Assembly (NCBI GenBank): GCA_034401795.1
Contig: CM067369.1
Location: forward strand, 134,557,731-134,621,730
From: Chaetoderma sp. LZ-2023a
Lineage: Eukaryota; Mollusca; Caudofoveata; Chaetodermatida; Chaetodermatidae
Direction: 5' to 3'
Length of the DNA stretch: 64,000 bases
Below the pieces are notes generated by a model. It was not told the origin of the DNA. It saw only the letters and a list, made by a program, of their open reading frames with translations, and made no database searches. Both the position numbers and the translations under genes were made by a program. Of the stretch, positions 1 through 64,000 are shown one piece after another; position 1 is the stretch's first letter, and every line of letters starts with the position of its first letter.

Positions 1-2187
1 GGCCGGTTGACATATTTATTTAACCAAAGGGAGTTTATTTGTGGAGGGGATATCCCTGATTCTTAAGTAAATCGTAGTATAATTTCGTCAGTCGCTGAAA
101 AGAATTAGATTCAGTAAAGGTTTCATAGGATCATTATGAGTACAGGATTAATGTCTACAAGTACATTATTTGCTTAGAAAGGATAATCAATCGGATAAAG
201 GGGCAGGAAGGAGGAATATGAGTCGGATTCTTCTGCGTTGACATAGTTTCGGTGAGTTCGTTTTGTTTTCATTTTTCAATCCAGATTTTTGTTTGGTTTT
301 CCTTTTATAGCGTAAATTTTGCTCTATTTTGACTGGGTTGCTGCGGGCCTTCGGATGGGGGTTTCGGGGGGGGGGGCGGGGCTCGGGATTTGCTGGGTAT
401 TTTGGGGGCAGTTTGGCTGAAGGTTGTTGGTGATGCCGCCGGCAATTTTCGGTCGGATTATTCGGTGAGTCTTGGGTTTTTGCTCGTTGAGGTTGTTGTC
501 TGGGGGTTGGCGGCGGGCCGGTTGGAGTGGGGTTGGGGTTGCGCTGGAGGGGGGGGGGGGGTGAAGAGCGGACGAGAATCTTTGGATTTAAGCATCCACC
601 AACTATTTCGGTCAAAATGTTTTCTAAATCTTTGCAAGTCCAGAGATATTACAGTTGTGATATGTCGTCTGCAAAATTCAGTATTCAATCAGTTAATATC
701 TAGTATCAGTGTTCAATCTTTCTTGGGGATTTCTAACACAATGGCATTTGTTAGTACAAAGATGAAATTATTGATGCTAAGATTATGAATATAAGAATCA
801 ATAAATTTATTAAAATCTTTTAAGTTTCTGCCTCGTGGCATAAATATCGAATTGTTTAGGATATCTAATTTATCAGCAAGCCCGAGCGGCTAGGCAACCG
901 TTGATGTATTCAATACAATTTTTTATTAAATCTCCATTGTTATACGATGTTTAAATTAGATAGTCTAATGTGGGCCATAGTTCTCTTATCAGGACCTTGT
1001 GACTTGTCATGTATGCTATTCATAGAATTGTGATGACGGTCATCACTAGTGACTTTCCCGTAGTTCATGTAGATCTCGGGCACATGATTTGGCTATATCT
1101 TGACTCTAAGCACACCCATAGACTTACTATGGGGTTTTGGTTTGCCACAATCTCTGGTTAAATCTCTGTAAATAATATTATCTATAATTTTTGCAGAGTC
1201 TTTAGCATTATTAATAAGTTAGGCTATTCTGATATGACCCTTTTTGGTCTCCATTCAGAGTAAGCGGTATTATTAAAATATCCATAATAAACGTGAGTTA
1301 CCTATTTAGTGAGGTATAAGCGTTATGATATAGGCCAGGATTTTTGGCATATGTAATCTATGTGTTTCTATGAGCACTCCTCTTTAGCATATAGTAAGTT
1401 TGACTCTTCTTTAAGGGGGGACCCTTATTAAAAGGGGCTAGATATTCCTGGATCTAGAATCCTTCTATGTAGTCTCCTCTTCCAAAAAGGTTTTCTGTTC
1501 CTTATTATTAGAAGCTATTAGCTTTAGAGGGGTTGTTGTTTGTCTATGATTGTCAGGGAGTCTATAGAAGAGGCTATTCATTTGGAAAGTAGATCCAGGC
1601 TTCTGTGCATTGGTCGGATTGTCTGTTAGGCTTCTAAATCTCGATTCGTTCAGTCATGGCCAGGGGTTTTTCTTTCATTTTTAGAAGGAGGAATGAGGTT
1701 TAGTCTTATGGATTGTCCTCTAGTAGAGCTGTTCGCGGCCTCTCTGAATGCTCAGATCTTCTCTTACATGTCTCCTTTTCTGGACAGTCAACCCCTCGGG
1801 GTGGGGGGGGTGGATGCTCTGTTTCAGTAGTGGACGGGAATGTTCGCCTATGCCTTCTCTCGAACGATTTTTATTCAGTTAGTTTTGGATAAGATTGATT
1901 TAATTTATCCTTGTTTGTTAACCAAAAAAAAGCCGAAAGACTATTTACCAATCACTTTCCACCATTTCGTTAAAAGACTGCGTCGGTGAGAAATGGTGAG
2001 TCTTCTTTTGGTTTTTAGTTATTTCTTTAAGTTTAACTTGTTCTTATTTGCTAATCACGTTGTGATTGAGCTAAATACACTAATATGTTATGTTAATAAC
2101 ATAGGGATAAGATTGGTTTGATTTTTATTCTGGTTTATTGATTCTCAAATCTCCTCCCACCTTATGTGGACAGGGGACACTGACCAA
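1..2187 (+). mobile_element. Remnant of an older DIRS-like element (left part), fossil
   Basis: No intact gene is visible. Between about 1.69 and 1.92 kb a short stretch translates to a relative of the DIRS-type RNase H tail: VELFAASLNAQ followed by SYMSP and a W-x-GM-x-AYA pattern. The same block occurs in the better preserved copies at 7.05-7.15 and 33.2-33.35 kb. The sequence is clearly diverged from those copies, so this is a different and older family, badly decayed. The G-rich patch at 355-565 is low-complexity. The matching right end probably lies at 9273-9780, on the other side of DIRS copy A. Confidence 0.45.
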
Positions 2188-2356
2188 TTCTCCTTCGATC
2201 AATACTCACCATTCTGTTACTTCTGATATACAGCTGGCCTTGACAGCGGCTCTAGGATTATAGACTTAGAAAGCTTTACCGACTCCTGGGAACGGGTACT
2301 CGGCTCCCAACTGCCGAGTACCCGTTTACCATAGAGCTCAATCTTGTTTGCATAGC
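2188..2356. repeat. Left inverted terminal repeat of DIRS copy A
   Basis: It starts TTCTCCTTCGATC and contains an internal palindrome around GGGTACTCGGC...GCCGAGTACCC. It is matched in inverted orientation at 9079-9272 apart from the outermost tip, as in DIRS elements. Confidence 0.85.
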
Positions 2357-3269
2357 AACAAGAGCAATACATGCTTTCTGCATTGAGGATTTTAGTGTTT
2401 TTTTGTGAAAGAAAATCTAAGTCTTTAATCTGTGATAGTGTGTGTGTTCGTGAAAGGATTAACTAAAGGATACTATGGAGAATACTGCCGAAGATAACCA
2501 GGTTGTATCATTCTTTATTATCCATAGTTAAAAGACTTAGGTCTCTAAATTTCGCTGTGTCGCATGTTCCAATTTCTGACCCCATAGAATCTGGGACGTG
2601 TGCTAACAACGATATATGCCAGACGATCGCCTTCTTTAACCCCCAACAGGCGATCGGCAGATATGAAAATAGGTGTTATGCTACAGTATTTCTAACACGA
2701 ATATCGGCTGACGTCGTTCTCCGTAGGATCCGAGCGGGTGACGTCACACCCGGTCGCTCGGATGTTTATGTGAAGAAAAAATTTTCATTAATTCGCGCAT
2801 CTTGTTCTGGGTGCTGCGTACTAAAATGGTACCGGAAACTTTAGAATGATCAAGTTTACGTGCGATCACGATCGGTTTGCAATGATCGGTGGTTTCAAAA
2901 TTCTTGAGTAGATGCGTGGTCTGCGGTTTACCGTGTGATACAGCAGTTTGTTATACATTTTGTTGTTTTCTTCAAATATCGTGCTGCTTTCGTTAGGAGT
3001 ATAATTTATATTGATTGGTAAATATACCCCGAATGCTATGCGATATGATTCCTGGAGCCGTTACACATCCTGGAGGATCTATATGGGTGTGTTTAATGCC
3101 CGCCTCGTTCTTGTCGTCATAATCAATGCGATCGTTGTTGTAACGTGGCGGGGTGGGGTGCGGGAGGGTTACAGTTAATTTATGAGTCAAATTATTTGAA
3201 AATTAATTGTCTGCCTTCCATCTGGGTCTCGTTCCGCTTGTTTATTGTAGGTTTGTGCTTATGTTATAG

Positions 3270-5340
3270 GCCAAGCCAGCCCCGCCATCATGTGACGAAT
3301 GCCATAAGTTTGTCCGTGTCGTGTTCAAGGACCATGTCTGTTTTAGGTGTTCCCTGTGTAATATTGATCATAGGTGTAATGTTTGTGCAGTGTGGTCCGT
3401 TGAGATGATGGTTAAGTTCCTTGCCCAGAAGGACGTGGCTGGGTCTGACGTGGGGTCAGGCGGTCCGAGAGTAAATCGTGGAGCGCCCTGTTCGGCCGGT
3501 GGGGGTGCTCCACGTCCCCAGCTGGAGGTGGCGGAGATGGCACCGCCGGCGTGGTTTGGTCCGGCTATGCAGGGTTTTCTGCATAGCGTTCTGCCCACGC
3601 TGGTGTCGTCCCTGCTACCAAAGGTTGGGGGGCAGTTTCTCCCCATGCCTGGTACGGATCCTGTCCTCGGACAGGATTCTGGACTGGTTACCGAGGGGGC
3701 CGTCTCGTACGGCCCCCTTGGCAGTCCCGTCTGACTTCGGCCAGACGGGTTCTGTTTCTCTGCGGCCACCTCTGGGTGGTCCAGTAGCGGTGGCCGGTCT
3801 GTCAGGTGTGGGAGCCGTCCGCCAGGACGGTTCCACGGTTGACTCGTCTAGTGACGACTCTTCGGAGTCTGAAGACGAGGAGGCCGAGGAGGAGAGGTTG
3901 CTGCGGCCCGTGAAGCCGCAGGTGGAGAATATGGAGGTTGATTCCGTCCTGGACGGAACCGGCCTCCATTTGTCTGGTTTGGCGCAAGCCAGGTCAGCGG
4001 CTCCGCCTGTGGCTGAGGCCAATCCGTTACCGTGCACCGGTTCCGTGCGGCTTGGTTTGGCACCAGCCGTCACGGGAACGGGTGGGCCGGGCCGGGCGTG
4101 GTACTCGCCTATCTCGCCTGGTCCGGCAGTCGGACGTGGGGTGCCGTTGGCGCCCGTGTCCGGCTATGGTTCTGCAACTCCTACGGGTCCGTACGGTTTT
4201 CTGTGCGGACCTACCCCATGGACCAGAGTGTTTCATGGGGTGGCGGCGGAACCGTGTGGTACCGGAGTGCCTGGCGTGTCAGCCGTGGCTCCTTGCCGGG
4301 AGGCCGTGGCTGGCAGGCCCGTGAGCACGTCAACGGGTGACGTGTTTGCGGGGGTGTCTTCATCGGAGGTAGATTGGTCAGATGCTCTGGCGTGGGTAGC
4401 CAGGGTTGACCCGTCTGTGGTTTCGGCCACGGCTGATGAAGATGCGCCCCGTCCGTCGGTTGCGTCGATCAGGACGGGGATTTTGCCCGCGGCCCGGATC
4501 CAGTCAGTGGGACTGGATCCACGGTTCATAGATTTGTTGGATGCTATTTATAGCAAACAACTGATGACCAAGGGTCAGCTCCCTGCGGCCTCCAGGGAGG
4601 TGCGGGCAAGATGTCGTATTCCGCGGGGAGAATACGACAGATATGGTGTAGTCCCGTCGGTCACGGAGGATGACCGATGGGTACTGGGCGTCCAGAGTGC
4701 CGTGGCGGGTGGCCCCGGTCCGGCACTTGTGGACAAGTCTCAGGTACACCAGGAAGAAGTCCTGTCCCTATGCGATGAGGGTGTGAGGGCAGCGATGAGC
4801 GCTGTCAACCACTCTTATCGTCTCCTTCAGTCTGTGTGGGCTGAAGCGGGGGCAGGCCACCCTGTGCCACCTGTGGCGCTTTCATGTGTCAATGACGGCC
4901 TGGTGCTGTCGATGGACGCATTGGCAAGGGTGCAAGCGCGAGTGACGAAATCCAGGAGGCAAATGGTCATTGACCATATGCGTCCGGCTACGGCAGTCAG
5001 GGAGCGTCTTCTTGGGACGCCCCTGACAGGGCCTAGCATCTTCGGTGGCCAAGCGCGGGCCATCTTAGAGGATACCGCCAGTATCGCGCAGAATCGGTTA
5101 GCGGTAAACCTACAGCTAGAGCTAGTGCGGGACAACCTTCAAAGAAGCAGAAGAAGCATAAGGGCAAGGCGAAAGCGAGGCCTGTTGCGACTTCTGCTTC
5201 AGCTGGGTTTTCGGAGCCGCCGCGGGCGAAGAAGCCCAGGAAGGTTGTAGAGGCGCCTACCCTCCCCAATGTTGCTCCTGACCGCCCTAGAGGCGGGAAG
5301 GGTAAGGGTAAGGCCTCAAAGGGCGGACAGAAGGGGCTGA
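3270..5340 (+). CDS. DIRS copy A gag-like region with Cys/His-rich head (fossil part)
   Basis: The region opens with closely spaced Cys and His residues (CDECHKF, then CFRCSLC and CNVCAVW), which look zinc-binding. A Pro/Gly/Val-rich, acidic-patched stretch and a basic tail follow, typical of the first ORF of DIRS elements. A pyrimidine-rich tract ending in tatag just upstream resembles a 3' splice site. Bounds are approximate. Confidence 0.6.
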
Positions 5341-5439
5341 AGCGTACCTGAGGGTACGAAAGCTCCCTTCATATCCGCCTGGACCGCGCCTGTGCGACAG
5401 GAACAGCGGTGCCAGTTATACCCGTCGTGCCTAGAACGA

Positions 5440-7300
5440 AATGGTTCTCTCTCTCGTTAAGAAAGAGGGGGGGCGGACTGCGAGCCGGACAACCCCGTTA
5501 GACGTCGAGGCGTCTATGGTGGGTGGAAGGCTCATGCGTTTCGTCGAGGCCTGGCGAGGTGTGACGTCAGACAGTCTGGTCCTGGGATGGTTATCCCAGG
5601 GTTACATGCCGGAGTGGTGGGACTTTCCACCACAAAATCTGTCTTTGGCACCTGTCTGGACACCCGTACCAAGGGAGCCAGACAAGTTAGAAGCCGTTCA
5701 AAACGAAGTGTCGGGTTTGCTTCTGATGGGAGCAATAAAACCAGCAAACCGAAACACTCCAGGCTTCTATTCAAACATGTTCCTTGTCCCCAAGAGCACA
5801 GGGGGATGGAGACCCATACTCAATCTCAGGCCATTAAATTGGTTTATCCATACGCCTCGGTTCCAGATGGAAACGCCGAGGTCGGTAATGGCGGGATTGA
5901 GGAAAGGAATGTGGTGTGTATCGATCGATCTGAAAGATGCATATTTCCACATTCCTATGAATCGGAGTTGGCACAGGTTTCTGAGATTTGCGTTTCAGAA
6001 TCAAGTATGGGAGTTTACAGTTCTCCCGTTTGGCCTGTCGACAGCTCCGAGGGTTTTCACAAGAGTGGTCCTTGCGGTGACAGCGTTTCTCAGAAAAGAG
6101 AACGTGGCGCTACACACCTACATAGACGACTGGCTGCTCAAGGCAGACTCGGCAGCCAGGTTGAACGTGGATACTGCTCTGACTCAGAAGTTACTTTCAG
6201 ATCTAGGCTGGATAGTCAATGAGGAGAAATCCGAGTTGACGCCCACTCAACATTTCGTTTATTTGGGGATGCGATTCGACCTCGAGGAGGGCAGGGTTTA
6301 CCCGTCAGAGCCCAGAGTGGTGTCTCTGTTAGCCATCCTCAAGAGTTTTCGAGTGGGAAACCACATTCAGGCGAGGCGGTTCCTTCAGATGCTGGGCATG
6401 ATGGTCTCCATGGGGCAGGTTATCCTGTACGCTGCTCTAATGCGAAGGCCTATCCAGTTGTATCTGATGTCTCTGTAGAAACAGAGAACAGAACCCCTGT
6501 CAAAACTGGTGCCGGTTTTGGAGCCGATAATATCGCATCTTCTATGGTGGAAACAGCGTCAGAATCGCCTATTAGGGGTTTCGCTGCACCTACCCCACCC
6601 CCAGCTGTCCGTCTACACGGATGCATCGCTGGAAGGGTGGGGTGCCTGCCTGGGAGAACACCAGGTCTCGGGCAGATGGACTCTCCCGGAGAGTCAGCTG
6701 CATATCAATCTGTTGGAAATGATGGCAGTGAAACTGGCGTTGGAAGAGTTCCTTCTGATGATCAGGGGCAAGGTGATATTGATACGGTCGGACAATTCGA
6801 CAGTAGTATCATATATAAATCGCCAAGGCGGGACCAGGTCGCCCACTCTGTGTATCAGGGTGTGGCACTTGATTCAATGGTGCAGGAATTACTCGGTTGT
6901 TTTGAAAGCAGCTCATATTCCTGGCCGATTGAACATTCTGGCGGATGCTTTGTCTCGCAGACAGAGAATCCTGCCAACAGAATGGTCCCTCAACCCTCCG
7001 GTTCTGCGACGGATCTTCGAGCATTGGGGCAAACCCAATGTGGACTTGTTCGCCACAAAGGAAAATGCTCAAATCATGACATATGTCTCGCCGATTCCAG
7101 ATCCAAATGCCGTCGATACAGACGCTCTGGCGATAAGCTGGAGAGGGATGCACGCTTACGCGTACCCACCCACCATTCTTCTACCGAAGGTATTGGTGAA
7201 GGTCAGGGAGGAACCGTGTCTGGTCCTGCTAATAGCGCCGTATTGGCCGAGCAGGGCGTGGTTCACGGATCTTCTAGATCTGCTGGTGGAAAATCCTGTG
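5440..7300 (+). CDS. DIRS copy A reverse transcriptase and RNase H (fossil part)
   Basis: The reverse transcriptase lies at about 5.65-6.45 kb. It has VPKSTGGWRPILNLRPLN, SIDLKDAYFHIP, LPFGLSTAP and the catalytic YIDDWLL block. The RNase H domain lies at about 6.6-7.15 kb, with YTDASLEGWGACL, LLEMMAVKLAL, RSDNSTVVSYI and HIPGRLNILADALSR. This order and these motifs are diagnostic of DIRS/Ngaro-type pols, which lack a DDE integrase. Bounds are approximate. Confidence 0.9.
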
Positions 7301-7399
7301 CAGTTGCCCGAGATTCCGAACATAATCTCCCAGGCCAAGGGACGCTTCCTACACGAGCGTCCCGAAATGTTCAAATTGACTGCGTGGATGTTATCAAAC

Positions 7400-8403
7400 A
7401 ACATTCCACGTCGGAAGGCTTTTCTCGACAGGCTGCTGATTTCATCGCGGCTGCGAGAAGGAGGTCAACCTTCAAGTCATGTAACAACAAGGTTAACAGA
7501 TTTGCAGACTGGTGTGAAGAAAAGTGTATTGATACCTTTCAATCCACTATTCAGCAAATAGCAGACTTTCTCTGTGAGCTGTTCTTTTCAGGACTAGCTC
7601 CCGTCACAGTTGCTGGATACAAGTCAGCTTTGGCATCACTTATCCCTTGTCTAGCCAACAGGGATAGTCCAGAGGTGGCCCAGTTAAATGTGATGTTGAA
7701 GGGAATGAGCAATCTCCGACCGAGACAACCGGTAGTCATTCCAGCCTGGAGTCTATCTTTAGTGCTTAATGTACTGTCCAAGCAGCCTTTCGAACCGTTG
7801 CGTTCGGCTAGTCTAAAGCATTTGACTCTAAAGGCGGTCTTTCTATTGGCAGCTTCCTCAGCTAGAAGGCGCAGTGAGATCCATGCGCTTTCGGCAGAGA
7901 GGGACCGATTTATTGTTTCTGGAGAAGGTCTGCGTCTTCTGCCAAGAGCAGAGTTTATGTCAAAGAACCAATCTCTGAGATATCCCGGCAAACCGATCAT
8001 TATACCGAAGTTAACTAGGTTTGATCGTGATGCCAGTGTCTGGTGCCCGGTCCGTGCTTTGACTAAGTACAAGAAACGGACTGACTCGTTACGGTCGAAC
8101 GATAGACATCTGTGGATCTGCCATAAAAAGCCTTATGGCGCCGCATCCATGGATACTATCTCTCGTTGGGTGGTCGAATGCATTCAGACTACTCACGAGA
8201 TGGCGACTGGGCACCAGGTGCAAGGCGTAAGGGCACACAATGTCAGAGGAATAGCCGCCTCGACCGCCCTTTACAATGGTGTTCCGTTAAAGGACATCAT
8301 GGCCGTTGCACAATGGCACTGTGAGTCCTCATTTACAGATTACTATATGAGGGATGTGTCAGACTCAGGCAATCCACTCGCTTTAGCTGTTTTGAAACGA
8401 TAG
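7400..8403 (+). CDS. DIRS copy A tyrosine recombinase (fossil part)
   Basis: The N-terminal core-binding helices (NRFADWCEEK, TVAGYKSALASL) are followed by the catalytic blocks: SSARRRSEIHAL with the first Arg, RAHNVRGIAAS with the H-x-x-R pair, a Trp in AQWHC, and FTDYYMRD with the nucleophilic Tyr. It overlaps the RNase H reading frame, as is usual in DIRS elements. It integrates circular cDNA without target-site duplication. Confidence 0.9.
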
Positions 8404-8709
8404 TTAGTGACCACACTGCTCTTCACCCTTTTTTCACTTCGGTAAGAAAAGAACCTAAAGCAGGCATGGTCAAGCGAGAGGATGACAACCAGATTGTGTC
8501 ACTGATGGCCGAACCAGTGAATGGAGTCCAATTATCATAAGGTAATTCAATAGTGAGAGTTTTTTGTATTATGGATGTGTATCATGTTCATTCATCTTAT
8601 ATATTCATGCTCATTCCCAGGCTAATACATGGAATATGCAGGGAGCAGTTAACCCTCTTGGCATATTTGTGTTTCAGGCGAGATACATGTTCGTGAGTTC
8701 TCTCCCTTT

Positions 8710-8777
8710 TCTTAGGAGAAAAAAGGGGTGGGCGGGCGGGGGGGGGGGGGGGGGGGTGGGGGGGGGGGGGGGGGCGG
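8710..8777. repeat. Poly-G tract in the DIRS copy A 3' region
   Basis: Nearly uninterrupted G runs on the plus strand, able in principle to form G-quadruplexes. Copy B has a much shorter tract at the same place (34911-34922), so the length is unstable. Confidence 0.8.
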
Positions 8778-8929
8778 TGATGCGAATGTGATTCGGTTCC
8801 GTGAACTTGACGATCCTTTTAGGTCTCCGTTAGTCAAGTTTGAAGTCTAAAATCTTTCTCCAAGGGGAAAAATTAGCATTTATGGCTTGCCCCTTCCCAC
8901 CAGGTTACTGATCAAATCTGGTGTATATC

Positions 8930-9024
8930 AGAAGTAACAGAATGGTGAGTATTGATCGAAGGAGAATGAAGGAAATGTCAATTTCCCTTTCTCCGAGATC
9001 TAACAATACTCACCATTCTGTTAC
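8930..9024. repeat. Internal complementary region of DIRS copy A
   Basis: A short palindromic block made of AGTAACAGAATGGTGAGT and its inverse, flanking inverted copies of the left tip (GATCGAAGGAGAA) and right tip. It is the DIRS signature used to restore the ends during circular replication. Confidence 0.85.
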
Positions 9025-9078
9025 GGACCCAGCCTCCCAGCCCCACGGAGGCAAGCCATAGTTTTCTCTTGTTTGGTG

Positions 9079-9272
9079 GCTATGCAAACAATATGAGCTC
9101 TATGGTAAACGGGTACTCGGCAGTTGGGAGCCGAGTACCCGGTTCCCAGGAGTCGGTAAAGCTTTTTAAGTCTATAATCCTAGAGCCGCTGTCAAGGCCA
9201 GCTGTATATCAGAAGTAACAGAATGGTGAGTATTGTTAGATCTCGGAGAAAGGGAAATTGACATTTCCTTCA
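9079..9272. repeat. Right inverted terminal repeat of DIRS copy A
   Basis: Reverse complement of 2188-2356 in its body. The distal 50 bases match the other half of the internal complementary region, which fixes the right boundary near 9272. Confidence 0.85.
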
Positions 9273-9780
9273 ATCTACGGGTTTAGCAAGTAGTGATTGA
9301 ACGGTAATGGATGTTTTTGTGGTGTAATAACAACCCCCCCTGTGGGTTGGTCTGTTGTTTTATTAACCCCTATAAAACCATTCAATCACTACAACCCGGC
9401 CTCAACCACCCCGCGTGGTAAGATTTGAGAATCAGACTTTAAATATTTTGCACTTAAATTTAGAAAAGTGAATCTGTTTCCTATTCGGGCTCTGATGCGC
9501 ATGCGTGAGCGCGCGTAGCGACAAGCGTCACTATGAGGTGAGTATAGACTGGTGCCAGTCTATACCTGATGGTAGGCTGGAGGTGGGACTCAACCAGTAG
9601 CCTGGTTGAGGGTCCATAGGAATAGGATTAGGCATGGGGAGGTGTGTATGCAGGCATAAAAATCTTATTCTGATAGCAAAATGCAAATAATTGATTTAGC
9701 AAGTAGTGATTGAACGGTAAGTATGTTTTTATAGTGGTTAATAAAACAACAGACCAACCCGCAAGGGGGGGTCTGTGGGG
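9273..9780. mobile_element. Right end of the older DIRS-like element (fossil)
   Basis: It begins with a hairpin: TAGTGATTGAACGGTAA is answered by an inverted relative, CCATTCAATCACTA, at 9388. The same end sequence returns at 9694-9775. This tip-to-tip palindrome followed by a terminal repeat is DIRS-like. GATTCTCAAATC at 2140 also reappears inverted as GATTTGAGAATC at 9422. Together with the RNase H relic at 1.7-1.9 kb this suggests copy A jumped into an older element. Confidence 0.5.
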
Positions 9781-10410
9781 GGTTTCTGCCTTTTCACATT
9801 TAGCACCGTAAATTTTCAACTCGCTGTATATGATAAGGAAATAATAATTACTTATTAATACTTATTTAAGAGGCGATTGAAGATGGCATGTACAAGCGGC
9901 TAAACCAAGCCGCTTATAAGTTTCTTAAGCCACAGCTCACTTTCTAGAGCTGCATATGATTGCCTTAGGTTCCAGGGTTCATTGCCGTACAGGACTGTCT
10001 TACTCAAGGGTGGGGGTCGGGGGCGGTGACTTTTTGCCTAACTCAAAATCCTATTTTGCCAGACTCAAAATCCTATCATAGACAGTGAACAACCCGACCG
10101 GGGTTCATATGAGACAATGTAGTATACTGGGGGACTCTGTTTCTCTTCTCTCCTCTCTCTTCCCCGTCTCCCCCTCTCTATGCCTGACTTTGCCCACCAG
10201 GGGCTGGCTACCCCCGCCTCGTATTGCTATGCAGGGGTTTAAACAAAGACTACAACTCCTTAACCATTCGTATTATTTTAACCAACTTTGGCACAGGGAA
10301 ATTCTTTAATGATCCTAAAGTAAAGTGGTAGGCTTCCATACTTGCATTCAGAAATCTGATTGGTCATTTTTCTAAAATCTTGGGAATTCTTTTAAAAGAT
10401 GGCTCCTCAT
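9781..10410. other. Non-coding stretch, no gene seen
   Basis: A small hairpin (CAAGCGGCT...AGCCGCTTATAAG, 9892-9920) and a C/T-rich tract at 10136-10190 are the only structures. Nothing supports a gene. Confidence 0.6.
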
Positions 10411-11130
10411 TATCCCCACATTTTTGGAAGAAAGGGTGGGAATATTGTGATCACCCGTCGTCCGTCGTTCATGGGATTTCCTCCTAAACCATGAGGCAGA
10501 ATTCAACCAAGTTTGGCATGTGAGTTACCCATATAACTACAATCAGCAAGAGCGTATTTCCTTTGGGCGCAGCCAACCCATGGGCCTGAGAATGGGGTCC
10601 AAATGGCACTTTTTAAGATGTCGCTCGTTACACTATCTCATCCTAAAATGATTAGTCAGAATTTAATTAAAATTGGTATGTAAATTACCTCTATGGATGT
10701 GCTGCGCATGGGGACATTTACCTTGGGATCCACCACCCCCTGGGGGTCTGGAGGGGGGGGGGTCAGGAAGGGCAAAAATTGAAAATAATTAGTTTTTCAA
10801 AGGTGGTCATGTCATATATCATTTTGAAACTCATGAGTAGTACACCATATGATGAGGACTTATTTTGTTCTTGGGTCAACTGGTGGGGCTGGGAGTTGAA
10901 GCAGGGGAAGGGTGATTATTTTCGTTGGCGCGACATCGACCGACCAGTCTAGTTAACAGCTGGACTGATTCAAACGAAACTTGGATAGAAGGCCCCTATA
11001 GAACAGCTGGGCTGATTCAAAAGAAACTTGGGTAGAAGGACCCTATAGAAATATGGTAGCATAACTCTTGTTCAAACTACATTGCCAATAATGCGAGGTG
11101 AGCGATACAGGGCCTCTTGTTAATTTTTAG
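10411..11130 (+). repeat. Dispersed repeat, Helentron-like 3' end
   Basis: It begins with a hairpin-forming start (ATCCCCACATTTTTGGAAG followed by AAGGGTGGG). The same start is seen at 55955. Degenerate internal blocks follow, built on 'accaagtttggcatgtgagttacc' type phrases, broken here with spaces of variation. It ends AGGTGAGCGATACAGGGCC TCTTGTT, the common 3' terminus of several families in this window. Confidence 0.55.
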
Positions 11131-11794
11131 TGTCTACATGTATAATTTCCATTTTAACGTGTCATTTCCTTTTACTTCTATCATTTCAGTGAGTTTGGCA
11201 GATTGAAGAAATGACTACCATATATTTTAGATCAGGCCAGGATTTTATTACTACTGTTTACTTCATTTGGTTAAATTCAGTTAATTGCCAATTAGTTTCC
11301 CAAATTTTTAACGGGTGCCTTTATTTTGGCATTTTGTTTTGTGACGAAGAAAATTTTACATCAGTTCTTCAGTTTTGTGTTTTGCATGATTTAAATTATT
11401 GGATTGCATAAAATTTGTTCAAGGTAACTTGAATTAATTATACACCCGCTACACGTAGATGGTGTATTATGTTTCCATCCCACCCGTCTGTCCTGATAGT
11501 CTGTTTGAGAGCAGACATGGGGTCAAATACTTAAAAGTATTTAAATGCAAATACTTCACTTTTCAAATTCCTCAAATGCAAATACTTAAATATTAAAATC
11601 TGCAAATGCAATTACGTCACAAGAAGTTTTTAAATGCATTTAAATGCAAATCATAATGCATTTGTAGTTTTGGGTCGGATACAGGGCCTCCACTAATTTC
11701 TAAACAGGAATTCTGAGACTTCTGAGAGGTAATACTTTTGGGAGTCCAAAAAGGAAACATAGAAGTTTAATCCTTTAATGGACAGTACCGGCCT

Positions 11795-11960
11795 CTGCAG
11801 TGGTCTTGAGCAATGTCCATTTGCAGGCCAAGGGGATGGTATTTTTTGAAAATTTACAACTGCAATGACTGGTTCGATAACCGAGCCAGTCATTCCAGTT
11901 GTACGCTTTCAAAAATACCATTCTCTTGGCCTGCAAATGGACATTCACTAGGCAAAAATT
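11795..11960. mobile_element. Hairpin MITE, GTCATTCCAG family, copy 1
   Basis: Palindrome centred near 11885: ACTGGTTCGATAACC lies between inverted arms, with GCCAGTCATTCCAG on the right arm and CAATGACTGG on the left. The outer arms share TGTCCATTTGCAGGCCAAG / CTTGGCCTGCAAATGGACA. Relatives lie at 12190, 25850-26800 and 55075. Confidence 0.7.
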
Positions 11961-12189
11961 TCAATTTTTTGATCTTGTCCATTAAACGGTTAAAATGTTG
12001 CACCTAAATTTATTTAAAATCATTTGAAATAACGAAAACACAGGAATTTCAGGAGTTCCTGGGTAATGGTTTTGGGAGTCCAGATATGAAAATGGGTAGT
12101 ATAGGACTCTCGGACTTCCACTAATGGAAGCCCTGGTCAGATATATTAAGATTTCAGAACTTCCAAGTATTTCATCAGTGAAATTACAA

Positions 12190-12400
12190 AATGCCCTTTT
12201 GCAGACTAAGAGGAAGAATTGTTAAAAATTTCCCACTGCCGAGCCAGTCATTCCAGTGGTAAAATTAAAAAGAAAAATCCTTCTTGGTCTGCAAATGGAC
12301 TCGACATATCTGAAGATCACTGTAGAATTCCAGTCATCAATTTTCAAAAATATAATTTTCTTGGTATGCAAATAGACAATTCTCAAGACCACTACAGAGG
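12190..12400. mobile_element. Hairpin MITE, GTCATTCCAG family, copy 2 (degenerate)
   Basis: It has the same outer phrase (TTTGCAGACTAAGAGG ... CTTGGTCTGCAAATGGAC) and the GCCAGTCATTCCAGTGG core. The left half is shortened. A further partial copy trails to 12400. Confidence 0.6.
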
Positions 12401-12651
12401 CTGTTTATAGTTGATAAGTGTTTTGACTCTATTGAGTCGTTGGTCTTTGACTGTAGAACCAGAGTTAATCCTTGATAACAATCAAACACACCCTAATGTT
12501 TTTTTCATTTCAAGTTAAGATTATCACATCTGTATATTTAAGCCTATAATTAACTCCTCTGGAGTGTTTGACCTTTTCAATTCTGAATCCCAGTATTAAG
12601 ATTTTAATGCAGCCATACATGAAATCTGTCTATTGTTAATTACTAGTAATT

Positions 12652-13190
12652 GTCCCCCGACATCGTAGATGGGGACTATAGAAACAGGCCCCGTGCATGC
12701 GTGTGCGTGCGTGCACATCCGGTTTCCGCTCGATAACTTGAGTTAGCATGGACGGATTCTGTTCAAATTCTGGAAATATGTGCCTCCCCGTCAGAGCTTG
12801 GCTGGGATTGTGTGTCGCTGAAATCAGACTAATCTCCTGAGTTATCTCCCCTTATTCCTTGAAAAATCACAAAATATCCGGTTTCCGCTCGATAAGTCGA
12901 GTTAGCCTGCAGATTCTGTTCAAATTTTGGAAATATGTGCCTCGCCATCAGAGTTTGGTTGGGCTTGTGTATCGCTGAAATTGGACCGTAATCACCCGAT
13001 TTATCTCCCGTGATTCCTTGAAAAATCGTAAAATATCTGGTTTCCGCTCTATAATTCGAGGTAGCCTGCACGGATTTTGTTCAAATTTTTGAAATATGTG
13101 CCTCCCCATCAGACCTAGACAAAGATTTGGCTTTACTGAAACAGCTGCCGGGGTCATGGGACGTGTGACCATTACTGGTCTCTGGTTAAT
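12652..13190 (+). repeat. Dispersed repeat with three ~165-bp tandem cores
   Basis: The 5' tip (GTCCCCCGACATCGTAGATG then GGGACTATAG) is a variant of the tip at 25883. Three head-to-tail units follow, each opening with CCGGTTTCCGCTC (12719, 12879 and 13039) and containing TCAAATT..GGAAATATGTGCCTC. Tandem cores behind a hairpin tip fit bivalve pearl/Helentron-associated elements. No 3' tip is seen. Confidence 0.6.
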
Positions 13191-13692
13191 TTTACCGGAA
13201 GCTGTTGACGTCTCAAGTAGCAACAATATCCAGACAAATTAATTTTAAAATATTCATCAGGCTTTGTTAAATTGAAAAGAATTTCGGTCAGACTTGTGTA
13301 GCGCAGGGTTAAGTAAACAACTTTGACTAGACAGCTTTGTTTGATTGCATCTGTTGGTGCTTGAGTCACCATCAGCTTTCTGTCATTATATTCAAAATAT
13401 TTCTCAGTTTTTCTGAATTAAATTTTTAAGTTTGATGAAAATTTTCAAAATTTTTGTATTTAATTGTTGAAGTCTGTTAGATAATAGATATATTTTGAAA
13501 TTAAGACGACCCAGCCCACTCAAATGTAGCCTCTAGTCTATCATGGCTTTTAAGAAACTCAATTTGCAGACTAACTTAGCAATTTTGAAATTAGGACTGT
13601 TGTCCATATTTAGTTTTTTATTTCAAGAAAACTATTTGAAAACATTTGCAAACTATTTGAAATTTCAGATACTTTTCAAAACCTACGACTAA

Positions 13693-14989
13693 TGAGGGTA
13701 GGCTGAAAAGTTTGTAGGCTAACTATGATCCCATTGTGGTGTGAGCCCATGTATGTGTTATTTTTCAACATAGTCCCCTTTGAGGTCCACACACTTCTTC
13801 CAACGCTGCTGCAGTGCTTGGATGGATCCCTTTGGCATAGAAGCTTTCATCCTGAAGGGTAGAAAAGTACTCGATGGCAGATATGACGTCTGTCGTCATC
13901 ATCAGTCAGATAGTGCTTCCCAGCCAAATGTTTTTTCATGTTCGGAAACGGATGGAAGTCCGATGGTGCTAAATCAGGAGAGTATGGTGGGTGGTCAATC
14001 AGTTGGAAGCCACAGTCACGCACAGCCGCCATGGCAATCACTGACTTTTGAGCTGGGGCATTGTCCTGATGAAACAAGACCCCCTTTGTCAACTTTCCTC
14101 AGCGCTTGGTCTTGATAGCCTCGCGTAGCTGCCTCAGCAAGTTGGCATAGTACTGTCCGTTTATGATTTGGTCCTTTGGAAGGTAGTCCATGAGCACAAT
14201 GCCCTTTGCATCCCAGAAAACTGAGGCCATCACCTTCCCACCAGATGAAATGACCTTGGCCTTCTTTGGAGGGGGTGAGAACGTATGTTTCCACTGCATG
14301 GATTGTCTCTGGCTTGAAGTGGTGGACCCAGCACTCATCCTGGGTAAGGAATCGTTCGATGAAATTAGCTTGATCTGCTTCAAAACGCTCTAAGTCCTCC
14401 CATGACATGACCAGACTGGTGAGCTTTTGATCAGGGGCCAAAAGACGTGGCACCCACCGAGCGGAAACCTTTGCCATTTCAAGTTCTGTACTCGGAATGT
14501 TCTCAACTCTCTCACGGGAGATTCTAACAACATTAGCTATCTGATTGATAGTCAATCGTCTATCGTCCATTACCATGTGGTGAACACGATCAATGTTTTC
14601 ATCATTGGTGGCACTTGCAGGCCGTCGAGACCGTAGGTCATCTTCCAGGCTATCTCTACCCCTCTTAAGTTCCGCAGCCCACTTTTACACTGTGGATAAA
14701 GCTGGACCGTCATCCCCTAATATAGCAACTATATCGGCATGAATGTCCTGTGGGGTTAAACCCTTTTTCTGCAGGTACTTGATGACACCACGATGCCAAA
14801 TTTTGTCCATTTTTATGAATACTCACTACCACCACTTTCGGCGTCATCTACGAACCACCAAATACGGCAATACCTGAAAACAACAATGCAATTTATTTAG
14901 CAAGAGGATTGAAATAAATGCATGCTAAGTTTCATTTATCTGCCATTACTCCTTCATAGTCAACCTACAAACTTTTCAGCTTACCCTCG
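13693..14989 (-). mobile_element. Mariner element (degraded)
   Basis: The inverted ends are TGAGGGTAGGCTGAAAAG at the left and CGAGGGTAAGCTGAAAAG read in from the right, each continuing into TTTGTAGG. TA flanks lie at 14990-14991 and about 13690. At about 1.3 kb it is the usual full length for a mariner. It is nested in the hAT-like composite. Confidence 0.9.
13758..14810 (-). pseudogene. Mariner transposase, inactivated
   Basis: Cut-and-paste transposase of the DD34D mariner family. On the minus strand it starts MDKIWHRGVIKYLQ with the N-terminal helix-turn-helix region. It continues through DRRLTINQIANVV, ARWVPRLL and TQDECWVHHF (first catalytic Asp), then VFWDAKGIV, HQDNAPA (second Asp), PPYSPDLAPSDFH (third Asp) and the C-terminus QRWKKCVDLKGDYVEK. 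About 345 codons are expected and the span fits. It is broken by a TAA after about 41 codons (VKW becomes V-stop-KW) and by at least two frame changes, near 14.28-14.35 kb and 14.09 kb. The C-terminal end near 13.8 kb is also out of frame with the preceding block. NAPAQKS replaces the usual NAPAHKS. It cannot make transposase. Confidence 0.93.
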
Positions 14990-15153
14990 TATTTAAATGC
15001 AAATGAAAATAGTTGGCATTTGGAAATCTTCAAATGCAAATTTATGCAAATACTAGAAATTTAAAATCTTCAAATGCAAATGCAAATACTTCATAAGAAG
15101 TACTTTTAATGCATTTAAATGCATTTGCATTTGACCCCATGCCTGTTTGAGAG

Positions 15154-15460
15154 GGAATTGAATAAAACTTGACAGGATGATTGTACACCTTCCAAAGAAT
15201 AAGATGTGCCTAATAATAAAGGTTTTAGTATCGGTCATGTATGTTTTTAGGGGGTGGGGTGGGGGTAAAAATCACTTATAATTATGCTACGTGCTTCCTG
15301 AAAAGCTTGTCGCTTCACCTAATGAATGCACTTTGTGGGAGAAATGGATGAAACTTGACAGAATGATTGTACACAACTGAAAGATATCCCTAATGTTAAA
15401 AGTTTTGGCATCAGTCATGCATAACTGATTTTGGCAGCAAAACATAGACATTTGGTATAT
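15154..15460. repeat. Dispersed host repeat carrying later insertions
   Basis: Two related units each contain a phrase like 'aaacttgacaggatgattg' (15166 and 15352), and a third lies at 20463. The hAT-like composite, the 4.9-kb transposon and the fold-back element have all landed in this one repeat, so it is older than all three. Confidence 0.65.
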
Positions 15461-15480
15461 GGGCTGTTTCACAGTCATGG
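15461..15480. repeat. Left terminal inverted repeat of the unplaced transposon
   Basis: GGGCTGTTTCACA is perfect against the right end, followed by seven more positions with two mismatches. ATAT lies immediately outside. Confidence 0.75.
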
Positions 15481-15841
15481 TCATTTCTGGGAATTTGTAT
15501 CTTTGCATGCTAAATAGCTAAATTAGAGGCTGTAGTATCACTGTCATTAGGGCCAGTAGTTGCTACTAAAGATGGCTCAACATGGACCACTTTTTATTTC
15601 ACAAAATTTTGTTAATTTTTGGCAAAATGGCATAAAAATAGTAATTTTTTTTACAAACGGCCGTCTCATTCTCTCCAGATACACTGCATTCATAGTGTTT
15701 AAAAGAATACAAGCAGAAACTGAGACTTTTATTTGTTGTTGCATCAATTTAATATCTTTTCTGTACTTTGTCCACAACATATTATTCATTTCACACTGTG
15801 AATATTTATTTCACCCTCAATAAATATGTCCCACCCTTCGT

Positions 15842-16232
15842 CCGTCAAAAAATGTCCTCTCCGGAAATGCATATTGTAGAAGAATTTTTTTATATGAATA
15901 ACAAGCCTTTTTTAAAGTTTATTGTGTGTTTTACCAAGTGTCTTTATACCTGCACTGATATTATGCTACAGAGTGGGAGTATAACCAATAACCTTCTCTT
16001 TGCATGGTCCGCACTGACTGCCTTACCTGTGTCCGTCAAAAATGTGTCCTCTCCGGAAACACCTAAACTCCCACTAGTTATAAGGAAACTCCTTGCTGGC
16101 TATAAATGTTGATGTTTTGCAAGGTTGATATGGTCATGAATATCCATTATCAGTAATAGATATATACATTTGCGTAACCTATCTTGTTACAACACTGACC
16201 GAATGTCCATATCAAAAATGTCCTCTCCGGAA
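15842..16232 (+). repeat. Three direct copies of the 28-bp CTCTCCGGAA motif (upstream cluster)
   Basis: Copies at 15839-15866, 16031-16058 and 16205-16232. Each has GTCAAAAA (or ATCAAAAA) followed by TGTCCTCTCCGGAA, spaced about 175-190 bp apart. Such subterminal arrays usually bind the transposase; that role is inferred here. Confidence 0.85.
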
Positions 16233-16570
16233 AGTTATTCAGTGACATTTAACAGGAGATTAATAACATGAAATGACATTGAATTTTGTACAATTATTGC
16301 TTCATTCAGGACAATATTGACTATTGTTTATAAAGTATGCTGAATTTGATGACATTTAACACATTTAATCCAGATTTTGAAGGCTAAACCTGGGCTTCCT
16401 GGAGCATGCTTAGTTGTCTGAGAAAGAAATATGACAAAATTCCCATCATATGATAATTTTTAGCAAAAATAAACATGTAGTTACATCTGTCATCAAAAAT
16501 AGTTACAACCAAATAATAATATACAGATATTTGGTACAATACAAGCCATTACAGGGCCCATTATATTACT

Positions 16571-16598
16571 TTCCGGAGAAGACACAAATTTTTGACAT
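16571..16598 (-). repeat. Inverted copy of the 28-bp motif
   Basis: TTCCGGAGAAGACA then CAAATTTTTGACAT, the reverse complement of the motif with one change in the CTCT box. It lies about 300 bp upstream of the ORF start. Confidence 0.8.
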
Positions 16599-16894
16599 AT
16601 GTATGTGTGCTGCTTTATGTAGATTTTCTACTTTTGTGCTTGCAGCTTAATCAACTGATGGTGGTGGAAACAGTGATTGCAGTTAGAATAACCCCTCACT
16701 CTCCTATAGTTGTAGCATTTTACTGCTATAGTGGTTATTGCTTTAGTATCATACCCAAACTATAGTGGTAAGGATATAGATTGGTTATAATACTGGTAAA
16801 CAATCATTATGGCAGTAAACCATAACTAACTGTTGTTATCACAGATCCAGATCATGATCAAGTAACAAGTAATCACAAAAGCTAAGCACAAACA

Positions 16895-18850
16895 ATGTCA
16901 CAAACTCTAACAGTCAGGTTTAATTGGCCGCCAAGTCGTACACGATCTCATGCAAGGGCTAAAAATTCAACTCCAAGCCAAATTCCCCAAAGTGCAGCTG
17001 CAAAATCTCGCCGCAAATTAAAGGAAACGAATCCCGATAGATATAAAGAATATCTCGCCAGAGATGCAGAAAGGAAACGAAAACATTATGCATCAACTTC
17101 CAACGAGATGACAGATAATACTTTAAAGGAACGCAGAGGGAAGTGGGCAGCAGGTAAGAGAGAACAGCGAAAGAAAAACAAAGAGGAACACATTAAGACC
17201 CAATCCACAAATAACAGCAAAAAACGCTACAAGGACATCATGACACCTCAGGAGAAGAAAAAATACATGGCAGACAAGAAGAGAGAGAGTAGAGGCAAAT
17301 TAACAAGCCAGAAGAAAGTAATAATAAACCAAAAGGAAGTCAAAAGAAGAAGAATATCAAGAAAAAGGGACATACCAGATATAGAAGAGGATCAAAGTCA
17401 GCCAACAGACATTATGAGAACACCTTCAAAAACAGCAGTTTTGAAATCTCCCACCAGTAGATCTACTATACATCGAAAGATTGCCACAATAAAAGAAAAA
17501 TTACCAAGCTCTCCAAGAACATTTGCTACAGTTGTCTCCAAGCTGGTAGGGAAAGCATCACCATCAAAGAAAGCAGAACTAGAGAAGAGAGGTGTGGTAT
17601 GCAAGTTACAAGACTCATTAACAATGTCGTCGCTGAAAACAACTATCAAAGAGATAAAGGCAAACGTGACAGAAAAGAAAAGAAAGCAATATAATCTACT
17701 GGCCTATGCATGTCTGTGTGTCTCACAATATGGCATGGCATCAAGAATTGCATCTTCACTAGGCATAGGGACAAAGCTCCAAAAGAAAATGAAGCAAGTA
17801 AAAGAGCACAAAGAAATGCTTGTAACCCAATCACGCAAAAAAAGGAAGGATGCCATCGATGCTGAAACTGGACAAAAGGTTAAGGAGCACTGGATGTCTG
17901 AAGGTATATCTCGTATTGTTCCACACAAAAAATGTGTCAAGAAGGGTCAGCCACTTAACGTCCTGGAGTGTAGTTACATCCAAGCATATCGGGCCTTCAA
18001 AGCAGCCAATCCAAACATAAAGATCGGATATGTCACTTTCATCAAGTTAAATCCCTCGTATGTCAGACACCTGAAAGCTTTAGAGCGCAGTGTGTGCTGC
18101 TGTATTAAGTGCGAGAACATAAAATTAAAGCTCAAGATGCTGAATAGACAAGCCAAAAGCAACACAGACACTGGCAACCTTTACATTGATGACATACACA
18201 TGTTATCCAAGAAAACGCTCTGCCCCTATAATGACCCAGACTTTCCTGAGAAACAGTGTGTTGATCGTGCATGTCCTAACTGCAATGCAGCTCAGCTTTT
18301 CAACTGGTACTCCCCAATGTTAGCTGCAGAAGGTGATAGTCAGATCACATATGACCAATGGAAAGTTGTTGAAGAAACCAAACCAATGAAGGTGAAGGGT
18401 CAGAAGGAAACTGTGAAGAAGAAATTTAGGGCACTGCGACTGGTGACAAGCTCAATCTCCTGCAGACAATTAGTTGCAAACCTAGTAAAAGACGCAGAGC
18501 CCTTTCCAGCGCATTTGTTCAGAGCCAGGTGGCAAGCTGATCAGTTTCGCCAATCCAAGATTAATATACCACACACGTCAGCTGTGCTTGTAGCTGACTT
18601 TGCTGAGAACTATGCATGCTCAATGCAGGATGAAGTTCAGTCATATCATTGGGGCCAGGCTCAAGTTACAATTCATCCTGTTATGGCATATATCAACAAT
18701 GCTGATCAGACAAGTGACGAACCGACCCACACAGATTCGATATTCTGCATCACAGATGACCCAAAGCATGATGCTGCAGCTGTACATAGATTCCTGCAGG
18801 TAACTAACAACTATCTAAAGGAGAAGTACAACATCACCAGTTCACGATGA
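16895..18850 (+). CDS. Putative transposase-like protein, C-terminally truncated
   Basis: 651 aa encoded by the unplaced transposon. I recall relatives as uncharacterised proteins in cnidarians and molluscs. The N-terminal 200 residues are very basic, with two related helical blocks (NPDRYKEYLARDAERKRK and MTPQEKKKYMADKKRESR) that look DNA-binding. Cys-rich clusters follow near residue 400 (CCCIKCENIK) and 440-463 (CPYNDPDFPEKQC, CPNC), probably metal-binding. Near residue 568 comes VADFAENYAC..QDE, then HW..AQVTIHPVMAY. This looks like the first strand of an RNase H-like fold carrying an Asp. The frame stops at SSR just after the helix expected before the second catalytic strand. Family C-terminal sequence resumes at once in another frame, so the catalytic centre appears deleted. 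Alternative: a domesticated or host gene, but the TIRs argue for a transposon. Confidence 0.7.
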   Translation: MSQTLTVRFNWPPSRTRSHARAKNSTPSQIPQSAAAKSRRKLKETNPDRYKEYLARDAERKRKHYASTSNEMTDNTLKERRGKWAAGKREQRKKNKEEHIKTQSTNNSKKRYKDIMTPQEKKKYMADKKRESRGKLTSQKKVIINQKEVKRRRISRKRDIPDIEEDQSQPTDIMRTPSKTAVLKSPTSRSTIHRKIATIKEKLPSSPRTFATVVSKLVGKASPSKKAELEKRGVVCKLQDSLTMSSLKTTIKEIKANVTEKKRKQYNLLAYACLCVSQYGMASRIASSLGIGTKLQKKMKQVKEHKEMLVTQSRKKRKDAIDAETGQKVKEHWMSEGISRIVPHKKCVKKGQPLNVLECSYIQAYRAFKAANPNIKIGYVTFIKLNPSYVRHLKALERSVCCCIKCENIKLKLKMLNRQAKSNTDTGNLYIDDIHMLSKKTLCPYNDPDFPEKQCVDRACPNCNAAQLFNWYSPMLAAEGDSQITYDQWKVVEETKPMKVKGQKETVKKKFRALRLVTSSISCRQLVANLVKDAEPFPAHLFRARWQADQFRQSKINIPHTSAVLVADFAENYACSMQDEVQSYHWGQAQVTIHPVMAYINNADQTSDEPTHTDSIFCITDDPKHDAAAVHRFLQVTNNYLKEKYNITSSR

Positions 18851-19055
18851 TGACACAGTTACCATTACATACCTGCATAGAATCCATGGAGGAAGGCGAG
18901 AGCATCCCAAGTTCCAATGGCCAAGACGCAGGGACATTGAAGAAAACTTACATGTTTCATTTATTTTCTTCGGGCCTATTACTTTGCTGGGAAATGACCC
19001 ATTTATAATAGAGGATCTTGCCTCTGTTAGTCAGGCCTTCAGTAAAATCAAATAA
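18846..19055 (+). pseudogene. Out-of-frame C-terminal remnant of the same protein
   Basis: The +1 frame relative to the ORF reads DDDTVTITYLHRIHGGRR, then KFQWPRRRDIEENLHVSF, ending at a TAA at 19053-19055 (69 codons). The W-P-R-R-D-I pattern is what I recall at the extreme C-terminus of relatives. Its direct contact with the 651-aa ORF implies loss of the intervening coding sequence. Confidence 0.5.
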
Positions 19056-19140
19056 GATGATACAGTACTGTATGCAGTAATCTTCATCACTATGCTTATA
19101 CAAGTAGCCATGAATGTTGACAATACATGTATATTTTGTC

Positions 19141-19856
19141 ATGTCAAAACATTTTGTCCTCTCCGGAAGAATCTCCTTATTTTTTATTGTCCTGATTAAT
19201 ATTTAGTTCTAGAGATGGACTCTTCATTTTTCCTTCAGGGCAGGCTGAATATTTCAGTTAGATATAAATTTTAGTGGCTAATCTTGTATTACTTAAATGG
19301 CTGAGTAACATTACATTTCCAACTGGTCTTGCCTGTGTCAAATGTATGACTAATAATGTATACATGACAAGTTATAATGTTTTAATAAGATAACATCTTA
19401 TGTTCTGATTTAATAAATATATATTTTGTATCTGAATGTAAGATAAATGTATTTCTTTCAAGTTATATCATTCAGAATATTCATACATTCATGTCAAAAC
19501 AAATTGTCCTCTCCGGAAGCATTTTAGAGAATTTCCAAACTTTGATATTTAACATGCTAAGAAACTTTTAGTGTAAAAGCTGCTGTTTTTAAAGACAGGT
19601 TCTATTTTGCTATTAAATTAAGATAAAATAAAATATATTATTCAATAAATGCCTGAAAAATCTCAAAGTTATTGCATCTTTAGAAACCGGTGGGCTAAAT
19701 GGTACAGCCAGTTTTGAAAAGTGTCAAAAATCCCCAGTCTAGTTTCATTTAAAAGGTGTATTTTATATTGGCAATATAAGATAAATATATTAGTTTGCAG
19801 TTATATCTTGTACAGAATATATTACTTCATGTCAAAAAATTATGTCCTCTCCGGAA
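19141..19856 (+). repeat. Three direct copies of the 28-bp CTCTCCGGAA motif (downstream cluster)
   Basis: Copies at 19141-19168, 19491-19518 and 19829-19856: ATGTCAAAA, a short AT spacer, then TGTCCTCTCCGGAAG. They are spaced 350 and 338 bp apart. The last two share about 60 bp of upstream sequence (AGATAAAT ... GTTATATC ... CAGAATAT), so they arose by local duplication. Confidence 0.88.
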
Positions 19857-20381
19857 GAAATATGTAATTTTCTTCATATTTTTCATTGTAGTGGTAAATT
19901 TTTATTTTAAAAGATAAATTAGTGAATTTTTCAGTATATGTAGAAAAGTACATGTAGTTTTATATTTTTGTGCTCAATTCCATCATATGCAGTGCAATTA
20001 GTGACAGTGGTAATTAAAACATATCTGTTTTCTGAATATTTGAAAATTAGTTCAGTCTTTTATTGATATTTCTACAAATATACTTCATTTTTATACTGAA
20101 TCATAATTCCAATAATGGAATTATACTTGGGGAACATATGGATACCACTGAAGTTTGATATTACTGTTATTTTGTGGTTATAGTTGAATAGTATTAATGA
20201 CTGTTGTAGTTTAAAAAATACTCTCCTAACATGCTTGGGATATGATTTTTGAAAAGAAATATTCATTCAGGTGCTCCAAAAATTTGGATTTATATATTGT
20301 AATTAACAATGTTGGATTTGGAGAAATAAAAATATAAAAATACTGAGTTTGAATTTTTAGTGGTTGTGAGACAAACTTGGT

Positions 20382-20402
20382 ACCCTGATTGTGAAACAGC
20401 CC
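20382..20402. repeat. Right terminal inverted repeat of the unplaced transposon
   Basis: Ends TGTGAAACAGCCC, the inverse of the left tip, with ATAT immediately outside at 20403-20406. Confidence 0.75.
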
Positions 20403-20519
20403 ATATATACATCCTGAAAAGCTTATCCCTGCAAATCCTCGTGCAGTTTGAGAGAGAATTGGATGAAACTTGACAAGATGATTGTACATCACTAATAGAT
20501 GTCCCTGGTTTACACCAGT

Positions 20520-21384
20520 CAGTACGGTACAATTCCCAAGTAGGGAACAATTTGTGTCTCCTAAATAGAAGGTCTGTTACCTGAACAGGAGATTAGATTA
20601 CTAACCTTGGTCATATTTCACCATTTAAATACAATATCTTAGATGTTAAAGTAAGTGAATCATACAGACTAACTAAAACATACATATAACTTTTAAAAAA
20701 TCACATTAACTCGAATATTTATTGTTTACATTGTAAATTTTCGTCAATGTAAAAATTGGAAATGGATTGTGCTCTGTTCTGCCATTGTTCACCACAAACA
20801 CATCATGCGTAGAATTTTCCTTGAACATTTGTAGATGAATTGCAAATGGAGAGCTGATCAGCAGAAGTTGGCACAATGTCATATATCCATTTGAAATAAG
20901 GTACCGCTTTTGTCTCCTAAAGGGGTGACATGTTTCCTGAATAGGACTCATTCTTGTCAATTGCTACTGACAAGAATGACTCCTATTCAGGATACATGTC
21001 ACCCCTTTAGGAGACCAAAGCGGTACCTGATTTCAAATGGATATATGACATTGTGCCGATCAGCTCTCCATTTGCATTTCATCTATAAATGATCAAAGAA
21101 ATTTCTAAGCACTGCGTGTTTGCGGTGAACAATGGCAGAACAGAACACCCGCTATTTGAAACTTTTACATTGACAAAAATTAGCAATGTAAATAATAGAT
21201 ATCAGAGTTAGTGATTTTATTAAAGTTATTTGTATGTTATAGTTAGTTTGTATGATTCACCTACTTTAACATTTAAGATATTTATTTAAATGGTGAAATA
21301 TGACCACGGTAAAATGTTCAGGTAACAGAACTCCTGTTTAGGAGACAAAAAAATAGTTCCCTACTTGGGAATTGTACCGGACTG
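20520..21384. mobile_element. 865-bp fold-back element with 5-bp TSD
   Basis: Almost the whole element is two long inverted arms meeting near 20965, around a CTTGTCAATTGCTACTGACAAG core. The left tip CAGTACGGTACAATTCCC is matched by CAGTCCGGTACAATTCCC from the right. CCAGT flanks it at 20515-20519 and 21385-21389. Arms differ by scattered substitutions and small indels, so they have decayed independently for some time. It has no coding capacity. Confidence 0.85.
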
Positions 21385-21419
21385 CCAGTATACCTCACTA
21401 TGGTAATGTACATACAGCC
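21385..21419. repeat. First fragment of the 39-bp minisatellite
   Basis: CCAGTATACCTCACTATGG followed by TAATGTACATACAGCC is a diverged unit of the array that resumes at 22486. It marks the array's original left edge before the hAT-like insertion. Confidence 0.7.
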
Positions 21420-22485
21420 TAGGGCTGCGCGGTTTGGCTTACAGCCATATCGGTTTCGATATGACTTCATATCGGTTTTAACCGAATATCGGTTTTATGG
21501 ACATGAAACAAAAAATTTAAATGATAAAAATTAGCGCGAAAACAGAATATATTTTCATGCCCAGATACATTCGTAATGTTTTACGCCTTTAAAGCTTAAT
21601 ATACCGTATAATATCCATCATCGCGGGAGTGAAATTATTAATTAGACCGCCTAAATATTACGCACAGTTAACTAAACATCGTTTATTTTGTCAAAATTAA
21701 TCATAAATCAGCAAAACAGGTTGCGAAAAGACGTAAATCACGCGATTGTAATTAATTATGATGTAATTATCTCCCTTTCTTCTTTCATTTCCAATTCGGC
21801 CCGAGGATGAAATCATGCCTTGAAGAAAATATTAAGTGTAATATTGCGATCGCGAATTTCATAAGTTAATATGATATTGTGTATAGAAGATAACGTTTTA
21901 AAAACGGTTTGAGTAATAATTTTATTTAAAATTATATCCTAATCAGCAAAATGTATTCAGCATTATATTTATTGGCGAGATTTTGATGCATTCGGGCGAT
22001 TTAGTGTTGGGACGACTTTGCATTATGTTAATTAGCCGGTGACGTAAATAAAATGGATGCCGTTGTTTAGAAATGTTTTCCCCGATACAAATTTTAATGA
22101 CAAATTCCCACATTAGTATTGTGTTTTATAATGCAAATTTATCTGAGACTACCAGAGAAAAGACGAGTGGATATTTATTTAATTAATTCGCTGCTTGATT
22201 TCTCTTGGCGTACAGCGAGTTACACGGAGTTACACAATATGCGCAATTGGGGCCACGTTCAATTATTAGTTGCCCCGAACATAGCTTAATGGAAAGTATG
22301 GCCATTATTATTCATTGCGATTTTCATGCTCGTTAGGATCTTTTATTTTTAACAGTCCTGATACGAAAAACCGAAAATATATTCGTTCATATTTGGTTTT
22401 TCGATATTTATTTTTTATAATCGGTTATGAAACCGTCTGCAGGATATCGGTTTTAAATATGGTATCGGTATATCGCGCAGCCCTA
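21420..22485. mobile_element. Non-autonomous hAT-like element with TSD ATACAGCC
   Basis: 1,066 bp. The tips are TAGGGCTGCGCG at the left and the same sequence inverted at the right. The exact 8-bp duplication ATACAGCC lies at 21412-21419 and 22486-22493. Subterminal words (ATATCGGTTT, CGATAT) recur in both orientations. No transposase ORF is present, so mobilisation would need a hAT enzyme supplied elsewhere. It splits the 39-bp minisatellite. Confidence 0.88.
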
Positions 22486-22735
22486 ATACAGCCGGTACAT
22501 CATTATACCTCACTAGTAATGTACATACAGACAGTACATCATTATACCTCACTAGTAATGTACATACAGACAGTACATCATTATACCTCACTAGTAATGT
22601 ACATACAGACAGTACATCATTATACCTCACTAGTATTGTACATACAGACAGTAGATCATTATACCTCACTAGTAATGTACATACAGATACTACATCATTA
22701 TACCTCACTAGTAATGTACATACAGACAGTTAATT
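22486..22735 (+). repeat. 39-bp minisatellite, segment 2
   Basis: Six units of a 39-bp repeat built on ATACCTCACTAGTAATGTAC and ATACAGACAGTACATCATT. Because 39 is a multiple of three, all units stay open in some frames on both strands. Confidence 0.95.
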
Positions 22736-22999
22736 TCTGGAAACAAAAGCAAGCTGTGGGTAGTATTTTACGTCCGAGTTGAGTGTCATAACATCGCATA
22801 TATCTTGTCAAAACCATGTCAACGGAATTTTGCGGGGAAAATGAACACAAAACAGATGTTTTACCATACAATATACAAAGATTATGTGGTCCTAATAGCC
22901 CAACCCACATACTACAGCCATACCGGTATGAAAGGTATACCGGTATTGAAATTGATGTCGTCACCGATATTCGTTTATCCAATACCGTGAAGCCCTAGG
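22736..22999. mobile_element. Insertion in the minisatellite, hAT-like right tip
   Basis: About 264 bp of unrelated sequence interrupts the array. The right part carries CCGGTATGAAAGGTATACCG and ends ACCGTGAAGCCCTA, which resembles a hAT-type tip. No matching left tip is seen, so it may be truncated. Confidence 0.5.
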
Positions 23000-24200
23000 A
23001 CATTATACCTCATTAGTATTGTACATACAGACAGTACATCATTATACCTCACTAGTAATGTACATACAGACAGTACATCATTATACCTCACTAGTATTGT
23101 ACATACAGTACATCAGTATACCTCACTAGTAATGTACATACATACAGTAGATCATTATACCTCACTAGTAATGTACATACAGACAGTACATCATTATACC
23201 TCACTAGTAATGTACATACATACAGTAGATCATTATACCTCACTAGTAATGTACATACAGACAGTACATCATTATACCTCACTAGTAATGTACATACAGA
23301 CAGTACATCATTATACCTCACTAGTATTGTACATACAGACAGTACATCATTATACCTCACTAGTAATGTACATACAGACAGTACATCATTATACCTCACT
23401 AGTATTGTGCATACAGACACTACATCATTATACCTCACTAGTATTGTACATACAGTACATCAGTATACCTCACTAGTAATGTACATACATACAGTAGATC
23501 ATTATACCTCACTAGTAATGTACATACAGACAGTACATCATTATACCTCACTAGTAATGTACATACAGACAGTACACCATTATACCTCACTAGTATTGTA
23601 CATACAGTACATCATTATACCTCACTAGTAATGTACATACAGAAAGTACATCATTATACCTCACTAGTATTGTACATACAGTACATCATTATACCTCACT
23701 AGTAATGTACATACAGACAGTACACCATTATACCTCACTAGTAATGTACATACATACAGTAGATCATTATACCTCACTAGTATTGTACATACAGTACATC
23801 ATTATACCTCACTAGTAATGTACATACAGACAGTACACCATTATACCTCACTAGTATTGTACATACAGTACATCATTATACCTCACTAGTAATGTACATA
23901 CAGACAGTACATCATTATACCTCACAAGTAATGTACATACAGACAGTACATCATTATACCTCACTAGTATTGTACATACAGTACATAATTATACCTCACT
24001 AGTAATGTACATGCAGACAGTACACCATTATACCTCACTAGTATTGTACATACAGACAGTAGATCATTATACCTCAAGTTAGTATTGTACATACAGACAG
24101 TAGGTCATTATACCTCAAGTTAGTATTGTACATACAGACAGTACATCATTATACCTCACTAGTATTGTACATACAGACAGTCCATCATTATACCTCATTA
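23000..24200 (+). repeat. 39-bp minisatellite, main array
   Basis: About 30 units in two alternating types: TAGTAATGTACATACAGACAG and a shorter TAGTATTGTACATACAG lacking four bases, giving 39- and 35-bp steps. It ends about 170 bp before the first exon of the host gene. Confidence 0.95.
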
Positions 24201-24372
24201 AAATGATTGTTGGTTTCTGCTGAAGTTTGTTGCATCGATCTGATTTTTCCTGGTCTTTGGAAAAAGTCTGATCACTGTACATGTATATAAGTTGTGAGAT
24301 ATACTTATACAGTGGGTTAAAATATCTCTTAATACTTAGTTGTTTTATTCATTGTTTTCAATTACTAGATGA

Positions 24373-24402
24373 ATGGATCGATCAAGATCAAGAAAAACAT
24401 CG
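24373..24402 (+). CDS. Host gene exon 1 (start)
   Basis: ATG followed by nine codons (MDRSRSRKTS), then GTGAGT. An in-frame TGA directly precedes the ATG, and a likely 3' splice site (attactag) ends at 24368, so this exon probably has a few bases of 5' UTR and an untranslated exon upstream. The overlapping ATG at 24369 was not used because its frame meets TAG at the start of exon 2. Confidence 0.65.
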
Positions 24403-24803
24403 GTGAGTCTTCACATCTCTTGGTTTATAAATTTAATATTAGAATTATCTTGTAAAATTGTGTCATGTATATTAATTCATCTTGTCATATGCCCAGTATT
24501 TTGAGCTCACCGGGCCTGAAAGTCCATCCATTGCTTGTCGTCCATCAACTTTTGTTAAATAAAAACTCATACCCCTAGATGGCTTTGCAGATTTCAACCA
24601 AATTTGTGTGGAAGCAGTGCTCTACAATTCATTTTTAAGCCAGTACCACTCCCAGCACAATTCCGATCAGTATATTGTCTCAGTATGTTGTGTTTTCGAT
24701 TACCTAATCTCGTCAGAAAATGATTGTAGATTGGTTGAAACCTGTTTACAAGCATGACTAGTGTTTACTACATCATCTACTACTACTACTACTGCTGCTG
24801 CTG

Positions 24804-24887
<84 letters not shown>

Positions 24888-27800
24888 AATTATACTAGTT
24901 ATGTCTCTGAATCAGTACTGATCCGAGTGGGCTAGTACTGACTGAAGAAAAATTCCACCAGTATGGTACTGGCTGTCTGCAAAATTAACTAGAGCTTTGC
25001 GCGCCGTAAAGATAGGTGGAAGGGTACTATGCTGGAAGACAGAACAGCTGTACAAAATGTTTGTTTGTGTCAGAAAAGGAAAAGATAATGGTGTGCCATA
25101 ATATCCATTCTTTAAGGAAAGTGAGGTATACATGTAATTAATCGACTTGTGTCTAATATAGGAGGGTAGGACTGTTCCAATACTAATCTATAGTCAAGTT
25201 TGCAGTGATTTATGGTTGTACCTGTGCATTGTACGTACACCACATTGCTGAATATAAAGCTAATTCAGATTAATTACAGTTTAATATTCGATTGTTTCTA
25301 ACATTGTTTTTCAGGTTAGGATCACTGCACAAGATGTAGTGAAATATTCAGAGGTTGGAGAGGATCTACCAGGGTTTCTCTCCAAAATGGTTTATCGACG
25401 AATTGGTGAGTCTGATCAAAACATTTTAACGCTTTGAATCCTGAACTCCCAAAATCACAGCTTTAACACAATAAGGTTTAAAGATGTTGAATATTCTGAA
25501 ATTAGTTTGATAGGAGCCGCTCTCAGTGTCTGAAATTAGTTTCAAAATATTTAACAGGATATATCTCTGAAAATAAATAAATAAATCGTTAGCTCACATT
25601 GCCTGAATCTTAATGGACTCATTCCCAAACCTGGACACATACTTCCCTAGATAACAATCTAGCAATATAACTGTGACTTAGGGAACAGTGACTTAGGGTC
25701 AAAAGGTCAAAGGCACTTGCAACACCGTAGAGTTAAACTTCATGGTTTCTTTGCTAACTGCCATTAAGATAAGCTTGACATAGTCACTTACATGTGTACT
25801 ACTTTTAATGGGTGTAAAGAAAATTTCAGTTTTTTCTTTTATGTCAGAGAAGACATCCATTTGCAGACCAAGATGATTATTAGTCCCCTACCGGTAGACT
25901 GGAGGGGACTATAGGTTTACCCGCCGTCTGTCCGTCTTGGCGGCGGCGGCGTTGTCGTCCGTAAAGGTAATTATGGTTACGGTTTTTCAAAATCATGATT
26001 TCTCAGCAGTGGTCCATCAGATCTCAATGAAACTTTACAGAATTGTTCTATGGCTCTATGCAATACAGGGAAGCAATATACAGCATTAAATTTTGAAATC
26101 AAATTGCTATATTTTTTATGGCTTTTGGACGTAGAACTTTTTCAGGTAATTATGGTTAAGGTTTTTTAAAATCATGATTTATCAGCAATGGTCCATCAGA
26201 TCTCAATGCAACGTTACAGAATTGTTCTATGCAATATAGGGAAGCAATATAAGCATTACGTTAAGAAATTTTGAAATCAAATTGCTGTATTTTTTATGGC
26301 TTTTGGACTTAGAACCTTTTCAGGTAATTATAGTTAAGGTGTTTTAAAATCATGATTTATCATCAATGGTCCATCAGACCTCAATGAAACTTTACAGAAT
26401 TGTTATATGCAGAATTACTTTAAGAAATTTTGAAATCAAATTGCTGTATGTTGCAATCTGCGTGACAACAGATTTCACTTGGGGATATTTGTACTCTTTC
26501 CAGTTTTGGACAGTTTTTTCAGGTATTTTTGCTTAAGGAAGTTTGAGTTTCTACTTGTTTCATTAATTTTTGTCGAATTTATGGCCCCTTACAAGAAAAT
26601 GCGTCTTAACCGGTAGGGGACATGTATTGCAACGCAATACTTACAGAATGCTTGTTTTTTTAAATTTATCACTGGAATGACTGTCTCGATTATCGAACCA
26701 GTCATTCCAGTGATGAATTTTCATAAATAATCCTCTTGGTCTGCAAATGAACATTTATCAAGACCACTGCAAAGGCCATTTTTGTCCAGCTTGACCACTA
26801 TTAAATGGTTGAGATATCAAATTGTTACTAGTCCACTGGGCTGGCCAATCACAAATGTTAGTAGCCCTGGTCAATTTCTACTAGCCTCAGGCTAGTGCTA
26901 ATTTCAACTGATAATTATGTCTTGAAATGTGTTAAAAAGCGCCGTCTCATGAGTCGTGGGATGCGGTGGCAAAATTTACGAAAAAATTGAAAATGCACAT
27001 GCAACTAATGGTAGCCCAACACCATTAATTCAAAGGTTGTCAGTTGTTGATATAGTGTATGCGGGGGTTCTCTGTGACAAACATTGTTTTCTAGTTCTCT
27101 GTTGGTGTTTTTGTAGGCCGCGGAGTATTCACCATAAAACCCTTTAACAAAGGCGATGTCCTCCTGGAATACAGGGGAATGACAAAAAATGAGCAGCAAC
27201 CAGAAGCAAATGACGATTATGTCCTAGAAATAGTGTCCGGGAGAAAAAAAGTCTGGTAGGTGCATTTTCTCCATTCGTTTAGGCTTAAACTTGGGATAGC
27301 TCACCATTTTATGAATTGAATTCCTAACCAGTAGTATTCTCTGGCATGCTTATTACCACATAATTTTTGGCTGCTGGTAAACAGTTCAGGAAATCGTCGT
27401 GTCCCTTAATTAATGAGTTAGTTCATTCGTTCGTTCATTTGTTAGTCATAAACCAGTGATTTCAGTTATTCCAGTCTAGTTTTGCCATTTGTGAACGGAC
27501 TCGAACCAAATTCGGTAGGTGGACACCACCACATATGTTACCACCCATATAAGAACTAGGTTATTGCAACCTAGTTTTGGGAAAATATAGGTCAAAGTTC
27601 AATTTTCATATTTAAACAATTAGTAAATGGTCGGGCTAGCCACAGCTACCGAGATCGATCTAGCTTGTTTGGCAAGTCTGTGTTTGACAATGTCAGTGAA
27701 GGTTACCTGAGGTCATGTACCATTGGTGAATGGCACAAGACTGATATCCAATAATTGCACTATTGGTCAATGGGCCAGGACTAGAGCTGGGCGGTCTGAC

Positions 27801-30800
27801 GGTATTACCGTTGGTACCGTGGTAGACCGTGTACCGAGACCGTGGGTATTTCTAGGTACCGTGAGTACCGTATTTAACGGTACCCGTGTGTATACAGAGT
27901 GTATAGTAGCCCAGTGTTTCAAAATAAATCGTCAAATGCCCGTAAAATGTATCATTAACACATAATCCGCCATTGATTTTTGTGCGTACGAATCCTTTCT
28001 GGCGACGTCATCGCAAAGCGGAAATTTTGACATGAAATTTTCAGCTGACATTTTTACCAGAAATGCTCTGATAGGCTAATGACGTAGTGCACAATATGAT
28101 TGGTCGCCAGTGGAATTCCGTGGGAATTTCCAGCCAGCTGGCTGGTAAAATTTACGGAAGTCAAAAGTGTTAATTACGGTATTACGGATATCTCTGCCAT
28201 TGGTCTGATGGGGCAGGACCAATATCCAATATCTGGGCTATTATTGATTTAAATAGATCAAAGGCCAGGACTGATACTAGTGATACATGTGTCCAATACC
28301 TCTTCCAATGGCCAATGAACTGAAATTAACAGTTAGGCCACCATTATTTTGAAGGGTGTCTGAGGTCATGTATCATTGACGCATGGGCCCAGGACCAATA
28401 TTCAATATCTGCACCATCGGTCAATGGGCCAAGGTTAAATATACCTGAGGTCATGTGCCATTGGCAAATGAAACCAGGACCAGTATCCTATTTCTCCTTC
28501 GATCAATACTCACCATTCTGTTACTTTCTGATACACAGCTGGCCCTGACAGCTGGCTCTAGGACTATAGACTTAGAAAGATTTACCGACTCCTTGGAACC
28601 GGGTACTCGGCTCCCAACTGCCGAGTACCCGTCTACCATAGAGCTCATTCTTGTTTGCATAGCGACAAGAGCTGTCCACATTTTTTTTTGCAGGAGAAAG
28701 ATTAAAGTTTTTTGAAAAGGAATCTAAGTCTTTTATACTGTGATTTGATAGTTTGTGCGTTCTTGAAAGGATCTAACTGGATAAAATTGAGAATACCGCC
28801 AATGATGACCAGGTTGTATTATTCCTTATTATCCATAGTTAAAAGACTTAGGTCTCTAAATTTCATTGTGTCGCATGTCCCAATTTCTAACCCCATAGAA
28901 TCTGGAGCGTGTACTAACAACGTGATATGCCAGACGATCGCCTTCTTTAAATCCCAACAGGCGATCGGCAGATATGAAAATAGGTGTTTGCTACGGTATT
29001 TCTAACACGAATATCGGCTGACGTCGTTCTCCGTAGGGTCCGAGCGGGTGACGTCACACCCGTGATGCTCGGATGTTTATGTGAAGAAAATTTTTTCATT
29101 AATTCGCGCATCTTGTTCTGGGTGCTGCGTACTAAAAATGGTACCAGAAAACTTTGGAATGGTCAAGTGTACGTGTGATCACGATCGGTTTGCAATGATC
29201 GGTGGTGTCAAAATTCTTGAGTGATGCATGGTCTGCGGTTTTACCATGTGCTACAGCAGTTTGTTTACATTTTGTTGTTTCTTCACATATCGTGTCGGCT
29301 TTCGTTAGGAGTATAATTTATATTGATTGGTAAATATACCCCGAATGCTATGCGATATGATTCCTGTTTCCGTTATACATCCTGGAGGATCAATTTATGG
29401 GTGTATTTATGCCCGCTTCGTTCTTGTCGTCATAATCAATGCGATCTTTGCTGTAACGGTGCGGGAGGGTTTGCAGTTAATTTATGGTCAAATTATTTGA
29501 AAATTAATTGTCTGCCTTCCATCTTTGTTTCGTTCCGCTTGCTTATTGTAGGTTTGTGCTTATTTATAGGCCAAGCCAGCCCCGCCATCATGTGACGAGT
29601 GCCACAAGTTCATCCGGGTCCTGTTTAAGGACCATGTCTGTTTCCACTGTACTAAGTGTAGTCTTGACAGTAGGTGTAACGTTTGCGCGGTGTGGTCGGT
29701 CGATATGATGCTTAAGTTCCTTGCCAGAAGGACTTGGCAGGGTCTGACGCGGGGTCAGGCGGTCCGAAAGTAAATCGTGGAGCGTCCGTTTCGGCCCGTG
29801 GGGGGTGTTCCACGTCTGCAACCGGAGGTAGCGGAGATGGCACCGCCGGCGTGGTTTAGTCCGGCTAGGCAAGGTGTCTTGCATAGCGTTCTGCCCACGC
29901 TGGTGTCGTCCCTGCTGCCAAAAGTTGTAGGGCAGTCTCTCACCATGTTTGATTCGGACCCTGTCCTTGGACAGGGTTCTGGACTGGACACCGAGGGAGC
30001 CGTTTCGTACGGCCCCCTGGCAGTCCCGTCTGGCTCCGGCCTGATGGGTTCTGTCTCTCTGCAGCCACCTCCGGGTGGGCCAGTAGCGGTGGCCGGTCCG
30101 TCAGGCATGGGAGCCGTCCGCCAGGACGGCTCCACGGTTTTCCTTGTCTAGTGACGACTCTTAGGGGTCTGAAGATGAGGAGGCCGAGGAGGAGAGTGTG
30201 CTGCGGCCTGTGAGGCCACGGGTGGAGTGCATGGAGGTCGATTCCGTCCCGATGGAACCCGACCTCCATCTGTCTGGCCTGGCGCAAGCCAGGGCAGCGG
30301 CTCCGCCAGTGGTTGAGGCCACTCCGATACCGGGCACCGGTCCCGTGATGGTTGGTTTGCTGCCAACCGCCACGGTGACGGGTGTGGCCGGCCAGGCATG
30401 GTACTCACCTATTTCGCCTGGTCCGGCGGTCAGACATGGGGTGCCGTTGGCGCCCGTGTTTGGCCACGGTTCCTTAACCGCTACGGGTCCGCACGGTTTC
30501 CGTGCAGGCCTACTCCATGGACTGGTGTGTTCCATGGGGTGGCGGCGGAACCGTACGGTACCGGAGTTCCTGGCATATCAGCAATGGCGCCTAGCCGGGA
30601 GGCCGTTGCTGGTGGGGCCGTGAACATGTCAATGGGTGACGTGTTCACGGGAGTGTCCTCGGAGACGGATTGGTCTGAGGCTCTGGCTTGGCTAGCCAGG
30701 GTGGACCCGTCTGTGGTTTCGACCGCGGCCGAGGAGGATGTACCCCGTCCATCGGTGCATCGATTAGGACGGGGATCTTGCCCGCAGCCCTGATCCAGTC

Positions 30801-33800
30801 TGTTGGACTGGATCCATGGTTTATGGTGTTGCTTGATACTATGTATAGCAAACAACGCATGAACAAGGGCCAGCTTCTTGCGGCCTCCATGGAGGTGCGG
30901 GCGAGGGGTCGTATTCCACGGGGGGAATACGACAGGTATGGTGTTGTCCCGTCGGTCACCGAGAATGACCGCTGGGTACTGGGTGTTCAGAGTGCTGGAG
31001 CGGGTGGCCCCGGTCCGGCACTTGTGGACAAGTCCCAGGCACACCAGGATGAAGTCCTGTCCCTATGCGATGTGGGTGTGAGGGCAGCTAGGAATGCTGT
31101 CAACCAATCGTATCGCCTTCTTCAGTCGGTGTGGGCTGAAGCGGGGGCAGGCCACCCTGTGCCACCTGTGGCGCTTTCGTGCATCAATGACGGCTTGGTG
31201 CTGTCTATGGACGCACTGGCAAGGGTGCAGGTGCGTGTGACAAAGTCCAGGAGGCAAATGGTTCTTGACCATATGCATCCGGCTACGGCAGTCAGGGAGC
31301 GTCTTCTTGGGACACCCCTGACAGGGCCTAGCATCTTCGGTGGCCAGGCACGGGCCATCCTAGAGGACACTGCCAGCATTGCGCAGAATCGGTTGTCGGT
31401 AGGCCTACAGCTGGCGCGAGTGCGGCAAGCGCACGCACTAGGGGCTGTAGGGATACCGTTAGCTGTCCAACTTTCGAAGACGCAGAAGAAGCAGAAAGGC
31501 AAGGCGAAAGCTAAGCCTCCTGCGACTTCTGCTTCGTCTGGATTTTCTCAGCCGCCACCGGCTAAGAAAGCCAGGAAGGTTGTGGAGGCCCCTACCCTCC
31601 CCACTGTTGCTCATGATCTCCCTTGAGGCGGGAAGGGCAGGGGGAGGGGTAAGGGTAAGGCCTCCAAGGGCGGAAAGAAGGGAGCGGATCGTACCTGAGG
31701 GTACGAGGGCTCCCTTCATATCCGCCTGGACCGCACCTGTGCGACAGGAACAGCGGTGCCGGTTATACCTGCCGAGCCAAGACGGAAATGGTTCTCTCTC
31801 TCGTTAAGAAAGGGGGGGGGGGGGGAGCGGACCGCGAGCCGGACAACCCCGTTACCACGGGACCCAGACAAGTTAGAAGCCGTTCAAAACGAAGTGTTGG
31901 GTTTGCTTCTGAAGGGAGCAATAAACCCAGCGAACCAGAACACTCCGGGCTTCTATTCAATTATGTTCCTTGTCCCCAAGAGCACGGGGGGATGGAGACC
32001 TATACTCAATCTCAGGCCATTGAATTGGTTTATCCATACGCCTCGGTTCCAGATGGAAAAACCGAGGTCGGTAATGGCAGGATTGAGGAAGGGAATGTGG
32101 TGTGTGTCGATCGATCTGAAAGATGCATATTTCCACATTCCTATGAACCGGAGTTGGCACAGGTTTCTGAGATTTGCGTTTCAGAATCTAGTATGGGAGG
32201 TTACTGTTCTCCCGTTTGGCCTGTCGACAGCTCCGTGGGTTTTCACAAGAGTGGTCCTTGCGGTGACAGCGTTTCTCAGAGAAGAGAACGTGGCGCTACA
32301 CACCTACATAGATGACTGGCTGCTCAAAGCAGACTCTGCAGCCAGGTTGAACGTGGATACTGCTCTGACTCTGAAGTTACTTTCAGATCTAGGCTGGATA
32401 GTCAACAAGGAGAAATCCGAGTTGACACCCACTCAACAGTTCGTTTATTTGGGGATGCGATTCGATCTCAAGGAGGGCAGGGTTTACCCTTCAGAGCCCA
32501 GAGTGGTGTCTCTGTTAGCCATCCTCAAGAGTTTTCAAGTGGGAAACCACATTCAGGCGAGGCGGTTTCTTCAGATGCTGGGCATGATGGTCTCCATGGA
32601 GCAAGTGATCCCGTACGCTGCTCTAATGCGAAGACCTATCCAGTTGTATCTGATGTCTCTGTGGAAACAGAGAACAGAACCCCTGTCAGAACTGTTGCCA
32701 GTTTTGGAGCCGATAATATCGCATCTTGTAGGGTGGAAACAGCGTCAGAATCTCCTAGTAGGGGTTTCCCTGCACCTACCCCACCCCCGGCTGTCCGTGT
32801 ACACGGATGCATAGCTGGAGGGGTGGGGGGCCTGCCTGGGAGAACACCAGGTCTCGGGCACATGGACTCTCCTGGAGAGTCAGCTGCATATCAATCTGTT
32901 GGAAATGATGGCAGTGGAACTGGCGTTGGAAGAGTTTTCTTCCGATGATCAGGGGCACGGTGATATTGATACGGTCGGACAATTCGACGCTAGTATCATA
33001 CATAAATCGCCAAGAGGGACCAGGTCACCCACACTGTGTATCAAAGTGTGGCACTTGATTCAATGGTGCAGGAATTAGTCGGTTGTTTTGGAAAGCAGCT
33101 CACATTCCTGGCCGATTGAACATTCTGGCGGATGCTTTGTCTCGCAGACAGAGAATTCTGCCAACAGAATGGTCCCTCAACCCTCCAGTTCTACGAAGGA
33201 TCTTCGAGCATTGGGGCAAACCCAACGTGGACTTGTTCGCCACAAGGGGAAATGCTCAAGTCATGACTTATGTCTCGCCGATTCTAGATCCAAATGCCGT
33301 CGATACAGACGCTCTGGCGATAAGCTGGAGAGGGATGCACGCTTACGCGTACCCACCCACCATCCTTCTGCCGAAGGTATTGGTGAAGATCAGGGAGGAA
33401 CCGTGTCTGGTCCTGCTAATAGCGCCGTATTGGCCAAGCAGGGCGTGGTTCACGGATCTGCTAGATCTGCTGGTGGTACATCCAGTGCAGTTGCCCGAGA
33501 TTCCGAACAATCTCCCAGGCCAAGGGACGCTTCCTACACGAGTGTCCCGAAATGTTATTGACTGCGTGGTTGTTGTCAAACAACGTTCCACGTCGGGAGG
33601 CTTTTCTCGACAGGCTGCTGATTTCATCTCGGCTGCGAGAAGGAAGCCAACCTTCAAGTCATATAACGACAAGGTTAACGGATTTGCAGACTGGTGTGAG
33701 GAAAGGGGATTGTACCTTTCATTCCACTATTCAGCAAATAGCAGACTCTCTGTGAGCTGTTCTTTTCAGGACTAGCTCCTATCACAATTGCTGGATACAA

Positions 33801-36800
33801 GTCAGCTTTGGCATCATTTATCCCTTGTCTAGCCAACAGGCATAGTCCAGAGGTGGCCCAGTTGAGTGTGATGGTGAAGGGAATGAGCAATCTCCGACCG
33901 AGACAACCGGTAGGTAGTCATTCCAGCCTGGAGTCTATCTTTAGTGCTTAATGTACTGGCCAAGCACCCTTTCGAACCGTTGCGTTCGGCTAGTCTAAAG
34001 CATTTGACTCTAAAGGCGGTCTTTCTATTGGCAGCTTCCTCAGCTAGAAGGCGCAGTGTGATCCATGCACTTTCAGCAGAGAGGGACCGATTATTGTCTC
34101 TTGAGAGGGTCTGCGTCTACTGCCAAGAGCAGAGTTTATGTCAAAGATCTCGGTCTTTGAGATATCCCGGCAAACCGATCGTTATACCGAAACTGAGTAG
34201 GTTAGATCGTGATGCCAGTGTCTGGTGCCCAGTCCGTGCTTTGACTAAGTACAAAACGGACAGACTCGTTACGGTCGAATGGTAGACATCTGTGGATCTG
34301 CCATATGGAGCCATATGGCGCCGCATCCATGGATTCTATCTCTCGTTGGGTATTCGAATGCATTCAGATTACCCGTGAGATTACGACTGGGCACCAAGTG
34401 CAAGGCGCAAGGGCACATTGTTAGAGGAATAGCCGCCTCTTCCGCCCTTGACAATGGTGTTCCGTTTACGGACATCAGGGCTGTCGCACGAGGGCACTGT
34501 GAGTCCTCTTTCACGGATTACTATATGAGGGATGTGTCAGACTTCGCCATTCCACTCGCTTTAGCTGTTTTGAGACGATAGCTATATGACCGCACTGCTC
34601 TTCTTCCTTTTTTGGCATTTGTAAGAGAGAATTTAGAAGCAGGCTTGGTTGAGCGAGAGGATATCAACCAGTTGTGTCACTGAGGCCGGACAAGTGATTG
34701 GTTGGAGGCTCCAGGTCTGAATTCCAAATATCATGAGGTAATTCACGATTGAGAGTGTTGTATTATGTCTATATATCATGATCATTCATCTTATATATTC
34801 ATGCTCATTCCCAGGCTAATATATGCAAAGAGCAGTTAACCCTCTTGGCATATTTGTGTTTCAGGCGAGATACATGTTCGTGAGTTCTCTCCCCTTTCTT
34901 AGGAGAAAAAAAGGGGGGGGAGGCAGTGATGCGAATGTGATTCGGTTCCTATAACTTGACGGTCCTTTTAGGTCTCCGTTAGTCAAGTTGTTAAGTCTAA
35001 ATCTTTCTCCAAGGGGCAAAAGTAGCATTTATGGCTTGCCCCTTCCCACCAGGTTACTGAACAAATCTGGTGTATATCAGAAAGTAACAGAATGGTGAGT
35101 ATTGATCGAAGGAGAATGCAGGAAATTTCAATTTCCCTTTCTCCGAGATCTAACAATACTCACCATTCTGTTACGGACCCAGCCTCCCAGCCCCACGGAG
35201 GCAAGCCATGGATTTCTCTTGTTTGGTGGCTATGCAAACAATATGAGCTCTATGGTAGACGGGTACTCGGCAGTTGGGAGCCGAGTACCCGGTTCCAAGG
35301 AGTCGGTAAAGCTTTCTAAGTCTATAGTCCTAGAGCCAGCTGTCAGGGCCAGCTGTGTATCAGAAAGTAACAGAATGGTGAGTATTGTTAGATCTCAGAG
35401 AAAGGGAAATTGAAATTTCCTGCAATCTGTGCCATTGTTCCAGGCCCAATATCATTGTTCAGTTAAACCTGATTATCTTTGCCATTGGCAATTGGACCAG
35501 GACCAATAACCAATATCTGTGCCATTGGTTTGATGGGGCAGGACCAATATCTGCGCTATTGATCCGTGGGCCAGGATTGATATCCACTACCGCTTCCATT
35601 GGCCAATGAATTAAAATTTACAGTTATGCCACACCATTATGAAGGTTGCCTGAGATCATGTATCATTGGTGAATGGGACCAGGACCAATATCCAATATAT
35701 GTGGCATTGGTCAATAGTCCGGGCCTGATTTCCGATATTCCTTCCATTGGCCAGTGAATTGAGTTTTAGTTATGCCACAGTATTTTGAAAGTTACATGAG
35801 GTCATGTGCCATTAGCGCATGGGTCCAGGACCAATATTCAATATCTGCATCATTAGTCAATGGGCCAGGACCAATATCTGATATTCCTTCCATTGGCCAA
35901 TGAATTGAATTTTAGTTATGCCACACCATCTTTTGAAGGTTACCTGAGGTCATTGGCAAATGAAACAGGACCAGTATCCAATATCTGTGCCATTGGTCAA
36001 TGAATTAAGTTTTACAGTTAGGCTTGCCAACTTTTGAAGGTTGTCTGGCCAATGGGGCCGGGACCATTATTCAATATCTGTATCATTGACCACTGAGACA
36101 GGATCGATAACAATATTCATGCCATTGGCCTATCGGGCCAGGACTTATATGTATTATCTGATAATTAACTCTTTTATGGCTGAATCCAAATGTGTATGAT
36201 TAATTAACCTTTTAATGCTGAGTGCCAACTATTGATAATTAACCCTTCTATGGGCGAATGCCAGTTTTTAATAATCATCCCTTTTGATGCTAAATCTCCA
36301 CTTTTTGATAATTAACCTTTTTATGTTTGAATCCACTTTTATAATTGACCATTTTAATGCTGAATGCCATTATTTGATAATTAACCTTTTTATAGCAGAC
36401 TCTGGCATTTATAATAATTAACTTTTTTAATGCGGAATCCCCACTTTTGATAAATAACCCTTTTAAAGCTGAATTCAAAATTTCTACTTTTTGATAATTA
36501 ACCTTTTTGATTCTAAATCTACACTTTGTTTATTAACTTTTTTATGTTGGAATCCATAATAATTAACCCTTTTAATACTGAATCCCGACTTTTGATAATT
36601 AACCCTTTTAATGTTGAATATCAATGTTATGATAAAGTTAACCTTTCTTATTATTTGTCTGCATGAGAAATACATATTTAGTTGTGCCAGTGCCACTTGT
36701 TTATATTATATACATTTGCATTATTGCAGTTCCACTTAGACCAGGTGAGAATTATCACACTTAGGCCATTTATTAATTATGCCCCCCATATAGATATATT

Positions 36801-39800
36801 GGGGGTATATAGCATTTGCTTTGTCCGTCCGTTCGTCCGTCTGTCCATCCGCTTGGATAACTATAGCTATTCTGGAGCGACCTTAACCAAACTTGGGTTA
36901 GAGGTTGGGTTTTATGGTCCAAAGAGCCCTATCGATGTTGGCGTCAATCGGTGCAAAGAGCCCTATCGATGTTGGCGTCAATCGGTCAAAGGTCAAGGTC
37001 ACTGTGACAATTAATGCAATTATTTGGCCATTCCGGATGATAACTAGAGTTCTACTGAAGCGATCTCTACCATACTTGGGTAGAAGGACGTGCTCGGTAT
37101 TCCGAAGAGCCCTATAGATTTTAGCGTCAATCGGTCAATGGTCAAGGTCGCTGTGACCCAATTAATGCAATTATTCGGCCATTCCGGATGATAACTAGAG
37201 TTCTACTGAAGGGATCTCTATCATACTTGGGTAGAAGGACCTGCTCGGTATTCTGATGAGCCCTATCGATTTTGGTGTCAATCGATCAAAGGTCAAGGTC
37301 ACAGGGCGGTCACCGTTTCCCAATTAATGCAATTAGTCGGCCATTCCGGATGATAACTAGAGTTTTACTGAAGGGATCTCTACGATACTTGGGTAGGAGG
37401 ACTTGCTCAGTATTCCGAAGAGCCCTATCAATTTTGTCGTCAGTCGGTCAAAGGTCAAGGTCGCAGCGAGGTCACTGTGACCCAATTAATGCGATTATTC
37501 GGTCATTCCGATACTGCGATCCACAATGGGAATGGGGGGGGGGGGCATAGATTTCAGCAATCTTCGATTGTCTTCCTTGTTTTATGTTTAATTTCGTTAA
37601 AATAAAGAACAATGAATCCCATCTCCCTGAATGCTGATGTTAATCAGCGTAATTAGTGAATTAGTTTCTCATTTGTCATGGGTGTACTGTAATTATGAAC
37701 AATTCATGACTTGTTTTAACAATGTTGTTTATATTATATTTTAGGATAGATGCAACAGAGGATGATAATTCTCTTGGTAAGAAATTAATTTGCTATTTAA
37801 ATTCAAAAGCATATGAGCATGTGCAGCTTAAAATATTTGCCTGGTGATTAAGTGAGACAACCTCCATGCAATCTAAATAAATGTCACATTGTCTCTTATC
37901 GTAAGGCACTACATGAATGCCATTTGGTATGCAGTGAATGGTTATACATGTACCAACCATATTCTGATTGCCAAATTATTCCACGTAATACATGGCTGAG
38001 TGGTAGATGGGATGAGAAAGGTGTATTTGTAGGTACAATGTAGATTGATTCGCAATGTTGAAGGTGTTTATCAGCACAACTAGTCGCTCCCCGTGAAAAC
38101 TGAAGGTGCTATATGTACATGTAGCTTTGCACTCTGTCTGTCCCTCCGTCAGTCCATTTGTCTATCACCCCGCTTTCAGTTTTACGAACTTTTTTCATTA
38201 AGCATTAAGATATTGAATTGATTTTTGGTATATGTAGTTGTCTATTAGGTCTACGGTCAGCAATCTTTAGATGCAGCTTTATCACTACATCTACATCAAT
38301 AGTACAATTCATTTATATTATTCTGACCTGTGATCATATGACTTAGTGCAATACAGGTTAAGGTTTATTTTGAGCTCTGCTTTCCGGAACATAACTTTAG
38401 AAAGCATTTGTGAATCAGCATCAAATGTGGTATGCCGATTTCTTGGGACAATGCCTCACTTGGGATTACGTAGCAGCGGAATCCATCCCTATCTGACAGA
38501 GTTACCTCCCCTGAAAAGCTTAGTTTAGTTTCCAATTTTGGTTATATTTTGCGATTAGTTCTGATAAGGCTAAGCTATTAGGCATATGCGTTCTTTATGC
38601 ATAGCTTTATTGCTACATCTTTGTCAATGCTACTATCCATTCATATCATTCTAACCTGTCATTTCCGCATAGGGACTCCGGTTTCCAGAACATTGACTGC
38701 ACTTGGAATTGCATTATATAAGTATAAAAATGTATAATGGTAAAATTAATATTTGCCTTTCTGCAAATATTAGTAATGTCGAATTATGCCTAACAGGCGA
38801 GCTTCAAAAATTTGCCGGAAATTGTCAAATTGCTTTAAAACACTACTCCTCATTAACCGTTTGCCGATTTTAACCAAATCTGCCTGAAAGTACCCTATGG
38901 TGATAGGCTCTAGAAACAGCATTTGGAATTTTGATCCGTCAATTTTTTTGGGTGGAAATCTTAGATTGTTATTAAAAATTTGCCGGAAATTGTCAAATCC
39001 GTACTTCTTAGTATCTTAACGGATTTGGACCTAATGTTGCTGGAAAGATCCTATGGTGATATGCTCTAGAACTTCCATTTAGAATTTTGATACATTAATT
39101 TTGGGGGTGAAAATCTTAGATTTTTATTAAAAATTTGCTGGAAATGGTCAAATTGCTACAAGGCCAATGTTCCAGGTGAGCGTCACAGGCCCTTGGACCT
39201 CTTGTTCTATGTATATAAACTTTTCATATCAGGAAATCTATTCTGTCCACATAGGGTATATTCCTCAACAGATCGTATTCTTCATTACTGATATGTCAAC
39301 TCTTGATGTGTATTTATCTGCTGCCAATTCACTTTTCCCTAAAGTGGGAGGGGGGGGGGGTTGATGGGAATAGGCTGATGGCTCTTGTTATTTATTAGTC
39401 CCCTACAGGTAAACGTCGTCATCCGTAAGGGTAATTTTGGTTAAAGTTTTTAAAAATCATGGGGCGGGGGTGGTTGCTGTGCAAAAATAATTTAATCAGT
39501 GATAATCTTTCTAAACCCATAGGATTCGGGATTATAAGCTTAAGTAATCTTCAAATATTGGTGAATTCGTTATTAAACTGCTGAAAATGGCTTCTCAGAT
39601 GGTCAAATTTTTGGTCCGTTCCTCATTCTCCCCCCCCCCCCCCCCAAAAAAAAATCAAAATCGTTCCGGCGCCCTTATAGTATAGGGAAGCAATATACAT
39701 ACAGCATTAGTTTAACAAATTTTGAAATCAAATTGCTGTATTTTTTAATGGTTTTTGGACTTTTTGTTGAAATTTGTTCATGTATTTTGGATTAAAGTTT

Positions 39801-42800
39801 TAAAATCATAGTCTCTCAGCAATGGTTCATCAGATCTCATTGTAACTATACAGAATTGTTCTATACAATATAGGGAAGCAAAATACACCAAATTAGTTTA
39901 AAAAATATTGGAATCAAATTGCTGTATTTTTGTGGTTTTTGGACATATAATTTTGTCATGTATTTTTGGTTAAGCAAGTTTGAGTTTCTGCTTGTTTCAT
40001 TAATTTTTGCCGGATCTATGGCCCTTTCCGAGAAAATGCATCTTTACCGGTAGGGGACATGTACTGCAGCACAATACAGAATGCTTGTTATATTTTTGTG
40101 TTCCAATAGGACGCCTGATAAATGACAGCACAAACTTTAATTGTCGGCTACAGGTTATCGATTTTCAAGGTCTGAGAGGGTTCTTTGTTGCCTCAAAGGA
40201 CCTTGCAGCGGGCACAGAACTACGCTACAACTATGGAGGTGGGCCGTACCCATGGAGGACTGAGGTTTGTGTTTTTATATAAATAGCATTGAGGTAGCTG
40301 CAAAATATGGAATTGTAATGAAATCATTGCATAAGACTACTACATCTCATACAGTGCCAGATTAACCTGTAGGTTATCTAGGCATTCAGCATTCTACAGG
40401 GTTATACAAATATTATTGCAGAGCTAAGCTTGCATTTAGAATCTTGGTTGACCATTTTTTCAGGTGGCCATCTTGAAATTATTGAAATTCATGCGGAAGT
40501 CATTTAAAACGCTACTACTTAGTGAATGGCCAAATTTCAATGAAACTGCTGACATGATTTTATGGTGGTTGGCTTCATATCTCCCATTCAGAATTATGAT
40601 TCATGAGCTTTACGATGGCCATGTTAGATTTTTTTTACTAATTCTCCTTAACGAATGGTCCGATTTTGAAATGGTTGGCTGGATTGTATGGTGGCAGGCT
40701 TTATGTAAAATTAAATATTCAGGAGTCTGCGTTCTATTAAAACATCAATTTCCTTATTTAAAATTTATTATAACTATTTAAGACGGGGGTCGGTGAATTG
40801 CAATATTAACCAATCATTTGGCAGCAGAGATTGTTGGGTTATACGTACTGGTCATTATTCTAACACATTGTATATATTGGGTGGTGCAAAAAGGTAACAA
40901 AATTCAAAGTTGAATTTCAAGCCTGTAACTTTGCATAATATTACTTCCAGATATTACCCAGAAATATTGCTAATTTCAAGAGGCTGCTTATCATGATCAT
41001 GGTTGTTACAGGGTGAAAAAACAGGAAGTGCATATGGAAAAAAGGAAATGCCTGTGTGAGCGCCTTTTTAGAAGGGACTTTTCATGAGTGGATGTGTCAT
41101 ATAGGTTTTGAGCCTAACTATGAACGGAAAGAGTCATATTCATAACACTTGGCAGACACATAGTGCGCTATTCGAGAAGCTTGTATACCAAAAATTGTAG
41201 CATTTCTTTTCCATTTTCTGGAGCTATAATAACATGTTTGCACTGCATTGCACACTTTGTAGGTGTAAATGGGGAAATGTTAGAAAACGATTGAATATTT
41301 AGAGGGTGGGCCAAAGAAATTTTGTCTACCAATGAAGGGATAAGGCTACAATCCTATAATTTTGCAAACATGTTACATGACTGGTGCTCTTTCCATTCGT
41401 TGTTAGCCTCTACACTTTTTTGACAACCTTCATATGTAAAAACCTTATTTCACCCAGGTATTGCATTTCTCGATTTGTGTTTTTTGTTCACCATGAAGTA
41501 ACCATGATAAATACCCTCTTGAAATTTTCAATATCTCTGGATGATATATAATACTAATAGTATGCAAAGGTGCAGTATCATGCCTTTAAAACTAAGTTGT
41601 TCAACTTTGATTGTTGTGACGTGCCTTTTTGGGCCACCCGATATAATGTTGTTACTGTGACTAATATTTTTCCCAGATTTGATCAGTGTGGAATTTGCAA
41701 ACATTTGAAATACAGCAACATACTGAGTGCTTACTGATAATCGGTCATGATATAGCAAATTTTTGCATGTAAAGCATTTTTACCTCGGCTGACTTCTCAG
41801 TCAGCTGAGCTATAGCGATCACGCTCCGTCCATCGTCTGTGTCGTCAACAATGGCGGCACGTTTCTTTATTTGCAGACAGATTGACACCAAACCTTGCTA
41901 ATATGTTCATATAGGCATCTTTAATCTGTATTTGCGAAAATCGAGTTGATCGGATCGTAAATAACGGAGTTATGAATGGGCCAAAAGGTACATTTTATAT
42001 GTAATAAATAGTGAGTTTCAGGAGGTGAATTAATAGGCAGGTTTTCTATACCGTCAACTGGTTTATTCGCCTGACAAGCTGAAGATAAAACCTTGATTAG
42101 AACATTAAATTTTTTCCTGCCTCTGCTAAATATTTGTTAAGATATGTGTATTGGGTGCTCGTACATCTATACTTTTGAATATTTTGAAATCTAATTGACT
42201 GAAAGCTTGCTGCTTAACACACCAATAACTTTCAGTGAAATTATTTTCTAAATAAACTCCAAACTAGGGATGGGTGATAATGACCTTTAGTAGACGATAA
42301 CGGTATTCAGAAAAATACTGCGGTAACACGGTATATCGTCATTGAATGAGAGTTGTTTGAAAAATTGCCACGAAAACACAACCCTTATGAAAGTCCCGGT
42401 TACTGTCTACATGCGTATTGTTGGTAATAACAATGAAGCCCAGTATAATGGATTAAGTTGATCACAGAATCCATGGGAGAATATGAACAAACCATACATT
42501 TGTGCTGGAATAACTAAAGATCGGGAAGATTTGTGAGGGAGGCTTTAAAATCACAAACATCGCGACGTCAATGACAGGTAGACTTGTATGATGTATGCAT
42601 TGCAAGTCTCGTGATACGTTTCATCTATTTCAAACCTTTAAACTCATGCGTCGGCAGGAGTAATTAAGAGACAATGTTTTGCCTTTTCCACATTGTAGTA
42701 TTTCTAATTAGCGTTCCAATTTAACAAGCTTTATGTTTGTGTAGCCAAGCGAGCACGCTGAAATAACATGCAAACTTAGTTTTATTCAAACGCAATAATC

Positions 42801-45800
42801 TTCTAATGCCGTGCCTCCATGGTTGTTCGCAAACTAGACCGTGGGAATATCCATTACTATGTAGTATTTATCAATGAAAATTTAATGAAACGTAGTATTT
42901 TTTCGCGCCAATTTAATCACGTGACTTGTTACGTTGGAATTTTCTGGAAAGAGCCATGGGTACGCGTTGTTCACGTGAACAATGACGAGTCACTGATTTA
43001 CAAATCGGGTACTCGTAATTAATAGACGCTTTGGAATCGGTTTAGTTTCGATATCTCGTTATATACGTGTGTACTGTACTCCATGGTGTGTACAGGCCAG
43101 TTAGCGCTAGACCGAATATACGACTCCCAACAGCGTTATACGAGTACAGCCTTGGCTTCGGTTAAACTACTCGCAAACATTGTTTGGACTCTGACGCATT
43201 TAGCATGTTCGACAGCCGATTTAAAATTATTGATTATTTTGCACGTCGAACGCAGTGCTATAGGAACTATCTATGTTGAAAATAGCGCACGCCAATGGCA
43301 ACTAGACAATTATAATTAACTATAGTTAGCGAGTCGAACACGGCCTCAGATGACGTAGTCAGGTTGAACGGAATGTTATATTATCGTGACCTAATAACAT
43401 CATGAAAGTAAAGATTTACAATAAGCTATGACATTGATTTCAACCTATTTCGGGAAGCGGGCTATTTAACTCATGTATTTTAACAGTTGATTAGAGAACT
43501 TGCTATACTTCCACCTACGATCATGAACATTGGTTGACCTTATTAACCCATACCATGTCCAAATGACCACGGAAATGAAGGCTACCGTTTATACACTAAT
43601 TTTTTTTATAAGTTATAGAATTGCATTATCGTCATCGACGGTATTGACGGTAATTGGAAAAGAAGACGGTAACGGTATATGATATTGGTCTATCAAGAAT
43701 TTTTTGACAATTATGTCACAGCTATAGCGTGTCACACGTGTTTGAAAAATATGACAACATGACTTTATGCAATCCAGCATGGCATGGGAATTTGTGTCCA
43801 CCTACATGTAACTCTAATTCTTTTTCCAACTTTAACAGCCTGATTATCTTGGTGAGTCATATAAACCTCCAGGTAATTGTTTACATAATTTATCCAGCAG
43901 TTGGTTTAAATTACTTATTCATTTAACATTTATGCTAATGAATTCATGAATTTACAGTTTGCAATTAACTAATTGGTGATAACTGATGGTCATTTTGATG
44001 AAACTGGTTTTGTTAACAAAGTAACAGTTTCTTTCAAAATCTATACTATCTCAGTTATACCATGTGCTTATTCCTCATGTTTGATTTGCCATAATTTTGC
44101 TTTAAGTTTTTTGCTTTTCAGGCCTGCAGAAATTGGTGTAACTAGCTGTTCACTTCATGGTTATGCAAAAAATTCTGGCAGAACTGTTTAGTACACACTG
44201 TTTCTCCTTCATGCTAAACTAAATACGCACCCTTTACTTTCCTTAACTTTTAGCTCACCTGGTCCGAAGGGCCAAGTGAGCTTATGCTATGATGTCCGTT
44301 CGTCCATCGTCCATGGTAAACTTTTTCCCTTAAAGTCTTTGTTGCATACGAAATTAAACTCTACATAAGTGCTAAGATAGGTTAAACTATTGATGTGAGT
44401 CACATAAATATGGTAATTTATGACCATGTTTAAATAGTTATGATGATTTGTTACTTCGAAATAACACTCTGAATCTGCTTTCTGTACATGTATGCATATT
44501 CTTCGGCAATTGTCGGTATCGGTCACCAGTGACGTCATAGTAGTGAGACGAGAGTAGAGGTCGAGCGACTGCCATTCTTTTTGTGTAGTGGAAATCGTGT
44601 TCGCTTGCTCAATTTATTAGCTGTAATGCCGTATTGCGCAACATTTGGCTGCACAAATTCTTTGACAAAAGTTTCGAGAATTACCTTTTTTAGTTTTCCA
44701 AAGATGAGGCTATTAAATAATAGTGGATCCAGCGAGTGAGACAAAGAATTTCACCATGTCAAAATTCAGTAAACGTTGAAATGTCAGTTCATGGGCGTAG
44801 TGAGATTGTGCTGTACCTTTTCAAATTGACTAATAATGCGGCTGTTTATTCAGACCAGACACATAAATACATGGTTTCGTGAAATTAATCAATTTTAAAC
44901 AAATATTAGTATTTTCCTACAAATGGAAAATACGTAGCTTATGTGATTTCACAAATTTCCGTAAACTGTGCTGGCTAATGTGTTTTGCTAATATCCTAAC
45001 CTTTGCGGATGTGGTAATGAAAATTGGTAGGCCTAATTTAGAGACAAATATTCACCAATGTATGCGATCTTATTCGCTAAGAATCGTACATAATGTACAT
45101 GTAATGAAAATGAAACGAATCCGGCAATCATGTCCGCTTTCAAAAATTGTGTGATACATGTAGCGTTGCCAATATCAGTGGGATGCAGCACCTTGAGATG
45201 GTGGTCAGGATGTCAAAAGGTCAATCTTAGTGGAACTTATAACATTATCAAATGGCAGGTCCATGAGGTGAAAGATGAAATCCATTATGAACTTTAAAAT
45301 ATAAAGCAATGCCCTTTGTTATCCAGTAATATCTGCCATTTGCGAGGGTTTTTTTTGTTAAGCACACTAATTTTTGCCAATATAACATCAGTGTAGCACT
45401 GATTTCTTGTTCTGTTTATCAATGGTGTCAATATCTTTTTATTTTGAGCAATTTCTTTTTAATGCGAACACAATTTGCCGTTCATCTCAAGCAAGGTGAG
45501 CATATTGGCCCTTGGGCTATTTATAATAATTTAAGTGGTTGCGAGTTTTCTCCATACATAAAGTTTGTCTGGAGTGAGGTCTACATGTTTGTATACAGGC
45601 TGTCAGACACTGTCTGGGTGAGATCTCTTGTGAGGTCTATGTATACAGTCTGTCTGGTGATTACTAGTGAGGTCTATGTATACAGTCTGTCTGCGTGAGA
45701 TCTCTTGTGAGGTCTATGTATTCAGTCTGTCTAGGTGAGATCTCTAGTGAAGTCTCTGTATACAGTCTGTCTGGTGATTACTAGTGAGGTCTATGTATAC

Positions 45801-48800
45801 AGTCTGTCTAGTGATTACTAGTGAGGTCTATGTGTACAGTCTGTCTGGTGATTACTAGTGAGGTCTATGTATACAGTCTGTCTTGGTGAGATCTCTAGTG
45901 AGGTCTATGTATACAGTCTGTCTAGGTGAGATCTCTAGTGAGGTCTATGTATACAGTCTGTCTAGGTGAGATCTCTAGTGAGGTCTATGTATACAGTCTG
46001 TCTAGGTGAGATCTCTAGTGAGGTCTATGTATACAATCTGTCTAGGTGAGATCTCTAGCGAGGTCTGTGTATACAGTCTGTCTGCGTGAGATATCTAGTG
46101 AGGTCTATGTATACAATCTGTCTAGGTGAGATCTCTAGTGAGGTCTGTGTATACAGTCTGTCTGCGTGAGATATCTAGTGAGGTCTATGTATACAATCTG
46201 TCTAGGTGAGATCTCTAGCGAGGTCTGTGTATACAGTCTGTCTGCGTGAGATATCTAGTGAGGTCTATGTATACAATCTGTCTAGGTGAGATCTCTAGCG
46301 AGGTCTGTGTATACAGTCTGTCTGCATGAGATCTCTAGTGAGGTCTATGTATACAATCTGTCTAGGTGAGATCTCTAGCTAGGTCTGTGTATACAATCTG
46401 TCTAGGTGAGATCTCTAGCGAGGTCTATGTATACAATCTGTCTAGGTGAGATCTCTAGCGAGGCCTGTGTATACAGTCTGTCTGCATGAGATCTCTAGTG
46501 AGGTCTATGTACACAATCTGTCTAGGTGAGATCTCTAGCGAGGTCTGTGTATACAGTCTGTCTGCGTGAGATATCTAGTGAGGTCTATGTACATGTATAC
46601 AGTTTGTCTGTGTGAGGTCTGGTTGGAAGCATATGGTGGAAGGCTCCAGAAGATATTCAGACTTTATCCATCAATTTTTCTAGGAACCATATTGGATCAT
46701 GTTGATTTTTGGGAACTCTCTTAGTAAACCAATCCTCCTACCGTATATGAACCAATTTTAACAAAATTTAATAGGAAACCAAGTTTGCTCAAATGAATCT
46801 GATTGGTTGATTTGACCAGTGATCATTTTAGATTTTCAGAAATTCCAGAATTCCCATGGGAAATGTATGGGTGGATGGATACATTTTGTGTTGGAATTCT
46901 GAGTTTATAGGAAACATATTGGCCATATGGAGATTCAGGAGCCATATAAAATGTATTGCCACTAGCAGACCAGTGCCATTCTTACAAACCCTCGCCCTAC
47001 GGTCATCAGTGTCACGGTCAAGGTCATTTGGAGTCATTTGTGTCAATGTTATTTGGCACCATCAGGGTCAAGGTTATTTGTGGCACAGTTTAGGGTCATT
47101 TAAGGTCATCAGATTCATTCAGGGTCACCAGGGTCAGGATCATTCAATGGTCATGATCAGGCTCAATGTCATTTGGGGCCATTGTGGACCATGTCATTTG
47201 TGGTCAATATCATTCATGGTCATCGGGATGGATGACTTTTGATGGCCATCTTGTTTTCTGGTGACCATCTTGGATTTTTTTTTTAATTTTACATTCTAGG
47301 GCAATATCATCTGAAGCATGTTTTATTTATCTGAACCAAACTAATTAATTGGTCCGATGGCCACCTTTTCTGTAAGCTTTTTTTAAACGACGACTACTCC
47401 TGAACCACTGTCCTGATCTGAACCAGACTTGCCTGGAAGCATGCTAGTTTGATAAGCCTCTAATCTTACATTTCAAACAAAGCCCATTGAACAATTTTGC
47501 CAGTGGCCAATAATTCCACGTGACTGATAACATTTAAGTATAAATGTATGGATTCTGCACAAAGGGCCTGTATTGTTCACCAGACATTACTGGCCACTCA
47601 CAAAATTGACCAACAGGCGTTGTTTGAACAACATGACAAAGTTAGCCAATCAGATTTCTGTATAGAAATTTGGAAGCCTATAAAGATTTTTAAAAGTGCT
47701 GCCTGCCAACTTTGGTTGACATCGGCTTATCGGTTCTTGAGTTGTTAAAAAATTTCCATTCATTTGCTATCGACATTTTTTGACAGGAAAATAATCTAAC
47801 ATGACTGGCGAGCAGTTTATGTGACACTGTTAAAAGTTGCAACTTTGACATCTCAATACACAAAACATCTATATTTTGTGTATTGAGATGTCAAAATTAC
47901 AACTTTTAACAGTGTCACATAAACGTAATGTCAGGTGAGCGATACAGGCCCTTTGGGCCTCTTGTTGTAAAATGTAGAATCCATATATTTATATCTTATC
48001 TATCTTTTATATGGTTCCACTTCTATTACAGACTGCGAAGAAGGTGGTCCAAAAGAGCATACTAACGAGGTCATGGAGGTAGATGATACAGAACATCATC
48101 CAAAAATCTGCGATAGTGATAGTGATTCAATAGCCGATATTGGCCAGTCAATAGCGTCAGATCTTCCTACATTGGAATCCGTCAGTGTGCCTTCAAGTGA
48201 TTCAATAGCCAATGTTGGCCAGTCAATAGCGTCACATCTTCCTACATTGGAATCCGTCAGTGTGCCTTGCCCCCCAAGTGATTCAATAGCCGATATTGGC
48301 CAGTCAATAGCGTCACATATTCCTACATTGGAATCCGTCGGTGTGCCTTCAAGCGATTCAATAGCCGATGTTGGCCAGTCAGTAGCGTCACATCTTCTTA
48401 CATTGGAATCCGTCAGTGTGCCTATAAGTGATTCAATAGCCGATATTGGCCAGTCAATAGCGTCACATATTCCCACATTGGAATCCATCAATGTGCCTTC
48501 AAGCGATTCAATAGCCGATGTTGGCCAGTCAATAGTGTCACATCTTCCTACATTGGAATCCGTCAGTGTGCCTTCAAGTGATTCAATAGCCGATATTGGC
48601 CAGTCAATAGCGTCACATCTTCCTACATTGGAATCCGTCAGTGTGCCTTCAACGAGTAAGAATGATCGAATCACAGATGGTCCAAAGGAGCATACTAACG
48701 AGGTAATGGAGGTAGATGATACAGAACATCATCCAGAATTTTGCGATAGTGATAGTGGTTCAATAGCCGATATTGGCCGGTTAATAGCGTCACATCTTCT

Positions 48801-51800
48801 TCCTACATTGGAATCTGTCAGTGTGCCTTCAATGAGTAAGAATGATCCAATCACAGATGTTATTAACCCAGGCATACACATCACTCCAATAGCAAGAAGC
48901 CAGTACACCATCCAGTCTAAAGTTGCTAGAATGAAAAAGTGAGATAGGGTTTTCAATAAATCTTCTGCATGTTTTTATTGTGACAATCTTTACACAAACA
49001 TGAGTAGGCATTACACCAGTGCTCATAAAAAGGAAGCCGAAGTAGCTAGCATCTTAGCATTAAAAGAGGTTGGTACCACTGCCCAACGTACAATAACTAA
49101 GGAATGGGAGCTCCTTAGAAACGAAGGCAACCATAAGCACAACCTCGAAGTGATATCGTCCAAATCAGGGGAATTGCTACTGGTTCGCAGAGGTCATCAT
49201 GATGGAAAGACATTCTGTGCTGATGATTATACACCTTGTCCTCATTGTAAGGGCTGGTACCTGAGCTCGGTACCGGCGATGTATGTACACGTCAACTATC
49301 GCTGTATTGCACGGGGGAAAGATAAGCTAAGCTCATCATCTATAATGAGGAAATCTATGATTCAACGATTGTCAAATAATGAAAGTCATCTAGACATTGA
49401 AGTATTCAGTACAATGAGAAAAGATTCTGTAAGAGAAATTGCAAAGAAAGATTGCATTATCCGTAACATAGGTGAATTTTACCTTTCGAAACATAGCAGG
49501 AATCGACTAAAGCGTAAGGAGTTTGCAAGGAAGTATATGCGTGAAGCTGCAGTACTTCTTAAGAATGCATGAACAATTGATTCGACCGAAGAGGACTTTA
49601 GTTTCTATATTCGGCCGCAAAAATTTCACGTTCTTCAACAGGCGGCAATATTGCAAGCTGGGAGCAATGATAATGTACCACACCCAAGTACACTGAAAAA
49701 TATTGGGTACTGCATCAAACATTTATGTGAGACAAAATTAGAGATGGCAATAACTGTGCAAGATAATTGCATGAAGTCTGAGGCAAAGGATTGTTTGCGA
49801 TTATATCATAAAAAATGGAAATTACTAGCAATATCAGGGCAGCAACAACTTGAAGAAAGAAGTTATAACCGAGCAGTAGTTCTACGAACTTGTTCTGAAC
49901 TGCAGACAATCACAAATTATATAAAAGACAAACTGGGCTCTGTAAAACAAAGCGGAACTATTGCAAATGCTCTTTATAAAGACATGGTGGAATTGATTCA
50001 GGCTAGACTACTTCTGTTTAACGCCCGCCGACCAGGGGAACTGGAAGCCCTCAGGTATTAAATTATCTGGTACTTTATCTTGTTTACTTTAGTTGTCTGT
50101 CTGTCATGTGATAAATTTCGACCGTACCAACAGGCTGACTGATTGACAGACCAGACCGACTGACAGGTGTTACAACCGAATAGCTCCAGGTGATAATACA
50201 AGAAATTATTTTGGGCACCCGTTTTAGTGCCTGTCAAAAATTATATAATTTCAAAACGGGTCTGCAAGTTTACATTTATTCAGACTAAATGAGTGAGAAA
50301 ATGTAACAGACCACTACATGTACACTTGATAATAAACTGGCTATATAGATCTGCTAAAATTTCATGCTTTTAATAGATTTATCATCATTTTAGTAATTTA
50401 GGACAATCTTTTATCTATTTTGGGTGCCCAAATTCAAGGCACCCAAAGTAGGTGTACAGTAGTCGAAAATGAGCTGTATTAGCCCCATAGCTCTGAAGGT
50501 GACAAATTGGGCCAAGAATGTACGTACATGTATCATCTCTCTCTGTTTCCTACAGAACTTAAATGAAATTTCTGAAGGGCTCCAACTCAGTACTTAGCTT
50601 ATTTATAATCAAATTAACATTTTTGGAACTGCATGGTATTTGGTGCATATATATGAATCGTCATACTTGATTTGGTGTAAAGAGGTCAAAATGTAAACAT
50701 ATTGTCTGGCTAAATATTTTACCACTGGTACCAATGTGAAAACTGACCTTTGGCCTATATTTCTCAGAAATTATGCCAGACTGACACAGTTTTTGTCTCG
50801 CCTGCGAAGCAGAAGTGAGACATAGGTATTACTATTTCCGTCGGCGTCATCATATTTGTATTTATGGTTACGGTTTTTAAATCAATTTATTTTTCAAGAA
50901 TGGCTCATCCAATTTCAATGAAACTTTACAGGAGTGTTCTACCCCATGCAGGGATGCAATCCACAACATTACAAATTAAAATTTTGGGAATTTTGCCCTG
51001 TTTTTCTCATGTTTTGGACTTAGAATTTTCTCCATGTTTTTTGGGTTAAAGTTTTTAGTTTGCCTTGTAACTCAAGAATGGTCAGTCATATTTCAATGAA
51101 ACTTTACAGAATCTGTCTACACCATGCACAGATGCAATCTACATCATTACTAATTTAAATTTTTGGGAATTTTGCCTACATTGTACATTTTTCATGGTTT
51201 TGGACTTTGAATTTTTTCCTTGTTTTTTTGGTTAAAGTTTTTAGTTTGCCTTGCAACTCAAGAATGGTCAGTCATATTTCAATGAAACTTTACAGAATCT
51301 GTCTACCCCATGCACAGATGCAATCTACATCATTACTAATTTAAATTTTGGGAATTTTGCCTACATTTTGCATGGTTTTGGACTTTGAATTTTTTCCTTG
51401 TTTTTGGGTTAAAGTTTTTAGTTTGCCTTGTAACTCAAGAATAGTCAGCCAGATTTCAATGAAACTTTACAGGATTATTCTATGCCAAGCACATTTGCAA
51501 GCTGCATCATTACTAATTTAAATGTATGGAATTTTGCCTACTTTTTTCACGGTTTTGGACTTGGATTTTTTAAATGTATTTTCTATATGCGTATATATTC
51601 ACTGTTACCTTATTAATTATTTGATTCTGAATACTTTTAATTTGTTTCATGGTTTTGGTCTTCGACTATTTTTGTGCAGTTTTGTTTCAGGCATGTCAAG
51701 TTTAATGCGAACCATTTGTCTATCCATAAGACTTGCACAGGCTTGTCATGCTTGCACTTCAGGTACAGTAAGCCTATAGACTTTACGGTTCAGTTTTGAG

Positions 51801-54800
51801 GCTATATCAGTATGGCTTCCTCGTGGGCTAATGCCATATGGGTATTTTGGTATGGCAAGATGAGACTGTGTCAGGTGGTTAAGCATAAATTGTCTCGCCT
51901 ACATAGCAAGAGGCAATACATAGGGAACACTATGTCCATAAGTCTAAATATTTGAATGCATTTCAATGGACTCAAATTGAAAAGTATTAGTATAAGGTAA
52001 GAAAAGTTGCCCATTAGAGAACGTCCAGGACAGGCGAGACATTGTGTGCTTCAGCCTTCTTGTTATAAAGGCTTACCGTATGCCCAAAGGTACTCATTTG
52101 CCAAGTTAGAGGCCAACAGCTCTTAATATAAGGCATATCAATAAATTAATGGATGCTCCACATGGACACTCATGAAACTATGGCCCGGACAACCCCTAAA
52201 GGGCAAATCCATGGACAGATGGATGAGTGGCCGGATGGATTGAACTTCTCGTTAATATGTATCCATATACATATATACAAAAAAATTTGACTTATGATCT
52301 GAGATCAGGCGAGATGTTTAATTCTGTGGAATTCTCCTCCTTGCAAACTGTTGTAATACCGGTGTTTGACAATAAAAAAAAATCAAATTAAGCTATCATC
52401 ACCTGGTTATTCAAGAACGGAATTACATCTAGCAGGTAGTAATTACTGTATCTATCTTCTCTCTTTGTGCAGATTAGAAGAGTTTAACAAAAGAGGAAAC
52501 AATGAAATTCTCTCTGAAACTCTTATGGGCACTATGACAGAACTGGAAAAGAAACTGTTGGAGGTACACCAGGTTGTGACCGTAAGAGGCAAAAGAGGAC
52601 ATCCCGTCCCTATACTGATACCGAGGGATTGTTTGCATGTAATGATGCTCCTCGCTGATTCTAAGATCAGGACTACTGCCGGAATCAAACAGAGTAGTGA
52701 CTACATTTTTGCTAACACAGGTTAGATTTATATTTTTAAAGGTGTTTGATAAAGACGATTTTGAATTAAACTTTCCGGAAATGGCCTTCAATTAGGCGTA
52801 AGATCTATATATATATATATATATACAGATGCTTTTCATTAAGGTAACACAAGAAATCTGGAATTTTTAGCTTGCCTTTGTGAAGTAAAATGAGCTTATG
52901 CGATACCTTGAGCGTATACCGGCGGCGGCGGCCAATTTTTGTTAAGATTTGCATTTAGCTCTACATATAGATTTATATTTCAGGATTGGGTTTTCATATT
53001 TCTGCCAAACTTATGGTTGCCTATACAAGTGGCAAGCAGCGCAATGATGCAGAGGTTACTAGGTCAAAAATCAAGGTCATTTTGACCGTGGCACAATACT
53101 TTTTCATGGTTAAGTTTTGAGGTCAGCTCTACATCTTGGTTTATATTTTAGGATTGGGTTTTCATATTGCTGCCAAACTTATGGTTGCCTAAACCAGTGG
53201 CATGCAGAGCAATCATGCAGGGGTCACTAGGTCAAGACTCAAATGGCAAGGTCATTTTGACCTTGATACAGGACTTTTCAAGGTTAGTTTTTAGCTCGCC
53301 TGATCAGCGATCAGAAGAGCTTATGCGATAACGGGCGCGTCGTCCGGCAGCGGCGTTGGCGTCCAATTTTGGTTAAGTTTTGCGTTTAGCTCAGCTATGG
53401 CAATCCTATCAGGTATAGAGCCACCAAACTTGATATACAGCCTTATTACTAGATATATATCAAATTCTGAAGATAGGTCATAGTTACTCAGATAATACTT
53501 TAATACTACATGTACATCTAAATAAATCACTGAAAGCGAAAATAGATATTCGGTGCATATAAAAAACATACTATTGTATTAGTCTCTCAGTATTTATGAT
53601 GGTTGCCCTGTGTGCCATCAACATGCAAAGTTTCGTTGCCCTTTTGAAATTCTGGTTGCCCAGGGCAAATGGCCATTTCTATCCCTGCCTTAAACACTGG
53701 GCGTCTTAAAATTTGGATTTCTGACTTGGATTGCAGAGTTGAAAGTGTCACTCGGTCATACAATAACTGGGGTTACTGAGTTAGTAAAAGACTGTGCATT
53801 GGAAATAATTTTGCAACAGCTTATATAACAAAATTATTTTAATAATGTACCCTAATCTGTCTTCTACAGGCTCCGTAAAACACATCTTGTGCAGAAAGAA
53901 ATTAAGCAATCTACCCAATTTACAAAAGTGTATTCACATAAGAGTGTGTTATTTTAGAGAGCAGTCACCAGATAAGTGGCTGGCCAGACTATGTAGGCTT
54001 GAATGATTGGCCAATCTGCCAATTGAAAGCGAGTTTGATATACATTGTTATGGCCATTTAATATGTTTAAAAGATGTTTGAGCTTTAGAATAAATAGAAA
54101 ATAACCAGATAATATCTGATGCCATATATCATTAAAGGGCAATTCCGGGATGATGAAAAGTGTGCTTTGTTTGACAGATGATCACATCTTTAATGAAATT
54201 ACGGCAGAATAAAAGCCAGATTGAAATAGCGTAACCAAAAATCGCTAGATAAAGTCTGTAAAATTTACGATTTTAGGCACATCTGGGCGCTGCCATTTTA
54301 TTGTGCCTAGTGACGTACGCGCCGCACCACAACTAGCGATGATGAGGCACGCGGCCTATATCTGAACGCTGGAATATATTTTAATGAAGCATATGTATAT
54401 GAGAATAGCAACGGAACCGCTTAAGCGATTTCAACAATTCTTGGACCGGCAAATACTTCGGGATATAATGATACCATGGATGTTAAAATCGGACAAGGGG
54501 TTCAAAAGCTTACACAAGTAAAAGTAGTCATCTAAGATAAGATTTTAAAACTGGCATGTGGTTAAAGCTGAGAGAACTGGCTATTTACCAGGCTAATTAT
54601 AATTTTGCTCCCATAAATATTGCCAGAGATATACTTAAATGAATGAACATTTTGACAAAGAATCAGAATTTTCCTCGAGTCACCAACATTGCGTCGCAAG
54701 CTGTAGCAATTTTTCTAATTAAGATATGTTGATGAAACCTCATTTATAAGACAACATTATAACGCATGGACATGGGAAATTCTGTTATTGTAGCTCTAAT

Positions 54801-57800
54801 ATTTATTTTGGTGTGCTGATGGATAGCGCGCAAATTAAAATTTTTGTTTGAAATTTTTACTGACTACCGGTATATAGCTGTCCAGCGGCGTGTATCTTTT
54901 GAACCCCTAGGGTGATTCTGACATGCACAGCATCGGACAATTCCTCGAATTTACATATAGGCCTATGTACCAGAATTATTATAATCGGTTCAGCGGTTCC
55001 GACAATATTATTATGTTGTTTCAGAATATTTATTTACCCTTTGCGATGCAACCGCGATATAGCAGACCAAGGGAAGACTATTTTTGAAAATTAACCACTG
55101 GAATGACTGATGTGAAAACCGGGCCAGTCATTTTTGTGGTAGATTTACAAAACTAATTTCTTGGTTTGCAAATTGACTAATTTTTATTAATGACGAAATT
55201 GAGAAAGATTGTAACACGTGTCTAAAATCTACCCTCTGCCAAAAGGCGATTCTGCTGAAGGATGATTGTTTGATAGATGTGGTGGAGGCTTTGAATGACA
55301 ATCATCACCGACATTACGTCAAACAAATGGCTCAAATTTGATTAACTGAACAACTGCTTTAAATTTTGTTTAACACGATCTACCGTAGTATTAACGTTAA
55401 CAGCGTTTCTTTAAAACGCCTATTCGTGTGATCAGTTGTCTTAGTAGCATGTGCGTTATCGGCCACTTCCATGCATAAGAATATTTACTGTGCAGGCCTC
55501 CAGCTCGGCAGAGATTGCGTTGGTGCGGCGATAACGTCACAATCTTGTGAAATCTCAATTTCGTTGCGACAAAATAGCCGCCCCCAGGAGACGAAATAAT
55601 CCCATGTTTACGATGGTATAATTCGTCTTATATGTTTATTGTAATTATTTAACATCCAATATGTTCGTCATAATATTCTTTCAAATAAAGTACGCTTTTA
55701 CCCATCCCGGAATTGTCCTTTAATATGCTATGGGTGTGTATAAATATTAAATGTGAGTTTTGGGAGGCCACCCAATACAAAAATGTATATAAATATATAT
55801 GTATAAATTTTGCTTTTTAGGGGATGGTGTTTTTCGTGCCGTACAATCATTAAGAAATGTCCTCGCACAATGCAACGCAACGTTTGATACAAGACATATA
55901 AAAGCCACAGCGCTAAGAAAATACTTAGCCACGAACTGCCAGGTATATATCCATATTTATCCCCACACTTTTCGAAGAGAAGGTGGGGATTATCGCATCC
56001 AACCTGTGTGTGCGTGTTCGTGCATGCAGCATCCGTCCGTTTGTCTGTCTCCGCACCGAATCTGATTATAGCGCTTCTCATCCTACACCATTTCAGATAT
56101 AGAAACATGAAACTGGGAATCATTAGATCTATGGACAGGGATATGCATGACACTTCAAATTTTGGTCTGACCCACTCACCCCACCCCCATAGGTGCAGGG
56201 CCAAGGATGGGGAAGGGGTACCGATTTAGATTTCAAATTAGTTTTCCGAAGGTGATCATGTCGACATGATCAGACTCCAGGTCCAGAAAGTGACAAACAT
56301 TAATACATTTTACATCATCATATACTAAGCACCCTATACACTACTTTCCAGGTGAGTTGAACCGTTTTAGACAGATTTCATATCATTATTAGTGTATCAT
56401 ACACATTACTGCTGCAAATATAGAAGTCAATTGTTTATTGATTTAAAGATTTTATTGGCTGTGTATATTACTGTTTGATTAATGATAAATACTTAATATG
56501 TCATCTTTTCAGCTGATGAATCTGAATGACACAGAGCTCGACTGGGTTTTACGCCATTTAGGTCATTCCAAGGTCACGCATACGGGCAGTTATCGTTTGC
56601 CGAGTTCAACCATAGAAAGGACAAAGATTGCAAAATTGCTTGTTTTGCTGGAAAATGGACTCATAAGTAAAGCACAAGGATCCTCTTTGACCAACAGTGA
56701 GCTTGATGGTATGTGTATTACCGTATTCTTTTTAGTTCATTTCTGTATTTGAGAGATTCATAACCAGAATATTGATCGTCATCATGATCTTTATATATTT
56801 GCAATCCATGGCTGTGTTACATTCTTTTATAAACAAAAATATATATATGTCGCCTTGTCTGATAATAATTTCAAAAGTAATATTGTTTAAAAAAATCCAA
56901 ACAGTCAAAGGGTTGGTTGATTTTCAGCATGTCGATTATCCTTTGACCATCTGTCATCCCCCAACTTTTCTAGAATCACTTGGCTAATTTGGCAGAAAGT
57001 AGAGTATCTCGACATAGCAATCCAAAATGGTGGTGTTCCTCAAGAATTAGGCAAATGTTTAAGTTTTTCAACAGGCATTTATGTCATCAAGGACTTCTTT
57101 GATGTCAATAAAATTTCACAGATAATTAATCTACCATCATTGCATCCATTCTGCATTGCCATATTTTTATGAGGTTTGGATTATTTTTGGGTACGTGCAC
57201 CAAGAATTAGGTGAATGTTGAAGTTTTTCAGTTAACAGTTCAGTCATCAAGGACTTGAAAGATTTATTCTATGCCATCATTGTATTCAGTCTGAATCATA
57301 ATCAGGATGCCCTTAAAAATTGTTGGTTTCGGGTAACCCTATCAATCTAAAAAATCTACCAAAAAAATATTGGTTCAACATTTCGTAAAATTCATTGTTT
57401 ATCCCAATAAATTGCCAAAAGAAATTTCATTTGACCATGAAAACAAGGTATTTGACAAAATGTTTAACTGTAAAAATCAGAGATATGAATAAAAAAAAGA
57501 ATTTGCCTACCTACCTAACCAATTTCAGAGGTTGTTACCCAAAACCAACAGTATTTTAAAGATGACATCAAAATGTTTTTCAAATTTTTTCCATACTTTT
57601 TAGGAGTTTGGATTATTTCTGAGTGCATATATCAACAATTATTTGAATGATAATGCTTTTCAAAGGACTTAATTCATTAATGTCTTAACCTATGATATGC
57701 CACACAAAAGAACTCGGCATGCGGGATACGTCCCTCTAGTGTATAGGTTTTGTTAACCAATAGAAAATTTGGCAATTACCTGGTAAAATGTCAAATCTTG

Positions 57801-60800
57801 GTCATTAGCCTGCAAAACCTACATGTGCTCGTTTTGATGTGTGTAAAGGTTGTAACTCATAGCTGTTGAATAAGCTGAGCACTAACTACTAGGTGCTTGG
57901 CATTTAAAATACAGCTTCAGAAAAAAGATTACATTTGATCTAACTTATATAATTCATTGTAGCCATTGCCTCTTGTTTTCAGACATGATCCTGAAAACGA
58001 TTGAAATGGACTCGAGCTCTGCAGGTAATATCTTACATAGAATATTATAATGCATGTATTTAATTGAGTAGCATTTGACCGTTGTCAAGCCTGTAACAAT
58101 AGTGGAGCATACAGTACGGCTCAGAAATAACTTGACATGTTTCCAAAAGAAAAGAAAACATACTGTTGAATATTTTGGACATAATTTGATTGGAAGCCAT
58201 TGCTGCCTCAGGCAGCAGCAATGACTTCCAATCAAACTAAGTCCAAAATATTCAACAGAATATTTCTTAGATTGTTTTCAAAATTATCCACTTTGGAAAC
58301 ATTTAAACTTATTTCTGAACTGTACTGTAGCATGGCATAATGATCCAATTGACATGCATTGGCTGTGTCTGTCATCCATTCTGTATCTGTTCCAAAATGG
58401 TAAAATGTTTTACACTGGACACTCATCAAAGATTTATCAGATTTCAATAAACATGACAAAACTATATATTCATTCTATGTCAAGAGTTAGTTTGAAAATT
58501 ATTTTCTCTATGACAGAAAGTCAGAAAATTATTATCCAAACTACAAATTCCGTAACATTTTCGCAATCTCATAGAGCATTTAATTTGCATTAGTACAGCA
58601 GCTAAGAACCAAATTTCATAAGAATTGTGCAATTTTTTTAACAAAAAAATGAAACTGCACACAAGTAGTTTGATGGATTTTGAAACCGAAATTGATTCTA
58701 TATAGATTTATGGGTACTGCGATGTCAAAATTGCCACTTTCGAAACACTCGGATAAATGGTTTGGTGACTATCTTGGATTATTTTCTGCCAAAATCTCCC
58801 ATAGTAAAGCAATAGGAAATTTAAAATGTTTTCTGGAGAACAAATGGCCAGATTTCACACACATTGGCTGCAGTGTTTAATATGGCATCCATATTTCTGT
58901 GGTCCAGGCAACTCCTTGCCTTGCAATCCAGGTGTCCCAAACAAGAATTTAGGGGTCTCAATCGGCAATCTCCCATAGTTTAGCAATTGGAAAAATGTGT
59001 AATTTCGGCTTCTCGACAACTAGTCTACTGGGTCGATTTCAATTATATTTGGCAGGAAGCATCTTTAGGTGTAGAGACATGAATTTGTTCAAAGGAAGCC
59101 GATCGGCCAAAATCCAAGATGGACGTCGGCCGGCAAAATCCCCCATAGTAAAGCAATGGGGAAATTTAAAATGCCGTCTTCTCAAGAATCACTGGGCCGA
59201 CTTTAATTATATTGCAGGAGGCATCTTTAGCGCATATGGATCCAAGTTTGTTCAAGCCAAACTGATCGGCCAAAATCCAAGATAGCTGCCGAACGCTAAA
59301 ATCACCCATAGTAAAGCAATGGGAAATCTAAAATGTTTTATTCTCAAGAGCCACTGTCTGGATTTCAACCAAATTTGGCATCAAGCATCCTTGGGTGATA
59401 GGGATGCAAGTTTGTTCAAACGCAGCTGATTTGCCAAGATCCAAGATGGTCGCATTTTGGCATCCATATTGTAATTTTGTATTTGACAGATTTTCAAGCT
59501 GAAAATGTTTTTAGGTTTTGGATATGATCATATGCTCCTTTCGAAACTGTCGGTTAAATGGTTTGGCCGCACTCTTGTTCAAACAAATTTGATTGTTTAG
59601 TTTTGCCAATGGCCAATAATTCCAGGTAAACGATACAGGTCCCTTGGGCCTCTTGTATTATAAGGAACATGATCAGCTTAATCAAAGATTATTATTATTA
59701 TAACTCCAGGATGTTAGCCATGTTATAAGTATGCAAGTCAGCTGATGATCAGCTGTTTTAAAGAACCACTGTCGGATGGTGACCATTTTTTTTAACCCTA
59801 ATTTTGTTGAATATTTTGAAATTATTATGGCTGAAAGAGATTGCTGCCATCCAGTCATATTTAATTTCAAAATATTCAACAACTGTCCTGTTTGTCTGCC
59901 CTATAATTTAATTATTTATTAGCTGAAGGGTCAAGCGGCGTCTGTTAACGTTTGCTATAAATGACTCCTCAAGAACCGCTGGATGAATTTCGGGCACATC
60001 TGGCAAGAAGCATCATTGTATCATAGAGATCCAAGTTTGTTCAAACGAAGCCAGCAGGATTGGAAGCAGCACAACTGTAGAATATTTTGAGATTAATATG
60101 ACTGGAAGCCATTGCTGCCTTAGGCAGCAACAGTTTCCAGTCATATTAATCTTACGATATTCAACAGACTGTCCTTTACGTTGTAAAGAATTTATTATCT
60201 AGCCTGTGACGCAGAAACTTATATTTCAGGATTGGGTAATCCTATTGCAACTAAACTTGGATACATGGTTACCTATTACTTAATTATGGTTGCAATGTTA
60301 GGAAGCAGCATGAGGACAATGAGATCACAAGGTCGCAGATCAAGGTTCATGTTCAGACATTAGCTCGCCTGTTCAGCGAACAGAGCTCATGTGATACCTG
60401 GTGAGTCGACAGGCGGCGTTCGCGGCAGTGGCATCGTCGTCAACGTCCAATTTAGGTTAAGTTTTTTGTTTAGCTTTGCTAGGGCTTAACCATCATGCAT
60501 AAAGTCACATATATGTCAATAGTACAATTGATTTATAAGGGTATCACCTATATTTTCCACTCATTTCCGTTTAAATTTTGCATTTAGCTCTGTTATGACT
60601 AAACTATCAGACATAGAGCCGCCAAACTTCAAACAGCTTTATATATACATCAATAGTACAAGCGTTAACCTTTTGCAAATGACCTTCATATGTAGAATTA
60701 TATCAACAGATGAGCTCCTTGGTTGCAAACCACAATTATGGTTGCGTTTAGCAAAACCTCTCGTCTTATATTTCAGGATTGGTTAATCCTGTTGTAACTA

Positions 60801-61861
60801 AACTTGGATACATGGTTACCTTCAATGTTAGGTAGCAGCATGATGGCATTGAGGTCAGGATGTAAACGGTCAAGGTCATTGACAAAGAGGAGGCAGGCGA
60901 GATTTAATTTATCAGTATCTCACATTGAGAGGGTTAAGAGTATATTTCACTCCTCACTGACCATCAAAAATGTTTTGTTTGTGTGTGTTACTTTATTCAT
61001 ATATAATTTTTTTCCAAGATGATATATCAGATCAGAGTTATGATGGATCAAATGGGAATGCAGAAGATGGATTGAATGTGGATAATGACAGTGGACAAGA
61101 TAGTGGATCAGATTGGCATGATGATGATAATGATGATAGATCGGATACTTCAGTAGATGACGATGCCCGTTTTCAGAAAGGCAAGTATGAGCATGTCACC
61201 ATAAACAATTACCAGTCAAATTGTCCTCAAAAGGTGCCATGATGGCATTGAGGCCACTACATGTAACTCATAGGTATTGTCAAAGGTATTGGCATTGGTA
61301 CAGAACTTTCAGGATTATGTTTTCACTCAGTTGGCCTGAAGGGCCAATTACTATTATGTTGACTCTCTAATCACCACATGGCATTTATCAGTCTGTTATC
61401 CATCATAGTTGACTACAGGTAACAGTATTTAGGAATGAGTCAAGGTACACATTATGCGTAAAAAGTACATCTACTTTTGAGCAACTGTATTTGAATGTAA
61501 GCATAAGTATATATAATTGTCTCTAGCTGTGCTAATTATAATTCTACACAATACTGATAAATTCTTATAATTATTGCATATTTTAGAATAACATTTCTTG
61601 TTGTCGACTTGAGAAATATCATAAATGTATTGGTTTTTTTTTATTATAGTGCCTAAATTACAGAAATCACAAAGAAATTACCAAGCATGGAGTGATGATG
61701 CTATCAATGTGCTGCGCCGCGAGTTTAAAGTAGAGATAGATGATAATACATATCCAACTTTCGAGAAAATACGAAATGTTATTAGAAAGTATCCACTCTA
61801 TTTGCAGGGTAGGACTCCACCTCAAATCAAGGCTATATTATTACACCTCAGGAGAAAATAG
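24373..61861 (+). CDS. SET / tyrosine-recombinase-like / SANT chimeric host gene (whole gene span)
   Basis: Thirteen exons join in consistent phase to 1,154 codons plus TAG. Order: residues 1-40 basic start; 40-148 a compact KMT5A-like SET domain (histone-lysine methyltransferase fold, probably nuclear); about 160-440 eight 25-residue repeats; 467-485 a C2H2 finger and then a C2HC cluster; about 590-985 an alpha-helical and tyrosine-recombinase-like region with Arg, Lys, Arg, His and Tyr blocks in order; 1031-1084 Asp/Ser-rich acidic; 1085-1154 Myb/SANT-like. I recall the finger/recombinase/SANT part as a widespread uncharacterised animal family; fusion to SET is the unusual point. Two in-frame TGA codons (457 and 667) lie in the big exon, so it may be a pseudogene, a mutant allele or a sequencing error. 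Introns reach 10.5 kb and are full of transposons. Activity is not claimed. Confidence 0.8.
24403..25314 (+). other. Intron 1
   Basis: Holds a CTA/CTG trinucleotide tract (24777-24887). Otherwise nothing recognisable. Confidence 0.6.
24777..24887. repeat. (CTA)n microsatellite
   Basis: About 37 trinucleotides with a short CTG block near the left. Confidence 0.97.
25315..25405 (+). CDS. Host gene exon 2
   Basis: VRITAQDVVKYSEVGEDLPG then FLSKMVYRRI. Acceptor tttttcag, donor GTGAGT, ends in phase 1. It is the lead-in to the SET domain. Confidence 0.8.
25850..26800. mobile_element. Hairpin MITE, GTCATTCCAG family, copy 3, split by another repeat
   Basis: The left arm phrase CATCCATTTGCAGACCAAG (25855) is separated by a 770-bp insert from the core palindrome (26670-26715, CACTGGAATGACTG / CCAGTCATTCCAGTG) and the right arm CTTGGTCTGCAAATGAACA. 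Confidence 0.75.
25883..26655 (+). repeat. Dispersed repeat with CCCCTACCGGTA tip, Helentron-like
   Basis: The 5' tip AGTCCCCTACCGGTAGACTG is answered, inverted, by ACCGGTAGGGGAC about 45 bp before the 3' end. A hairpin (GTATTGCAACGCAATAC) and then GAATGCTTGTT finish it. Internally there are three related blocks of about 170 bp (TCAATG.AACTTTACAGAATTG). It interrupts the GTCATTCCAG MITE. Confidence 0.7.
27117..27255 (+). CDS. Host gene exon 3: SET domain, N-terminal half
   Basis: GRGVFTIKPFNKGDVLLEY contains the Gly-rich cofactor loop (G-R-G-V-F) of SET domains and the following E-Y-x-G. The insert between this and the next motif is shorter than in KMT5A. Donor GTAGGT lies inside the Trp codon. 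Confidence 0.85.
27480..28491 (+). repeat. Degenerate tandem repeat, left part, with an inserted hAT-like fragment
   Basis: Phrases such as CAGGACCAATATCCAATATC and TGCCATTGGTCAATGGGCC recur. A segment at about 27785-28200 (AGCTGGGCGGTCTGACGG, then many CGGTACCG words) looks like part of a hAT-type element. The array continues at 35425 beyond DIRS copy B. Confidence 0.65.
28492..28665. repeat. Left inverted terminal repeat of DIRS copy B
   Basis: Begins TTCTCCTTCGATC and shares variants with its own right repeat (TCTGATACACAGC) that copy A lacks. Confidence 0.85.
35085..35424. repeat. Internal complementary region and right terminal repeat of DIRS copy B
   Basis: AGTAACAGAATGGTGAGT and its inverse bound the complementary region at 35086-35177. 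The terminal repeat follows and ends AAATTTCCTGCA at 35424, as predicted by the complementary region. Confidence 0.85.
35425..36160 (+). repeat. Degenerate tandem repeat, right part
   Basis: Continuation of the array broken by DIRS copy B: GGACCAATATC..ATATCTGTGCCATTGG and AAGGTTACCTGAGGTCAT phrases, about 100-bp period, strongly diverged. Confidence 0.7.
36160..36645 (+). repeat. ~36-bp degenerate tandem repeat
   Basis: About 13 units around TTGATAATTAACCCTTTTAA with TGCTGAATGCCAC. Period varies from 33 to 40 bp. Confidence 0.85.
36778..37552 (+). repeat. Dispersed repeat with four ~160-bp tandem cores
   Basis: The left tip ATGCCCCCCATATAG is answered by a G-rich tip ending GGGGGGGCATAG. 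Internal units repeat AGAGCCCTATCGAT...GTCAATCGGTCAA and GGCCATTCCGGATGATAAC. Tandem cores between inverted tips fit the bivalve pearl-type organisation. Confidence 0.7.
37745..37776 (+). CDS. Host gene exon 4: 32-nt SET exon
   Basis: Completes Trp and encodes IDATEDDNSL, matching the C-[IV]-D-A-T-x-x-x-x-x-L-G block of KMT5A. The 10.5-kb intron before it holds DIRS copy B. Confidence 0.82.
38090..39206 (+). repeat. Dispersed repeat, Helentron-like 3' end
   Basis: Starts near CAACTAGTCGCTCCCCGTG and has diverged internal blocks around AAATTTGCCGGAAATTGTC. It ends CCAGGTGAGCGTCACAGGC then CCTTGGACCTCTTGTT. Confidence 0.55.
39397..40090 (+). repeat. Dispersed repeat with CCCCTACMGGTA tip, second copy
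   Basis: Tip AGTCCCCTACAGGTAAACG at the left; ACCGGTAGGGGACATG then GAATGCTTGTT at the right. Same family as 25883-26655. It ends 19 bp before exon 5, so the splice acceptor lies at its edge. Confidence 0.7.
40110..40264 (+). CDS. Host gene exon 5: SET domain, catalytic half
   Basis: RLINDSTNFNCR occupies the place of the SET R-x-I-N-H-S motif, with Asp in place of His. ASKDLAAGTELRYNYGG then keeps the E-L-x-Y-x-Y core, including the Tyr expected in the active site. PYPWRTE closes the domain. Ends phase 0 at a GT. Confidence 0.85.
40873..41645. mobile_element. Non-autonomous TIR element, ~770 bp
   Basis: Left end TATATTGGGTGGTGCAAAAA and right end, inverted, TATATCGGGTGGCCCAAAAA. Similarity continues to TCAAAGTTGAA on both sides. 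No ORF. TA-rich flanks are compatible with Tc1/mariner but not decisive. Confidence 0.65.
41646..43838. other. Remainder of intron 5, repeat-derived
   Basis: 41785-42250 begins like a dispersed repeat (CCTCGGCTGACTTCTCAGTC, then AGCTGAGCTATAGCG). From 42267 TAGGGATGGGTGATAATGAC and CGGTATATCGTCAT resemble a hAT-type end, with related CGGTATTGACGGTAA words near 43640 but no clean matching right tip. No host exon is supported. Confidence 0.4.
43839..43851 (+). CDS. Candidate 13-nt microexon of the host gene
   Basis: CCTGATTATCTTG sits between a good pyrimidine-rich acceptor (ttttccaactttaacag) and a GTGAGT donor. Exon 5 ends in phase 0 and exon 7 needs phase 1; 13 nt supplies exactly this and reads PDYL then Asp. 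Inferred from phase and splice signals only. Confidence 0.45.
44250..45415 (+). repeat. Dispersed repeat, AGCTCACCTGG tip
   Basis: Left tip TTAGCTCACCTGGTCCGAAG with GGCCAAGTGAGCTTATGC. A hairpin ATCAGTGTAGCACTGAT followed by TTCTTGTT near 45390-45414 ends one such repeat. Between them lies AT-rich sequence with no supported gene. Confidence 0.5.
45570..46620 (+). repeat. 40-bp minisatellite with 80-bp higher-order units
   Basis: About 26 units built on GTGAGGTCTATGTATACAGT and CTGTCTAGGTGAGATCTCTA. From about 46021 the units alternate between two types (ATACAATCTGTCTAGG and ATACAGTCTGTCTGCG), so the real period is 80 bp. Confidence 0.95.
46621..48031. other. End of intron 6, repeat-derived
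   Basis: 46980-47235 is a run of degenerate GGTCA-rich phrases (GTCAAGGTCATTTGG, GGGTCATTTAAGGTCATC). 47480-47966 is another dispersed repeat that ends AGGTGAGCGATACAGGCC then CTTTGGGCCTCTTGTT and carries a hairpin insertion. Confidence 0.5.
47816..47923. mobile_element. 108-bp hairpin insertion
   Basis: TTTATGTGACACTGTTAAAA and its near-perfect inverse TTTTAACAGTGTCACATAAA flank inner arms TTTGACATCTCAATACACAA / TTGTGTATTGAGATGTCAAA around an 8-10 bp loop. It sits inside the 3' end of a dispersed repeat. Confidence 0.75.
48032..50054 (+). CDS. Host gene large exon: repeats, zinc fingers, recombinase N-terminal part
   Basis: 2,023 nt in one frame. It opens DCEEGGPKEHTNEVMEVDD and runs into eight copies of a 25-residue repeat (SIADIGQSIASHLPTLESV). 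A C2H2 finger follows (C467, C470, H480, H485), then the C2HC pattern CPHC...H-x4-C. A helical region follows, and finally FNARRPGELEAL, which matches the first-Arg block of tyrosine recombinases. In-frame TGA codons lie at 48940-48942 and 49570-49572. At the first, relatives as I recall them read K-W-D where this copy has K-stop-D, suggesting TGG to TGA. The second could be a CGA to TGA change. Coding sequence continues in frame after both. Confidence 0.82.
48118..48840 (+). repeat. 75-bp coding tandem repeat in the host gene
   Basis: Seven contiguous units of about 75 bp and one separated unit encode the 25-residue repeat. ADIGQ and ADVGQ units alternate. A larger unit (GPKEHTNEVMEVDD to CDSDS) is also duplicated, at about 48045 and 48685, so the array grew in at least two steps. 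Confidence 0.9.
50055..52472 (+). other. Intron 7
   Basis: 50055-50790 shows nothing clear. 50794-52072 is a dispersed repeat (listed separately). 52073-52470 shows nothing clear. Confidence 0.6.
50794..52072 (+). repeat. Dispersed repeat, TGTCTCGCCTG tip, tandem cores
   Basis: The left tip TGTCTCGCCTGCGAAGCAG is answered inverted by CAGGCGAGACA at 52031-52041, about 30 bp before a TTCTTGTTATAA end. Four internal units of about 180 bp share TTTCAATGAAACTTTACAG and GGTTAAAGTTTTTAGTTTGC. Confidence 0.75.
52473..52720 (+). CDS. Host gene exon 8: recombinase-like, beta region
   Basis: Continues LEEFNKRGNNEIL. TVRGKRGHPVPILIPRD contains the Lys-bearing beta-hairpin expected in tyrosine recombinases, and YIFANTG corresponds to the strand just before the catalytic H/R helix. 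Acceptor tttgtgcag, donor GTTAGA, ends phase 1. Confidence 0.85.
52721..54131. other. Intron 8, left part
   Basis: A short (TA)n at 52808-52827. Two dispersed-repeat tips at 52867 (TTAGCTTGCCTTTGTGAAG) and 53291 (TTAGCTCGCCTGATCAGCG). Tandem phrases (GGATTGGGTTTTCATATT) lie at 52983 and 53153. No exon supported. Confidence 0.5.
54136..55719. mobile_element. TTAA-flanked non-autonomous element (piggyBac-like)
   Basis: The tips AGGGCAATTCCGGGATG (left) and AGGACAATTCCGGGATG (right, read inward) are 17 bp with one mismatch, flanked on both sides by TTAA (54132-54135 and 55720-55723). TTAA duplication is the hallmark of piggyBac, although the first bases are not the usual CC. No transposase. The right tip lies 100 bp before exon 9. 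Confidence 0.7.
55075..55190. mobile_element. Hairpin MITE, GTCATTCCAG family, copy 4
   Basis: CCACTGGAATGACTG and GCCAGTCATTTTTGTGG as arms, then TTCTTGGTTTGCAAATTGAC. Nested in the TTAA-flanked element. Confidence 0.65.
55821..55942 (+). CDS. Host gene exon 9: recombinase-like, H/R box
   Basis: RHIKATALRKYLATNCQ aligns with the H-x-x-R box of tyrosine recombinases. The Arg is kept (LRKY), but the position three before it is Thr rather than His. Acceptor tgctttttag, donor GTATAT. Confidence 0.85.
55955..56512 (+). repeat. Dispersed repeat in intron 9, same tip as 10411
   Basis: Hairpin tip ATCCCCACACTTTTCGAAG with AGAAGGTGGGGAT and a following GTGTGTGCGTG run. The internal phrase AGGTGATCATGTC matches 10800. 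The right end is not clear. Confidence 0.55.
56513..56708 (+). CDS. Host gene exon 10: recombinase-like, H and Tyr boxes
   Basis: WVLRHLGHSKVTHTGSYRLP carries the L-G-H-S motif and the Tyr (SYRLP) in the positions of the second His and the nucleophile. IERTKIAKLLVLLENGLI follows. Acceptor tcttttcag, donor GTATGT, ends phase 1. Confidence 0.87.
56709..57982. other. Intron 10
   Basis: Two or three diverged units at 57010-57660 share CAAGAATTAGG.GAATGTT.AAGTTTTTCA and TCATCAAGGACTT. No tips recognised and no exon supported. Confidence 0.5.
57983..58024 (+). CDS. Host gene exon 11: 42-nt linker
   Basis: DMILKTIEMDSSSAG. Acceptor cttgttttcag, donor GTAATA. Phase fits both neighbours. Confidence 0.7.
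58112..58327. mobile_element. Tc1/mariner-type MITE with TA TSD
   Basis: The left tip CAGTACGGCTCAGAAATAA is matched by CAGTACAGTTCAGAAATAA from the right, and both continue to TGTTTCCAAA. TA flanks lie at 58110-58111 and 58328-58329. A second hairpin element is nested inside (58163-58258). Confidence 0.8.
58163..58258. mobile_element. Hairpin MITE, CTGTTGAATATTTTG family, copy 1
   Basis: Arms CTGTTGAATATTTTGGAC ... TTTGATTGGAAG ... CATTGCTGC and their inverse around CTCAG. Nested inside the TA-flanked MITE; two relatives lie within 2 kb. Confidence 0.85.
58665..59656 (+). repeat. Dispersed repeat with four ~170-bp tandem cores
   Basis: Units share AAAATC.CCCATAGTAAAGC and GGGAAATTTAAAATG. 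Ends CCAGGTAAACGATACAGGTC then CCTTGGGCCTCTTG. Confidence 0.65.
59802..59884. mobile_element. Hairpin MITE, CTGTTGAATATTTTG family, copy 2
   Basis: GTTGAATATTTTGAAATTA and its inverse TTTCAAAATATTCAAC around a diverged TTGCTGCC core. Followed by ACTGTCCTG. Confidence 0.8.
60078..60173. mobile_element. Hairpin MITE, CTGTTGAATATTTTG family, copy 3
   Basis: CTGTAGAATATTTTGAGATT ... CATTGCTGCCTTAGGCAGCA ... inverse arm ending TATTCAACAG. Followed by ACTGTCC, as in copy 2. Confidence 0.85.
60190..61018. repeat. End of intron 11, dispersed repeat fragments
   Basis: Tip TTAGCTCGCCTGTTCAGCG at 60359 with a later inverted GGCAGGCGAGA at 60893. Internal phrase TTCAGGATTGG.TAATCC.. occurs twice (60226 and 60773). 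No exon supported. Confidence 0.5.
61019..61180 (+). CDS. Host gene exon 12: acidic segment
   Basis: Very rich in Asp, Ser and Asn (DSGSDWHDDDNDDRSD). Ends CAGAAAG followed by GCAAGT. A GC donor at 61181 gives the phase needed by exon 13, while the GT four bases later would run into a stop. Confidence 0.75.
61650..61861 (+). CDS. Host gene exon 13: Myb/SANT-like domain and stop
   Basis: NYQAWSDDAINVLRREF, then YPTFEKIRNVIRKYP and RTPPQIKAILLHLRRK before TAG. Trp-led helix, second helix, and an R-T-P-x-Q-I-K helix are the layout of Myb/SANT-like DNA- or chromatin-binding domains. Acceptor ttattatag. No AATAAA is seen in the 45 bp before the minisatellite. Confidence 0.8.
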
Positions 61862-61904
61862 CCAAAAATTTAAAGTGCCTTTATGACAAGTGAACCATTC
61901 AAGG

Positions 61905-62953
61905 TTTGTGGATGGTTTCCTTGATATAGTTTGTGGATGGTTTCCTTGATATAGTTTGTGGATGGTTTCATTGATATTGGTTGTGGATGGTTTCATTGAT
62001 ATAGTTTGTGGATGGTTTCATTGATATTGATTGTGGATGGTTTCATTGATATTGGTTGTGGATGGTTTCCTTGATATTGGTTGTGGATGGTTTCATTGAT
62101 ATTGATTGTAGATGGTTTCATTGATATTGGTTGTGGATGGTTTCCTTGATATAGTTTGTGGATGGTTTCATTGATATTGGTTGTGGATGGTTTCATTGAT
62201 ATTGGTTGTGGATGGTTTCATTGATATTGGTTGTGGATGGATTCATTGATATTGGTTGTGGATGGTTTCATTGATATTGGTTGTGGATGGTTTCATTGGT
62301 ATAGTTTGTGGATGGTTTTATTGATACAGTTTGTGGATAGTTTCCTTGATATAGTTTGTGGATGGTTTCCTTGATATAGTTTGTGGATGGTTTCATTGAT
62401 ATTGGTTGTGGATGGTTTCCTTGATATAGTTTGTGGATGGTTTCATTGATATTGGTTGTGGATGGATTCATTGATATTGGTTGTGGATGGTTTCATTGAT
62501 ATTGGTTGTGGATGGTTTCATTGATATTGGTTGTGGATGGTTTCCTTGATATAGTTTGTTGATAGTTTTATTGATATAGTTTGTGGATGGTTTTATTGAT
62601 ACAGTTTGTGGATGGTTTCATTGATATAGTTTGTGGATGGTTTCATTGATATAGTTTGTGGATGGTTTTATTGATATAGTTTGTGGATGGTTTCATTGAT
62701 ATTGGTTGTGGATGGTTTTATTGATACAGTTTGTGGATGGTTTCCTTGATATAGTTTGTGGATGGTTTCATTGATATAGTTTGTGGATGGTTTCATTGAT
62801 ATAGTTTGTGGATGGTTTCATTGATATAGTTTGTGGATGGTTTTATTGATACAGTTTGTGGATGGTTTCCTTGATATAGTTTGTGGATGGTTTCATTGAT
62901 ATAGTTTGTGGATGGTTTCATTGATATAGTTTGTGGATGGTTTCATTGATATA
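61905..62953 (+). repeat. 25-bp minisatellite
   Basis: About 42 units around TTTGTGGATGGTTTCATTGA with ATAG or TTGG variants. It starts about 45 bp after the host gene stop, so any 3' UTR would run into it. Confidence 0.95.
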
Positions 62954-62955
62954 TA

Positions 62956-64000
62956 CACCTGTGCAAAAGTTAAGCACCAGCAAAAACAATAGAACGTAGA
63001 AACATGATGGTACAACTAGGCTGCCATACTTTTTGTCCCCGCGTTAGCTGACATAATTCCAAGTACGAAATGCACATGCATGCATGACTTCACGCCGCTT
63101 GATGTCCGTGCGTGGCGGGAAACAGCACACGTGTTCAGTTATGTAAAAGTCCAGTTTGAGGTGTAGAACATTACATACAGATTTAGGCGACAAGATTAGG
63201 AATTTTGTGTTCATGACCGTGGTTTATTTGTACAGAGAGAATTAGCTCTTGATTGTGAACCGCTATGGCAAGACGAAGGTTAAGTGATCGTGTGAAATGG
63301 CAAATCATAGGCATGCATACCACTGGTATGTCATGCAGAGAGATTGGCAGACAGCTGAACATTAACCATACTGTAATCAGTCGTTTGATTGCAAAACATG
63401 GGCAAACTAACGAGGTGAAGGACAGGCCTAGATCTGGAAGACCGAAGAAGACTACTGCCCGTGATGATCGAGCCCTAGTACGCCTTGTTAGGAGATCTCC
63501 ATTCACCAACAGCAGAGTGCTCAGCCAGCAATGGGAAACGCGCAATAGAGTGTCAATGTCTACCGTCAAAAGGAGACTATGCTGCTGGCATGAAAGCTAG
63601 GAGACCTGTCAGACGTCCTCTCCTCACTGCACACCACAAAGAGGAAGACACTGGAACATGAGATCCTGGAGACGGGTACACTGGTCCGATGAAAGTCGGT
63701 TCCTGCTTCATGCCACAGATGCTCGAACTCGTGTATGGAGGTCCAGACGCACGGCGTACGACCAACGTAACATCATGGAAGAAGTTCCATTTGGTGGAGG
63801 TTCCGTTATGATATGGGGGTGCATCTCATTTGATTGTAAGCTGGATCTGTTGACTGTACCTGGAACACTAAATGGACAAAGATATCAAGATTCCATACTG
63901 GATAGAGTTGTGGTCCCTCATTTTGTAAATCATGCACCTGGAACCCACCCTATATTCATGGATGACAACGCCCGACCACATCGTGCTAGAGCTGTGCATG
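62956..64000 (+). mobile_element. Tc1-like transposon, right end outside the window
   Basis: The left tip CACCTGTGCAAAAGTTAAGC directly follows a TA at the edge of the 25-bp minisatellite. The transposase lies in the same orientation. The right tip is beyond 64000. Confidence 0.85.
63265..64000 (+). pseudogene. Tc1-like transposase, interrupted, incomplete at window end
   Basis: DNA cut-and-paste transposase. MARRRLSDRVKWQIIGMH opens a paired-type helix-turn-helix (GMSCREIGRQLNINHTVISR), then the GRPR-like RPRSGRPKKT hinge and a second helix-turn-helix region. The first frame ends at residue 111 (63598-63600), while family sequence continues in another frame (GMKARRPVRRPLLTAHH), then in a third (RRVHWSDESRFLL with the first Asp; GGGSVMIWGCISF; FMDDNARPHRARAVH with the second Asp) up to the window edge. 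At least two frame breaks lie before the first catalytic Asp, so this copy is inactive. The last acidic residue is beyond the window. Confidence 0.9.

Follow-up and report, generated by a model that had tools for sequence, protein, structure and literature searches.

Does the locus studied here encode one protein in which a histone-methyltransferase domain has been joined to a tyrosine recombinase? The window, i.e. the whole stretch of DNA that was analysed (64,000 nucleotides, positions 134,557,731-134,621,730 of contig 11 in a genome of 2.44 Gb), had been predicted to contain thirteen exons forming a single frame, with a KMT5A-like SET domain first, a tyrosine-recombinase-like domain next and a Myb/SANT-like tail last. 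The answer that we favour, and to which we give about an even chance of being right, is that the window holds a decayed, recent duplicate of an old family that combines SET, zinc-finger and recombinase parts, and that in this family the recombinase aims the SET domain at DNA.

EXON ORGANIZATION OF THE WINDOW

The eight sequence motifs quoted in the original prediction were all located on the plus strand, in the order claimed (Table 1). With splice signals sought around these motifs, we obtained 12 exons rather than thirteen, which run from 24373 to 61861 and total 3452 nt. As judged from the open frames, 10 of the 11 exon junctions are in phase; the compatibility of splice phases that had been announced holds for these ten and fails at the junction between exons 5 and 6. 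Exons 7-12 all display splice signals, and their open frames are mutually compatible. Exon 1 may be internal, because an AG lies immediately 5' to it. The zinc-finger-like motifs of exon 6 were judged by eye, Pfam giving only an E-value of 0.29 for them.

Table 1. Exons, motifs and repeats of the SET-recombinase locus (window coordinates)
Feature	Position	Strand	Remarks
Exon 1	24373..24402	+	ATG in frame with exon 2; donor cg/gtgagt
Exon 2, SET part begins (..DLPGFLSKMVYRRI)	25315..25405	+	Splice signals, open frame
Motif GRGVF	27116 (start)	+	
Exon 3, SET (GRGVF..EYRG..)	27117..27255	+	
Exon 4, SET (IDATEDDNSLG)	37745..37776	+	
Motif IDAT	37746 (start)	+	
Exon 5, SET catalytic end (RLINDS..ELRYNYGG..PWRTE)	40110..40264	+	Ends in phase 0
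Motif ELRYNYGG	40217 (start)	+	
Exon 6, repeat linker, zinc-finger-like motifs, helical region, first recombinase Arg (ARRPGE)	48032..50054	+	
75-nt repeats of the exon 6 linker	48121-48652		
Motif ARRPGELEAL	50023 (start)	+	
Exon 7, recombinase Lys (RGKRG)	52473..52720	+	
Motif RGKRGHP	52585 (start)	+	
Exon 8, recombinase box II Arg (TALRK)	55821..55942	+	
Motif TALRKYLAT	55907 (start)	+	
Exon 9, recombinase His and Tyr (LGHS..SYRLP)	56513..56708	+	
Motif LGHS	56558 (start)	+	
Motif SYRLP	56588 (start)	+	
Exon 10	57983..58024	+	Splice signals, open frame
Exon 11, acidic linker	61019..61180	+	GC donor
Exon 12, C-terminal tail	61650..61861	+	

THE SET PART IS KMT5A-LIKE

KMT5A/SETD8 is the H4K20 monomethyltransferase. 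The SET part of the window matches the Pfam SET model (1.6e-12), and its best phmmer match is KMT5A/SETD8 (4.6e-14), which also accounts for the top 14 of its 35 matches to solved structures, in line with the KMT5A-like character attributed to it. In the window copy, the motif that reads NHS in KMT5A has become NDS (RLINDS, alongside LRYNYG), an Asp standing in place of the His, and a member of the family located on C15 retains the catalytic motifs (RMINHS and TYDYG). The genome also possesses a separate, ordinary KMT5A gene with an NHS motif (C12:55.14-55.15 Mb), whose exons are 67 and 58% identical to a human fragment. Although KMT5A/SETD8 proteins provide the best solved relatives of the window SET domain, they carry their own SET domain at the C-terminus, according to the main text of PMC10368294, and the window copy departs from them further by the Asp just mentioned and by its zinc-finger-like and recombinase parts.

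A DIVERGENT TYROSINE-RECOMBINASE-LIKE DOMAIN

Tyrosine recombinases are recognized by an R..K..HxxR..H/W..Y signature carried within one domain. In the pattern of the present family, R, K, R, H and Y are kept in that order. The Pfam Phage_integrase model scored 18.4 bits against the window (E 0.002) and 18.6 bits against the catalytic part alone, below the cut-off of 27.1; a divergent member (L056) gave 13.7 bits over the same region, also below the cut-off, and a Pfam recombinase match was absent from nine other members scanned, some of which are fragments devoid of the catalytic part. No DUF3504 match was obtained to E 1 or E 10, with a Pfam collection that presumably includes this model.

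A profile-profile comparison was made as well, in which a profile of eight family members, the spliced window domain included, was compared with XerD and phage integrases. The hhalign score was 37.1 (P 1.8e-4, probability 48%), the alignment being in register over the Lys, LRK, GH and Tyr positions. As controls, the maximum score reached in 100 column shuffles was 22.2 (none of the 100 attained 37.1) and the reversed profile scored 10.0. The window domain alone scored 38.1, and the family without the window 33.4. When the eight-member profile was run against 177,635 PDB sequences, the sole match up to E 10 was a XerC-like tyrosine recombinase (E 0.13). A profile made from a longer alignment (A1) returned no recombinase from the PDB up to E 1, its matches being limited to two zinc-finger chains, both weak (E 0.1 and 0.64). 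Taken with the shuffled controls, the hhalign score and the XerC-like match support the recombinase-like domain that had been predicted.

The box II Arg, the GH pair and the Tyr are among the columns invariant in the eight aligned members. By contrast with XerC/XerD and phage integrases, with which it shares the Lys, LR, GH and Tyr in register, the family is eukaryotic, intron-bearing and SET-linked, and the His of the HxxR motif is replaced (Thr in seven of the eight aligned members, Asn in the other). A viral or phage origin was considered and rejected: no relative was found in IMG/VR (two pattern-based queries) or in phages. PHROGs yielded one weak match of unknown function (E 0.062).

The third predicted part, a Myb/SANT-like tail, found no Pfam match at E<=1, and its NCBIfam matches were irrelevant; a SANT-like identity is a guess. 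The tail encoded by exon 12 was found in six copies in the genome, including that of the window, which are 96-100% identical. Among the profiles that had been put forward for checking the protein, SET was thus matched, whereas Phage_integrase stayed under its cut-off and neither DUF3504 nor Myb/SANT gave a match.

THE WINDOW COPY IS BROKEN

The single frame of 1,154 codons does not exist in the window: exon 6 contains two in-frame TGA codons (48940-48942 and 49570-49572), and the junction between exons 5 and 6 is out of phase. With these two stops and one phase gap, the claim that the window copy encodes the fusion protein is not supported; at most, this copy would make a truncated product. 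Both TGA positions are sense codons in all four other close copies. Recoding, e.g. insertion of selenocysteine, was rejected because both stops are replaced by sense codons in these four copies and because the window contains no Rfam match at gathering thresholds.

Exon 6 is damaged in all five close copies examined, including that of the window. Of the other four, one has a stop and one a frame-shifting deletion, while the same paired small indels occur in two, where they scramble a short stretch that contains stops; these last two may be near-identical duplicates of each other. The window locus is pseudogene-like and recently duplicated.

The sole out-of-phase junction falls exactly at the border between the SET and recombinase parts. 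Since exon 5 ends in phase 0 whereas exon 6 requires one left-over base, joining the two takes an extra exon within the 40.3-48.0 kb interval, with a length of 1 mod 3. An exon of 10 nt (without stop codon) or 13 nt (with stop codon) would reach the 1,154 codons. Within the interval, rough scanning for splice sites produced seven candidate linking exons, one of them of 13 nt; compared by eye with the three candidates at a divergent locus on C12, none was alike. A comparison of the window and C12 gaps, translated and at the DNA level, returned matches resembling dispersed repeats, and no linking exon was retained from it.

THE SET AND RECOMBINASE PARTS ARE REPEATEDLY LINKED IN THE GENOME

Whatever the state of the window copy, the SET-recombinase association that had been predicted recurs in the genome. 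Among the matches listed, 13 of 52 SET clusters are followed on the same strand by a recombinase at a distance of no more than 60 kb, to be compared with 0.03 expected from a formula that assumes uniform placement, and none of the 52 has a recombinase in another arrangement only (one of the 13, at C4:80.1 Mb, has a recombinase place upstream too). A smaller count made beforehand had given 10 linked clusters of 36. The 13 linked clusters are not independent: sequence identities divide them into about eight divergent lineages.

For this count, 62 rows of the SET list were kept and repeats merged, the host KMT5A gene and other long SET frames being included; seven rows covering just the N-terminal exon were dropped. 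The recombinase list comprises 51 places, one per locus, derived from at least 77 and at least 70 matching stretches; the place at C4:8062379 was omitted, and lies more than 60 kb from every listed SET place. Among the matches listed, 39 of the 52 SET clusters and 38 of the 51 recombinase places are without a partner within 60 kb, for which unrelated SET genes, decay and sub-threshold matches are possible reasons.

That SET exons merely happen to lie next to unrelated, transposon-derived exons, the two being joined on paper only, is very improbable because of this linkage (13 of 52 against 0.03 expected). The two stops, the phase gap and the reverse-transcriptase frame within intron 3 would suit such a mixture, but the order is repeated in divergent copies far above chance, and neither the splice signals of exons 7-12 nor the compatibility of their open frames fits it.

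A second explanation is that the window contains two adjacent genes, kept together by duplication or co-regulation, one for the SET protein (exons 1-5 and a terminal exon) and one for the recombinase (exons 6-12 and a first exon of its own). Its strength lies in the junction between exons 5 and 6, the only one out of phase, for which no convincing linking exon emerged and at which the exon 5 donor is weak in the window (0.9). Moreover, a divergent pair at C12:30.19 Mb repeats the same mismatch; because it recurs there, this branch would either require a linking exon or consist of two genes. On C15 (1.534-1.557 Mb), however, the junction is in phase: phase 0 is found both at the end of the SET exon and at the start of the zinc-finger/recombinase exon, which is located 20 kb downstream and contains a 643-codon stretch without stops. 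Such an agreement is expected by chance one time in three. The invariable presence of the recombinase downstream on the same strand in the 13 linked clusters, never solely elsewhere, also speaks against separate genes, as do the published gene models of Hydractinia and sea urchin, in which an N-terminal SET is followed by a long C-terminus similar between the two, provided that they belong to the same family (main text of PMC10368294). On balance we regard two separate genes as unlikely. The open-frame relatives present elsewhere in the genome suggest that the pairing of methyltransferase and recombinase is old and real.

CLOSE COPIES RESEMBLE SEGMENTAL DUPLICATES

The close copies of the window locus are large duplicates, introns included. 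Four comparisons of intron 5 gave identities of 98.5-99.4%, and the best intron 6 matches are at 96-98%, while exon 6 is 95-97% identical between close copies, i.e. not above the introns. The dN/dS ratio of exon 6 ranges from 0.36 to 1.08 in four comparisons, each resting on 7-10 substitutions, numbers too small for a verdict on selection.

Homology between close copies extends beyond the gene in both directions; other transposons interrupt it, and its limits vary from copy to copy. On the left, matches to the C1, C4 and C11 copies start at window position 9782, and on the right, matches to the C1 and small-contig copies reach about 62953, the stretch between these limits having been compared in part. 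The left limit is itself probably another insertion, because seven of the eight other copies remain alike beyond it, over the approximately 300 bp fetched (the C4 copy diverges partway). At C11:132.39 Mb the order differs, the left part lying about 44 kb away from the SET exons. Within the stretches compared, shared sharp element ends were found neither among the close copies nor in the C15 group. This copy pattern looks more like segmental duplication than like transposition of a unit with fixed ends.

These data bear on a third explanation, according to which the whole family is a mobile element, whether a DNA transposon of the Crypton kind or some larger unit, moved by its tyrosine recombinase. 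The captured KMT5A SET domain would then shield the element or tune its chromatin, and the window copy would be a dead element. The members are indeed numerous and dispersed, on at least 12 large contigs (at least 77 and at least 70 matching stretches). Most active-site residues are kept, unlike in domesticated DUF3504 proteins as depicted in the available text of PMC3212892, and KMT5A-like expansions are patchy across distant animals, as reported in the main text of PMC10368294. Against mobility stand the failure to find element ends in these stretches, the homology that overruns the gene to differing limits, and the fact that the similarity between the C15 and C11:139 Mb copies includes even the end of an upstream retroelement. 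Furthermore, introns are common to the copies, the location of most close copies on C1 and C11 is in keeping with segmental duplication, and the HxxR His is replaced. We consider the mobile-element explanation, the main rival, less probable than our own, though one to be taken seriously.

A PUTATIVE CHROMATIN WRITER AIMED BY A RECOMBINASE DOMAIN

We return to the reading of the window as a decayed duplicate of an old family. The domains, their order, their repeated linkage and the damage to the window copy are matters of observation. From the N- to the C-terminus, the normal product of the family would consist of a KMT5A-like SET domain, zinc-finger-like motifs and a divergent tyrosine-recombinase domain. 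In the members with open frames, the recombinase and zinc-finger-like parts would recognize specific sequences, probably in related mobile or repetitive DNA. At these places a histone lysine, which by analogy with KMT5A could be H4K20, would be methylated by the SET domain. The recombinase would thus act chiefly as the aiming part; strand exchange by it is possible but doubtful, because the His of the HxxR motif is replaced. If this is true, the family would be a naturally occurring chromatin writer that uses a recombinase domain for aiming.

No report of KMT5A or SETD8 together with a tyrosine recombinase was found in the open literature. Among fish, many proteins that bear a KMT5A-like or uncharacterised annotation presumably look similar.

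The pairing may be less unprecedented than that, as long KMT5A-like genes with an N-terminal SET have been published for Hydractinia and sea urchin (PMC10368294, main text). According to that text, Hydractinia has as many as 65 KMT5A-like genes, sea urchin 61 and Hydra 24, i.e. dozens per animal, some of which are expressed in embryos. The SET domain is mostly N-terminal in the Hydractinia genes and in the embryo-expressed urchin genes, and the C-termini of the longer genes are alike between Hydractinia and urchin (PMC10368294, main text). These genes resemble the present family in their expanded, divergent and mostly N-terminal KMT5A-like SET domain and in their patchy distribution in animals, but the likeness is one of published description, and the main text of PMC10368294 names no recombinase (the words recombinase and integrase are absent from it). 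Should the Hydractinia and urchin C-termini prove to be tyrosine recombinases too, these expansions could be traced to an origin in DNA that is mobile or has been domesticated, and would acquire a mode of action open to testing, namely the placing of a lysine mark at recombinase-recognized DNA.

Cryptons and domesticated DUF3504 genes have been described and offer another parallel, that of a tyrosine-recombinase domain joined to other domains in animal genes; according to the available text, however, DUF3504 proteins have lost the catalytic Tyr and the second Arg, both of which are kept here (PMC3212892). More tentatively, it is conceivable that a largely preserved recombinase carries its own KMT5A-type methyltransferase, marks the DNA that it recognizes, is or was mobile, and in this way explains the KMT5A-like expansions of hydrozoans, of sea urchin and of the present genome.

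OTHER ELEMENTS OF THE WINDOW AND OF RELATED LOCI

Outside the window, 14 zinc-finger/recombinase places occur within 0.7 Mb in the C16:0.63-1.35 Mb region, and none of the listed SET places lies near them. A retroelement upstream of the C15 member (L070 278-5285) is DIRS-like by eye, combining a reverse transcriptase and a tyrosine recombinase.

Within the window, a DNA transposon of about 4.9 kb occupies positions 15461-20406 and is bounded by terminal inverted repeats (GGGCTGTTTCACARTCA). It is missing from five other copies, in which its flanks meet, and stretches of it are found 99-100% identical at several places elsewhere; its 654-codon frame (16886-18850) has no Pfam or NCBIfam match. 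It is followed by an imperfect palindrome of 865 bp (20520-21384), 83% identical to its own reverse complement and common to five other copies. Two reverse-transcriptase frames (RVT_1) lie at 5435-6475 and 31699-32811, the latter being that of intron 3, and a frame on the minus strand (14016-14684) weakly matches HTH_32 (E 0.005) and is perhaps a transposase remnant. Finally, tandem arrays are present at 23001-24197 (39 bp units), 45610-46591 (40 bp) and 61904-62953 (25 bp), the 25-bp array coming after the last exon in other copies too.
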